DNA of 48,417 nt, from positions 1 through 48,417 of the forward strand of contig JAGBCY010000015.1 in the NCBI GenBank assembly GCA_017937765.1, given 5' to 3'. Positions within the stretch are counted from its first letter, which is position 1. Every line of letters begins with the position of its first letter. The position numbers were made by a program, and so were the translations under genes. Below the pieces are notes generated by a model. That model saw nothing but the letters and a program-made list of their open reading frames with translations, was not told where the DNA came from and made no database searches. This document shows, one piece after another, positions 1-48,417 of this stretch. The stretch is from Alistipes sp. (lineage in GTDB: Bacteria > Bacteroidota > Bacteroidia > Bacteroidales > Rikenellaceae).

Positions 1-68
1 CCCGTGATCATGACGGGCTTGATACCCGCGCGGCGGCAGGTAGCCACGGCCACCTTACACTCGGGGCG
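1..68 (-). CDS. P-type cation ATPase fragment (partial, window edge)
   Basis: Read on the reverse strand in the frame whose codons start at 68, this stretch encodes RPECKVAVATCRRAGIKPVM followed by ITG. That closely resembles the conserved segment of P2-type cation-pumping ATPases (RPE...AVxxCRxAGI..xMITGDH) in the P/N-domain region before the hinge GDxxND motif. The frame runs off the window at base 1, so only about 23 codons are visible. There is no start, and no ATPase sequence precedes it: upstream is the ClpB N-domain in another frame. Identification rests on this short motif only. The join could be a real rearrangement or an assembly chimera. Confidence 0.45.
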
Positions 69-517
69 GGGATGGTCTGGCCCTTGCGAAACTCGCGGAT
101 GGCGGTGATGAGTTGCTCCTCGCTGATGCCCGCATCGCGGAGTATATCGCGTGCTGCGGAACGCTCCTTAGCCATCGCCGCCACGATGTGCTCTACCGAA
201 GCGTAACGGTCCGATAGAGTGCGTGTTAGGTCGACGGCGCGCTGCACTACGGCCGACGCCTCGCGCGAGAAGTAAACATCGTCCTGTGCCCCCTCGACAC
301 GCGGAAGACGGGCGATGGCCTCCGCGACTTTGTGGCGCAGTGTGGCGGTGTTACCACCCACACGACCAATGAGATAGCTGCCCACCGACTCATCCTCGGC
401 GATGGCTGCCGAGAGGATATGGAGCGGGTCGAGCGACTGCTGCTTGTTGTTGCGGGCAATGGTCATTGCGCTCTGCAATAACTCTTGCGCCTTGATTGTT
501 AGGGTGTTGATGTTCAT
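8..517 (-). CDS. clpB: ClpB disaggregase, N-terminal domain only (truncated)
   Basis: The first about 146 residues (MNINTLTIKAQELLQSAMT...) are a typical Clp N domain: two helical repeats, DPLHIL in the first and SVEHIVAAM in the second, ending near EFRKGQTI where ClpB normally continues into NBD1. ClpB is the cytosolic AAA+ chaperone that works with DnaK to dissolve aggregates. Here the frame leaves the ClpB pattern at about positions 70-78 and reaches a TGA at 8-10 after a non-homologous 19-residue tail. NBD1, the coiled coil and NBD2 are all absent, so as given the protein cannot be a working disaggregase. The start at 517 gives the standard ClpB N-terminus. Three motifs upstream (611-687) may control it. 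Confidence 0.75.
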   Translation of the reverse strand: MNINTLTIKAQELLQSAMTIARNNKQQSLDPLHILSAAIAEDESVGSYLIGRVGGNTATLRHKVAEAIARLPRVEGAQDDVYFSREASAVVQRAVDLTRTLSDRYASVEHIVAAMAKERSAARDILRDAGISEEQLITAIREFRKGQTIPAPSVRWPWLPAAARVSSPS

Positions 518-610
518 AATGATAAATGTTTATGGTTTTTTTAGCGTTTTATCCCTCGTCGGACAAAAGCCCTGCCAGAAGCCGAAAAGCGAAATTGTGT
601 CATAATAGAG

Positions 611-687
611 AGACAAAACGACACGCCGCCTCCCCGCAATGTGGACATTATGACAAGAGTGTCTGCTTCGTTTGTGGCATTTTGACA
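611..687. promoter_or_regulatory. Three 13-nt repeats at exact 32-nt spacing upstream of clpB
   Basis: The plus strand carries AGACAAAACGACA (611-623), GGACATTATGACA (643-655) and TGGCATTTTGACA (675-687). They fit xGRCAWWWYGACA and start exactly 32 bases apart, about three helical turns. On the reverse (clpB) strand they read TGTC..TGYC direct half-sites. They lie 94-170 bases upstream of the clpB start and 44-120 bases upstream of the -7 box of the divergent peptidase gene. They look like phased binding sites for a regulator or an alternative sigma/heat-shock control region. That function is inferred. Confidence 0.45.
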
Positions 688-730
688 GATATAATCGTAT
701 AAATACATTCTGTTTTTAGAATTATTTTAT

Positions 731-738
731 TATCTTTG
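731..738 (+). promoter_or_regulatory. Promoter -7 box of S46 peptidase gene
   Basis: TATCTTTG matches the Bacteroidetes TAnnTTTG consensus. It lies 48 bases before the start codon, giving a leader of roughly 40 nt. The -33 region (about 711-717, GTTTTT) is only a weak TTTG match. Confidence 0.6.
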
Positions 739-785
739 CACCTGATGTGTTTGGAATAATTATAACCTAAAACATAGACCTATTT

Positions 786-2861
786 ATGAAAAAACTATTA
801 ACATTGTTGGCCCTCGTAAGCATCAGCCTTACGGCCGTGGCTGATGAGGGTATGTGGCTGTTGCCCTACATCAAGAAGATGAACAGCAAGGATATGAAGG
901 CTCACGGCTGTAAGCTGAAGCCCGAGGATATCTATTCGGCCGAGAAGTCGTCGTTGAAGGATGCTATCGTTATCTTTGGCAACGGCTGTACGGGCGAGAT
1001 CGTGTCGGAGAGCGGCTTGCTCTTCACCAACCACCATTGCGGTTATAGCGCAATCCAGAAGCTCTCGTCTGTCGAGCACGATTATTTGAAGGATGGTTTC
1101 TGGGCACAGAATAATGCAGAGGAGCTTCCCGCCGAGGGTCTCTCGGTACGCTTCGTGCGCCACATCTTCGACGTTACGGCCGATATCATCGGTAACATTC
1201 CCTCGACAGCATCGAACGAGGAGTATATGACGACGGCCGACGCAAACAAGCGCGCTCTTATCGAGAAGCTCGAGGACGAGTATCCCGGTATGCAGATCAT
1301 TATCCCCGGCTTCTTTGGTAACAATCAGTTCTTTGCCTTTGCCTATGAGGTATATCCCGACGTTCGTTTGGTGGGTACTCCTCCCTCGTCTATCGGTAAG
1401 TTCGGCGGCGATACGGATAACTGGATGTGGCCCCGCCACACTGGCGACTTCTCGATCTTCCGTGTGTATGCCGGCAAGGATAACCGCCCTGCTGAGTACT
1501 CTGAGGAGAACGTCCCTTACAAGGCAGAGAAGTGGTTGGAGGTATCGCTCGACGGCATCGAGGAGGGCGACTTTGGTATGATTATGGGCTTCCCCGGCTC
1601 GACTGAGCGTTATAAGACATCGTACGAGATCGACTATATGTTGGAGGTTGATAACCCGCAGCGTATCTATATCCGTGGTGAGCGTCAGAAGATCTTGCGC
1701 GAGTGGATGGATTCGGATCAGGCCATTCGTATCCAGTACGACTCGAAGTATGCTCAGTCGGCAAACTACTGGAAGAACTCTATCGGTATGTCGCGTGGCA
1801 TCGAGAAGCTCGACGTGAAGGCTAAGAAGCAGGCTCAGGAGCAGGCATATCAGGCGTGGGCTATCGCTAATACCCTCCCCGAGGAGCGTTTCATCGACGC
1901 ACTGCCCCTTATCGAGCAGTCGCAGGTAGAGGCTCGCAAGGAGAATGCCACATTGCAGTATCTCTCTGAGGCATTCCTCCAGTCTGTTGAGCTTATTCAG
2001 GCTATGATGCTCGACTCGGATATCGAGGGCTTCTATCAGAACTACAATGCCAATGTAGACCGCGCCGTGGCTAAGCGTATGTTCCAGATCTACCGCGAGA
2101 ATAACGACCGCCTGCCTTCGATCTACGAGAAGATCGACGCCGAGTTCGGTGGCAATAGCGACGCATATGTTGATTGGGTTTACGATAACTCGTACCTGAC
2201 GTCGATGGAGAAGATCGCCCAGTTGCGCGAGGCTGAGGATGTCGAGGCTACGCTTATGGCCGATCCCGCCTACGAGCTCACGATGTCTATCGTTGCTCTC
2301 TACCGCGAGCTCTACCCCGCAGTCCTTGCTGCCGAGCAGAAGTTCTCGGAGGGCCACCGCCTCTATATCAAGGGCTTGATGATGCAGTATCCCGACAAGG
2401 CGTGGGCATCGGACGCCAACTTCACCATCCGTCTTACCTACGGTAACGTGCTTCCTTATAGCCCGGCCGACGGTATCGTCTACAACCACTATACAACCAT
2501 CGAGGGCGTGATGGCTAAGGAGGACCCCACAAACCCCGTGGAGTTCACCGTCCCCGAGCGTCTCAAGGAGCTCTATCGTGCTAAGGATTACGGCCGCTAT
2601 GCCGACGAAAATGGCGACCTCCCCGTGGCATTCCTCGTCAATTGCGACATCACTGGTGGTAACTCTGGCTCGCCCGTTATGGATAAGAAGGGCCGCCTTA
2701 TCGGCCTTGCTTTCGACGGCAACTGGGAGGCAATGTCTGGTGACGTAGCCTTCGAGCCCGATCTCCAGCGCACCATCGCTGTGGATATTCGCTATGTCCT
2801 CTTCGTTATCGAGAAGTATGCTGGTGCGAAGTGGATCGTTGATGAGCTTACCATCAAGTAA
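786..2861 (+). CDS. S46-family dipeptidyl-peptidase (DPP7-like)
   Basis: 691-residue serine peptidase with a signal peptide (about 1-19, cleavage after AVA, mature DEGMW). S46 enzymes are periplasmic or outer-membrane exopeptidases that release dipeptides in amino-acid-fermenting Bacteroidetes. Catalytic triad seen: His84 in TNHHCGY, Asp221 in RHTGDFS and Ser627 in GGNSGSP. The specificity residue lies 18 after the serine in known DPPs (Gly in DPP7, Arg in DPP11). Here it is Gly645 (AFDGNWE), which argues for DPP7-type hydrophobic or aliphatic P1 preference rather than the Asp/Glu preference of DPP11. The length is normal for the family. It is monocistronic, with its own promoter, and is followed directly by a structured element starting at the stop codon. 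Confidence 0.93.
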   Translation: MKKLLTLLALVSISLTAVADEGMWLLPYIKKMNSKDMKAHGCKLKPEDIYSAEKSSLKDAIVIFGNGCTGEIVSESGLLFTNHHCGYSAIQKLSSVEHDYLKDGFWAQNNAEELPAEGLSVRFVRHIFDVTADIIGNIPSTASNEEYMTTADANKRALIEKLEDEYPGMQIIIPGFFGNNQFFAFAYEVYPDVRLVGTPPSSIGKFGGDTDNWMWPRHTGDFSIFRVYAGKDNRPAEYSEENVPYKAEKWLEVSLDGIEEGDFGMIMGFPGSTERYKTSYEIDYMLEVDNPQRIYIRGERQKILREWMDSDQAIRIQYDSKYAQSANYWKNSIGMSRGIEKLDVKAKKQAQEQAYQAWAIANTLPEERFIDALPLIEQSQVEARKENATLQYLSEAFLQSVELIQAMMLDSDIEGFYQNYNANVDRAVAKRMFQIYRENNDRLPSIYEKIDAEFGGNSDAYVDWVYDNSYLTSMEKIAQLREAEDVEATLMADPAYELTMSIVALYRELYPAVLAAEQKFSEGHRLYIKGLMMQYPDKAWASDANFTIRLTYGNVLPYSPADGIVYNHYTTIEGVMAKEDPTNPVEFTVPERLKELYRAKDYGRYADENGDLPVAFLVNCDITGGNSGSPVMDKKGRLIGLAFDGNWEAMSGDVAFEPDLQRTIAVDIRYVLFVIEKYAGAKWIVDELTIK

Positions 2862-2863
2862 TT

Positions 2864-2990
2864 AATTTCTTTTGATAGGGGGGCTACTTCGACCTCTCAG
2901 TCAAAATGGCGAATGGGAAATACTCTCAGTATGTCCCATCCGCCATTTCTCGTGTCAAGATCAAATTAGACCACTTCTGACAAGAAATTA
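2864..2990 (+). repeat. Structured 3'-UTR element, copy A (after S46 peptidase)
   Basis: 127-nt imperfect palindrome beginning two bases after the TAA stop. The outer stem is AATTTCTT with AAGAAATT (2983-2990). The internal loop has GATA (2874-2877) opposite TCTGA. A long inner hairpin pairs 2904-2911 with 2941-2948, 2913-2918 with 2934-2939 and 2920-2924 with 2928-2932. It belongs to a five-copy family (also 7074, 11294, 16442 and reverse 25966) with conserved length and architecture but covarying stems. It may act as an mRNA 3'-end, processing or stability element. No poly-U follows it. Confidence 0.6.
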
Positions 2991-3067
2991 TGGTGTGCTG
3001 TTCCAAGTGTTATACCTTCAGTTATAATTATTACTAATTACTCACTCCTCACTACTAATTATTTTTG

Positions 3068-3075
3068 TATCTTTG
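3068..3075 (+). promoter_or_regulatory. Promoter -7 box of queA, nearly touching the start codon
   Basis: TATCTTTG lies only 7 bases before the ATG at 3083. Transcription from this box would start at about 3080-3083, so queA mRNA would be leaderless or carry a leader of a few bases at most. No good TTTG -33 box is visible. Confidence 0.5.
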
Positions 3076-3082
3076 CACCACT

Positions 3083-4297
3083 ATGGAACGACATATAGAC
3101 ATCAACGACTACAACTACGAGCTCCCCGATGAGCGCATTGCTAAGTTCCCGCTTGAGGAACGTACATCGTCGAAGCTCCTCGTCTACGACCGCGGCACCA
3201 TCACCGAGAGCCGCTTTGCATCCGTTGCGGAGTACCTCCCTGAGGGTGCTATGCTCGTATTCAACAATACGCGCGTCGTGCGTGCACGCGTCGTTATGCA
3301 CAAGGCTTCGGGTGCGCGTATCGAGGTTTTCTGTCTCGAGCCCCATCGCCCGGCCGACTACGAGCGTGCCTTTCAGCAGCGGGGCGAGAGCGAGTGGAGT
3401 TGCATCGTGGGCAATCTGAAGAAGTGGAAGGAGGGCGAGGTAGGCATCGACTTCGAGTACAAGGGCGAGCCCCACACGCTGCGTGCCGAGATCGTGGAGC
3501 GCGGCACGAGGGAGCATATCGTGCGTATGCGCTGGTCGGCAGACTGCACCTTCGGTGAACTCTTGGAGGAGCTCGGCCGTATCCCTATCCCACCATATCT
3601 TAATCGCGATAGCGAAGATATCGACAATACCCGCTATCAGACGGTTTATGCCCGCTATGAGGGCTCGGTGGCGGCACCCACAGCAGGTCTACACTTCACG
3701 CCCGAGCTTATCGCCTCGATGCGCGAGCGTGGCTTCGGTTTCGAGGAGGTGACGTTGCACGTCGGTGCAGGCACCTTCCTTCCCGTAAAGGATGAGGATG
3801 CTGCACAGCACCCGATGCACACGGAGCACTTCGTGGTGACGCTTAAGACGCTTGAGAGCCTTGCGGAGAACATCGCAAAGATTGTTGCCGTGGGCACCAC
3901 GTCGGTGCGCACGTTGGAGTCGCTCGCGGCTTTGGCGTGGCGCGTGAGAGAGCAAGGCGGTCCCTCGACGGAGCGTGTCATCGGTCAGTGGGAGCTCTAC
4001 GACATCCCTGCGGAGTTTGATGGCAAGGAGGCGTTGCAGACACTCATAGACTATATGCGAGCGAACGGTCTCGAGCAACTCAAGGCTGCAACGCAGATTA
4101 TGATCACGCCGCTTGGCTATCGCTTCCGTATTGTGAGGTATATAATCACCAACTTCCACCAGCCCAAGTCGACGCTGCTCCTTCTGGTTGGGGCCTACGT
4201 GGGCGACGATTGGCATAAGATTTACGACTATGCCCTCAGCCACGATTTCCGCTTCCTTAGCTACGGCGACTCCTCGCTCCTTAAGGTGGATTTATAA
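3083..4297 (+). CDS. queA: S-adenosylmethionine:tRNA ribosyltransferase-isomerase QueA
   Basis: 404-residue cytosolic enzyme that transfers and isomerises the ribosyl group of SAM onto 7-aminomethyl-7-deazaguanine in tRNA to give epoxyqueuosine. Family motifs: NYELPDERIAKFPLEER at the N-terminus, FNNTRVVRARV, YQTVYA followed by TAGLHFT, VGTTSVRTLES, and TNFHQPKSTLLLLV near the C-terminus. The ATG at 3083 is chosen because the upstream in-frame TTG (3065) would overlap the promoter box and add six unconserved residues. It stands alone between an upstream structured element and a downstream terminator. Confidence 0.95.
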   Translation: MERHIDINDYNYELPDERIAKFPLEERTSSKLLVYDRGTITESRFASVAEYLPEGAMLVFNNTRVVRARVVMHKASGARIEVFCLEPHRPADYERAFQQRGESEWSCIVGNLKKWKEGEVGIDFEYKGEPHTLRAEIVERGTREHIVRMRWSADCTFGELLEELGRIPIPPYLNRDSEDIDNTRYQTVYARYEGSVAAPTAGLHFTPELIASMRERGFGFEEVTLHVGAGTFLPVKDEDAAQHPMHTEHFVVTLKTLESLAENIAKIVAVGTTSVRTLESLAALAWRVREQGGPSTERVIGQWELYDIPAEFDGKEALQTLIDYMRANGLEQLKAATQIMITPLGYRFRIVRYIITNFHQPKSTLLLLVGAYVGDDWHKIYDYALSHDFRFLSYGDSSLLKVDL

Positions 4298-4347
4298 AGC
4301 TGAGGTTGTTCTATTTCGGAACAAGTGGCTATCCATAAAATAGAATA

Positions 4348-4384
4348 AAGCATCAATAAAATCGATTTATTGGTGCTTTTTTAT
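4348..4384 (+). terminator. Rho-independent terminator of queA
   Basis: AAGCATCAATAAA (4348-4360) pairs with TTTATTGGTGCTT (4366-4378) with one G-T pair and a 5-nt loop, followed by a T run to 4382. Confidence 0.8.
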
Positions 4385-4395
4385 TGTAAAAGTTG

Positions 4396-4403
4396 TATAT
4401 TTG
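4396..4403 (+). promoter_or_regulatory. Promoter -7 box of the nitronate monooxygenase-like gene
   Basis: TATATTTG matches the Bacteroidetes -7 consensus, 37 bases before the ATG at 4441. Its -33 region falls inside the queA terminator. Confidence 0.55.
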
Positions 4404-4440
4404 CGAACTATTTTTAAATTATTTGAAATATACAACAGCT

Positions 4441-5526
4441 ATGAAATCATTGAAAATCGGAGACCTTATCGCCAAGCTCCCCATCGTGCAGGGCGGTATG
4501 GGTGTCGGCATCTCGCTCTCGGGCCTTGCCTCGGCCGTAGCGAACGAGGGTGGTGTCGGTGTAATATCATCAGCCGGTCTGGGGCTGATATATAAGGATA
4601 AGGCCAAGAGCGTTGCCGAGGCGGCAATCGAGGGCCTTAAGGAGGAGTTGCGCAAGGCGCGCACAAAGACCGAGGGTATCATCGGTGTGAACGTGATGGT
4701 GGCCATGTCGAACTTCTCGGATATGGTACGTACCGCAGTGAAGGAGGGGGCCGATATCATCTTCTCGGGTGCTGGTCTCCCGCTCAACCTGCCGTCGTTC
4801 TTGACCGAGGGTGCTAAGACAAAGTTGGCTCCCATCGTGTCATCGGCACGTGCTGCGAAGCTCCTCTGCGAGAAGTGGTGGTCGGAGTATCGCTATGCTC
4901 CCGATGCCATCGTGGTTGAGGGCCCGAAGGCTGGTGGCCACCTCGGCTATAAGGCCGATCAGATATTCTCGGAGGAGTATCGTCTTGAGAAGATTTTGCC
5001 CGAGGTAGTGAGCGTCGTCGACGCATTCGCCACGGAGCACGACCGTGAGATCCCCGTTATCGCTGCGGGTGGTATCTATACGGGCGAGGATATTTATAAT
5101 ATTATGGAGCTTGGAGCCTCGGGCGTGCAGATGGGAACGCGCTTCGTGACTACCGAGGAGTGTGATGCCGACGTGCGCTTCAAGCAGGCATATATCGACG
5201 CACGCGAGGGGGATATCGAGATTATTCAGAGCCCCGTGGGTATGCCGGGGCGTGCGGTGCGCAGCTCGTTCTTGGAGAGCGTGAAAGAGGGGCTGACGAA
5301 GCCTAAGCAGTGTGCCTTCAATTGCATCCGTACGTGCGACGTGGTGCATAGCCCCTACTGTATTATGCTCGCGCTTTATAACGCCTTCAAGGGGCGTCTG
5401 GACCACGGCTATGCCTTCGCTGGCGCGAATGCGTGGCGTGCTGAGAAGATCGAGAGTGTGAAGCGTGTATTCGAGTCGCTTGTCGAGGAGTTTGCGGCAA
5501 AGAGAGGCTCTCAGCTCGGAAGGTAG
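4441..5526 (+). CDS. Nitronate monooxygenase / FabK-like NAD(P)H-dependent flavin oxidoreductase
   Basis: 361-residue TIM-barrel flavoprotein of the 2-nitropropane dioxygenase (NPD/FabK) family. Motifs: PIVQGGMGVGISLSGLASAV at the N-terminus, EGPKAGGHLG (FMN-phosphate/substrate loop), IAAGGIYTG and GASGVQMGTRFVTTEEC. Family members oxidise nitronates or act as enoyl-ACP reductases. The substrate cannot be decided from sequence. The C-terminus holds four clustered cysteines (CAFNCIRTCDVVHSPYC), as in the branch usually annotated nitronate monooxygenase. The start at 4441 is the first ATG giving the family N-terminus; upstream in-frame codons overlap the promoter. It is monocistronic. Confidence 0.85.
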   Translation: MKSLKIGDLIAKLPIVQGGMGVGISLSGLASAVANEGGVGVISSAGLGLIYKDKAKSVAEAAIEGLKEELRKARTKTEGIIGVNVMVAMSNFSDMVRTAVKEGADIIFSGAGLPLNLPSFLTEGAKTKLAPIVSSARAAKLLCEKWWSEYRYAPDAIVVEGPKAGGHLGYKADQIFSEEYRLEKILPEVVSVVDAFATEHDREIPVIAAGGIYTGEDIYNIMELGASGVQMGTRFVTTEECDADVRFKQAYIDAREGDIEIIQSPVGMPGRAVRSSFLESVKEGLTKPKQCAFNCIRTCDVVHSPYCIMLALYNAFKGRLDHGYAFAGANAWRAEKIESVKRVFESLVEEFAAKRGSQLGR

Positions 5527-5544
5527 TGGAGATTCCTTAATACG

Positions 5545-5574
5545 ATTATGGCTACCCATTCGGGTAGCCATAAT
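5545..5574. terminator. Bidirectional terminator between convergent genes
   Basis: Perfect 13-bp stem, ATTATGGCTACCC (5545-5557) with GGGTAGCCATAAT (5562-5574) and a 4-nt loop. It lies between the flavoenzyme gene (plus) and panB (minus). Confidence 0.8.
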
Positions 5575-5592
5575 TCGTTTATTCATAGGTTA

Positions 5593-6408
5593 TTAGTATT
5601 GCTCCTTCTCGTTGGGGAAGTCGCGGCTCTTAACGTCATCCACATAGTGACCTACGGCCTCCGAGATGATGGTTCCGAGGTCGGCATAACGACGTAAGAA
5701 TCGAGGCGAGAATGCCTGTGTGATGCCAAGCATATCGTGCGCAACGAGTACCTGACCATCGGTCGAACCGCCGGCACCAATGCCGATTGTGGGGATGTGC
5801 AACTCCTCCGAAACGCGCTTGCCAAGCTCCGCGGGAATCTTCTCCAGCACGAGTGCGAAGCAGCCGGCCTCCTCCAAAAGATGTGCATCGCGCACGAGCT
5901 TCTCGGCCTCGGCCTCATCCTTAGCGCGCACGTTGTAGGTGCCGAATTTATGTATCGACTGGGGCATAAGTCCGAGGTGGCCCATAACGGGAATGCCGGC
6001 CGAGAGGATACGGTTCACCGACTCCAATACCTCCTCGCCACCCTCGAGTTTAACAGCATCAGCCTCAGTCTCTTTCATAATGCGCACGGCCGAGTCGAGC
6101 GCGAGTTTTGAGTTGCCCTGATATGTTCCGAACGGGAGGTCGACGACCACCAGCGCACGTTTCGTTGCGCGAACTACCGACTTGGCGTGGTAAATCATCA
6201 TATCGAGGGTTATGGGTAGTGTGGTCTCGAAACCGGCCATCACATTGGCTGCCGAGTCGCCCACGAGTATCACATCGACACCCGCCTGATCGACGATCTT
6301 GGCCATAGAGTAATCATACGACGTGAGCATAGCGATCTTCTCGCCACGCTGCTTCATCTCCGTAAGACGCAGGGTGGTTACCGCCCTTACTGTACTTTCT
6401 ACTGACAT
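5593..6408 (-). CDS. panB: 3-methyl-2-oxobutanoate hydroxymethyltransferase PanB
   Basis: 271-residue cytosolic enzyme, the first committed step of pantothenate (CoA) synthesis. It transfers hydroxymethyl from methylene-THF to alpha-ketoisovalerate to form ketopantoate. Visible motifs: [17 protein letters not shown], metal ligands in [15 protein letters not shown] and KLEGG, the MGHLGLMPQ segment, catalytic Glu in VLEKIPAEL, and IPTIGIGAG. The length is typical. It has its own reverse promoter. No panC or panD lies next to it in this window. Confidence 0.95.
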
Positions 6409-6432
6409 ATGGTTTGTAGTTATATTTTAGTA

Positions 6433-6440
6433 CAAAGGTA
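6433..6440 (-). promoter_or_regulatory. Promoter -7 box of panB
   Basis: The reverse strand reads TACCTTTG, 24 bases upstream of the panB ATG, which leaves a leader of under 20 nt. Confidence 0.6.
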
Positions 6441-6489
6441 ACCAATAAAGTGAAATATGCAAATTTTTATACAAAAATACCTATATATA

Positions 6490-6520
6490 TTTGTATAACC
6501 GAAAATTATTCGTACCTTTG
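6490..6520 (+). promoter_or_regulatory. Consensus promoter of the rimP-nusA-infB operon
   Basis: TTTG (6490-6493), a spacer of exactly 19 nt, then TACCTTTG (6513-6520): a textbook Bacteroidetes housekeeping promoter. It gives an about 80-nt leader before rimP. Confidence 0.8.
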
Positions 6521-6540
6521 CGGTGTAATCGAGCGATGGT

Positions 6541-6561
6541 AAGGGGACGGGGAGTCCCCTT
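6541..6561 (+). promoter_or_regulatory. Hairpin in the rimP leader
   Basis: AAGGGGAC (6541-6548) pairs perfectly with GTCCCCTT (6554-6561) around a 5-nt loop, about 20 nt after the expected transcription start. There is no T run, so it is not an obvious terminator. It could stabilise the leader or serve in autoregulation; function unknown. Confidence 0.4.
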
Positions 6562-6607
6562 ATTTCGTAGATAGATGCTAAGGAAATAGAACAAATTATT
6601 GATAAAT

Positions 6608-7075
6608 ATGATTGATATTAAGCGTGTTACAGAGATTGCTGAGCGACACTTGGAGGGCAGCGATATGTTCGTCGTAGAGTGCAAGGCTACACCAATGGGC
6701 GAGATTGAGCTGCTCATTGATAGCGACACGGCGGTACGATTGGAGGACTGCGCGGCACTCAACCGTGCTATCGAGGCGGAGCTCGACCGCGAGGTTGAGG
6801 ACTACTCGCTGATGGTGGCATCGGCTGGTATCGGCTCGGAGCTCAAACTCTTGCGTCAGTATAGCAAGATTCTCGGCAGCTCTGTGGAGGTACTCTTAAA
6901 AGATGGCATCAAGATTCTTGCGAAGCTCGAGAAGGCCGATCAGGAGGGTATCGTGATATCGTACGAGGAGAAGCAGCTCATCGAGGGTAAGAAGCGCAAG
7001 CAGACCGTCGAGGTGACCAAAGAGTATAAGTGGGAGGAGATAAAGTACGTTAAAGAGTATCTCGACTTCAAGTAA
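6608..7075 (+). CDS. rimP: Ribosome maturation factor RimP
   Basis: 155-residue cytosolic factor for 30S subunit maturation. It has the two RimP domains: an N-terminal alpha/beta domain (VVECKATPMGEIELLIDS, then LEDCAALNRAIEAELDRE, YSLMVASAGI) and a C-terminal SH3-like barrel (KILGSSVEVLLKDGIK through EEIKYVKEYLDFK). The ATG at 6608 is preferred to an in-frame TTG nine bases earlier. It is first in the rimP-nusA-infB translation/transcription operon, a conserved order. A structured element begins within its stop codon. Confidence 0.92.
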   Translation: MIDIKRVTEIAERHLEGSDMFVVECKATPMGEIELLIDSDTAVRLEDCAALNRAIEAELDREVEDYSLMVASAGIGSELKLLRQYSKILGSSVEVLLKDGIKILAKLEKADQEGIVISYEEKQLIEGKKRKQTVEVTKEYKWEEIKYVKEYLDFK

Positions 7076-7200
7076 TTTGTTGTGATAATGGGTCATCTGC
7101 GGCGTCTGGCTTGTCGTTGAAATGCTCATTTACGTTAAGTAAACTCCGCTTTCAACGCCTGCGATCAGCCACCACATCTCACCCATTCTGACAACAAATT
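7074..7200 (+). repeat. Structured 3'-UTR element, copy B (rimP-nusA)
   Basis: 127-nt imperfect palindrome starting inside the rimP TAA. The outer stem is AATTTGTTGT (7074-7083) with ACAACAAATT (7191-7200). The internal loop has GATA (7084-7087) opposite TCTG, then ATGGGT with ACCCAT. The inner arms contain GTTG..CAAC and an apical hairpin TTTACGTTAAGTAAA. It lies inside an operon, so it is unlikely to be a plain terminator. It shares CATCTGCGGCG with copy D. Confidence 0.65.
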
Positions 7201-7283
7201 GGGTAGTGTTAAAGGTTTTTAAAACAAGATATAAACCCCACTATAAAACAGGCAAACAAAACAAAAACAAAATATAACGAAAA

Positions 7284-8513
7284 ATGAAGTACATTAATCT
7301 TATCAGCAACTTTGCTGAGTTCAAGGAGTTGAAGAGCATCGACAATGCTACGCTTATCGGCGTGCTGGAGGATGTGTTCCGCCACGCACTGCAGAAGCAG
7401 TTTGAGAGCGATGAGAACTTCGACGTGATCATCAACCCCGAGAAGGGCGATCTTGAGATTTGGCGTAACCGCATCGTAGTGGAGGACGACGCCGTGGAGA
7501 ACGAGAATACCGAGATTACGGTGTCGGAGGTTAAGGCTATCGATCCCTCGTATGAGGTGGGTGACGAGTATGCCGACCAGATTGATATGACAAAGTTCGG
7601 TCGTCGTGCCGTGTTGTCGTTGCGCCAGAACCTCGCATCGCGTATCCTCGATCTGGAGAAGGCCGCGCTCTTCGAGAAGTACTCGGAGAAGGTGGGCGAG
7701 ATTATCGCTGGCGAGGTTTACCAGGTGTGGAAGAAGGAGGTACTCGTGCGTGATGACGATGGCAACGACCTCGTATTGCCTAAGGGCGAGCAGATACCCA
7801 ACGACTTCTATCGTAAGGGCGATACCATCAAGGCTATCGTTAAGTCGGTGGAGATGAACAACAACCAGCCTCGTATCATCCTCTCGCGTACCGATAACCA
7901 GTTCCTCGAGCGATTGTTCGAGCAGGAGGTTCCCGAGATCTACGACGGCCTGATCACCATCAAGCGCATCGCCCGCATCCCTGGCGAGCGTGCTAAGGTG
8001 GCCGTTGAGTCGTACGACGACCGCATCGACCCCGTAGGTGCTTGCGTGGGTATGAAGGGTTCGCGTATCTACACCATCGTCAAGGAGTTGCGCAACGAGA
8101 ATATCGATGTTGTGAACTACACGGCAAACACGTCGCTTATGATTCAGCGTTCGTTGAACCCCGCAAAGATATCTACCATCACCATCGACGAGGAGCGTAA
8201 GACCGCATCGGTCTACCTCAAGCCCGAGGAGGTGTCGTTGGCTATCGGTAAGGGTGGTTTGAACATCCGTCTGTCGAAGATGCTCACGGGCTACGACATC
8301 GACTTGTACCGCGAGATCGAGGAGGAGGATGTTGCACTTGTGGAGTTCGCCGACGAGATCGACGGCTGGATCATCGAGGCCCTCAAGGCTGCGGGTTGCG
8401 ATACTGCGAAGAGCGTATTGGAGCTCACGGTTGAGGAGATCGCACAGCGTGCCGACCTCGAGATTGAGCAGGCCGAGAGCGTTGTAGCCATCCTCAAGGC
8501 CGAGTTCGAGTAG
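7284..8513 (+). CDS. nusA: Transcription termination/antitermination factor NusA
   Basis: 409-residue RNA-polymerase-associated factor that controls pausing, termination and rRNA antitermination. The N-terminal NusA domain (about 1-125, including TKFGRRAVLSLRQNLASRI) is followed by S1 (about 130-200, starting GEIIAGEVYQVWK) and two KH domains (GACVGMKGSRI and LAIGKGGLNIRLSKMLTGYDI). A short C-terminal acidic and helical segment (about 350-409) resembles the single helix-hairpin repeat of other NusA proteins. It lies between rimP and infB, as is usual. The leader has no Shine-Dalgarno. Confidence 0.96.
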   Translation: MKYINLISNFAEFKELKSIDNATLIGVLEDVFRHALQKQFESDENFDVIINPEKGDLEIWRNRIVVEDDAVENENTEITVSEVKAIDPSYEVGDEYADQIDMTKFGRRAVLSLRQNLASRILDLEKAALFEKYSEKVGEIIAGEVYQVWKKEVLVRDDDGNDLVLPKGEQIPNDFYRKGDTIKAIVKSVEMNNNQPRIILSRTDNQFLERLFEQEVPEIYDGLITIKRIARIPGERAKVAVESYDDRIDPVGACVGMKGSRIYTIVKELRNENIDVVNYTANTSLMIQRSLNPAKISTITIDEERKTASVYLKPEEVSLAIGKGGLNIRLSKMLTGYDIDLYREIEEEDVALVEFADEIDGWIIEALKAAGCDTAKSVLELTVEEIAQRADLEIEQAESVVAILKAEFE

Positions 8514-8553
8514 CAGACCACAGTTGATAACGATTAATGAAAGGAGATATTGA

Positions 8554-11295
8554 ATGGAGAATACGAAGAAGATAAGGCTTATCCAGGTTGCCAAGGAGTT
8601 TAAGGTGGGATTTAACACCCTCGCCGACTTTCTCCAGCGCAAGGGTTTGCAGAGCGACTGCTCGCCCTCGTCGCCCGTGACAGCCGAGGTATATGCCGCA
8701 TTAGAGAAGGAGTTTGGTCGCAATCGTCAGTCGGGTAACGAGCGTAATGCTGTGCGCGAGCGCATCCAGCAGAAGGGCTCGGTAAGCATCGCATCGCAGG
8801 GCCAGAAGGCTAAGGATGACGAGGAGGATGAGGTTATCGTCAAGAGCAACGTCATCAGCGTTAAGGATGAGGTTCGTGGCCCCAAGATCTTGGGTAAGAT
8901 CGACCTTAACCCCAAGCCCGCAGAGCCTAAGAAGGTGGAGCCGAAGAGGGAGGAGCCTAAGCCCGTCGAGGAGAAACCGGCAGAACCTAAGAGAGAGGAG
9001 CCGAAGCCTGTTGTGGAGAAGCCTGTTGAGGAGAAGCCCGTAGAGACCAAGAAGGTGGAGTCTCAGCCCGTTGAGGAGGCTCCCGCTACGGAGGAGCCCA
9101 AGCGCGATTCGGTATATCGTCCCGAGATCGCGCAGCTCGGCGGTCCTAAGATTCTGGGTACGATGGATGTATCGAATATGGTCCCCGGCGGTAAGCACAA
9201 GCGTAAGCGTCTGGACAAGGAGAAGGTAAACGTAGCGAAGGAGGGTAAGAATGCCGGCAAGCAGGAGAAGGGCGCAGCTAAGGGTGGCAATAAGCCCCAG
9301 CAGCCCCAGCAGCCTCAGGGTGGCCAGCAGCAGCCTCAGTCGAAGAAGAATAAGAAGCAGCAGAAGCAGCAACCCAAGCCCATCGTACGCCCCGAGGTGT
9401 CGGACGAGGAGGTATCAAAGCAGATTAAGGATACGTTGGCTCGTCTTACGGCTAAGGGTACGAAGTCTAAGGGTGCGAAGTATCGTAAGGAGAAGCGCGA
9501 TGAGGTTCGTGAGCGAATGAACGAGGAGATCGAGCGCGAGGAGATGGAGCGCAGCGTGCTCAAGGTTACGGAGTTCGTGACCGTGAGCGAGCTGGCTACG
9601 ATGATGAACGTATCGCCTATGGAGGTCATCTCGGCGTGTATGAACCTCGGTCTTATAGTGTCGATTAACCAGCGTCTCGATGCCGAGGCTTTGGTTGTTG
9701 TTGCCGAGGAGTTCGGCTTTACTGTCGAGTTCGTGTCGGTGGAGATTCAGGAGGCTATCGAGAGCGATGTTGATAGCGACGAGGATCTCGTTCCGCGTCC
9801 CCCTATCGTTACGGTTATGGGACACGTTGACCACGGTAAGACGTCGCTTTTGGATAACATCCGTAAGACCAACGTTACGGCTGGTGAGGCAGGTGGTATC
9901 ACACAGCACATCGGTGCTTACTCTGTGGAGCTCAACGGCCAAAAGATCACGTTCCTCGATACGCCGGGTCACGAGGCATTTACCGCTATGCGTGCGCGTG
10001 GTGCTAAGATGACCGACGTTGCCATCATCATCGTTGCTGCCGATGACTCGGTGATGCCCCAGACCGTTGAGGCTATCAACCACGCCTCGGCTGCAGGTGT
10101 GCCTATGGTGTTCGCTATCAATAAGATGGATAAGCCACAGGCCAATGCCGACCATATCCGCGAGCAGCTCTCGCAGATGAACTACCTCGTTGAGGATTGG
10201 GGCGGTAAGTACCAGTGCCAGGAGGTGTCGGCAAAGAAGGGTATGAACCTCGATAAGCTCTTGGAGAAGGTGCTCCTCGAGGCCGAGATGCTCGAGCTTA
10301 AGGCTAACCCCAACCGCAAGGCGTCGGGTGCCGTTATCGAGTCGATGTTGGATAAGGGTCGTGGTTATGTCGCTACGATTATGGTCCAGAACGGTACGCT
10401 CCGTGTGGGTGATGTTCTGCTCTCGGGTACCTACACTGGCCGCGTGAAGGCTATGTTCGACGAGAATGGCCGCAAGGTTACCGAGGCAGGTCCTTCGACT
10501 CCTGTTCAGGTGCTCGGTCTTAACGGTGCACCTCAGGCCGGCGATACCTTCAACGTTATGGAGGACGACCGCTCGGCACGTGAGATTGCCAATAAGCGTG
10601 AGCAGTTGCAGCGTATGCAGGGTATTATGACCCAGAAGCACGTTACGCTCGACGAGATTGGTCGTCGTATCGCTATCGGCTCGTTCAAGGAGCTCAACAT
10701 CATCGTTAAGGGTGATGTTGACGGCTCGGTTGAGGCTATGACTGGCTCGCTCATCAAGCTCTCGAAGGAGAGCGTTCAGGTGAACGTCATCCACTCGGCC
10801 GTAGGTCAGATCTCGGAGTCGGATGTATTGCTCGCCACTGCCTCGAATGCCATCATCGTGGGCTTCCAGGTGCGTCCTTCGGCTGCAGCACGTAAGGCTG
10901 CCGAGAAGGAGCAGATCGATATCCGTCTCTACTCGATCATCTACGATGCCATTAACGAGATTAAGGATGCTATCGAGGGTATGTTGGAGCCCGTTATGAA
11001 GGAGGAGATCGTATGCTCTACGGAGGTTCTCGAGACCTTCAAGATCTCGAAGGTGGGTACCGTGGCAGGTTGCGTTGTCCGCGAGGGTAAGATGCAGCGT
11101 AACACGCCTATCCGCGTCATCCGTGACGGTATCGTTATCTATACCGGTAAGCTCGGCTCGTTGCGTCGTTTCAAGGACGACGTGAAGGAGGTAACCGTAG
11201 GTCAGGATTGCGGTCTTAACATCGAGTCGTACAACGATATTAAGATTGGCGATATCATCGAGGGTTACGAGCAGGTAGAGGTAAAGCGCAAGTAA
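8554..11295 (+). CDS. infB: Translation initiation factor IF-2
   Basis: 913-residue GTPase that places initiator tRNA on the 30S subunit and drives subunit joining. An IF2_N-like module (1-55, [20 protein letters not shown]) is followed by a long charged linker rich in E-P-K repeats (about 110-190) and a Q/P/K stretch (about 245-290). A second IF2_N follows, then the G domain: GHVDHGKT (423-430), DTPGHEAF and NKMDK. The beta-barrel, IF2 domain 3 and C-terminal fMet-tRNA-binding barrel complete it. A clear Shine-Dalgarno (AAAGGAG, 8539-8545) precedes the ATG, unusual among its neighbours. It is last in the operon. Confidence 0.97.
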
Positions 11296-11422
11296 TTTTT
11301 CCGTGATAAAGGGGCGTCTACTGCCACAAACGAAATATGCCGTCAATGGGCTGTGCGCCCAAGTACAGCCCATCGACGTCAATTTCGCCGAGTGTCGGAT
11401 TTAACCCTTTCTAACGAAAATT
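11294..11422 (+). repeat. Structured 3'-UTR element, copy C (after infB)
   Basis: 129-nt imperfect palindrome starting inside the infB TAA. AATTTTTCCGT pairs imperfectly with ACGAAAATT (11414-11422). GATA lies opposite TCTA, then AAAGGG with CCCTTT. The inner arms run GTCAATGGGCTGT through ACAGCCCATCGAC, with apical GCGCCCAAGT. The layout matches copies A, B, D and E, with independent stem sequences. Confidence 0.6.
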
Positions 11423-11506
11423 ATATCGCCAAAGAGGCACCCAAGATACAAGACACAAACACAAATAGATTTAACAGTTTCTAAAAACCTAAATAAACTT
11501 AAAGCA

Positions 11507-12823
11507 ATGAACAACATCAAGTTTACAACTGCTGCCGAAGCAGTTAAGTGCATTAAGTCGGGTGATCATATTCACCTTAGCTCAGTGGCATCTGCCCCCC
11601 AGTGCCTCATCAAGGCTATGTGCGACCGTGGTCGTAATGGCGAGTTTAAGGATGTTCACATCCACCACCTCCACACCGAGGGTCCTGCTCCCTATGCAGA
11701 TCCCGAGTTTGAGGGCGTATTCCAGCTCGACTCATTCTTCGTAGGTGGCAACGTACGTAAGGTTACGCAGAGCGGCTTCGCAGACTATATTCCTATCTTC
11801 TTGAGCGAGACTCAGAAGCTCTATCGTTCGGGTGCTGTTCCCTGTAACGTGGCTATGATCCAGGTATCTCGCCCCGATAAGCACGGCTACGTGTCGCTCG
11901 GTACTTCGGTAGATGCTACGTTGGCAGCTGTTGAGACTGCCGACTACGTTATCGCCGTAGTAAATAAGTATGTTCCCCGTTCGTTCGGTGACGCTATGAT
12001 CCACTCGTCGAAGATTAACTTCTTCGTTGAGGACGACCAGCCCCTCGAGGAGGCTCACTTCACCGCTCCTAACGAGGTGGAGACCAAGATCGGTAACCTC
12101 TGTGCAGGCCTTATCGAGGATGGTGCTACACTCCAGATGGGTATCGGTGCTATCCCTAACGCTGTGCTTGCTCAGCTCGGTGGCCACAAGAACCTCGGTG
12201 TTCACACTGAGATGTTCGCCGATGGCGTACTTCCTCTCGTTGAGAAGGGTGTTATCAACGGCGCGTTGAAGAACATCGACAAGGGTAAGATGGTATCTAC
12301 ATTCTTGATGGGTTCGCAGAAGGTTTACGACTTTATCGACGACAACCCCGGCGTATTGATGATGGACGTAGGCTATACGAACGATCCCTTCGTTATCGCT
12401 AAGAATGATAAGGTTACAGCTATCAACTCAGCACTTCAGGTTGACCTCACAGGTCAGGTATGTGCCGACTCTCTCGGCCGTAAGTTCTACTCGGGCGTTG
12501 GTGGCCAGATCGACTTCATCTATGGTGCATCGCTCTCGAAGGGTGGTAAGGCTATCATCGCTATGCCTTCGATTACGAACAAGGGCGTATCGAAGATTTC
12601 GGACGTTCTCACCGAGGGTGCCGGTGTTGTTACCACACGTAACCACATCCACTGGTTCGTAACCGAGAATGGTGCTGTTGATCTCTATGGTAAGAGCCTT
12701 CAGGAGCGCGCACGCCTCATCATCTCTGTTGCTCACCCCTCAGCGCAGGAGGCTTTGGACGAGGCAGCATTTAACCGCTACGGTTCGCACCACCACTATA
12801 TTAAGGGTTATATGTCGAAGTAA
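11507..12823 (+). CDS. Acetyl-CoA hydrolase/transferase family protein (4-hydroxybutyrate/butyryl-CoA:acetate CoA-transferase-like)
   Basis: 438-residue cytosolic CoA transferase of the acetyl-CoA hydrolase/transferase (Cat1/AbfT) family, which moves CoA between carboxylic acids through a glutamyl-CoA thioester. Motifs: LQMGIGAIPNAV, GVHTEMFADGV with the probable catalytic Glu, and GGQIDFIYGASLSKGGKAII, which is close to 4-hydroxybutyrate and butyryl-CoA:acetate transferases. A role in fermentative acid production from amino acids or succinate is inferred; the substrate pair is unresolved. No TAnnTTTG box is visible just upstream, so it may be read from the infB operon. Its last codons and terminator are duplicated at 13057-13127. 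Confidence 0.85.
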   Translation: MNNIKFTTAAEAVKCIKSGDHIHLSSVASAPQCLIKAMCDRGRNGEFKDVHIHHLHTEGPAPYADPEFEGVFQLDSFFVGGNVRKVTQSGFADYIPIFLSETQKLYRSGAVPCNVAMIQVSRPDKHGYVSLGTSVDATLAAVETADYVIAVVNKYVPRSFGDAMIHSSKINFFVEDDQPLEEAHFTAPNEVETKIGNLCAGLIEDGATLQMGIGAIPNAVLAQLGGHKNLGVHTEMFADGVLPLVEKGVINGALKNIDKGKMVSTFLMGSQKVYDFIDDNPGVLMMDVGYTNDPFVIAKNDKVTAINSALQVDLTGQVCADSLGRKFYSGVGGQIDFIYGASLSKGGKAIIAMPSITNKGVSKISDVLTEGAGVVTTRNHIHWFVTENGAVDLYGKSLQERARLIISVAHPSAQEALDEAAFNRYGSHHHYIKGYMSK

Positions 12824-12877
12824 TCGGGCTTCCGAGACTTATCGTATATGTAAAGCCTTCCCGCTTGGGAGGGCTTT
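12807..12877 (+). repeat. 71-bp direct repeat, copy 1 (gene 3' end plus terminator)
   Basis: 69 of 71 bases are identical to 13057-13127. The unit holds the last four codons, the stop codon and the terminator hairpin of the CoA-transferase gene. The only differences are the two bases at 12831-12832. Confidence 0.85.
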
Positions 12878-12884
12878 CTTTTTA
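12852..12884 (+). terminator. Terminator of the CoA-transferase gene
   Basis: AAAGCCTTCCC with GGGAGGGCTTT around a 4-nt loop (12852-12877), followed by a pyrimidine-rich tail (TCTTTTTA). It is duplicated at 13102-13130. Confidence 0.75.
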
Positions 12885-13056
12885 CCCCTTAATATAGTGG
12901 TGGTGCTTGGGGCACCACCGTTCATATTTACAATCCCTCTAAATCCCCCTTTAAGTTCACTTCGTTCCTTTTCGTTGCTTCGGCTCGGCAGAACAAGTTT
13001 ACTTGTTCTGCTCTCGCCTTAACCGCAACGCTGAGAAAGGTGGACTTGGTTAATGA
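12878..13056. mobile_element. 179-nt structured insert between the 71-bp repeats (MITE/REP-like)
   Basis: No gene. 12886-12906 is a perfect 21-bp inverted copy of the gene end at 12787-12807. Hairpin GGTGGTGC..GCACCACC (12899-12919) overlaps it. A nested module is bounded by TCCCCCTTT (12944-12952) and AAAGGTGGA (13036-13044, 8 of 9 complementary), and it contains a perfect 11-bp hairpin, GCAGAACAAGT with ACTTGTTCTGC (12988-13011). The layout resembles a non-autonomous palindromic element or an integration scar. No transposase is nearby. Confidence 0.45.
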
Positions 13057-13127
13057 GTTATATGTCGAAGTAATCGGGCTCTCGAGACTTATCGTATATG
13101 TAAAGCCTTCCCGCTTGGGAGGGCTTT
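13057..13127 (+). repeat. 71-bp direct repeat, copy 2, with second terminator
   Basis: Offset exactly 250 bases from copy 1. It includes the orphan codons (ending at the TAA at 13071) and the terminator stem (13102-13127) with a longer T run to 13131. Confidence 0.85.
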
Positions 13128-13196
13128 TTTTAATGGTCGTGTTATCCCGAGGTGGGTGGTTTAGGAAACTTCGGATGTTATAGGTGTTTAGTGAAG

Positions 13197-13227
13197 TTTG
13201 TCATTTGTGAATTATTTTGTAACTTTG
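13197..13227 (+). promoter_or_regulatory. Consensus promoter of the DUF4834-like gene
   Basis: TTTG (13197-13200), a 19-nt spacer and TAACTTTG (13220-13227) match the full Bacteroidetes consensus. It may also drive mlaE-mlaF. Confidence 0.75.
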
Positions 13228-13285
13228 TCGCGTACTATGTATATATAGGAGTACAACATTTGTGTTATACGAAAAAAGAGTTTAA

Positions 13286-13744
13286 ATGGCATACCTAAAG
13301 ATTATTTTTTACGGCCTACTGGCAGCTATCGAACGTCACCCGATATTCTTTCTGGCGATATTCCTATTGGCCGTTTTTGCCCCGTTTGTGTTCAAATGGG
13401 TATTGTGGGTGATTCTCGCCCTATTGGCAATTGCGCTTATCGGCATCGGCGTGGCTATGTATCGCTTCCGCAAGATGCAGCGCGAGATGAACAACCAATT
13501 CAACGGGGCTGGCGGTGCGCACTTCGGCAATGCTGGCGGCTTCAACGGCTTCACAGGCTTTAGCAATATGAGCGGTATGTCGCTCGAGGAGCTCGTGCGA
13601 CAGATGCAGGCGCAGGCCGATGCCCAGCAGCAGCGCAACGCCCAGCGTCAGCAGGGCACGCAGGGCGCGCAACGTAGGCCCGAGGAGAAGAAGATCGAGA
13701 ACGATAAGTCGGACGAGTATGTCGACTTTGAGGAGGTAAAGTAG
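13286..13744 (+). CDS. Small membrane protein (DUF4834-like)
   Basis: 152-residue protein of unknown function. Two hydrophobic segments span about residues 4-28 and 34-52, separated by a short turn, and are followed by a charged segment (YRFRKMQREMNNQF). A Gly/Asn/Phe-rich stretch comes next (about 70-95), then a helix with a Q/A/R-rich tract (about 105-135) and an acidic end (SDEYVDFEEVK). This layout fits the small Bacteroidetes DUF4834 membrane family, recognised from general pattern only. It sits 48 bases before mlaE and could be cotranscribed with it. Confidence 0.7.
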   Translation: MAYLKIIFYGLLAAIERHPIFFLAIFLLAVFAPFVFKWVLWVILALLAIALIGIGVAMYRFRKMQREMNNQFNGAGGAHFGNAGGFNGFTGFSNMSGMSLEELVRQMQAQADAQQQRNAQRQQGTQGAQRRPEEKKIENDKSDEYVDFEEVK

Positions 13745-13792
13745 CGATGTCGTAGTGTTGTTGAGGATATCGCAGAATATAAAGAGAGGAGT

Positions 13793-14536
13793 ATGATAAA
13801 ACTTTTTGAGAACATCGGGCGATACTTTATGCTTATGGGTAAGGTATTCTCGCGCCCCGAGAAGATAGGTATCTATCGCCGTCGTATATGGTTCGAGATT
13901 GAGGCTCTCGGATTTAATTCCATATCGCTCACGGCCATCATCTCGGCATTTATCGGTGCTGTTGTGGCACTTCAGATGGCCATCACGCTCGAGTCGCCCT
14001 TCATCCCGCAGTTTATGATCGGCTACGCTACGCGTGAGGTTATGGTCCTTGAGTTCTCGTCGACCGTTGTGGCTCTGATCCTTGCCGGTAAGGTGGGCTC
14101 GAATATCGCCTCGGAGATCGGCACTATGCGCATCACGGAGCAGATCGACGCCCTCGAGATTATGGGCGTGAATTCAGCGTCGTATCTGATTCTTCCAAAG
14201 GTCGTGGCCACGGTGTTGTTCTTCCCGTTGCTCACGCTCTTTAGTATCTTTGTGGGTATTGTCGGTGGTTATGCCATCGCCTACCTTACGGGCATTATGC
14301 TCCCGGGTGATTATATCGAGGGTCTGTTCTACTGCTTCGAGCCCTTCTCGATAACCTATGCGTTGGTTAAGGGCGCAGTCTTTGCCTTCATCATCACCTC
14401 CATATCGGCCTACTGCGGCTACTATGCTAAGGGTAACTCGTTAGAGGTGGGTCGCGCCTCTACGCGTGCCGTTGTTGCGGGCTCTATTACCATTATGATT
14501 TTCGACCTTATCCTAACACAAATTATGCGTGTATGA
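13793..14536 (+). CDS. mlaE: MlaE-family ABC transporter permease
   Basis: 247-residue inner-membrane permease of the MlaE/Ttg2B family, which moves phospholipids between the inner membrane and the periplasm. Five or so hydrophobic helices are visible, with the family core IGAVVALQMAI, the region VLEFSSTVVALILAGKVGSNIASEIGTM (inside about 85-115), and EQIDALEIMGVNSASYLILPK. A Shine-Dalgarno-like GAGAGGAG (13782-13789) decides the start at 13793. The stop overlaps the next start by four bases (ATGA), showing translational coupling with the ATPase. Confidence 0.93.
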   Translation: MIKLFENIGRYFMLMGKVFSRPEKIGIYRRRIWFEIEALGFNSISLTAIISAFIGAVVALQMAITLESPFIPQFMIGYATREVMVLEFSSTVVALILAGKVGSNIASEIGTMRITEQIDALEIMGVNSASYLILPKVVATVLFFPLLTLFSIFVGIVGGYAIAYLTGIMLPGDYIEGLFYCFEPFSITYALVKGAVFAFIITSISAYCGYYAKGNSLEVGRASTRAVVAGSITIMIFDLILTQIMRV

Positions 14537-15288
14537 TACGAGCAGACCATATATCAAAGACATTCGATGGCCGCGAGGTGCTCAAGGATATCACCGTTGA
14601 GTTCGATACCGGCAAGACAAACCTTATCATCGGTCGCAGTGGTTCGGGTAAGACCGTGCTGCTAAAGTCGCTCGTGGGCCTGCACGATGTGGATAAGGGG
14701 CTTATCTTTTTCGATGATACGTGCTACACGAAGCTCGGCTTCAAGGAGCGTAAGGAGATCCGTAAGGATATAGGTATGATCTTTCAGGGTGGTGCTCTGC
14801 TGGACTCTTCGACCGTGAGGGAGAACGTGCGCTTGCCGCTCGACCTCTTTACGACGATGACAGAGGGCGAGAAGCGCGATAGGGTGAACTTCTGCTTGGA
14901 GCGTGTACGCCTTCAGGGAGCTGATCACCTCTACCCCTCGGAGCTTAGTGGCGGTATGGTTAAGCGTGTGGCCATCGCGCGCGCTATCGTGCTCAACCCC
15001 CGTTATCTCTTCTGCGACGAGCCCAACTCGGGCCTCGACCCGCAGACATCGGTTGTTATCGATAACCTCATCCACGACATTACAAAGGAGTTTAACATCA
15101 CGACTATTATCAATACCCACGATATGAACTCGGTGATGGAGATTGGCGAGAAAATTGTCTACATCCACGAAGGCCACAAGTGGTGGGAAGGTACGAAGGA
15201 CGATATCCTGCAGTCGGATAACCCCGAGCTCAACGACTTTGTCTTTGCCTCGGCTATGGCAAAGCGCGCCAAAAGTGTTGCGCGATAG
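14533..15288 (+). CDS. mlaF: MlaF-family ABC transporter ATP-binding protein
   Basis: 251-residue cytosolic ATPase that partners MlaE. Walker A GRSGSGKT (34-41), Q-loop IFQGGALLDSSTVREN, signature LSGGMVKRVAIARA, Walker B LFCDEPNSGLDP and H-loop NTHDMNSV are all present, so it should be active. It overlaps mlaE by four bases. The usual third partner, an MCE-domain MlaD protein, is not next to it: the following gene is gapA with its own promoter. Confidence 0.93.
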   Translation: MIRADHISKTFDGREVLKDITVEFDTGKTNLIIGRSGSGKTVLLKSLVGLHDVDKGLIFFDDTCYTKLGFKERKEIRKDIGMIFQGGALLDSSTVRENVRLPLDLFTTMTEGEKRDRVNFCLERVRLQGADHLYPSELSGGMVKRVAIARAIVLNPRYLFCDEPNSGLDPQTSVVIDNLIHDITKEFNITTIINTHDMNSVMEIGEKIVYIHEGHKWWEGTKDDILQSDNPELNDFVFASAMAKRAKSVAR

Positions 15289-15362
15289 ACCGAGAGGAGA
15301 GGATAGTAACGAATAAATATTAAAAAAATTTAATTTTTCTTGTTTTTTATGACAGAATAGTG

Positions 15363-15370
15363 TAAATTTG
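15363..15370 (+). promoter_or_regulatory. Promoter -7 box of gapA
   Basis: TAAATTTG, with CTTG at 15339-15342 (20-nt spacer) as a near -33 box. The ATG is 63 bases further on. Confidence 0.55.
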
Positions 15371-15423
15371 TGGTCTTGAAAACAGGATTTATTGAGCGAA
15401 AGTATTAACTAACAACTAAATAA

Positions 15424-16441
<1,018 letters not shown>

Positions 16442-16443
<2 letters not shown>

Positions 16444-16571
16444 TTTTCGATTATAAGGCCGCATCTGCGGCGCATCCCTAAAAGACAACTACCTCGGGCT
16501 GTACGTCAAAGTACTATCCCGAGGTAGTTGCTTTTGTGATGCACCACATCTACAACCTTCTAATCAAAAAT
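16442..16571 (+). repeat. Structured 3'-UTR element, copy D (after gapA)
   Basis: 130-nt imperfect palindrome starting inside the gapA TAA. ATTTTCGATT pairs with AATCAAAAAT (16561-16570 region), and AAGG with CCTT. ATA lies opposite TCT. CATCTGCGGCG and CCACATCT are shared with copy B. A perfect inner stem, CAACTACCTCGGG with CCCGAGGTAGTTG, carries the apical motif TGTACGTCAAAGTACTA. The terminator at 16624 lies beyond it. Confidence 0.65.
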
Positions 16572-16623
16572 CATTTTCCGATTTATAGATGGTATCTACT
16601 GCCTATTCATCCTCTACCAACTA

Positions 16624-16661
16624 AATGAAATGCTACACCCTGCTGGGTGTAGCATTTCATT
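16624..16661. terminator. Bidirectional terminator between gapA and the endonuclease
   Basis: Perfect 17-bp stem, AATGAAATGCTACACCC (16624-16640) with its complement (16645-16661), and a TGCT loop. It lies between convergent genes. Confidence 0.85.
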
Positions 16662-16685
16662 GTTTCCTTCCTTTTGCCAATCTCA

Positions 16686-17456
16686 CTAATAGGCCTGGAA
16701 TGTGTCCCACGAGGAGTTTTTCTCGGCTGTGGCCTCCACACCGTCGGGGAGGTTAGGGAAGAAGTCGAAGCCCGTCCACGCCTCCACCTGGTCGACCGAC
16801 ACGGTGTAGTTGTAGAACTTGTCGTTATACTCCCTGTTCTCGTACCAGAAGCCAACGGTCGAGGCCGAAGTCACCACGCCCGAGCTATTGGTCGTAACCT
16901 TCAGTACCAACTTATAGAAGTAGTTGGGGATGGGTACGCTCCGCGTGTCGCTCGCAGGCTTGATGTAGGAGATGCTCTTATTCTCGCCCACCTTACTAAA
17001 TGCGACGCCCGTCACGACATAGACCTTCTCACTCTGGCCTATGGACTGTATCGCCTGCTCGAGGCTGTTCCATATACCATCGTTGAAGCGCGTCTGCCAC
17101 TGCGGTACCGAGTTTGTGTAGTAGAATGTCTGGAGCTGCATACCCCTGATGCCATTACGCGAGGCATTGGGGATGAGGTGCCCTCGGCTGTACGTGCCAC
17201 CCGAGTATGAGCTATCGAGATTCACTTGATACTCCTCGTCAATCTCGGGGTTATAGTCCCAACTGTTTGGTCGCGACAGCGAGCCCATATGCTCCGCCTC
17301 GAGCGGGTATGCCACCCACATCGTGGTGTATGTCGACTTGTCGTAGAAGATGGTGTAGTTACGCTCGCCACCATACTCGACCTTGCACTCTATGGCATTG
17401 GGATAGGCGTTGTCGCTACGCTGTGCGGGGAGTTCGAGCCACGACTCCGAGGCCAC
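16686..17456 (-). CDS. DNA/RNA non-specific endonuclease domain (in frame behind a TGA)
   Basis: About 256 residues matching the beta-beta-alpha-metal NucA/EndA family. YSRGHLIPNASR carries the catalytic His and replaces the common DRGH by SRGH. It is followed by the metal-ligand Asn-containing FYYTNSVPQ region and WNSLEQAI; VYVVTGVAF and PNYFYKLVL complete the fold. The only candidate start is a GTG at 17456 inside a Gly/Thr/Pro linker. That open frame continues upstream without another stop to the TGA at 17526-17528 that ends the preceding lipoprotein. The nuclease therefore looks like the C-terminal domain of that protein, split by one nonsense codon. If translated separately it would lack a signal peptide. 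Confidence 0.75.
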   Translation of the reverse strand: MASESWLELPAQRSDNAYPNAIECKVEYGGERNYTIFYDKSTYTTMWVAYPLEAEHMGSLSRPNSWDYNPEIDEEYQVNLDSSYSGGTYSRGHLIPNASRNGIRGMQLQTFYYTNSVPQWQTRFNDGIWNSLEQAIQSIGQSEKVYVVTGVAFSKVGENKSISYIKPASDTRSVPIPNYFYKLVLKVTTNSSGVVTSASTVGFWYENREYNDKFYNYTVSVDQVEAWTGFDFFPNLPDGVEATAEKNSSWDTFQAY

Positions 17457-17525
17457 GCCACCTGTTCCCGGGGTAGGGTCTGGCGTGGGAGGCGTAACCT
17501 CGCCTCCCGTGTCACCACCCCCAGT

Positions 17526-20246
17526 TCAATCCTGCTTGTAGATAACTACGTCATTCTGGCCTGATCCGTAGCACGCAAAGATCGGAGAATCGTTGTTGGG
17601 ATTATATCGTAGCCAGTTTTTTGTATTTGAACCAGTTGCCTTAATCGTTGCTACGCCTGAGCTGGCGATCGTTATCGCCCAGCTACTATTTGCTGAAAGC
17701 GTGGTTTCGGTTTTCAGATGGTTACTTTTGCTACTTGCAGCGTAGAGGTAACCATTGCCAACGTTAAAGGCGTAGCTGCTGGCAGTCGTTCCACTCTCGA
17801 GAGTGATAATCTGCACGTCATCACCGATTGTTACGGTGTTATTGCTCTTCGTAATTGAAGCCGCAGCTCTATTGTTGGTCTTCTGTGTCGTAGACAAAGC
17901 GTAGTCATAATCCTGTGCCACAATCACAATCTTGTCGCCAGCGGCGAGCTCCGATATATTAGTCACGAGGGTCCACTCGCCGGTGCCCGTAGCAATCTTC
18001 ATAGCCTGCGAAACCGCAACCGTCGCGCTGCACTCGCCGGCGGTGATGGTGACGGTGCCAGTCTGTAATGACTCGGTGTTGTTTGCGGGAGCCGTGATGG
18101 TAACATCTGTGCCACTGGTGGTTACGCTAAAGTGGGCGTTGTCGCACACGGCCGAAACCGTGGCTGTGAAGTTAAAGAGCGTTACCGCAACGGTCTCCGA
18201 GCCACCATCGGCACTGAACTCCACGTTGCTCTTATCCACGCTGATAGACTCTGTTGCGACGTTGTGCGAGATGTAGGTTGCATCCTTACCCTGAGGCGTA
18301 CCGTTGTATGATGCGCGGACAGTCTGCAAGGTGATCGTGTCACCAATCTTCAGACCGACCGCCTGCCAACATCTGCTGCCATCCTTGTCATTAAGGCCGT
18401 AGATTGCTACCTCGCCCGTGGCATCCTTAAGGTAGAAGTTGCCGTGATAGAAGTCGTTTTCGTTATCCTCGCGATACATACGTGTGATCTCGCCAGTGAG
18501 CTCGTAGAGCGTCGTAGTGCTCTCTGCGGCAGCCATAAACTCTGCTACCGTAGCCTTCACGATGGTAACTTCGGGAGCCTCACCCTCGACGTGCGAGACG
18601 TAGATTGCGTTCGTACCCTGAGGTGTGCCGTTGTGCGATGTACGTACGGTACGCAGGGTGATGGTGTCACCAACCTTTACGCCCGATGTAGCCCAGTACT
18701 TCTGTTCACCCTCGGGGCTGCAGAGACCGTAGATATATACCTCGCCCGTGCTGTCCTTGATGTAGAAGTTACCATATTCGGTGTTGCTAACACTTGTGAT
18801 CTGACCGGTAAGCTCGTAGACGGTCGCATCCTCCTCGGCAGCCAAGAACTCCGCGATGGTAGCCTTAACAACGCCGGGCTTTGGCTCAGGCTCGGGTTCT
18901 GGCTCGGGAGTCTCGCCACCCTCGACAATGGGAACAAGTAAGAGATTCTTCTCCTGAGTGCCTTTGTAGAACGCGAAGAATGAGCTTGATGAGTTCTTTG
19001 CAAGCATGCGTTCACTATCTGATGCAACAGTTATATTATACGTGTTGGTACCTTCAACGGGAGTGATATTCAAAAGGAATGCATCATCGCCCGTGAATGC
19101 GCTGTTACCCGTAGTCCAAGATAGATACTTGCCATCAGTATCCTGAACGTAGTAACCGCCATCTACGCGCTTGATATCCCAAATAAGCGATGTGTCTGTG
19201 GTGGCAAACGTCTCTGCTACGCCATCATATGCAACCTCCATCTGGTTGAGACGCTTTGTATTCGCTCCATTATCCACGTTGGTCATAGCGTAGTAAGATG
19301 TACCCTTCACAGCAATAATAGCATACTCGCCATCGGAGAAGCTAAAGCTATCCTCCTTCGTTGCCGATGACATATCCACCGTGAAGGTGTTGAGGTCACC
19401 CTCGCTGAAGGTCAACGAACGACCTGCGGGGATGGTAACTTCGCGTGTGTACGTATAATCGCTACATATAACCTTGACCGTGAATGTCTCGCCAGCCTCC
19501 ATCTCGAAGGGGTTACAACTGAAGTAGATGTCGCGCGTAGCAAGAGGCGTGGGGTAGTTGAGCGTGATGGCGTTTGTCTTGCTGTGGTAGCCATAGGTGT
19601 CAACGGTGCCCGTAGTGGCATTCACATAGTTACGACCCGCCAAGATATCCTCCGCGCCTGCCGTGAATACCACCTGCGAGATGGTGCTCGACGCGGGGAG
19701 ACCCTTGAGCGTGAGCTTGCCAATAGCCGTGAGACGCTTGAACTGCATAGCCAGCTCGGTGGGCTGCGTGTTTGTTGTAATCTGCTTAGCTACAAGGATG
19801 TCCGACGTAGGATCGAACGACGTAGCCGTGGGGTTCTGTGCGCCCTTAACGGTAACCTTAATCTTAGTTACATCGCGTTTACCCTCGTCATCCTCCGTAA
19901 CAGCATCTGCGGGGTAGATGGCGTTGTATGTAAACGACGTAGATGTCTCGTCGGCCTTGAATGCCACGGTAAACTGAGCCTTGCCATTAGCGTCGATGAC
20001 GGTCTCAGATGTGGTGCGATAGTTGGCCGAGTTCTCGATGACCTTGAGCTGGTCGCTCTCGTTCCACATAACCTTTCCCAACTCCTCGTCGATGTAGGTA
20101 CGCGTTGCGTCTACATCGGCCGTGATGGTCATCTTAACCTCTGCGGGCTCGATGGGGCGCAGTGCCTCGTCGATGTTCTCGTTACAAGCGGTGAAGCCCA
20201 TTGCAGCTACTGCAACAAGCATCAAGTGTTTGATCTGCTTCTTCAT
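17526..20246 (-). CDS. Large surface lipoprotein with fimbrillin-like, OB-fold and BACON-type modules
   Basis: 906 residues from MKKQIKHLML. The lipobox GFTAC puts the lipid on Cys21, so it is probably outer-membrane anchored. N-terminal region (about 25-300): fimbrillin-like (ATRTYIDEELGKVMWNESDQ). A beta module follows (GEYAIIAVKGTSYYAMTN), then a P-E linker and two similar OB-fold repeats (ATIAEFLAAEEDATVYELTG.. and ATVAEFMAAAESTTTLYELTG..). A BACON-like Ig domain (SVDKSNVEFSADGGSETVAV) is followed by a final beta module (GDKIVIVAQDYDYALSTTQK). The stop TGA is followed in frame by TGGGDTGGEV, a Pro-rich linker and a nuclease domain. An earlier in-frame ATG (20384) would add 46 residues before the signal peptide and is rejected. 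Confidence 0.85.
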   Translation of the reverse strand: MKKQIKHLMLVAVAAMGFTACNENIDEALRPIEPAEVKMTITADVDATRTYIDEELGKVMWNESDQLKVIENSANYRTTSETVIDANGKAQFTVAFKADETSTSFTYNAIYPADAVTEDDEGKRDVTKIKVTVKGAQNPTATSFDPTSDILVAKQITTNTQPTELAMQFKRLTAIGKLTLKGLPASSTISQVVFTAGAEDILAGRNYVNATTGTVDTYGYHSKTNAITLNYPTPLATRDIYFSCNPFEMEAGETFTVKVICSDYTYTREVTIPAGRSLTFSEGDLNTFTVDMSSATKEDSFSFSDGEYAIIAVKGTSYYAMTNVDNGANTKRLNQMEVAYDGVAETFATTDTSLIWDIKRVDGGYYVQDTDGKYLSWTTGNSAFTGDDAFLLNITPVEGTNTYNITVASDSERMLAKNSSSSFFAFYKGTQEKNLLLVPIVEGGETPEPEPEPEPKPGVVKATIAEFLAAEEDATVYELTGQITSVSNTEYGNFYIKDSTGEVYIYGLCSPEGEQKYWATSGVKVGDTITLRTVRTSHNGTPQGTNAIYVSHVEGEAPEVTIVKATVAEFMAAAESTTTLYELTGEITRMYREDNENDFYHGNFYLKDATGEVAIYGLNDKDGSRCWQAVGLKIGDTITLQTVRASYNGTPQGKDATYISHNVATESISVDKSNVEFSADGGSETVAVTLFNFTATVSAVCDNAHFSVTTSGTDVTITAPANNTESLQTGTVTITAGECSATVAVSQAMKIATGTGEWTLVTNISELAAGDKIVIVAQDYDYALSTTQKTNNRAAASITKSNNTVTIGDDVQIITLESGTTASSYAFNVGNGYLYAASSKSNHLKTETTLSANSSWAITIASSGVATIKATGSNTKNWLRYNPNNDSPIFACYGSGQNDVVIYKQD

Positions 20247-20259
20247 AGTTGCACGTAGT

Positions 20260-20412
20260 TTAGAAATCACCATTATCAAAGATGTCATACTCATCACCAG
20301 CCTCGCCGTAGTCGCCATAGCTGGCCTCGAAGCCACGCTCGACCACGGTCGAGATAACCTCCATTTCGGGCGATTCGTAATCAACCGCCTCGTTCAATTT
20401 GTTGATCCTCAT
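20260..20412 (-). CDS. 50-residue acidic small protein upstream of the lipoprotein
   Basis: Start ATG at 20412, stop TAA at 20260-20262, ending 13 bases before the lipoprotein ATG in the same direction. It begins MRINKLNEAVDYESPEMEVI and ends GDEYDIFDNGDF. It has no signal peptide, a Pro-Glu-x-Glu-Val core and a Gly/Asp/Tyr-rich tail. From general experience, Bacteroidales often carry such short proteins before large surface lipoproteins; their role is unknown. Tight spacing suggests cotranscription. It could be a leader peptide or a small structural or secreted peptide. Confidence 0.55.
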   Translation of the reverse strand: MRINKLNEAVDYESPEMEVISTVVERGFEASYGDYGEAGDEYDIFDNGDF

Positions 20413-20450
20413 TGGGTAAATGTTTTTAATATTAGTTAATTAAAGTTTAA

Positions 20451-21593
20451 TTACTTGAAGAGTTGCTGCGCAAATTCCGTGAGGTAGATGCGCCAGTTGC
20501 GCCACGTGTGACCACCCTCGCTCTCGCGGTAGGTGTAGGGGTACTGTGCCTCGTCGAGCATCGCACGGAAGCGTACGTTTTCCTCGTAGAGGAAGTCCTC
20601 CTTGCCGATGGCTATCCAGTAGAGAGCCACGCCCTCGTCGAACTGACGGGCGAGCTTCGCCTCCATATTGTCATACAACGCAACGCCCTCGCGCATACGG
20701 AGCACGGCAGCCGAGAAGAGACCTACGTAGTTGAACATCGTGGGGTACTCCTTCGATATGTGCAGCGTGTGGAAGCCGCCCATCGAGAGGCCGGCAATTG
20801 CACGCGAATGCTTCTTTGCGATGGTGCGGTAGTGGTCGTCGACCCACTCCACAATGCCGGGGAAGAGGCTCTCGAACGTGCCATCCATCGAGCCGCTCAT
20901 ATATGGACGCCACATACCCTCGTGCGAGTAGCCCGGGGCGGCGACGTGCTGCATACAGCCGTTAGTCATAACGATAATCATAGGCTCGGCAAGCCCCTCG
21001 GCGATAAGGTTATCCATAATCTCGGCTACGCGACCCGTGGCAATCCACGCCTCCTCGTCACCACCCATACCGTGTAGTAGGTAGAGTACGGGGTACTTGC
21101 GACGGCTATCCTCGTAGTCCGCTGGGGTGTATACCACCATACGACGCTCGCGGTCATCGCCCGCATCGGCCCATACACGCGCAATGCTTCCGTGCGGTAC
21201 GTTCTGTGCAGCGTAGAGGTCGCCACGCTCGCCGGGGATTATAAAGTAGTTCATCTGCGAGCCCACGTCGCGCATAACGTACGAGTTAGCGGGGTCGTGA
21301 ACATCGCGCATACCGTCGACCGTGAAGCGGTAGGTGTAGAGCTCCGAGGCTAAGGGCGCGGTTGTCACCTCCCACACTCCATCCTCGCGGCGGGTCATAG
21401 CGAGAGCCTCCGCGGTAAAGTCGCCCTCGGCCACAACGCTCTCGGCCTGAGGGGCGTAGAGGCGTAGCGTGACGCTATTGTCGCTGTTGACAACGGGCGA
21501 TACGGCTGCGTCGGTCTGCCATAGGTTCTGCTGAGCCGAGGCTGTCGTAAAGGTTACGATGGCCATAAGTAGGCCACAAAGTCTGCGTGTCAT
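20451..21593 (-). CDS. Secreted CE1-type esterase (feruloyl/acetylxylan esterase-like)
   Basis: 380 residues with a signal peptide (cleavage near ASA-QQ). An N-terminal early-set (CBM48-like) beta domain, about 25-125 (VTLRLYAPQAESVVAEGDF, YTYRFTVDG), is followed by an alpha/beta hydrolase of the putative esterase/CE1 family. Motifs: PVLYLLHGMGG, nucleophile elbow GLSMGG, and C-terminal His in GGHTWRNW. Relatives cut ester-linked side groups of plant polysaccharides or siderophores; the substrate here is unknown. It follows the acyltransferase gene in the same direction with a 27-base gap, so the two may form an operon. Confidence 0.85.
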   Translation of the reverse strand: MTRRLCGLLMAIVTFTTASAQQNLWQTDAAVSPVVNSDNSVTLRLYAPQAESVVAEGDFTAEALAMTRREDGVWEVTTAPLASELYTYRFTVDGMRDVHDPANSYVMRDVGSQMNYFIIPGERGDLYAAQNVPHGSIARVWADAGDDRERRMVVYTPADYEDSRRKYPVLYLLHGMGGDEEAWIATGRVAEIMDNLIAEGLAEPMIIVMTNGCMQHVAAPGYSHEGMWRPYMSGSMDGTFESLFPGIVEWVDDHYRTIAKKHSRAIAGLSMGGFHTLHISKEYPTMFNYVGLFSAAVLRMREGVALYDNMEAKLARQFDEGVALYWIAIGKEDFLYEENVRFRAMLDEAQYPYTYRESEGGHTWRNWRIYLTEFAQQLFK

Positions 21594-21620
21594 AGTATCG
21601 TAATTTTCCGTCTGTTCTAT

Positions 21621-22685
21621 CTATCTCTTTCCCAGTGCGTAGTAGGCAATATGTCGGTTGCGGCACAACAACCACCCGATGCCGAGCGACAGGCCCGCGG
21701 TGGTGATGGCTATGGGCAGTCCTACGACTAAGGGCGAGAGCGGGAATGCCACGGCTGCCACGTAGGGGTAGAAGATGTCGGTGATGCCGAGGAGCAGGAA
21801 GTAGTGGATGACGTACACCTCCAACGTGTGTCTGCCGACATACTGCATAGTGCGCCCTACGAGCGTGCTATCCTCGAGCCTCGTGCGCAGGCGGCGGAAG
21901 GTGCCGTAGAGCATCACGATGCCCGCAAAACCCACAAGTAGGCAGATGATTATGTCGATGCCGCCATCGAGCTTCATACGTCCCCACGACAGCAAGCCAA
22001 AGAGCACTATTGCGGTGAGGTATATGCTCCTGCGGTCGATAATCCTATCGAACGTCTCGCGATGGCAACCCGCCAAGAGTCCCCCGCAGAAGAAGGGCAT
22101 AAAGCGTATCAGGCAGCTAAGGCATATTGACGTGGGTAGCGGTGCTGTAAGCCACCGCTCTGACCATAGAAACGATAGCCCCACAGCTACCACAAAGAGC
22201 CACATAATGGCGCGTGGGATGCTTATCTCCCTCTTGCTCCGCGCCACAAAGTAGCGCAGGAGGTAGTAGATGCCGAGCATCTCGAAGAGGACAAGCGTAA
22301 ACCAGTAGCCCATCTTTCGCTCCGTGAGGATCATCTCCTTGAAGCTGCATACGTCGCCCACGTAGATATAGAGCGTACCAAATATCAGCACGGGGAGTAG
22401 CAACGTGCGAGCCTTAGTGGCTATACGCTGGCGAAGCTCTGCCGAGGTCCACTCCTGAGCCAAGCGAAAGGAGAGCAAGCCGCTGATGAAGAAGAACAGA
22501 GGCATACGAAAGTTGATAAACAGCTGATTCACAATCGTCCGATTAGGAATGTAAATATGGCTGAATACCACGAGTATCATCGTGAGTCCCCTCAGTGCGT
22601 CTATATATCCTATACGCTTCAAAATGGTTCGTAGTTTTTGTACGTGGTAACCCGTAATAACAACAACGTACAAGCCTTCCATCAC
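21621..22685 (-). CDS. Acyltransferase-3 family membrane protein
   Basis: 354 residues with about ten membrane helices. The family start, IGYIDALRGLTMILVVFSHI, carries the catalytic-type His in VVFSHIY. RMPLFFFISGLLSF is the second signature. The family O-acetylates or succinylates surface glycans from cytosolic acyl-CoA. The ATG at 22685 gives about 22 extra residues before the conserved part; a TTG start just before KRIGYID is possible. It has its own reverse promoter box. Pairing with a downstream secreted esterase is suggestive of glycan decoration and removal, but that is inference. Confidence 0.85.
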   Translation of the reverse strand: MMEGLYVVVITGYHVQKLRTILKRIGYIDALRGLTMILVVFSHIYIPNRTIVNQLFINFRMPLFFFISGLLSFRLAQEWTSAELRQRIATKARTLLLPVLIFGTLYIYVGDVCSFKEMILTERKMGYWFTLVLFEMLGIYYLLRYFVARSKREISIPRAIMWLFVVAVGLSFLWSERWLTAPLPTSICLSCLIRFMPFFCGGLLAGCHRETFDRIIDRRSIYLTAIVLFGLLSWGRMKLDGGIDIIICLLVGFAGIVMLYGTFRRLRTRLEDSTLVGRTMQYVGRHTLEVYVIHYFLLLGITDIFYPYVAAVAFPLSPLVVGLPIAITTAGLSLGIGWLLCRNRHIAYYALGKR

Positions 22686-22738
22686 TTGAGTGGATTAGTG
22701 TTGTAAACCCTTGCTGTTACAGAACCCTCTTATGAGGG

Positions 22739-22746
22739 CAAAGATA
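22739..22746 (-). promoter_or_regulatory. Promoter -7 box of the acyltransferase gene
   Basis: The reverse strand reads TATCTTTG, about 53 bases upstream of the start. A small CCCT/AGGG hairpin follows at once in the leader. Confidence 0.55.
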
Positions 22747-22822
22747 GTAACTTTATCTTATAAATGCTCCATTTGTGTCAATATTCTCTACGATTATTTC
22801 CTCCTTTTTTATACCTTTTTCG

Positions 22823-22830
22823 TATCTTTG
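22823..22830 (+). promoter_or_regulatory. Promoter -7 box of the phosphodiesterase gene
   Basis: TATCTTTG. Transcription would start near 22836, exactly where the first tandem leader repeat begins, and give a leader of about 180 nt. Confidence 0.6.
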
Positions 22831-22832
22831 CC

Positions 22833-22983
22833 ATCGGACCGATGGCCCTATTACAGCGAGGTGGTACAGCAATGACGGTCCAAAGTGGTGATAGATAGGT
22901 GCTTTTGTAGGGCGTTTGTTTAATCGGAGCGATGGCCCTATTACAGCGAGGTGGTAAATATTGACAGCCTTAAGTAGTGATAG
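22833..22983 (+). repeat. Tandem leader repeats (62 and 61 nt) before the phosphodiesterase gene
   Basis: Copy 1 is 22833-22894 and copy 2 is 22923-22983, offset 90. The first 34 bases (ATCGGA..GTGGTA) differ at one position only. The 3' parts share TGAC, RGYC and AAGTRGTGATAG. In copy 1, GGACCG (22836-22841) can pair with CGGTCC (22876-22881); in copy 2 that pairing is weak. The position from the predicted transcription start through the leader suggests a tandem RNA element or a doubled operator. I do not recognise a known riboswitch. Confidence 0.6.
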
Positions 22984-23014
22984 GAATGACCTTTACACGG
23001 ATAATTTTAGACGT

Positions 23015-23503
23015 ATGAAGATAGGAGTTATATCAGATACACACGGAACGTTCGATGGGGTGTTGGAGGAGTTCCTCGCTCCGTGTGACGAGATTTGGCA
23101 CGCGGGTGACTTCGGCTCATTGGAGCTTGCCGACCGTATCGCCGCCTTTCGACCGTTGAGGGCCGTGTATGGTAATATCGACGGTGGCGTTACGCGTCGT
23201 GTATATCACGAATTCAACTTCTTCGAGGTCGAGGGTGCGCGCGTGCTGATGACGCATATCGGCGGCTATCCGCGCCACTACTACCCTAAGGCTCTGCAAC
23301 ATATCCACGGTGCACGACCAAAGATATTCATCGCAGGCCACTCGCATATATTAAAGGTCATCTACGATCCCGTCTACGACCTGCTGTTCATAAATCCCGG
23401 TGCTGCGGGCATCTATGGCATACATCGTGTGCGTACGGCCGTGCGCTTCGACCTCGAGGCGGGCGAGATACGTAATATGGAGATTGGCGAGTGGAACAAA
23501 TAA
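23015..23503 (+). CDS. YfcE/MJ0936-family metallophosphoesterase
   Basis: 162-residue cytosolic phosphodiesterase of the calcineurin-like superfamily. All metal motifs are present: SDTHG at the N-terminus, HAGDFG, YGNIDG, and later MTHIGGYP and IAGHSH. Relatives (E. coli YfcE) hydrolyse small phosphodiesters with Mn; the physiological substrate is unknown. The ATG at 23015 gives the standard MKIGVISDTHG start; an upstream in-frame TTG lies inside the leader repeat. The leader carries two tandem repeats. The following esterase starts about 25-35 bases downstream, perhaps cotranscribed. Confidence 0.9.
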   Translation: MKIGVISDTHGTFDGVLEEFLAPCDEIWHAGDFGSLELADRIAAFRPLRAVYGNIDGGVTRRVYHEFNFFEVEGARVLMTHIGGYPRHYYPKALQHIHGARPKIFIAGHSHILKVIYDPVYDLLFINPGAAGIYGIHRVRTAVRFDLEAGEIRNMEIGEWNK

Positions 23504-23537
23504 TAATTAGTAGTAAGTAATTAGTAATATGTTGATT

Positions 23538-24509
23538 ATGAAGCGTATATTCCTGTTGGTGGGGCTTGTATTAGGGCTTAGTGCTACACTCTCGGCGCAG
23601 AGTGTTGTGTGCGAGACGTTGCACTATGCTACGCACGAGGGCCAGCATCTCTATCTCGATAGATACACTACGGCAGATGTGGCTGATGGTGCAGTGGTTG
23701 ACGAGCCGCGGCCCTGTATGATCTTCGCCTTTGGCGGCGGCTTTGTACGCGGCGAGCGTGACACGCCATTCTATACGACATACTTCGAGAGCCTCGCACG
23801 CGAGGGTATCGTCGTGGTGTCGATCGACTATCGCTTGGGGTTGCGTAACCTCGGCAGTGACTTCAGCCGCGACATCGGCATCAAGGTGCTGATCGACGTT
23901 ATGGGCCGTGCAGTACGCATCGCCGTTGAGGATATCTACGCCGCTACGAATTTCGTGCTTGCGAATGCAGAGGCGTGGGGTGTTGATCCTGAGCGTGTTA
24001 TGCTTAGCGGCTCGAGCGCGGGAGCCATCGCCTCGTTGCAGGCTGAGTGGTTGAGAGTGTGTGATGCTGAGCTTGCCTCGGTGCTACCCGATGATTTCCG
24101 CTATGCTGCGGTTGTGGCGTGTGCCGGTGCAATATTCTCGGCTGATGGCCGGCCCCGATTTACGAGTGAGCCTGCCCCTATGCTTCTCTTCCACGGCACG
24201 GCGGATAGCAACGTTCCCTACAATAAGGCCTCTATCTTTGGCGTGGGCTTCTACGGCTCGAAATATATTGCCAAGCAGCTCGATAAACTCGATACCCCAT
24301 ACTGGTTCTACTCGGCTGAATATGTGGATCATACGTTGGCTGGCACACCTCTTATCGACAAGTGTGACCTTATCAAACAGTTTATTCGCGACTATGTGAT
24401 TGATGGCCGCCGTGCTCAGATACGAACCGATGTTGTTGCGGTTGATGCGGCGAAGTGTAAGACGCACTTCACGCCGATGGATTATCTTCGCACCAACTAC
24501 AAGCGGTAG
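23538..24509 (+). CDS. Secreted alpha/beta-hydrolase (carboxylesterase family)
   Basis: 323 residues from MKRIFLLVGLVLGL, with a signal peptide ending near LSAQS. An in-frame ATG nine bases earlier is an alternative start. Esterase/lipase fold: oxyanion FAFGGGFVRG, IDYRLGLRN, nucleophile elbow SGSSAGA, acid HGTADSNVPY and His in EYVDHTLAG. Substrate unknown; likely periplasmic or secreted ester hydrolysis. A terminator follows at 24572. Confidence 0.85.
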   Translation: MKRIFLLVGLVLGLSATLSAQSVVCETLHYATHEGQHLYLDRYTTADVADGAVVDEPRPCMIFAFGGGFVRGERDTPFYTTYFESLAREGIVVVSIDYRLGLRNLGSDFSRDIGIKVLIDVMGRAVRIAVEDIYAATNFVLANAEAWGVDPERVMLSGSSAGAIASLQAEWLRVCDAELASVLPDDFRYAAVVACAGAIFSADGRPRFTSEPAPMLLFHGTADSNVPYNKASIFGVGFYGSKYIAKQLDKLDTPYWFYSAEYVDHTLAGTPLIDKCDLIKQFIRDYVIDGRRAQIRTDVVAVDAAKCKTHFTPMDYLRTNYKR

Positions 24510-24571
24510 TTCATTCGCAGTGCTATGGCTTAAAGGAGTTCTGATTGTTCACCCATCGAAACCCATAAACA

Positions 24572-24611
24572 AAACGGGGATGACAAAAATATTGATTTGT
24601 CATCTCCGTTT
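24572..24611. terminator. Terminator between the esterase and the outer-membrane protein gene
   Basis: AAACGGGGATGACAAA (24572-24587) with TTTGTCATCTCCGTTT (24596-24611): 15 of 16 pairs and an 8-nt loop, lying between convergent genes. Confidence 0.75.
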
Positions 24612-24643
24612 CGTTAGGACCCTAAATTTTGGTCAAACGTCTG

Positions 24644-25399
24644 TTAAAATGTTATACCTACTTTTATATATAATGAGTTAGAGAAGGTCTTGTATTCATC
24701 GTAATCAATTTCCTTACAAATTTCGTAATCATCATCCCACTCATTGTAGTCCCAGTAATAATCGGTGTCGATATCTTGTTGTACATAACGCTGATGTTGC
24801 AATCCTACTGTAAAGCTCAATAATTTATATTCGATACCAACACCCCAATCACAGTAAAAACCACCTTTAATCTTGTGTGAGTATATATTTCCCACTCGGT
24901 AATCATCTTCATAGTAAGTATCGTCGTATATAAATTTACCATTAGAGTTAGCTATCGCGGTTCCACCAAAACTTAGAGTTGTAAATGGCCTCAATTTATC
25001 GGTGATAGGTAAAAATCCCTTGATATTTACAAAAATGGGAATTGCAATCATATCCCAAGTTGTTGTTTTACTCCTGAATGAGTAAATATCTTCTGCTCCA
25101 AATATCTCACCCGTATAATATTGGAGCCCTAAACCTGCACCTACGTAGAGGTAGTTAGATAGCGACACGCCGTGTACGGTCTCAATCAGAGGGCGTGACA
25201 TTGATGAATAAACTGCAAAATTATAATATTCTTCATTGTCTACTTGTGCGGGTATATGCAACTTATTTGAGAATGCACCTCCTATGTTAATTTCTCCACG
25301 ATACTTGATGTCCCACTTAAACGGCTGTGGCTTGAACTGTGCGAATGAAATACCAATTGAGCAACTAATTGCACACAAAATTAGTAATGCTTTCTTCAT
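24644..25399 (-). CDS. Outer-membrane beta-barrel protein (AT-rich)
   Basis: 251 residues with a signal peptide (MKKALLILCAISCSIGISFA). Alternating aromatic beta strands follow (YLYVGAGLGLQYYTGE, WGVGIEYKLLSFTVGLQHQRY) and a terminal Phe (YIKVGITF), typical of small porin-like barrels recognised by the BAM complex. The function is unknown. Base composition is strikingly AT-rich with many Asp/Tyr codons in A/T-ending form, unlike the GC-rich neighbours, which suggests acquisition by transfer or relaxed selection. It is preceded by a 440-nt AT-rich region without a convincing gene. Confidence 0.8.
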   Translation of the reverse strand: MKKALLILCAISCSIGISFAQFKPQPFKWDIKYRGEINIGGAFSNKLHIPAQVDNEEYYNFAVYSSMSRPLIETVHGVSLSNYLYVGAGLGLQYYTGEIFGAEDIYSFRSKTTTWDMIAIPIFVNIKGFLPITDKLRPFTTLSFGGTAIANSNGKFIYDDTYYEDDYRVGNIYSHKIKGGFYCDWGVGIEYKLLSFTVGLQHQRYVQQDIDTDYYWDYNEWDDDYEICKEIDYDEYKTFSNSLYIKVGITF

Positions 25400-25704
25400 A
25401 ATAATTTATGTTTGTGGTACCGTATCATCTCCTATGCGGTGGGTTTGTATATACAAGAAAGTGTGGAGATGATTCTCGTTTATCTAATCGAAGGTTGTGG
25501 AAAGACCTGAACTGAAATAAACGATACAATGCCCCACACTTGGATAGTATGAGGTATGTACGCACAAGAGATTTGCGTAGCCACATAGCTATACAAGAAA
25601 TGAGTGCTGCTCGATTATCCTTCAGTTCTGAAAACTTCCACATTTTCGATTAAGGACTTGCGAAAAACACTTTCAATATGTCTGCTATCTATCCAATAGC
25701 ACTA
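25400..25704 (-). ncRNA. Possible structured RNA or leader upstream of the barrel gene
   Basis: No recognised gene. A reverse promoter box ends at 25705, so a transcript could cross this region. Complementary pairs: AAGTGTGG (25459-25466) with CCACACTT (25534-25541), GAACTGAA (25509-25516) with TTCAGTTC (25621-25628), and TAATCGA (25485-25491) with TCGATTA (25611-25617). TATACAAGAAA occurs at 25450 and again at 25590. A 72-codon open frame (25425-25643, reverse, MWKFSELKD...) has no signal or domain I know. Either a small RNA, a long leader or a short gene is possible. Confidence 0.3.
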
Positions 25705-25712
25705 CAAAATTA
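25705..25712 (-). promoter_or_regulatory. Reverse promoter box upstream of 25400-25704
   Basis: The reverse strand reads TAATTTTG, with TTG about 20 nt upstream. It would drive the putative RNA and/or the outer-membrane protein gene 300 bases downstream. Confidence 0.4.
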
Positions 25713-25839
25713 AAAATTATTTCTGAAATGAACAACACTCTTCGGGGACATTGCAATTATAAATAGTGCAACGCTCAGTGAAAATCCCGACGATGGGCTA
25801 TATTTTAGCGTGAGGTGATTTTGTGTCATTGCAGAACGG

Positions 25840-25966
25840 AATTTGTCGTCAGAGTGGCGTAGCAGTGGCGATGACATGAAAAAGCCCTGGATGGATAGTA
25901 CTTGGCGTACATTCCATTCAGGGCTTTGATTGAAGCGTCGCTGATGCGTCGCTATCACGACAAATT
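25840..25966 (-). repeat. Structured 3'-UTR element, copy E (after guaA, reverse)
   Basis: 127-nt imperfect palindrome directly after the guaA TAA. AATTTGTCGT pairs with ACGACAAATT at the far end. GATA lies opposite TCTG. The inner stem AAAGCCCTG with CAGGGCTTT bears the apical motif TGTACGCCAAGTACTAT, nearly the same as copy D. Five T residues follow the inner stem on the reverse strand, so this copy could also terminate transcription in the middle of the element. Confidence 0.65.
25876..25927 (-). terminator. guaA: Terminator-like inner hairpin after guaA
   Basis: The inner stem of copy E, AAAGCCCTG (25881-25889) with CAGGGCTTT (25919-25927), is extended by ATGGA/TCCAT and GTAC/GTAC. It is followed on the reverse strand by TTTTT (25880-25876). 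Confidence 0.65.
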
Positions 25967-27496
25967 TTACTCCCACTCGATCGTGGCGGGCGGCTTCGAC
26001 GAGATATCATAGACTACGCGGTTGACGCCACGTACCTTATTTATAATCTCGTTCGACAGGCGTGCCAAGATCTCATAGGGGATGTGTACCCAGTCGGCCG
26101 TCATACCGTCTGTCGACTGCACGGCGCGGAGTGCCACGCAACGCTCGTAGGTGCGCTCGTCGCCCATAACGCCCACCGACTGCACGGGGAGGAGGATAGC
26201 TCCTGCCTGCCAAATCTTATCGTACCAGCCAGTCTCGCGGAGGATGTCCAAGTATATCTTGTCGACGTTCTGCAGTATCTCAACCTTCTCGCGCGTAATC
26301 TCGCCGAGGATACGTATTGCCAAGCCGGGACCGGGGAAGGGGTGGCGGCTGATGAGACGCTCGGGCATACCCATTGAGCGGCCCACGCGGCGAACCTCGT
26401 CCTTGAACAACAGGCGTAGAGGCTCAACGACCTTCAAGCCCATCTTCTCCGGAAGGCCACCCACGTTGTGGTGCGACTTGATGACTACGGCCGTGCCGTT
26501 CACTTGTGCCGACTCAACAACGTCAGGATAGATTGTGCCCTGACCTAACCACTTGACACCATGAAGCTTATGAGCCTCAGCATCGAATACCTCGACAAAG
26601 TCGCGGCCGATAATCTTTCGCTTAGTCTCAGGGTCGGTAACGCCTGCCAAGTCGCCGAGGAACTTATCCGAAGCATCGACGCCCTTGACGTTGAGACCCA
26701 TACCCTTATACGACTCCATCACCTCCGCAAACTCATCCTTACGCAAGAGGCCCGAGTCGACGAAGATACAATACAGGTTCTTGCCAATGGCCTTGTGCAG
26801 CAGCAGTGCCGCAACCGACGAGTCAACACCGCCCGAGAGGCCGAGCACTACCTTGTCGTCGCCGAGCTTCTCCTTGAGTTCCTTCACGGTGCTCTCCACG
26901 AAGCTCGCGGGTGTCCACGAGCCCGAGCAACCGCAGATGCCCTTGACGAAGTTCTCTATCATAGTGAAGCCCTCCTCCGAGTGGTAAACCTCGGGGTGGA
27001 ACTGTATGCCCCACGTCTGTTCAGCAGCGATACGATAAGCCGCTACGGGAACATCCGTTGTTGAGGCGATAATCTCATAACCCTCAGGTATCGAGGTGAT
27101 TGTGTCGCCGTGCGACATCCATACCTGCGACTCTGCGCTGAGCGATGCCATCAGCGGATCACCCGCGGCCTTGACCTGCATACGTGCGCGGCCATACTCG
27201 CGGCTGGGCGATGCCTCCACCTTACCACCATAGAAGTGCGCGAGGTACTGAGCACCGTAGCAAACGCCGAGCAACGGCAACTTACCCTTGATCGAGTCGA
27301 GGTCGATGCGCGGAGCACCCTCGTCGCGTACCGAGCGCGGTGAGCCCGAGAGGACCACACCCTTAATCGACGCATCGAGTGCCGGTACGTTGTTGAAGGG
27401 GTGGATCTCGCAATACACCTGCATCTCACGAATGCGTCGCGCGATGAGCTGCGTATACTGCGAGCCAAAATCAATGATTAATATTTTCTCTGTCAT
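25967..27496 (-). CDS. guaA: GMP synthase (glutamine-hydrolysing)
   Basis: 509-residue cytosolic enzyme that aminates XMP to GMP. The N-terminal class I amidotransferase has Cys79 in [15 protein letters not shown] and His/Glu in [12 protein letters not shown]. The ATP-pyrophosphatase domain carries the P-loop [13 protein letters not shown], and the C-terminal dimer domain ends KPPATIEWE, the usual GuaA terminus. It follows guaB by 35 bases in the same direction, forming a guanine nucleotide operon. A structured element starts right after its stop. Confidence 0.97.
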
Positions 27497-27531
27497 ATAG
27501 TTGCTAAATGGTAGATGCCAAAATAGTCTTT

Positions 27532-29007
27532 CTACTCGCCTCGAGAGTAGTTCGGTGTCTCGCTCGTAATCGTGATATCGTGCGGGTGGTTCTCGGTAAC
27601 GCCACTTGAGGTGATGCGCACGAAGCGTGCCGACTGCAGAGTCTCGATGTCCTTAGCTCCACAGTAGCCCATACCTGCACGGATACCGCCAACGAGCTGA
27701 TATACCGTCTCGGCGAGCTTGCCCTTGAACGGTACGCGACCAACGATACCCTCGGGAACGAGCTTCATAATGTTACCCTCCGAACCCTTCTGGAAGTAAC
27801 GATCGGCCGAGCCGGCCTTCATTGCGTCGATAGAGCCCATACCGCGGTAGGCCTTGAACTTACGACCGTTGTAGATGATTGTCTCACCGGGAGACTCCTC
27901 CGTTCCTGCGAACATCGAGCCAACCATCACGCAGTTACCACCAGCCGCCAACGCCTTCACGATATCGCCCGAGTAGCGCAAGCCACCATCAGCAATAACG
28001 GGAACGCCCGCCTTCTTAGCCTCGGTCGAGGCGTCGTAGATGGCCGATAGCTGGGGAACACCCACGCCAGCGATGATTCGCGTCGTGCAGATCGAACCGG
28101 GACCGATACCCACCTTGATACCGTCGGCACCATTCTCGATGAGGTACTTAGCAGCCTCGGCGGTAGCAATGTTACCCACCACGACGTCGAGCGTGGGGTA
28201 TGTCTCCTTAATCTGGCGAAGTAGCGTAACAACGCCCTTCGTATGGCCGTGTGCCGAGTCGAGGACTACTGCGTCAACCTCCTCGGCGACGAGAGCCGCA
28301 ACGCGATCCATAGCGTCGGGTGTGATGCCGATGCCGGCAGCTACGCGCAGACGTCCCTTCGAGTCCTTGCAGGCATTGGGGTTGTCGCGGAGCTTAGTGA
28401 TGTCGCGATAGGTGATAAGGCCCACGAGCTTGCCGTTGTCGTCAACTACGGGCAACTTCTCGATCTTATTGGCGAGCAACACCTCGGCTGCGCTCTTAAG
28501 GTCGGTCTCGTGCGTGGTGACGATATTCTCCTTGGTCATCACCTCGTCGATCTTGCGCGACATATCGCTCTGAAAGCGGAGGTCGCGGTTGGTGACGATA
28601 CCGATGAGCATACCGCCATCATCCACAACTGGAATACCGCCGATTTTGTTCTCCTGCATAAGCTGCAAAGCATCGCCCACGGTGTTATCCTTGCGGATGG
28701 TCACGGGGTCGTAGATCATACCACTCTCAGCGCGCTTGACACGACGTACGTGTGCAGCCTGTGCTGCGATAGACATATTCTTGTGAATAACGCCGATGCC
28801 ACCTTCGCGTGCCAATGCTATTGCCAACGGGGCCTCTGTCACGGTGTCCATCGCTGCAGACACAATGGGTATGTTAAGTTGAATGTTGCGAGAGAAGCGA
28901 CCAACTGTCGATACCTCGCGAGGCAGAACCTCAGAATAGGCTGGTACGAGCAACACATCGTCAAATGTGAGACCTGTTGTCTGTACCCTTTCATCAATAA
29001 AAGACAT
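27532..29007 (-). CDS. guaB: Inosine-5'-monophosphate dehydrogenase
   Basis: 491-residue cytosolic enzyme that oxidises IMP to XMP with NAD, the step before GuaA. TIM barrel with catalytic Cys in [15 protein letters not shown], the phosphate-binding [17 protein letters not shown], flap [16 protein letters not shown], and two CBS domains inserted at about residues 95-210 ([30 protein letters not shown]). It is first gene of the guaB-guaA operon, with a fully consensus promoter. A 13-nt sequence occurs twice in its leader. Confidence 0.97.
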
Positions 29008-29082
29008 AGCAATCAGGTTTTAATTCCGAACGACACACCACGTAAGAAAAGTGCGGCAATCGGGTTTTGTTTCTGTTGCGCA

Positions 29083-29113
29083 CAAAGATACAAATAATAT
29101 ACGAGATTTCAAA
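29083..29113 (-). promoter_or_regulatory. Consensus promoter of guaB-guaA
   Basis: The reverse strand has TTTG (29113-29110), a 19-nt spacer and TATCTTTG (29090-29083). The leader is about 70 nt and contains AAAACCCGATTGC (29068-29056) and AAAACCTGATTGC (29021-29009); the second sits just before the ATG. Confidence 0.8.
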
Positions 29114-29223
29114 GCCTCGAATAGAAAATATTTTTACTCTATCGGAACTACTGTCTCGGCTGGTGAGATTCGGCCTCCGAGCTCGGTCGGTGGTGTGTGG
29201 TGTAAAGTGTGTGTCGCGGGCCA

Positions 29224-31251
29224 CTACCACTTGGGGGTTATCCCTATGAATATCTCGAAGTTAATACCCGGCATCGGGCGTGAGAGCACCGACATATACT
29301 CCTCGTCGAAGAGGTTGTTTATGGCACCTTTGAGCATAAGGTCGGCCCACGAGAACGAGAGGCTCTTTTCAAGCGATATGTTCGACATAAAGTACACGGG
29401 GAGCTTTCCCGTGAGGGTGTAGTCGTTCGACGACATAGTATATCTTTCGGAGTAGTAGCACCACTTATATTGGAATGTCCAGCCGCGCCACATAAGGCGG
29501 CCGTTGATGGTTGCTGTATATTCGGGGACGTAGGGTAGCTGCTTACCCATCGAGCGGTCTGCCTCAGTAAGCGGCTCGCCTGTATTGAGGGATGGGGTCC
29601 ACGATAGCGTTGCCGCGAGGCCTAACTCCCACTCGCGGGCAAACTGCAACGAGCCGTCGGCCTTGAGCTCTATGCCATAGGCGTGAACATCCTTGATGTT
29701 TCGCGGCGAGAAGAAGCCCTTGGTCGTGGGTAGCCATAGTATCCAGTCCGATATGTAGGAGTCGAACCACGTGGCCGAGCCGCTAAGCGAATATTGTCCC
29801 TTGCGACCCACGGCGAACGATGCTCCTACGTCGTAGGTCCAGCCGCTCTCGCTCCGTAGGTCGGGGTTACCACCCGGGAGGAAGTAGAGGTCGTTAAGCG
29901 TGGGGTAGCGGTAGTTGCGAGAGATGGATGCCTTGGCAATGACATTTCCGCGCTTCGACACCACGCCGTCGATAAAGAGTGCGGGTATGATGGGCGAGAG
30001 CTCCGTGCCGAAGAGCTCCTCGCGAAGGACGAGCGAGAGACCGAAGCGATCTGTCGGTCGCCATTTGGCCGACACCGCTCCCGAGAGCTCCACGCGGGCC
30101 TGATCGTAGCCCACGATTGCCTTGTTACCCTCCTGAAGGATTATGTTCTTGTCGCGGCTCTCAACGAAGTGTTGGTGTGCTGAGAGCGAGGCCGTGAATA
30201 ACCACTTCGAGCCGATGTAGTACTCGCCCTCGGCACGGCCATAGAGCGTGTTTATCTTCGAGCGCGAGCGTGTCATTGGGGTCATAGTTCCGTTGCCCGG
30301 GTCGCGCAGATAGTCGTAGGCCATCGAGGTGTGTATGTAGCCGCCATTCGCGCTCAGCTTCCACTGGCTACGCAGATGGTCCCACGATACGACGGCACGC
30401 AACGTCTGCTCGCGCTGACGGTTGTCATACTCCGCGTCCTCGGCATAGTCGGTCGTGAGCATCGGCAGCTCGCGGTTAGAATTTATGTACCAAGCATTTA
30501 GCCCTATACGGTCGCCGTAGCCCGTGTTGTAGTAGACCTCCTGAAGAAGGTGAATGTCGCGATAGCTGCCGCTCTTGTTGCGCTCCATGGGGTAGTACTG
30601 GTCGACGATGTTCATATCCTCGTCGTAGATGTTTATCTTTTTGTCGCGGTTCGTATAGCGGAAATCATTTGCAGAGGTGCTTATCGACACGCGTGTCGAT
30701 GTCTGCCAGTGGTCATTGCCATAGGTTAGGCGCAGGAACTCGTCGAAGGTCCTAAACGAGCCGATGCCCTGAATGTATTGCAGGCCGAAGCCTCGGTTAT
30801 CGGCCGCCTCGGTCGAGAGCTTCACAACACCACCAAGGCCTCCGCCAGCCTCGTTTACCGACGAGGTGCCGTGCAGCAGCGAGGCGTCGTCGACGAAGTA
30901 CGACGGTATCATCGAGAAGTCGGTCATACCGAGCATTGGGCTATTTATGCGCATACCGTTCCACGTCACCTGTGTATGCGAGGGCGACGTGCCGCGGAAT
31001 GCCACGGTTGAGAGCGTAGCACGGCCGTAGCTTTTGACAAAGATGGAGCTATTGAAGGCCAAGACGTCGGCCATCGAGAGCGATATGTTCTCCTTGAGTA
31101 CGAGCGAGTCGAGCTTCGTGTGTTGGATACCGATCTCCTTTATCGAACGCTGGCCGAGGATGTCGATGGCGTCGATATCGTAATGACGCTCCTGTGCGGT
31201 CGTTGTGACGACAGCGAATAGTAGCGCGATTATGGCAATAACTCGTTTCAT
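29224..31251 (-). CDS. btuB: BtuB-like TonB-dependent cobamide receptor
   Basis: 675 residues from MKRVIAIIALLFAVVTTTAQ (signal peptide). The plug domain covers about 40-160 (STVAFRGTSPSHTQVTWNGM, NEAGGGLGGVVKLS) and is followed by a 22-strand-type barrel ending with a C-terminal aromatic segment (INFEIFIGITPKW). It has no N-terminal carboxypeptidase-like domain, so it is of the short BtuB type rather than SusC. Its place as last gene behind a cobalamin riboswitch and just 5 bases after a BtuG-like gene indicates vitamin B12/cobamide import across the outer membrane. The ATG five codons upstream overlaps btuG and is less likely. Confidence 0.88.
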   Translation of the reverse strand: MKRVIAIIALLFAVVTTTAQERHYDIDAIDILGQRSIKEIGIQHTKLDSLVLKENISLSMADVLAFNSSIFVKSYGRATLSTVAFRGTSPSHTQVTWNGMRINSPMLGMTDFSMIPSYFVDDASLLHGTSSVNEAGGGLGGVVKLSTEAADNRGFGLQYIQGIGSFRTFDEFLRLTYGNDHWQTSTRVSISTSANDFRYTNRDKKINIYDEDMNIVDQYYPMERNKSGSYRDIHLLQEVYYNTGYGDRIGLNAWYINSNRELPMLTTDYAEDAEYDNRQREQTLRAVVSWDHLRSQWKLSANGGYIHTSMAYDYLRDPGNGTMTPMTRSRSKINTLYGRAEGEYYIGSKWLFTASLSAHQHFVESRDKNIILQEGNKAIVGYDQARVELSGAVSAKWRPTDRFGLSLVLREELFGTELSPIIPALFIDGVVSKRGNVIAKASISRNYRYPTLNDLYFLPGGNPDLRSESGWTYDVGASFAVGRKGQYSLSGSATWFDSYISDWILWLPTTKGFFSPRNIKDVHAYGIELKADGSLQFAREWELGLAATLSWTPSLNTGEPLTEADRSMGKQLPYVPEYTATINGRLMWRGWTFQYKWCYYSERYTMSSNDYTLTGKLPVYFMSNISLEKSLSFSWADLMLKGAINNLFDEEYMSVLSRPMPGINFEIFIGITPKW

Positions 31252-31256
31252 ATCAA

Positions 31257-32312
31257 CTATTTCCAACAGAACGCTCCCGGGATTATGCCCACGTAAAACT
31301 CATCTACGAGCTCACCCTGCTTGGTGTAGCGATAGACCTTGCCGGGCTGGGTGTAGTCGATGGCATCGGCAATATATACATCCTCGTTTACGGGGTCGAC
31401 CGTGAGGCCGTAGTATATCGTGCCGCGGCTATCGAGGAACGGGCGCACGGGGACATTCGTCGCCGTGACGTCCATCGCCCAGATGTCGTCGTTTATCCAG
31501 TAGATCGTATCGCCCAAGCCGTTTAGCTGCACCTCTGATGGGGCATCGCCCCTCTTGAATTCGAACATCGCCTCGATGGTCATCGTCTCGGGGTCGATGC
31601 GGTAGAGCGCAGGCCTCTCATAGCCATAAGGCGAGCCGTCGTAGCCACCGTCAGTCACCGTCCATAGCTTGCCGTTACAGTCCATCGCTAACGACGTAGG
31701 CTGAATGCCTACCTCCAACTCCGCAACGATGGTGTCGGTCTCGGTGTCTATCTTAAGAATGCGATTCTGGTACGACCAGCAGTTGACGTAGAGATACTTA
31801 CCCTTTTGCACCATCTGCTCCGTGGAGCCCTGTTCCATAGTCATTCGCGGTACATCGATATAGCCCGTGATCTCGTAACGCTTTGGGTTTACGATAAATA
31901 TGCGGTTGTCCCAAATCTGTGTGACGTAGGCCTTCTCGTCGGAGATGAAGTGGATGTAGCGTGGCGATGTAAGTCCCGTGATACGTCCTACCTCGCGGAA
32001 GGTGTCGAGGTCTATGGCAAAGATTACGTGCGAGTTGTTGACAACGATCCAGCCACGGTTGTCGTAGATGGTCATCGACTGCGCTACGTCGCCGAGTTTC
32101 ATAGCGTTAGCACGGTAGAACACCTCGTTTTCGATGGTGCGTGTGTCGGGATTGTAGTACGATAGCGTGGCGTTGCCATACTGGAAGTTACCCTCGTTGC
32201 AGATGAAGAGTCCGCGCTCCGAGGCTTCAAAGTTGAAATCCTCCTCGAGGCCGTAGTCCCACTCCATACAGCCCACGGCAAGTATCGCAAAAAGTAATAG
32301 CAACCTCCTCAT
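31257..32312 (-). CDS. btuG: BtuG-like surface cobamide-binding beta-propeller lipoprotein
   Basis: 351 residues. The lipobox LAVGC puts the lipid at Cys15. Repeated YncE-like propeller blades are visible (GWIVVNNSHVIFAIDLDTF, AYVTQIWDNRIFIVNPKRYE, YLYVNCWSYQNRILKIDTET, GKLWTVTDGGYDG, VYIADAIDYTQPGKVYRY). BtuG proteins of gut Bacteroides are surface seven-bladed propellers that capture B12 with very high affinity and hand it to BtuB. Assignment rests on fold pattern and locus position (riboswitch upstream, btuB immediately downstream), not on ligand residues. Confidence 0.85.
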   Translation of the reverse strand: MRRLLLLFAILAVGCMEWDYGLEEDFNFEASERGLFICNEGNFQYGNATLSYYNPDTRTIENEVFYRANAMKLGDVAQSMTIYDNRGWIVVNNSHVIFAIDLDTFREVGRITGLTSPRYIHFISDEKAYVTQIWDNRIFIVNPKRYEITGYIDVPRMTMEQGSTEQMVQKGKYLYVNCWSYQNRILKIDTETDTIVAELEVGIQPTSLAMDCNGKLWTVTDGGYDGSPYGYERPALYRIDPETMTIEAMFEFKRGDAPSEVQLNGLGDTIYWINDDIWAMDVTATNVPVRPFLDSRGTIYYGLTVDPVNEDVYIADAIDYTQPGKVYRYTKQGELVDEFYVGIIPGAFCWK

Positions 32313-32322
32313 AATACGTCTA

Positions 32323-34023
32323 TTATTGCATTATCTCGCTAATGCCGCACACCTCGGTCGAGAGCTCGCCTAACCAGCCGCTCTTAGCCTGCACGGCACA
32401 CTGAATCTTTACGAAGTCGATGAAATCGAGCTCGACGCTCTGGCCCGTGCAATCCACCGCATTCGAGATGTCGAGGCTGTTCACAGCATCGAGGCAATCC
32501 GTTGAAGAGTTGTTGTCCGCGTAGCCCCAGTCGTAGGCGGGCTGTATCCACATCGAGCCATTGCCCGAAGCGTCGTAGTTGCGCGCCTCGAGGCGTGTGC
32601 CGCGGAGGGTGTAGCTATCCGCCGCAATCCACGTGGGGTAGTAGTAGTCCTGCGTATGGAAACTCTTGAGGTAGTCCACCGTTCCGCTGCCGCCGAGGTT
32701 GTCCTCCCACTGTACGGCCATACCCGCACCCGATGGGCGGTAGTATGTCACGGCATAGTCGAGGCTGGTCTCCGCCTTGCCCCACTCTGAGCCACGTAGC
32801 TCGTACCACGTGTCGTCAGCCTTACCATTGCCATTCTCATCCTGCATAACCCACACGATGCCAGGCTCCGACGAGCCATCGAACGAGTTTCCGAGGATGG
32901 CAATATCGCCACCCTCACGGTTCTCGACGCTATGGTCGAAACCGGCAATCAGGTAGCCACCAAAGGCTCCGAGCGACACCCAGTTACCCTCGCGCAGACG
33001 CTCCTCGGCGTATGCCACGGCGGCCTCCATCGTGAGCTCTTCGCCCGTGAAACCACCCGTCTTTAGGTCGCCGATAAACTGGCCAGGGGCCGGGGTATAT
33101 TCCACGATGTGGCTGAACTCCGTGGAGCTATCTGCCTCGCGCTCACGGCGATACTCTCCCTCGGGATATACATCCACGGTGAAGATGTGGGATACGGCCA
33201 TAGGCGTGTTGCCCACCATCTTCGAGGCTGTGACACGCACGGTGTGCATCGTCACAAGGTCGCTGTTAAAGATTAGGTATGGTTCGCGGTCGCCAGTGTA
33301 GCTGCCGTTGAGCTCCCAGACAAACTCCACGCCCTCGCTGCCACTCAGCTTCGATGGCGCGATGCGTAGGTTGCGGCCCGCCGTGGTGCGGTACTTGGTG
33401 GTGTCGAACTCGTAGATAAAGGGTAGCTCTGAGGCTGCCACGGCGGTTATTGTCACCGTGTCGCTTGCCTCGCCATCGGCATTCTTTGCTGTGGCTGTAA
33501 TTACGTATGTACCAGCGGCCTTAGCCTCGAAAATGAAGCTCAAACCCTCGGCAACCTTCTCGCCGTTTACCGACCAGAAGATCGCAGTCTCGAGCTCCGT
33601 TTCGCGCACGTTTGCTGCAATTAGTCTCTGATACCCCACAGCCACCGTGACATCGGCCATTGCGATGTCGATGGTGGGAATCTCGCGATCGAGGATGTCG
33701 ATGCGCATCTCCTCGGTATCGCTACCCGTATTGTTGGCTACGGTGAGTGTGACGTATATCTCGCCAACACTCTCAGCCATATGCACATAGGCGCGCTCGG
33801 TGCATACCACCTCGCCGCCGATTCGCCACTCGAACGTGGCACCCTCCGCATTTCTGTAATCGGGCGCGAGGCGTACCTCTTCGCCCACCTTTACGCTATA
33901 TACGCCTCCATCCTCGAGGATAATCTCGGGGGCGGGTTGCGTGGTTATAACCTCGTCGCGATTACACGACGAGGCGATAACCATCACTACACTTAAAAAT
34001 ATAAACTCTAAAACTCTTTTCAT
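32323..34023 (-). CDS. PKD-type surface lipoprotein of the cobamide locus
   Basis: 566 residues, lipobox ASSC (Cys20). About four Ig/PKD-like repeats (residues 30-320, e.g. YRNAEGATFEWRIGGE, AGTYVITATAKNADGEASD) precede a distinct C-terminal domain (about 325-566) with EGNWVSLGAFGGYLIAGFD, NGKADDTWYELRGSEWG and GYADNNSSTDCLDAVN. The family occurs next to BtuG/BtuB in Bacteroidales, as I recall, and is presumably an accessory for surface cobamide or corrinoid capture. The exact function is unknown. It is second in the operon, with 10 bases to its upstream neighbour and 10 to btuG. Confidence 0.75.
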   Translation of the reverse strand: MKRVLEFIFLSVVMVIASSCNRDEVITTQPAPEIILEDGGVYSVKVGEEVRLAPDYRNAEGATFEWRIGGEVVCTERAYVHMAESVGEIYVTLTVANNTGSDTEEMRIDILDREIPTIDIAMADVTVAVGYQRLIAANVRETELETAIFWSVNGEKVAEGLSFIFEAKAAGTYVITATAKNADGEASDTVTITAVAASELPFIYEFDTTKYRTTAGRNLRIAPSKLSGSEGVEFVWELNGSYTGDREPYLIFNSDLVTMHTVRVTASKMVGNTPMAVSHIFTVDVYPEGEYRREREADSSTEFSHIVEYTPAPGQFIGDLKTGGFTGEELTMEAAVAYAEERLREGNWVSLGAFGGYLIAGFDHSVENREGGDIAILGNSFDGSSEPGIVWVMQDENGNGKADDTWYELRGSEWGKAETSLDYAVTYYRPSGAGMAVQWEDNLGGSGTVDYLKSFHTQDYYYPTWIAADSYTLRGTRLEARNYDASGNGSMWIQPAYDWGYADNNSSTDCLDAVNSLDISNAVDCTGQSVELDFIDFVKIQCAVQAKSGWLGELSTEVCGISEIMQ

Positions 34024-34033
34024 ATATCTTTGA

Positions 34034-35305
34034 CTATTCGAAGCGCACCGCTACGTCGTCGTAGGCGAAGTATGCGGGGCAATTCAAACCATAGCTGCCA
34101 ACCTGATCCTCGGATGCCGAGAAGTTGAAGGCTACCTTTGCAACCTTGCCAAGCGACGACAAGTCCCACTTAGTCCACTCGGTAACTATGACGCCATTCT
34201 CGCAGAGTGCAAACTCTACTGAGCCTGTCTCCTCGTCGTTGGCGTTGTAGCCGTAGGCCACAACCTTTACATAGGTGCTCTCGGTGGCGGGGCTGTTGAA
34301 GCCATCGCCATAGGTGAGCGAGTTAAGCACGTAGTTGGTGTTTGTTACGTACATATGGTCTACGACGCGCTCTACGCCATCGGCAAACTCCAATGTCTGC
34401 AACGAGGCGGCGTAGATCTGCGAGTTGAAGAAGTCGTAGTAGCCGTTGTGTACGGCGAAGTTGGCCGAGCCGCCGTGTCCGCCTATGGGGTTAGCCATCT
34501 GCAACTCATACCAGCCGTAGTGGCCCTCGGGGAGTGTAGCGTAGTCCTCGATGACGTAGTTCGAGATGACGTGACCACCACCCCAGTAGGGTGTTGTAAA
34601 TGAGTGGAATAGCTCGGTATTGCCCTCGTCGTACCAATAGTATACGTCCGTTACATAGTCGGTGTATGTCAATGAGCCGCCATACTGCATATCGTCAATG
34701 AGGTCGCTCCACGTGTTGATCTCAGCACCGCCGTAAAGCGTATAGCCTGCAAACTTGGCATCTGCGTCCTCGAACGTGAGCGTGCGTAGCTCGTATGCGG
34801 GCTTATCCTCGCCACCAATCTCGTCGTCCGTAGCCTTCGGCAGACGTATCACGCGGCCATCGGTAAGCTTAATGATCACCTCGGTATCGGTCTCATCGAT
34901 AGACTCAAACAGCGAGTCACCGTCTGCACCATCCTTACCGTCGGCTCCGTCTTTACCATCTTCGCCATCCTTGCCATCAGCTCCGTTGACACCGTCTTTT
35001 CCATCCTTGCCATCCGTACCGTTAGCTCCATCCTTACCATCTGCACCGTTGTGGATAGTAACGGTCGAGCCGTCGCTGAAGGTGAGGACCACACCGTTGT
35101 CGGTTGTCTCTGTCGACGTGATAACCTTACCGTTGCTGAGGGCATCCATTAAGGCTGAGAGGGTAGCAATATCCTCACGATTTTGGTCTACCTCCTCTTC
35201 AAGTTCGTCGAACTTCACCCAGATTGCATCGTCGTCGTACGAGCAACCTACCATTGCTGTTAGCGTAGCTACTACGCCAAGAGCCAAGCATAAAACTCTT
35301 CTCAT
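34034..35305 (-). CDS. DUF4465-like surface lipoprotein with collagen-like repeat
   Basis: 423 residues, first gene after the cobalamin riboswitch. Lipobox MVGC (Cys21). A coiled-coil segment (about 32-58, FDELEEEVDQNREDIATL) and a small beta domain come next, then 15 uninterrupted Gly-x-y triplets (residues 87-130, mostly GKDGAD-type) that would form a collagen-like rod. The C-terminal 250 residues (LTFEDADAKFAGYTLYGG..) resemble DUF4465, found in Bacteroidetes cobamide loci, where a BtuH-type protein binds B12. Direct B12 binding here is inferred. The rod may hold the binding head away from the membrane. Confidence 0.78.
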   Translation of the reverse strand: MRRVLCLALGVVATLTAMVGCSYDDDAIWVKFDELEEEVDQNREDIATLSALMDALSNGKVITSTETTDNGVVLTFSDGSTVTIHNGADGKDGANGTDGKDGKDGVNGADGKDGEDGKDGADGKDGADGDSLFESIDETDTEVIIKLTDGRVIRLPKATDDEIGGEDKPAYELRTLTFEDADAKFAGYTLYGGAEINTWSDLIDDMQYGGSLTYTDYVTDVYYWYDEGNTELFHSFTTPYWGGGHVISNYVIEDYATLPEGHYGWYELQMANPIGGHGGSANFAVHNGYYDFFNSQIYAASLQTLEFADGVERVVDHMYVTNTNYVLNSLTYGDGFNSPATESTYVKVVAYGYNANDEETGSVEFALCENGVIVTEWTKWDLSSLGKVAKVAFNFSASEDQVGSYGLNCPAYFAYDDVAVRFE

Positions 35306-35347
35306 AATGTTGTTGTTAAAAGGTCATTCTCCGTAAACTTTAACCTC

Positions 35348-35493
35348 AACGACATTATGCCTATGCGGGCAGTTGTGGTTACTTTCGAGTAGGGTACCAT
35401 ACAACACCCCCTCCTCTTAAGCCATAGTAATATGTCACACTTGATATCTACCAAGTTGCAGACTCGCCCATTCGCCGCAGGCATAATCTCGTT
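35348..35493 (-). promoter_or_regulatory. Long-range inverted repeat downstream of the B12 aptamer
   Basis: Reverse strand AACGAGATTATGCCTGCGG (35493-35475) is complementary to CCGCATAGGCATAATG plus TCGTT (35368-35348) over about 18 pairs with two small interruptions. The first arm abuts the aptamer and the second lies 43 nt before the first start codon. A further hairpin (GTTGT..ACAAC) sits between them. It may be part of the expression platform. Confidence 0.45.
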
Positions 35494-35494
35494 G

Positions 35495-35683
35495 TAAACG
35501 CTTGGCAGGTCTTCTGACTTGTCTCTGTCTGCGAAGCCTTCCCAGGGATACCCCAGTGGCTAATGATGTCGCAGAGCCTTGTGAGACTCACAGCAGCGGG
35601 AACTGTTCGGGATTTACACCCGATTCCCTTTTAATCTTTGTGAGGTGAAACACCCCTTAAGAACCAATGCTGGTGCAAATATA
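35495..35683 (-). ncRNA. Cobalamin (B12) riboswitch with promoter
   Basis: The reverse strand carries the conserved aptamer blocks: GGGAATCGGGTGTAAATCCC (P3-P4 region), CAGTTCCCGCTGCTGTGAG, GCCACTGG, then TGGGAAGGC (L5/P6) and the B12 box AGAAGACCTGCC (35515-35504). A TATATTTG promoter box (35683-35676) lies just upstream, so transcription starts near 35668. It controls the downstream four-gene cobamide uptake operon, normally repressing when adenosylcobalamin or a related cobamide is plentiful. Confidence 0.95.
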
Positions 35684-35740
35684 GCTAAAAAAATGTTTCG
35701 ACGTATCTGTTTTTGGAAAAAAGTGGTGATAGGGGTACAA

Positions 35741-35777
35741 AAAAAATCTCGGAGCCGTAGCCCCGAGACTTTTACCC
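35741..35777. terminator. Terminator after the MFS transporter gene
   Basis: The stem AAGTCTCGG/CCGAGATTT closes over GGCTACGGCT on the reverse strand and is followed there by a run of T (reverse of AAAAAAAA at about 35737-35745). Confidence 0.7.
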
Positions 35778-35806
35778 ATGTTTATAATAGTTTCTCAGTT
35801 ATGTGA

Positions 35807-37456
35807 TTACTCCTTGATGTTGGGGAGCTCCAAGCCGTAGCCCTTCTTCTTATCTACCGACTTCAGGATGATACCGATGATGAGAGCCGCTACACCCAAG
35901 CAAGCCAACATCACCAAAGGCCAAGTATAGTCATAGAGCACAGCGGCATCGGCAGCTGCAATCTCACCCTTATCGACCTTCTCTACCAACTCGGTGTTAG
36001 TGCCATCGAGAACCTTACCGATAAGCAATGGGAAGAGCCACAAGCCGATATTCTGAATCCAGAAGATGAGCGAGTATGCCGAGCCAAGGATCTTATCATC
36101 AACCAACTTTGGCACGCTGGGCCACAAGGCTGCGGGAACCAACGAGAATGATGCACCAAGAACCAAGATGGTAACATAGGCCACGATTGTACCTCCCACG
36201 GGGCTCGACTTGAGCTCGGGAAGAACAAATGCGAATGTAAGGTGACACAAGATAAGAAGCAACGAGCCAATCATCAACATCGAAGCAGCCTTACCCTTAT
36301 GGTCAACATAGCTACCCAAGATGGGGGTGATGGCTACAGCCAACAATGGGAATACGGCAAATACCGACTCTGCAGAGCCACGCATATAACCCATCCAGCA
36401 GTATGCTACCAGAGCAACAATAGCCATCGACATAAGACCAATCTTTAGAGTCTTGTTCTTCGAGAAGTTGCTAGCAAACGAACCACCAGCAACGATCAAC
36501 ATAATGATGTACTGGATGATGGTTACCTGGTCGCTTGCCCAGAAACCAGTACCCTCGGTGAGAGTGAGGTTACACTGCAACATATTCACAGCATACTTCT
36601 GGAAGGGGAAGATCGCCGAGTAGTACAACACGCACAACAGGGCTACCAACCAGAAACCACCGCTGCTCAAAATCTTCCCCAAATCCTTAATCTGGAAGGG
36701 CTCATCCTTCTCCTCTGCCTCGCCAGTCTGCGAGTCGAGCTTCTTATCCATAAAGAAGTATACGATGAACATTATGAGGGCAATACAGAGCAATACCACA
36801 CCAAAGGCGACTGCGCGTGACACGTCTACCGAACCACCAAGCTTCGCAAAGAATGGCGAGAAGATCATACAAGTGGCAACGCCCAAACGAGCCAATGCCA
36901 TCTCCGAGCCCATAGCCAACGCAGTCTCGCGACCCTTGAACCACTTAACAATACCGCGCGATACGGTGATACCCGCCATCTCAACACCGCAACCAAATAT
37001 CATAAAGCCGATGGCTGCAACCTTGGCCGAAGCGGGCATACCCTCATAGAATGGCGACACACCCAACTCGTGGAATCCAGGGATATAGTTCAAGTTCTCG
37101 GTGAACCAAAGCTCAACCTCGCTGCCAATGAACTGCGACGACACAGCATACCACTTGATGACGGCACCAACAAGCATTACTGCACCCGACAATACTGCAG
37201 TGAAGCGAACACCCATCTTGTCGAGGATGATACCTGCAAAGATAAGGAAGAATACAAATACGTTTAGGAAGGTCTCCGAGCCCTGCATAGTACCGAAAGC
37301 GGTAGAGTCCCATCCGCGCTCCGAGAGCATAAGATCCTTAATAGGCGAGAGAATGTCCATAAAGATGTATGAACAGAACATCGCCAAAGCCAACAACAGC
37401 AACGCAGTCCATCTCATTGCGGCACTGTCTCGTAATACTTTGATTTTTTCTGACAT
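35807..37456 (-). CDS. Major facilitator superfamily transporter
   Basis: 549 residues with about 12 hydrophobic helices. The loop 2-3 signature is degenerate (FAGIILDKMGVRFTAVLSGAVMLVG). A central cytosolic loop (about 230-255, KLDSQTGEAEEKDEPFQIKD) is followed by the second six-helix half. Substrate unknown: no motif allows a confident choice among organic anions, sugars or nucleosides. It is located upstream of the cobalamin riboswitch but separated by its own terminator, so membership of the cobamide regulon is not supported. Promoter box at 37497. Confidence 0.85.
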   Translation of the reverse strand: MSEKIKVLRDSAAMRWTALLLLALAMFCSYIFMDILSPIKDLMLSERGWDSTAFGTMQGSETFLNVFVFFLIFAGIILDKMGVRFTAVLSGAVMLVGAVIKWYAVSSQFIGSEVELWFTENLNYIPGFHELGVSPFYEGMPASAKVAAIGFMIFGCGVEMAGITVSRGIVKWFKGRETALAMGSEMALARLGVATCMIFSPFFAKLGGSVDVSRAVAFGVVLLCIALIMFIVYFFMDKKLDSQTGEAEEKDEPFQIKDLGKILSSGGFWLVALLCVLYYSAIFPFQKYAVNMLQCNLTLTEGTGFWASDQVTIIQYIIMLIVAGGSFASNFSKNKTLKIGLMSMAIVALVAYCWMGYMRGSAESVFAVFPLLAVAITPILGSYVDHKGKAASMLMIGSLLLILCHLTFAFVLPELKSSPVGGTIVAYVTILVLGASFSLVPAALWPSVPKLVDDKILGSAYSLIFWIQNIGLWLFPLLIGKVLDGTNTELVEKVDKGEIAAADAAVLYDYTWPLVMLACLGVAALIIGIILKSVDKKKGYGLELPNIKE

Positions 37457-37496
37457 ATTGTAACGTTTTTTTAATTGATAGATTTCCTCATTTATG

Positions 37497-37504
37497 CAAA
37501 GTTA
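37497..37504 (-). promoter_or_regulatory. Promoter -7 box of the MFS gene
   Basis: The reverse strand reads TAACTTTG, 40 bases upstream of the start. Confidence 0.55.
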
Positions 37505-37552
37505 ATAAAAATATCCTATTCCGTCCATTTTTCATCGTAAATATTCTCGCGG

Positions 37553-39556
37553 TTAGTGCTCCGCGATGCGGAATTCGCGGAGGATGTCGTAGGCCGAGGC
37601 TATGCCCAACTCTCCCGCCTTGGAGAGGTCGAGGCACCCCTTGCGCGTATCCTTCATAAAGATCTGCACAAGGCCTCGGTTGTAGTAAGCCTCACCAAAG
37701 GCGGGCTCGAGCTCTATGGCGCGCGTATAGTCGTCGTAGGCCTCGGGGAGATTTCCCGAGATGGCCATCAGGTTGGCACGGTTGTAGTATGCCTCGGCGA
37801 AACTCGGGTAGAGCTCTATCGCACGGTTGATGTCGTCGATGGCCTCGTCGTAGCTATATGTACGTGTGCCGCTGTTGTGCAGACGCTTCGCAGGATCGGA
37901 GTCGAGCGTGATGGTCTGGTACGAGTTGTCGATAGACGATATGAAGTCGATCATCTCGGCACGTGTTGTTGCGCGGTTTACGTAGAGGAAGGGGTTTGAG
38001 GAGTTGAGCCTTATCGCCTCCGAAAGAGTATTCACCGCGTTGGTGTACTGCTTAATAAGCGACTGGCTTATGCCGCGCTCGAAGAGTCGTTCCCACGTGG
38101 GGTCCTCCGTACGTAGACGCTCGGCCAAGCGGCGGTCGAGGGCCGTGAGCGAGTCAGGTTCGAGGTTCGAGGGACGGCAGTCGAGGACCATATGTCGTAT
38201 GTCAACACGCTCGATAAAGTCCTTAACGCGTTGTGTGGCAAAGCGTTTGGTGCGACGGTCGTCGTACTCCTCATCCTTCTCTAAGAGCGTGAAGCGGAAC
38301 ATAGGTATAAGCGTCAGACCGTTGCTTCCGGCCGATGTCACGGTTGATGCTATGCGCTCGAAGTTACGCTCGAGGAGCTTACTCTCGAACGAAAGCAGAC
38401 GGTTGAAGTGCTGCGACGTGTCGGCATATATCGAGTATGTCGAATCCTCGAGGCGCGATTTATACTCGGCAATCTTACGCTCGGCAGTACGGCGGTCGCT
38501 CTCGGCACCCGCCACATCGCGCTGTGAGCGTCGCAGGACGCTACGGCCGAGGTAGGCATTCGCAAAGTCGGGGTAGAGATCAATGGCGCGCGAGTAGTCG
38601 TCGATAGCGGCGTCGATGTCGCCGAGGCGTGTATGGAGCATCGCACGGTTGTAGTACACGAGGACATTATCGGGCGAGTAGGTTGCCACCTGATCGAAGT
38701 CCTCGAGGGCGCGGTTGTAGTCGCCAATCTCGGTGCGGACGATGGCGCGGTTGAAATATCCGAGCGAGCTTGTCGAGTCAAGCGCGATTACGCGGTCGAA
38801 GTCCTCGAGCGAGAGCATCGGACGGTGCAGGTAGTTGTGTACAAGGGCGCGGTTGAAGTAGCCGGGCAGGAACGTGCTGTCGCACCCAATGGCCATATCG
38901 AAGTCGGCGCAGGCCTCCTCGTAGCGACCCTCCTGCATATAGAGCGCACCGCGACGGTTGTAGCCGTCGGGGTCCTCGCGGTTGGTGCGGATGGCGAGGT
39001 TGTAGTTCTCGTACGCCTTTGCCGTGTCCTTGAGATAGAGATAGCTCGTGCCGCGATTGATGTAGGCGGGGACGTGGCGTTTCTCGAAGCGTATGAACTT
39101 GTCGAAGTCGGCGATAGCATCCTCGAATTGCTGGTTTAGAAGGCGCGTTACACCACGACTATAATAGGGGTCGGGCAGGTCGGGACGTAGCTCTATGGCC
39201 TGCTGGAAGTCGGCCAGCGCGTCGTCGTAGTTGCCGAGGCGTGAGCGTGTTATGGCGCGGTAGTAGAATGCGCCCGTGAATACGGGGTTGAGCTCCACGG
39301 CGCGCGAGAAGTCGGCATCGGCACCGAGCAGATCGTCCATATTATACTTCGCAATGCCGCGCAGGAAGTGGGCGTCGAAGTCCTTGTCGTCGTGGCGGAT
39401 GAGGACGTTCAGCACGTCGATGGCTTCGCGGTAGTCGCCGTCGACCATACACTGCTGTCCCACCCAGTAGATGTAGTTGCGGTTATACTGTGCCGCAACT
39501 CGCTCCGATGTGAGGAGTGCAAAGAGTAGTATTATGACGACGAGTGCTCGCTTCAT
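37553..39556 (-). CDS. Exported tetratricopeptide-repeat protein
   Basis: 667 residues with a signal peptide (MKRALVVIILLFALLTSERVAA). About nine consecutive 34-residue TPR units fill residues 25-350 (e.g. AIDVLNVLIRHDDKDFDAHF, ALADFQQAIELRPDLPDPYY). A charged non-TPR segment (about 355-500) is followed by three more TPRs (about 500-640, e.g. AIDDINRAIELYPSFAEAYY). It is probably a periplasmic scaffold; partners unknown. It is encoded 44 bases downstream of era in the same direction, so the two may share the era promoter. Confidence 0.85.
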   Translation of the reverse strand: MKRALVVIILLFALLTSERVAAQYNRNYIYWVGQQCMVDGDYREAIDVLNVLIRHDDKDFDAHFLRGIAKYNMDDLLGADADFSRAVELNPVFTGAFYYRAITRSRLGNYDDALADFQQAIELRPDLPDPYYSRGVTRLLNQQFEDAIADFDKFIRFEKRHVPAYINRGTSYLYLKDTAKAYENYNLAIRTNREDPDGYNRRGALYMQEGRYEEACADFDMAIGCDSTFLPGYFNRALVHNYLHRPMLSLEDFDRVIALDSTSSLGYFNRAIVRTEIGDYNRALEDFDQVATYSPDNVLVYYNRAMLHTRLGDIDAAIDDYSRAIDLYPDFANAYLGRSVLRRSQRDVAGAESDRRTAERKIAEYKSRLEDSTYSIYADTSQHFNRLLSFESKLLERNFERIASTVTSAGSNGLTLIPMFRFTLLEKDEEYDDRRTKRFATQRVKDFIERVDIRHMVLDCRPSNLEPDSLTALDRRLAERLRTEDPTWERLFERGISQSLIKQYTNAVNTLSEAIRLNSSNPFLYVNRATTRAEMIDFISSIDNSYQTITLDSDPAKRLHNSGTRTYSYDEAIDDINRAIELYPSFAEAYYNRANLMAISGNLPEAYDDYTRAIELEPAFGEAYYNRGLVQIFMKDTRKGCLDLSKAGELGIASAYDILREFRIAEH

Positions 39557-39600
39557 TTGTAGTCGTTTATGCCTGTATAACGCTCTTTTTTATCGCTTTA

Positions 39601-40485
39601 TTATTCGAGCTCGTAGCCAAAACGCTTGAGCTGGCGGTCGTTGTTACGCCAGTCCTCGTTGACCTTGACGTATAGCTCCAAGAATACCTTTTTGCCCAGG
39701 AATGCCTCGAGGTCGTGGCGTGCTGCCTGTCCCACCTTCTTGAGCATCTCGCCCTTGTGGCCGATGACGATGCCCTTCTGTGAGTTGCGTGCAACGTAGA
39801 TTGTTGCCGATATGCGGTCGATTGTGGGCTCCTCCTTGTATGCCTCGATGGCAATCTCGCACGAGTAGGGTATCTCCTTGTCGTAGTTTAGGAGTATCTT
39901 CTCGCGGATGATCTCCGAGGCGAAGAAGCGCAGGGTCTTGTCCGTTAGCGTATCCTTCGGATAGAAGGCCTCGCCCTCGGGTAGACGCTCGAGGATAAGG
40001 TTGAATACGCCCTCTACGTTGAAGTTCTCCTTTGCCGAGCAGGGGGCGATGATTGCCTCGGGTAGCAACGCCTGCCACTTCTCGACAAGGGCCGTGAGCT
40101 TATCGGCCGTAGTTAGGTCTACCTTGTTGATAACCACGATTGTAGGTATGCCCGAGAGGCGTACCTTCTCGATTATGTCGGCCGAGCGGTCGCTCTCCTC
40201 GACGGTGTCGGTGACGTAGAGCAACACGTCGGCATCCGTAATGGCTCCGCGCACAAACTGCATCATCTTCTCCTGGAGCTTGTAGTTTGGCTTAAGGATT
40301 CCCGGGGTGTCGGAGTAGACAATCTGGAAGTCGTCGCCGTTGACGATGCCCATAATACGATGGCGCGTGGTCTGTGCCTTCGAGGTGATGATTGATAGCT
40401 TCTCTCCAACAAGTTGGTTCATCAGCGTCGACTTGCCGACGTTGGGATTACCGATGATATTTACAAAACCGCTGCGGTGTGCCAT
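39601..40485 (-). CDS. era: GTPase Era
   Basis: 294-residue GTPase that binds the 3' end of 16S rRNA during 30S assembly. G1 GNPNVGKS, switch I TTRHRIMGI, G3 DTPG, G4 NKVD and G5 SAKENFN are present. The C-terminal KH domain has GIVIGHKGEMLKKVG and ELYVKVNEDWR, followed by the short family tail. The length is typical. It has its own promoter (40518-40547), divergent from rpoD. Confidence 0.96.
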   Translation of the reverse strand: MAHRSGFVNIIGNPNVGKSTLMNQLVGEKLSIITSKAQTTRHRIMGIVNGDDFQIVYSDTPGILKPNYKLQEKMMQFVRGAITDADVLLYVTDTVEESDRSADIIEKVRLSGIPTIVVINKVDLTTADKLTALVEKWQALLPEAIIAPCSAKENFNVEGVFNLILERLPEGEAFYPKDTLTDKTLRFFASEIIREKILLNYDKEIPYSCEIAIEAYKEEPTIDRISATIYVARNSQKGIVIGHKGEMLKKVGQAARHDLEAFLGKKVFLELYVKVNEDWRNNDRQLKRFGYELE

Positions 40486-40517
40486 AGCTCGAAATTTGGT
40501 TAAAACTATTTATCTCG

Positions 40518-40547
40518 CAAATATACAAAAAAATGGTGAAACGACAA
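40518..40547 (-). promoter_or_regulatory. Promoter of era
   Basis: The reverse strand has TTTG (40547-40544), an 18-nt spacer and TATATTTG (40525-40518). Transcription starts about 25 nt before the era ATG. Confidence 0.7.
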
Positions 40548-40705
40548 AGCCTTAAGCTGTATACCTCACTTTTTTGGGCGTAGATTGTGGCGTGCAGTTT
40601 GGAGATGTCAAAAAAATATTGGACCTTGTGAAACAAAAGCGGGGGTGCGTGCGTATAAGTATGCGATAATTGTGGAATAGAAGTTGTAAGAAGATATAGA
40701 TTTTT

Positions 40706-41566
40706 ATGCGTCAATTAAAGATTACCAAGTCGATCACCAACCGCGAGAGCGCGTCGTTGGATAAGTATTTGCAGGAGATCGGCAAGGAGGAACTCATCTC
40801 CGTAGAAGAGGAGGTGGAACTCGCCCAAAGAATCAGAAAGGGAGACCAGGAGGCATTGGAGAAGCTCACGAAGGCTAACTTGCGTTTCGTAGTGTCGGTA
40901 GCCAAGCAGTATCAGAATCAGGGTCTTAGCCTTCCCGACCTTATCAACGAGGGTAACCTCGGCCTTATCAAGGCTGCCGAGAAGTTCGATGAGACTCGAG
41001 GCTTCAAGTTTATCTCATATGCCGTGTGGTGGATTCGCCAGTCGATTCTTCAGGCTCTGGCCGAGCAGTCGCGTATCGTGCGCCTGCCGCTTAATCAGGT
41101 GGGTTCGCTCAATAAGATTAATAAGGCCTTTGCTCGTTTCGAGCAGGAGCACGAGCGTACACCTTCGGCCGAGGAGTTGGCCAATGAGCTCGAGCTCCCG
41201 AAGGAGAAGGTCACCGATACGTTGCGCGTTGCTGGTCGCCATATCTCGGTAGATGCTCCGTTTGCCGATGGCGAGGATAACTCGTTGCTTGATGTATTGG
41301 TGAATACCGACTCGCCCAACGCCGACCGCGGCCTTATCAGCGAGTCGCTGGCTACGGAGGTTGACCGCGCGCTGGAGATTCTCACGGAGCGTGAGCGCGA
41401 CATCATTCGCTACTTCTTCGGCATCGGTTGCTCGGAGATGACGCTCGAGGAGATCGGCGAGAAGTTCGACCTCACGCGTGAGCGCGTTCGACAGATTAAG
41501 GAGAAGGCTATCCGCAAGCTCCGCCAGTCGTCGCGCAGTAAGCTCCTTAAGTCGTACTTGGGCTAA
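40706..41566 (+). CDS. rpoD: Primary sigma factor RpoD (sigma-ABfr type)
   Basis: 286-residue housekeeping sigma factor. Region 1.2 ([20 protein letters not shown]), region 2 ([40 protein letters not shown]), region 3 ([20 protein letters not shown]) and region 4 with the -35-type helix-turn-helix ([20 protein letters not shown]) are all present. Region 1.1 is missing, as in other Bacteroidetes primary sigma factors, which recognise TTTG/TAnnTTTG promoters like those throughout this window. It is monocistronic, with a strong terminator. No clear promoter box is seen in the 158 bases between the era promoter and this ATG. Confidence 0.96.
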
Positions 41567-41589
41567 AGTCACTGAACAATAAAGATTTA

Positions 41590-41622
41590 GGGTTGTCCTA
41601 TCAAGGCAACCCTAAGTTTTTT
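41590..41622 (+). terminator. Terminator of rpoD
   Basis: TTAGGGTTG with CAACCCTAA around an 11-nt loop, followed by TTTTTTT. The convergent gadB ends just beyond. Confidence 0.85.
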
Positions 41623-41636
41623 TATTACGTGTGACG

Positions 41637-43043
41637 TTAGTGTGTAAACACCTTGCCGAGCTGCTGCTCCTGCTTCTCGTAGGCCTGACGCGAAGATGTC
41701 GGATACTTCAGTGCGTCGAGTTCCTTGACCGCCGCCTCGATGTCGCGCAGAAGCATATCGGCCATATCGCGCGACATACCCTGACGTACGACGATACGCA
41801 TCACGACTATGTCGTCGATATCGCGCGGGAGGGAGTAGGCTGGCACCATCCAGCCGCTCTGCTGGAGCAGTGCTTGCAGGTCGTATAGTGTCCACTTGGC
41901 CTTCTTGCGATACTCCTCGCTTAAACACCAGACAAATAGCGGGTTGACAACCTCCGATGAGTAGTTCTCGAAGCACTCCATATCGCCGATACGCTTGTGG
42001 CAGTAGCGTGCTATCTCCATCGAGTTTTGCTGCACGCGAGTATAGCCCTCGCGCCCGAGACGTATGAAGTTGTAGTACTGGCCGAGTACCTGAGCCGCAG
42101 GGCGTGAGAAGTTGAGACCTACCTGCGTAACCTCCGCGCCGAGGTAGTTCACCGAGAAGGACATCTCCTCGGGCAGCATACTCTTATCGCGCCATACGAC
42201 CCATCCCAAGCCCGGATAGACGAGACCGAACTTATGTCCCGAGGTAGAGATTGATGCTACCCACTTTAATCGAAAATCCCACTTGGTCTCGGGACTCACG
42301 AAGGGTAGGATGAAGCCTCCCGAGGCGGCATCGACGTGAATCGGGATGTTGTAGCCCGTGCGGGTGTTGAAGTCGTCGAGCTCCTTGTCCAACGCCTCGA
42401 CGTCGTCGTTGAGGCCCGTCCACGTTACACCTGCGATGGGTACGATACATATCGTATTCTCGTCACATAGCTTGAGTGCCTCCTTCGGACACAGCGTGCG
42501 CTTCTCGCGCGTGAGCGGTACCTGACGTAGCTCTATCTGCCATAGCTGGCAGAACTTCTCCCATACCACCTGCATACCTGCACTCATCACAAGGTTTGGC
42601 TTATCGGTGGGCTTACCCTCTGCCGCGCGACGCTTGCGCCACCTGAGCCACGCAGCCACGCCTCCAAGCATACACGCCTCCGAAGAGCCGATGCCGAGAG
42701 CACCGCTCTTCGAGTCGCCCTTTTCGGGCGTATGCCATAGGTTTGCGAGGATGTTGATGCAGCGACTCGCCATTACGGCTACACGTGGGTACTCCGTCTG
42801 GTCGATGTAGTTCATCGCAATTGCCTCGTTCATCAGCTTCGTGGCATACTCGTCCATATAGGTCGTAACGAACGTGGCGAGGTTTAGCCTCGGTTGAGTC
42901 TGCGCGTAGGTCTCATCCTTGACCATACGGTAGGCGATCTCGGGCGTTGTCATCTCCTCGGGTATTGTCATCGTGGGTGCGGGGCGCACCATCTCCTCGG
43001 AGCCATAAACGGCGGTTGTTGCCGTTGAGTGTTTTGTGTTCAT
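41637..43043 (-). CDS. gadB: Glutamate decarboxylase
   Basis: 468 residues from MNTKHSTATTAVYG. PLP-dependent enzyme converting glutamate to GABA and CO2 with proton consumption (acid resistance). The Schiff-base Lys lies in STSGHKFGLVYPGLGW, and the PLP-binding region includes HVDAASGGFILPF and GIGSSEACMLGG. The C-terminus ends GKVFTH, resembling the His-containing tail that gates GadB by pH. No GadC antiporter or glutaminase is adjacent, so any acid-resistance partner is elsewhere. The alternative upstream start (43082) adds 13 non-family residues and is rejected. Confidence 0.95.
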   Translation of the reverse strand: MNTKHSTATTAVYGSEEMVRPAPTMTIPEEMTTPEIAYRMVKDETYAQTQPRLNLATFVTTYMDEYATKLMNEAIAMNYIDQTEYPRVAVMASRCINILANLWHTPEKGDSKSGALGIGSSEACMLGGVAAWLRWRKRRAAEGKPTDKPNLVMSAGMQVVWEKFCQLWQIELRQVPLTREKRTLCPKEALKLCDENTICIVPIAGVTWTGLNDDVEALDKELDDFNTRTGYNIPIHVDAASGGFILPFVSPETKWDFRLKWVASISTSGHKFGLVYPGLGWVVWRDKSMLPEEMSFSVNYLGAEVTQVGLNFSRPAAQVLGQYYNFIRLGREGYTRVQQNSMEIARYCHKRIGDMECFENYSSEVVNPLFVWCLSEEYRKKAKWTLYDLQALLQQSGWMVPAYSLPRDIDDIVVMRIVVRQGMSRDMADMLLRDIEAAVKELDALKYPTSSRQAYEKQEQQLGKVFTH

Positions 43044-43102
43044 AAGCGTAAAAATTTTGATTCGTACGCCAATGCGACACAAACTATGCCAGAGGGCGAG
43101 GA

Positions 43103-43540
43103 TTATCGGTTTGCTGGTTGCTCGGGGTGCTTCGTTACGACGATGGTAGTTTGGCAGAATAGCTCATTATCGTATGGGTCGACCACCTCGACGGTAAAGT
43201 TGTTGTTTGGCTCGTCGAGGTATGCCCACGCGGGGTCAAACGTGAACTCAAATGGGATCTTCGATTCGGCTACCGTTACCGTGTTGTTGTCGGATAGTAT
43301 GTGGTTGTCGTGCAGAACTCTGATTTCACACTCGCCACGAAATCCGCCAATGTAGCCTTTACATAGGTAGGTATGCTTGATAAATGGTTCGTTATTTGTG
43401 GATGTGTTGTTGCTCGTCTCTGTCTCGGCAATACACTCGATTGTGACATCCGAAAGAGCCACATCCCTGCCATTCACATTAACATCCAATTCGCAAGCGA
43501 TGAGCATCACTGCCGCGATCAGGTAAATCAGTCGTTTCAT
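43103..43540 (-). CDS. Small lipoprotein of unknown function
   Basis: 145 residues from MKRLIYLIAAVMLIAC (lipobox, Cys16). The mature part looks like an all-beta, Ig-like domain: VALSDVTIECIAETETSNN, an Asn/Thr-rich spacer, YLCKGYIGGFRGECEIRVL and NFTVEVVDPYDNELFC. It has four or so cysteines that could pair in the periplasm. No family is recognised. It lies 59 bases upstream of gadB in the same direction, so cotranscription is possible. Confidence 0.7.
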   Translation of the reverse strand: MKRLIYLIAAVMLIACELDVNVNGRDVALSDVTIECIAETETSNNTSTNNEPFIKHTYLCKGYIGGFRGECEIRVLHDNHILSDNNTVTVAESKIPFEFTFDPAWAYLDEPNNNFTVEVVDPYDNELFCQTTIVVTKHPEQPANR

Positions 43541-43856
43541 AGTGTGTGAGATTTTTATGTTATATTCCAATGATATTAGCTGTAAATTATTCTGTCTGCT
43601 TAATTATTATATATTACACCACACAGCGCATTTTCTGTCATCTCGATTCAAACTTTTCTGTGGCTCGTTTAGATGCCGTTTCTTTTGTGCGTTTTACAGG
43701 ATATATTTTCCGACTACAAAATTACCCCCCCCTCCGCGAATTTTCCAAATTTTCGAGCGGGAAGTTTTTTGTAATCACTTACTTTTTAGCATATTGCATA
43801 AATATGTCTATATAAAACCACAGGGACTTTGGTCGGCGGCCTAAATGTAGATATAG
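43541..43856. other. AT-rich intergenic region without a gene
   Basis: No gene or RNA recognised. It contains an eight-C tract (43725-43732), resembling another eight-C tract between the two tRNAs (44250-44257). Confidence 0.5.
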
Positions 43857-43916
43857 AAAACAGGTGACTTTGAGTAAGTCACCTGCTAAAACATTTTGTC
43901 GGGATACCGGGATTCG
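43857..43916 (-). repeat. 60-bp direct repeat, distal copy (tRNA-Pro 3' remnant plus terminator)
   Basis: Identical over 60 bases to 44115-44174 (offset 258). It holds the terminator hairpin CAGGTGACTT/AAGTCACCTG and the 3' end of tRNA-Pro(CGG) (acceptor strand and half of the T arm). Beyond 43916 the tRNA sequence is lost, so this is a 3' fragment and not a gene. Confidence 0.85.
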
Positions 43917-44114
43917 GACTGCCGCGATAGCTCTGCTATCGCCAAGAAGAGCCGATACCTTAAAGCGCAGACACTTCAGTGTCGAGCAATACTCTTAGTA
44001 ATCGGCTCAACCCGCGTTAAGTGAGTAATTGCGTTTCACGATTTTAGCAGTCACTCACGGTAGTGATGTTTTTGTTTTTATCGTTCGTAGCTTGCTAACG
44101 GAACATAAAAAACA
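43917..44114. mobile_element. 198-nt palindrome-rich insert between the 60-bp repeats
   Basis: No gene. Perfect hairpin GCGATAGC/GCTATCGC at 43923-43941; GAGCCGAT (43950-43957) pairs with ATCGGCTC about 45 bases on and encloses GACAC/GTGTC; GTGAGT pairs with ACTCAC; and GTTTTTAT lies near ATAAAAAAC. It could be a degenerate integrated element at the tRNA 3' end, or a palindromic non-autonomous element. No integrase in the window. Confidence 0.4.
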
Positions 44115-44174
44115 AAAACAGGTGACTTTGAGTAAGTCACCTGCTAAAACATTTTGTCGGGATACCGGGATTCG
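44115..44174 (-). repeat. 60-bp direct repeat, proximal copy (terminator plus tRNA-Pro 3' end)
   Basis: Includes the working terminator of the tRNA-Pro pair: CAGGTGACTT (44119-44128) with AAGTCACCTG (44134-44143), followed on the reverse strand by TTTTTG and TTTTTT. It also covers the last 18 bases of tRNA-Pro(CGG). Confidence 0.85.
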
Positions 44175-44231
44175 AACCCGGGACCTCCAACTCCCGAAGC
44201 TGGCGCGCTAACCGGACTGCGCTACATCCCG
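44157..44231 (-). tRNA. tRNA-Pro(CGG)
   Basis: Cloverleaf on the reverse strand. Acceptor CGGGATG/TATCCCG with discriminator A; D arm with AGCGCAGTCCGGTTAGCGC; anticodon loop TTCGGGA (anticodon CGG, reads CCG); T arm CCGGGTTCGAATCCCGG. No encoded CCA. Second gene of a two-tRNA transcript. Confidence 0.95.
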
Positions 44232-44291
44232 AACTATATCGGAACTCTACCCCCCCCTACAAAAACGGGCCTCGGATATCTCGGCCCTTAG

Positions 44292-44366
44292 TCGGGATAC
44301 CAGGATTCGAACCTGGGACCCCCTGCTCCCAAAGCAGGTGCGCTAACCGGACTGCGCTACATCCCG
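44292..44366 (-). tRNA. tRNA-Pro(TGG)
   Basis: Same acceptor and D arm as its neighbour. The anticodon loop is TTTGGGA (anticodon TGG) on the stem CCTGC/GCAGG, and the T arm is CCAGGTTCGAATCCTGG. No encoded CCA. First of the pair; the 60-nt spacer to the next tRNA holds an eight-C tract (44250-44257). Confidence 0.95.
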
Positions 44367-44390
44367 ATGGGTGGTTTAGATTTCGAGGTG

Positions 44391-44421
44391 CAAAGATAAG
44401 TAGAAAAAATAAATATACAAA
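44391..44421 (-). promoter_or_regulatory. Consensus promoter of the tRNA-Pro pair
   Basis: The reverse strand has TTTG (44421-44418), a 19-nt spacer and TATCTTTG (44398-44391), 25 bases before the first tRNA. Confidence 0.8.
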
Positions 44422-44476
44422 AAAAAGTTGACTTTTTGTTGAGTTAATTCTCTAAATGTCGTTTACACTGCTCAAA

Positions 44477-44502
44477 ATAAGGAGTGCCGCAGCACCCCTT
44501 AT
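44477..44502 (-). terminator. Terminator of the DUF6562-like lipoprotein gene
   Basis: ATAAGGAGTGC with GCACCCCTTAT around CGCA, followed on the reverse strand by TTTTG. Confidence 0.65.
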
Positions 44503-44592
44503 ATATATAATGTATCAACTATTGCGATATGCGCGGAAGATCCCACCCCGCCCCGCAGATATCATCATCGGTCTCCACTTCGGAGAGGATCG

Positions 44593-45645
44593 TTACTCGG
44601 CGGGTATGATCCAATCCTCGTCATCGGCGTCGTTCATAAAGTTGTCGTTGATGTCGATGCCGATAAGTGATTCAATCGTGAGGAGCTTACCAATGACGGT
44701 TGTGAGGTGGTTGCGCTGCAAGGGTATCTGTGTGCAGAAGTCGAGCGACTTGATCATACGACCATCCTCCTCTCTGACCTCCATAATAAAGTTGAGCTCG
44801 CTCTGGTCCTCACCAGCGTAGAGGTAATCCACGAAGAGGGTCTGGTTTGCAGCCTGCGAGTCGTAGTCACCTGCGGTGTAGGGCGATGTCTTGTCCACGG
44901 TAAACTCATAGGTGAGGTCCTTCGTGGTGGTGTTGAGTCGGCCGGTGATGGCGTTCAACGAGTCGTAGATGGGGTGGTTGTAATATGTCACCTTCACCTT
45001 GTAGGGCTTCGAACCGTAGTTGAGCTCCTCGAGATCGGTGGTGATTACGCGCAATTTACCGAAAGGACGCTTGAGCGTAAGCTCTCTCTCGAGGGTAGTC
45101 TTGATGTAGACGTCGGCGGTTACGAAGTATGCATCGCGGCTCTCGTCCATAGCACTCCACTTCGTAGGAGTAATATTCTTGAGGTCGCTGGCGTTGTAGC
45201 ACAAGCCCTCAATCTTGAGAGGATCCTCGGCAAGGTATGAATCCTGAGCAACGAAGTCGGCCCATACGACAAAGCGGTACTCGCGGTTAGGCACAAGGCG
45301 CGTTTTGAATGTTGTGGGCTGGTAATTGTCGAGGATATTTACCATACGATTGATGATAGGCTGAGAGAGGTTTTCGCTACCCGAGGTAATCTCATATACC
45401 TCAAGGATGTAGCGAATGTCATACTCGCCCCACAAGTCGGCAGCATCAAAGTTGTCGATAGCACCAAGTGCGCTGTCCAAACCCGCGATGACAGTCTCGT
45501 CACCACGCGTAGCTCCCAATTCGGGGACGTTGATGTCGAGTACCACCGGGACCTCCTCAACGGGCATAATGCCTGGTGCTGTCTCTTCTTGGCACGACGT
45601 TGCGGCAAAGAGTATAACTACCAACGAAAAGAATAACTTTTTCAT
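44593..45645 (-). CDS. Fimbrillin-like (DUF6562-type) lipoprotein
   Basis: 350 residues. Lipobox AATSC with lipid on Cys18. All-beta protein with an early TRGDE segment (typical of Bacteroidales fimbrillin-like proteins after maturation). The N-terminal half includes YILEVYEITSG and RLVPNREYRFVVWADFVAQ. The C-terminal half includes LKRPFGKLRVITTDLEEL and CTQIPLQRNHLTTVIGKLLT, which resemble DUF6562/Mfa-type proteins. It is a surface or minor-fimbrial structural protein by analogy only. It is expressed alone from a promoter at 45807 with an about 150-nt leader. Confidence 0.8.
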   Translation of the reverse strand: MKKLFFSLVVILFAATSCQEETAPGIMPVEEVPVVLDINVPELGATRGDETVIAGLDSALGAIDNFDAADLWGEYDIRYILEVYEITSGSENLSQPIINRMVNILDNYQPTTFKTRLVPNREYRFVVWADFVAQDSYLAEDPLKIEGLCYNASDLKNITPTKWSAMDESRDAYFVTADVYIKTTLERELTLKRPFGKLRVITTDLEELNYGSKPYKVKVTYYNHPIYDSLNAITGRLNTTTKDLTYEFTVDKTSPYTAGDYDSQAANQTLFVDYLYAGEDQSELNFIMEVREEDGRMIKSLDFCTQIPLQRNHLTTVIGKLLTIESLIGIDINDNFMNDADDEDWIIPAE

Positions 45646-45806
45646 AAATCTATTGTGTTTTTATTTTTCCAACCTTTAACCCGAAATAATCGCACTCCAA
45701 TCTTGATCACGTATATTGCTAATAACTCTCTAATACACAGTCAATAACAAACATACTTCGCACATTCCTATACCGACTTAACGTCTCACGGGTGTATATA
45801 GCGTAA

Positions 45807-45838
45807 CAAAGGTACGTAAAAAAATGATAACCAACAAA
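45807..45838 (-). promoter_or_regulatory. Promoter of the DUF6562-like gene
   Basis: The reverse strand has TTTG (45838-45835), a 20-nt spacer and TACCTTTG (45814-45807). Confidence 0.65.
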
Positions 45839-45870
45839 TATTTTTTCAAAATTTTATCGTTTTGCATAAG

Positions 45871-45925
45871 AAAAGCGGCTGCCCATAATCCTCTCGTTAT
45901 GAGGGATTACGTGTAGCCGCCCTCG
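45871..45925 (-). terminator. Terminator of the GH3 glycosidase gene
   Basis: The reverse strand forms GCGGCT..AGCCGC with an inner GTAATCC/GGATTAT arm, followed by TTTTC. Confidence 0.65.
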
Positions 45926-45987
45926 GTCTGTGTTGCTTGAGGTGGTAGCTGATGTAGCTTTTTGGGGGTCCCGAAGTGCCCCTCGCG

Positions 45988-48213
45988 CTACTTCACAACG
46001 AAGCTCTCCTCGAGACGTACGTCCGCCGCTGAGGCTCCGATAATCACGCGGAACTCGCCGGCCTCTACGTGCCAGCCGCCCTTAATCTCGTCGTAGAAGG
46101 CGAGGTGCTCGGGGGTGATTGTGAAGGTTACTGTCGTAGATTCCCCGGGCTGAAGCTCCACCTTGGCAAAGCCCTTGAGTTCCTTCTTTGGTCGTGCGAC
46201 AGATGCCTCGGGATCAGCTACATAGAGCTGAACAATCTCCTTACCCGGGCGGTTGCCGGTGTTCGTGATTGTCACGCTCGCCTGCTGTACGCTGGCGTTA
46301 GCCTCGATCTCTCGCGAGGTGAGCTTAAGGTCGCTATACTCGAACGTCGTGTAGCTTAGTCCGTGGCCGAAGGCAAAGAGCGGCTCGATATCGCGCTCCT
46401 CGAAGCCGCGGTAGCCAACGAAGATGTCGTCGTGGTAAAATACCTTCTTGGGGTTGGGGAACTTCGCACCGTTGGCGTGTGCCATATAGTCATCGAGCTT
46501 GCGGCCAAAGGTGAAGGGCAGCTTACCGCTGGGGTTTACCTCGCCCGAGAGTACGCGAGCTAAGGCATTGCCCGCCTCCGAGCCTGAGTACCATAGTTGT
46601 ACGACCGACTCCACCTCGTCGATCCACGGCATCGCAACGGCATTGCCCGACACGAAAACGACGGTGAGATTATCGGTCACGGCGGCTAATGCCTCGATTA
46701 CGTCGTTCTGATTGTAGGGTAGCTCCAGACCCTTGCGGTCGGTACCCTCGCAATCCTGATTGTCGCTCTTGTTCAAACCTCCCACAAATATCACGTGGTC
46801 GGCACTTTGTGCCATTTCGACAGCCTCCTCGATGAGACGTTTTGGTGAACGCTTATCCCTAAGGTCTTGGCCCGTGACAACGCCATTATAGTTGCCCGTG
46901 ACGTCGCCAACATATCCACGAGCAAACGCAACCTCGGCGCGACCTGCGTAATAGGCGCGGAGGCCGTCGAGTGGCGAGCACTCGTACTTAACCTTGAGCG
47001 ACGAGCTACCACCGCCAACGGTCATCATCTTGATGGCGTTCTCGCCAACGACAAGTATGCGCTTGGCATCGGCCGCAATGGGGAGGTTATCGCGCTCATT
47101 CTTAAGGAGTACGATGCCCTCCTCGGCGATCGTGCGCGCAGTCTCGGAGTGCGCCTCCGAGCACATCGCTCCGTAGGGCTTGTCGTTGTTCATCGCCGTG
47201 CGGAATGTGAGGCGCAGGACGCGGCGAACCTTGTCGTCGAGCTCCTCTGTACCCACCTCGCCACGCTCGATCATCTCGAGGTATGGCGCGGCCATATAGT
47301 ATGTGTCGTAGGCGTTGCTTGCGCCCTCACGAAGACCATCTGTCCAGGTGCCAAACTCAAGGTCGAGACCGTTATGAATAGCCTCCTCGGTAGAGTGAAC
47401 GCCACCCCAGTCCGATATGACGGCTCCGTCGAAGCCCCATTCACCCTTGAGGATGTCGATGAGGAGTCGGTGGTTGTGGCAGGCATACGTGCCGCGATAC
47501 TTGTTGTACGAGCCCATTATCGACCACGCGTCGCCCTCGGTGACAGCGGCCTTGAAGGCGGGGAGGTAGATCTCGTAGAGGGCACGGTCGCTCAGGTCGA
47601 CATCCACCGTGTGGCGATGCTGCTCCTCGTTGTTTAGCGCGTAGTGCTTGACGCACGCCGCAACACCCTGACTCTGAACACCCTGCACGTAGGGCACAAC
47701 CATCTCCGATGCCAGATACGGGTCCTCGCCCATATACTCGAAGTTACGACCGCAAAGCGGTGTGCGATAGATGTTTACGCCGGGACCGAGCAGTACATCC
47801 TTCTCGCGATAGCGCGCCTCCTCGCCGATGCTTATGCCGTAGAGCTGGGCGCAGTCGCGGTTCCACGTTGCAGCGAGACAAGTGAGTGCGGGGTATGCTA
47901 TGCACGAGTCGTTGGTCCAGCGCGCTTGATCCCACTCATCCCACATAACCTCGGGACGGATGCCGTGCGGGCCATCCGTGCACCATAGCTCGGCGATACC
48001 GAGGCGCGGTGCTCCCGGTGCCGAGAACTTCGACTGGGCGTGGATGATGGCAATCTTCTCTCGGAGTGTCATCCTGCTCAGTGCATCCTCGACGCGCTCC
48101 TCAATCGGGGCATCGGGGTCGAGATAGACGGGACGATTGTCGGGCTGCTGTGCCGAGAGCGGGGCTGCGGTGAGTAGTATCGCAGCTGCGAGTGCGGATA
48201 GTAGACGGTTCAT
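45988..48213 (-). CDS. bglX: GH3-family beta-glucosidase (BglX-like)
   Basis: 741 residues with a signal peptide (cleavage near LSAQQ). Three-domain GH3 enzyme: TIM barrel with nucleophile Asp268 in GAVISDWGG and substrate-binding CVKHYALNNEEQHR, an alpha/beta sandwich with the probable acid/base Glu in CEGTDRKGLELP, and a C-terminal fibronectin-III-like domain (VTITNTGNRPGKEIVQLYV). It probably releases terminal glucose or xylose from plant or mucin oligosaccharides in the periplasm or outside; sugar specificity is not determined. It is monocistronic, with promoter box upstream and terminator downstream. Confidence 0.93.
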   Translation of the reverse strand: MNRLLSALAAAILLTAAPLSAQQPDNRPVYLDPDAPIEERVEDALSRMTLREKIAIIHAQSKFSAPGAPRLGIAELWCTDGPHGIRPEVMWDEWDQARWTNDSCIAYPALTCLAATWNRDCAQLYGISIGEEARYREKDVLLGPGVNIYRTPLCGRNFEYMGEDPYLASEMVVPYVQGVQSQGVAACVKHYALNNEEQHRHTVDVDLSDRALYEIYLPAFKAAVTEGDAWSIMGSYNKYRGTYACHNHRLLIDILKGEWGFDGAVISDWGGVHSTEEAIHNGLDLEFGTWTDGLREGASNAYDTYYMAAPYLEMIERGEVGTEELDDKVRRVLRLTFRTAMNNDKPYGAMCSEAHSETARTIAEEGIVLLKNERDNLPIAADAKRILVVGENAIKMMTVGGGSSSLKVKYECSPLDGLRAYYAGRAEVAFARGYVGDVTGNYNGVVTGQDLRDKRSPKRLIEEAVEMAQSADHVIFVGGLNKSDNQDCEGTDRKGLELPYNQNDVIEALAAVTDNLTVVFVSGNAVAMPWIDEVESVVQLWYSGSEAGNALARVLSGEVNPSGKLPFTFGRKLDDYMAHANGAKFPNPKKVFYHDDIFVGYRGFEERDIEPLFAFGHGLSYTTFEYSDLKLTSREIEANASVQQASVTITNTGNRPGKEIVQLYVADPEASVARPKKELKGFAKVELQPGESTTVTFTITPEHLAFYDEIKGGWHVEAGEFRVIIGASAADVRLEESFVVK

Positions 48214-48263
48214 AGTTATGAGTTTTTATTGATTCATTGTCGATATGGTAGTTCTACCGCCTA

Positions 48264-48271
48264 CAAATATA
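48264..48271 (-). promoter_or_regulatory. Promoter -7 box of the GH3 gene
   Basis: The reverse strand reads TATATTTG, 50 bases upstream of the start. The -33 box is weak. Nothing recognisable lies in the remaining 146 bases to the window end. Confidence 0.55.
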
Positions 48272-48417
48272 ATTGTTATCTCTGGAAAAATCTAACGAAT
48301 AAGGGGAAATAATGATGGCAGCACTGATGTTCAATGACTTATGAGGACTTTTGATGAAAGCCTCGCCGATGCGAAAGTGCAAGGAAATGAAAGGTAATGA
48401 GGACGGACGGTTTTCAA

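Follow-up and report, generated by a model that had tools for sequence, protein, structure and literature searches.

A dispersed family of hairpins in Alistipes, set in a preferred register and sense orientation at stop codons

Bacterial hairpins of the SECIS type lie immediately behind a stop codon and act on the ribosome. Among dispersed palindromes, the REP is a unit of 20–40 bp with a GTAG or CGTC tag (PMC3733652), and in E. coli 446 of 4,072 REPs are counted as lying no more than 15 nt from a stop codon (PMC12306157); those close to the stop are reported to make ribosomes stall and to reduce translation (PMC12306157, citing Liang, Rudd and Deutscher 2015). ERIC elements, a kind of MITE, measure 127 bp (PMC2759123) and alter mRNA decay when located at the 3' ends of Yersinia genes, and QMITE2 of Coxiella is found mainly in 3' untranslated regions (PMC10969869). 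In this review of bacterial MITEs the words "stop codon" are absent (PMC10969869).

The hairpins considered here were encountered in a stretch of 48,417 nt from Alistipes sp. (contig JAGBCY010000015.1), hereafter called the window. A first-pass annotation of its sequence had placed five structured elements in it, with positions that proved right to within 1–2 nt by model search and direct check:

2864-2989, plus strand: e1, a type-I hairpin separated by two bases from the preceding TAA stop (2859-2861) of a peptidase S46 gene
7074-7200, plus strand: e2, a type-I hairpin that lies upstream of nusA and overlaps the stop codon TAA (7073-7075) of a rimP-like gene
11294-11422, plus strand: e3, a type-I hairpin that overlaps the infB (IF-2) stop codon TAA (11293-11295)
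16442-16571, plus strand: e4, a type-I hairpin that overlaps the stop codon TAA (16441-16443) of a GAPDH gene
16624-16661: terminator-like hairpin, 3' of e4 and 53 nt behind it
25840-25966, minus strand: e5, a type-I hairpin that follows the stop codon TAA (25967-25969) of a GMP synthase gene without a gap

The five elements have the common plan that the annotation had described, namely an outer stem AATTT.../...AAATT, a GATA/TCTRA motif, a variable inner stem that is paired and an apex of TAC-loop-GTA. Their register with respect to the stop codon, which had passed unremarked, is an overlap (T|AA) in e2, e3 and e4, direct adjacency in e5 and a gap of two bases in e1. A covariance search of the window with filters off returned the same five places on both strands, the next match having an E value of 2.4; these elements match the model, R1, by construction, since it was built from them and ten other copies.

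With this model of 15 copies we located about 88 separate sites in the window's own genome (G000), probably a lower bound, as scoring covered 150 of 358 first-look candidates. Opposite-strand doubles, a 45-nt fragment (L072) and the site C5:89356 were dropped before the 88 were counted, and opposite-strand doubles were likewise dropped before the count of 129; in one scan the model was run on 80 of the 116 stretches listed. Element e1 alone, used as a blastn query, gave 28 matches in the same genome, some of which are the two strands of one place. Further copies, whose absence from related genomes would by the annotation's own terms have refuted it, occur in the own genome and also in congeners: type-I matches are present in 18 of the 31 Alistipes genomes, the own genome included, and range across the genus from 0 to 110 per genome (strands counted apart, 112 candidates scored per genome). 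In 13 of the 31 no type-I match was found at E <= 1e-10, so nothing essential depends on the element. A search across the order, in which 11 candidates per genome were scored, was weak. The annotation had not recognized the family, and neither did Rfam 15, which matched no family in the window at gathering score and, for eight type-I and type-II loci at E <= 1, returned only an antisense microRNA match (E 0.37). Nor did searches among open-licence papers on repeats, hairpins and 3' ends of Alistipes, Rikenellaceae or Bacteroidetes, and on elements in stop codons, turn up such a family; this large dispersed family is apparently undescribed so far.

Folding of e1 to e5 surpasses that of dinucleotide shuffles, with z values from -4.9 to -9.4 and, for every element, none of 200 shuffles folding equally well. 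The unit spans about 127 nt and its ends are mostly AATTT and AAATT, which are inverted repeats; the AATT in them may be either target or element end. The apex reads TAC-N4-7-GTA in 207 of 217 copies. In most copies the GATA/TCTRA motif resolves into the single mismatches G.G and T.C, separated and flanked by A-T pairs. Among the 194 copies with pairable ends, pairing at two outer-stem positions reaches only 36% and 34%, against 76–98% for the other sixteen, and the mismatches are not universal, as GAAA/TTTG (23) and TTTA/TAAA (13) of 179 copies close one or both. The covarying stems claimed in the annotation stand above the controls applied here: double changes are present in 22 of 34 pairs (mean of 12.5 in shuffles), and 90.0% of cells are paired, compared with 73.6% after shuffling and at most 47.6% in the slid control. 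Moreover, when arms were swapped, the fit to the true partner exceeded the mean fit to 30 others in 201 of 205 cases for the inner arms and in 185 of 205 for the outer ones, in agreement with the statement that outer stems differ yet stay complementary and that inner stems vary yet pair.

Arms could also be kept complementary by template switching within the palindrome together with exchange between copies, and hence with no selection on RNA. By eye, orthologous sites differ by entire stem blocks, the two arms having changed jointly, as this explanation would have it, and replacement by other copies therefore probably contributes to the covariation; on the sequence comparison, the latter is not simple site-by-site compensation. 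Template switching, however, would erase the two mismatches, each unpaired in about two thirds of the 194 copies, and it predicts neither the sense bias nor the stop-codon register described below, so that we regard it as improbable. Recognition of the loop by protein or RNA, which the annotation had also proposed, may be part of the function of these hairpins.

The position of the stop codon was classified for 217 copies. In 93 of them it lies at exactly -1 on the same strand, with the T|AA overlap, and in 49 it lies at 0 or at -2 to -16 on the gene's strand; the placement after stop codons given in the annotation consequently extends to 142 of 217 copies that overlap a same-strand stop or start no more than 16 nt from one. 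The others comprise 34 tandem followers behind another copy, 19 in which the first in-frame stop falls within the element itself (the ORF exceeding 250 codons in 7 of the 19), 21 of other kinds and one at an edge. The reverse arrangement at exactly -1 occurs once, against 93 in sense, and within 16 nt it occurs 12 times, against 142; some of the 12 are no genes, since the reverse case of e2 is an ORF antisense to nusA. This usual start on or just after the stop, in the direction of the gene, suggests an undescribed signal acting where translation ends. A read-through signal was considered and rejected, because the frame behind the stop remains open for 4 to 121 codons with no common length in the 93 copies. 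The likeness to SECIS-type hairpins resides in the location immediately behind the stop codon, whereas the Alistipes stops are mostly UAA and are followed by no shared length of open frame.

The genes bearing the element were compared with others at 56 loci of the own genome, overlapping loci being taken once for all counts of gene ends, codons, neighbours and TAATT sites. The frequency of C-ending codons is 0.656 in 54 element genes and 0.589 in 136 other genes (p 0.004), a small signal for which the control genes were taken from the same loci. Downstream neighbours are converging in 34 vs 17 cases for element genes and in 64 vs 62 for other genes (p 0.07), a lean compatible with a 3'-end or terminator role as well. 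Indeed, intrinsic transcription terminators that multiply would account for strong hairpins at gene ends, for this lean and for a next ORF lying 155–1015 nt away (51 element genes measured). Against such terminators, no general U-tract was seen by eye in the flanks of 88 copies, and no terminator-like site coincides with e1 to e4 (11 were found in 2500-17500, where 11.4 are expected); the hairpin behind e4 is a separate site of this kind, and e2 is located between rimP and nusA, which together with infB read like one operon. The combination of a hairpin and a following U-tract was thus not observed, and terminators appear an improbable explanation. Integron-like attC sites left by cassette recombination would similarly be long imperfect hairpins of variable sequence behind stops, in the orientation of the gene. 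We consider them highly improbable, for the copies in the window stand behind housekeeping genes (infB, guaA and GAPDH among them), no cassette arrays were noticed, and attC core motifs were not noticed in the conserved ends.

A stronger case can be made for selfish miniature mobile DNA, inserted in one orientation at T|AR(TT) by a recombinase or transposase, in which case position would carry no information on host function. Several features point in this direction: the uneven copy number, copies up to 99% alike within one genome (G130), presence of the element at some orthologous stops and absence at others, and tandem copies with a common AATT at the junction. In addition, where a TAG stop stands at -1, 2 of 5 copies have AGTTT as their left end and AAACT as their right end, inverted rather than direct repeats, as if the end matched the target. 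However, the DNA target alone fails to explain the choice of stop codons over other TAATT sites, since at the 56 loci 14 of 264 free TAATT sites are at a stop codon, whereas TAATT is the sequence at 39 of 54 gene ends that carry an element. The Y1 (RAYT) transposase is absent from the own genome and from 10 of 10 element-rich genomes, its only match among 25 genomes being in G097, itself without type-I matches, and reverse transcriptase is absent from 4 of the 10; both were rejected as movers because their presence does not track the copies. No clean empty site or target duplication is readable at orthologous stops, since the spacers there are too diverged. A phage or plasmid origin was likewise rejected, as no viral contig carried any of three apex patterns (two of type I, one of type II) and e1 matched neither phage nor plasmid. 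ERIC and other MITEs (Correia, QMITE) resemble the family in being intergenic and of uneven copy number, ERIC also in size, but for the Alistipes element neither a parent insertion sequence (Y1 and reverse transcriptase families searched) nor a target duplication was found, and its register and orientation are tied to the stop codon. Overall, we judge such mobile DNA rather unlikely. It is possible, though doubtful, that spread is steered to the stops of translated genes in the sense direction, by pairing of the element's own 3' end with the stop codon or by an event at the level of RNA or translation; landing there would be harmless, the element would at once become part of the termination site, and two hairpin types sharing an apex would compete for sites. 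A sister hairpin, type II, has the same apex and is found 48–66 nt behind same-strand stops at 22 of 31 sites; by eye, both types occur at the genes of e3 and e4, in different species.

We give about an even chance to the reading of the family as a dispersed 3'-end element that works in cis in the sense mRNA, at translation termination or at the mRNA end. On this analysis, its best reading is that it would work like E. coli REPs near stop codons, yet is no REP. The two have in common that they are dispersed palindromes behind genes. They differ in that the Alistipes unit is about 127 nt, against 20–40, shows by eye no GTAG tag and has no Y1 transposase in the element-rich genomes searched, and in that it keeps a fixed stop-codon register, is almost only in sense and has covarying stems.

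The comparisons establish the family, its predicted structure and covariation, its conserved mismatches, its stop-codon register and sense direction, and a patchy copy number with turnover of copies; its action on RNA, its partner, the sign of its effect and its mode of spread we infer. The proposed working is as follows. The 127-nt hairpin would begin the 3' UTR; in the commonest arrangement its base takes in the last two letters of the stop codon. A terminating ribosome may hold the outer stem of 9–10 bp open. Once ribosomes are gone or scarce, this stem would close at a set spacing from the stop codon, and the closed hairpin could expose its TAC-GYCAA-GTA apex and both conserved mismatches to a factor, the candidates being an RNase, an RNA-binding protein or the ribosome itself. 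Termination, ribosome recycling or stability of the mRNA end would thereby be tuned, in a manner comparable with that reported for E. coli REPs within 15 nt of the stop. Against this 3'-end role, orthologous genes are often devoid of the element (the e1 stop has none in any of 9 congener genomes), 40 of 217 copies are of the other kinds or have their first stop inside the element, the exact overlap with the stop may reflect the mode of insertion instead of function, and block-wise exchange of stems makes part of the covariation replacement.

Dispersed repeats of bacteria have mostly been read as intergenic clutter; here a family is tied to the stop codon, and it is found on numerous housekeeping genes in a genus that is common in the gut. 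To our knowledge, no bacterial mobile element follows a stop-codon targeting rule, and if this one is aimed at stop codons it would represent a new one. If it acts on termination, it would add a level of 3'-end control that spans the genome, in bacteria other than Enterobacteria. Under either reading, the genus offers hundreds of natural variants of the element together with sister species that are free of it.

The first-pass annotation had proposed five structured elements in the window, and all five are real: sequence check and model search located each of them at the coordinates listed below, together with the other features found there.

2864-2989 (+): element e1, type-I hairpin behind the gene for a peptidase S46
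7074-7200 (+): element e2, type-I hairpin behind the gene for RimP
11294-11422 (+): element e3, type-I hairpin behind infB, encoding IF-2
16442-16571 (+): element e4, type-I hairpin behind the GAPDH gene
25840-25966 (-): element e5, type-I hairpin behind the gene for GMP synthase
35488-35683 (-) and 44157-44366 (-): a cobalamin riboswitch and two tRNA genes

Each element forms a long imperfect hairpin that is stabler than its own shuffles (z from -4.9 to -9.4), and all five fit the single layout that had been claimed for them. The outer stem, AATTTNTTG(T)/...CAANAAATT, has two single mismatches within GATA/TCTRA; further inward follow a second stem (about six pairs), a looser middle section and then an inner stem of variable sequence with the apex TAC-N5-GTA.

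Covariation of the stems, also claimed initially, is borne out by an alignment of 15 copies (A2), in which it scores 0.424 vs 0.142 for shuffled and at most 0.101 for slid versions, A2 being a sequence alignment from which the tested structure was itself derived. Paired cells amount to 90.0% in A2 (73.6% shuffled, at most 47.6% slid), and both sides have changed in 22 of 34 pairs. In an alignment-free arm-swap, the 5' arm preferred its own 3' arm over the mean of 30 others in 201/205 copies for the inner stem and 185/205 for the outer one (the set being the 217 copies of the stop-codon survey minus ten outside 118-136 nt and two without apex). Below one apical hairpin form, found in 92 copies, the next five pairs show 35 arm combinations, 22 of which, representing 70 copies, are fully paired. 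Among 194 copies with pairing ends, two outer-stem positions are paired in just 36% and 34%, the other sixteen in 76-98%. The commonest of the motif forms counted in 179 copies are GATA/TCTG (76), GAAA/TTTG (23), GATA/TCTC (22), GATA/TCTA (17), TTTA/TAAA (13) and TATA/TCTA (10); the outer-stem mismatches are thus common, not universal.

In the genome of the window, copy 1 used as blastn query gave 28 matches, and the covariance model built from A2 (R1) gave at least 142 at E <= 1 with both strands counted, scoring having covered 150 of 358 candidates. After dropping opposite-strand doubles and two weak places, 88 places were kept, partial copies among them. Counting this genome, matches at E <= 1e-10 occur in 18 of the 31 genus genomes (1 to 110 each; no type-I match in the other 13) and, under stricter filters, in 18 of 120 genomes and 3 of 22 genera of the family; in a weak search of 295 genomes of the order, it alone matched. 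All 80 records with the apex pattern among the matches listed bear the title Alistipes sp. or Rikenellaceae bacterium, and one of those titled Alistipes sp. shares 501 identical bases with a stretch of G003, a congener of the genome of the window. Y1 transposases and reverse transcriptases were considered as spreaders of the copies and rejected, their distribution in the genomes searched not following that of the elements.

The position of the elements with respect to stop codons was surveyed in 217 copies, 88 from this genome and 129 from named loci, orientation being assigned from end motifs (five were flipped) and ORFs being called without annotation (minimum length 60 codons, lowered to 25 at contig edges). 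In 93 copies the stop lies at -1, the first two letters of the element being the last two of the codon (87 TAA, 5 TAG, 1 TGA), and in 49 at 0 or -2 to -16; the reverse arrangement with the stop at -1 was seen in a single case among the 217. Tandem followers account for 34 copies (46 when those from other classes are included), and 19 have the first in-frame stop within the element, 7 of these in ORFs above 250 codons; 21 are classed as other and one lies at an edge. An apparent end of another element immediately precedes 11 of the 40 'other' and 'inside' copies. Among free TAATT sites, 14 of 264 are placed at a stop codon. TAA ends 50 of 54 element-bearing genes vs 67 of 138 others, the latter coming from the same element-chosen loci and hence not a random sample. 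In G130, a genome rich in similar copies, the stop is at -1 or -2 in 6 of 16 copies fetched, the remaining ten apparently standing behind the end of another element, as judged by eye; in G136, a 3.8-Mb congener, all four copies fetched of 11 matches have it at -1 to -3. The conserved TGATAA inside the element is able to provide an in-frame stop, and at seven loci with long ORFs (L062, L063, L064, L017, L166, L170, L174) the first such stop falls within the element, which may supply the last residues and stop of these proteins.

A sister type with the same apex, type II, lies farther behind stops. Its pattern, TCACATAC-N-GTATGMTSCGG, occurs in 18 of 31 genus genomes with no control match, and is not found in the genome of the window; G001 has 39 type-II sites and no type-I match. 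Type II begins 48-66 nt behind a same-strand ORF stop in 22 of 31 sites checked (farther off in seven, none in two), with a converging stop at 49-58 on the opposite side in five. At the type-II sites L261-L290 this sister hairpin reads AAATCC-TCACATAC-loop-GTATGCTGCGG and keeps a fixed distance from the stop codon that precedes it.

Orthologous stops compared by eye differ in what they carry. The GAPDH stop has a type-I copy in G000 (the genome of the window), G003, G025, G033 and L160; the copy of G011 is decayed, G008 has a type-II apex, and G001, G002, G004, G006, G007 and G030 have none. The infB stop has a type-II apex in G001 and G030, a relict in G025 and neither hairpin in nine other genomes; that of rimP has copies in G011 and G033 and none in G004, G025 and G030; and that of e1 has none in the fetched genomes (0/9), yet one in locus L149. 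Copies sharing one orthologous stop have stems unlike on both arms.

Downstream of many type-I copies, for example at 2990-3050 of the window, lies a second common segment, roughly GGTGTGCTATCCC...CGTTATATC...TAATTATTACTAATTACTCACT, which stands behind a copy, in arrays behind the last one. A sequence of about 70 nt occurs twice in the window, at 12808-12877 and 250 nt further on at 13058-13127, and corresponds to the 3' end and terminator-like hairpin of an acetyl-CoA hydrolase gene; between the two lies a segment with another repeat (12921-13050, 85% to G029:C44), and the arrangement looks as if a gene end had been duplicated by an insertion.

Further genes carrying elements in this genome encode AspRS, ProRS, IF-3, EF-P, EF-G2, HPF, the ribosomal proteins L9, L17 and S1, a DksA-like protein, DnaA, DnaN, MreB, PurA, tryptophanase and serine hydroxymethyltransferase. 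These identities come from 28 scanned of 62 listed genes (two without family), about half chosen for their housekeeping look, so that enrichment cannot be judged from the list. C-ending codons are slightly commoner in element genes (0.656 vs 0.589, p 0.004).

Since the element is almost palindromic, its nearly exclusive sense orientation at stops implies either that the transcript strand is read or that insertion is tied to that strand. Considering this orientation together with the stop-codon register and the kept mismatches, we favour the reading that the element would act at termination, on the mRNA. Its nearest precedent is found in the REPs of E. coli near stop codons, for which stalling of ribosomes is reported (PMC12306157).
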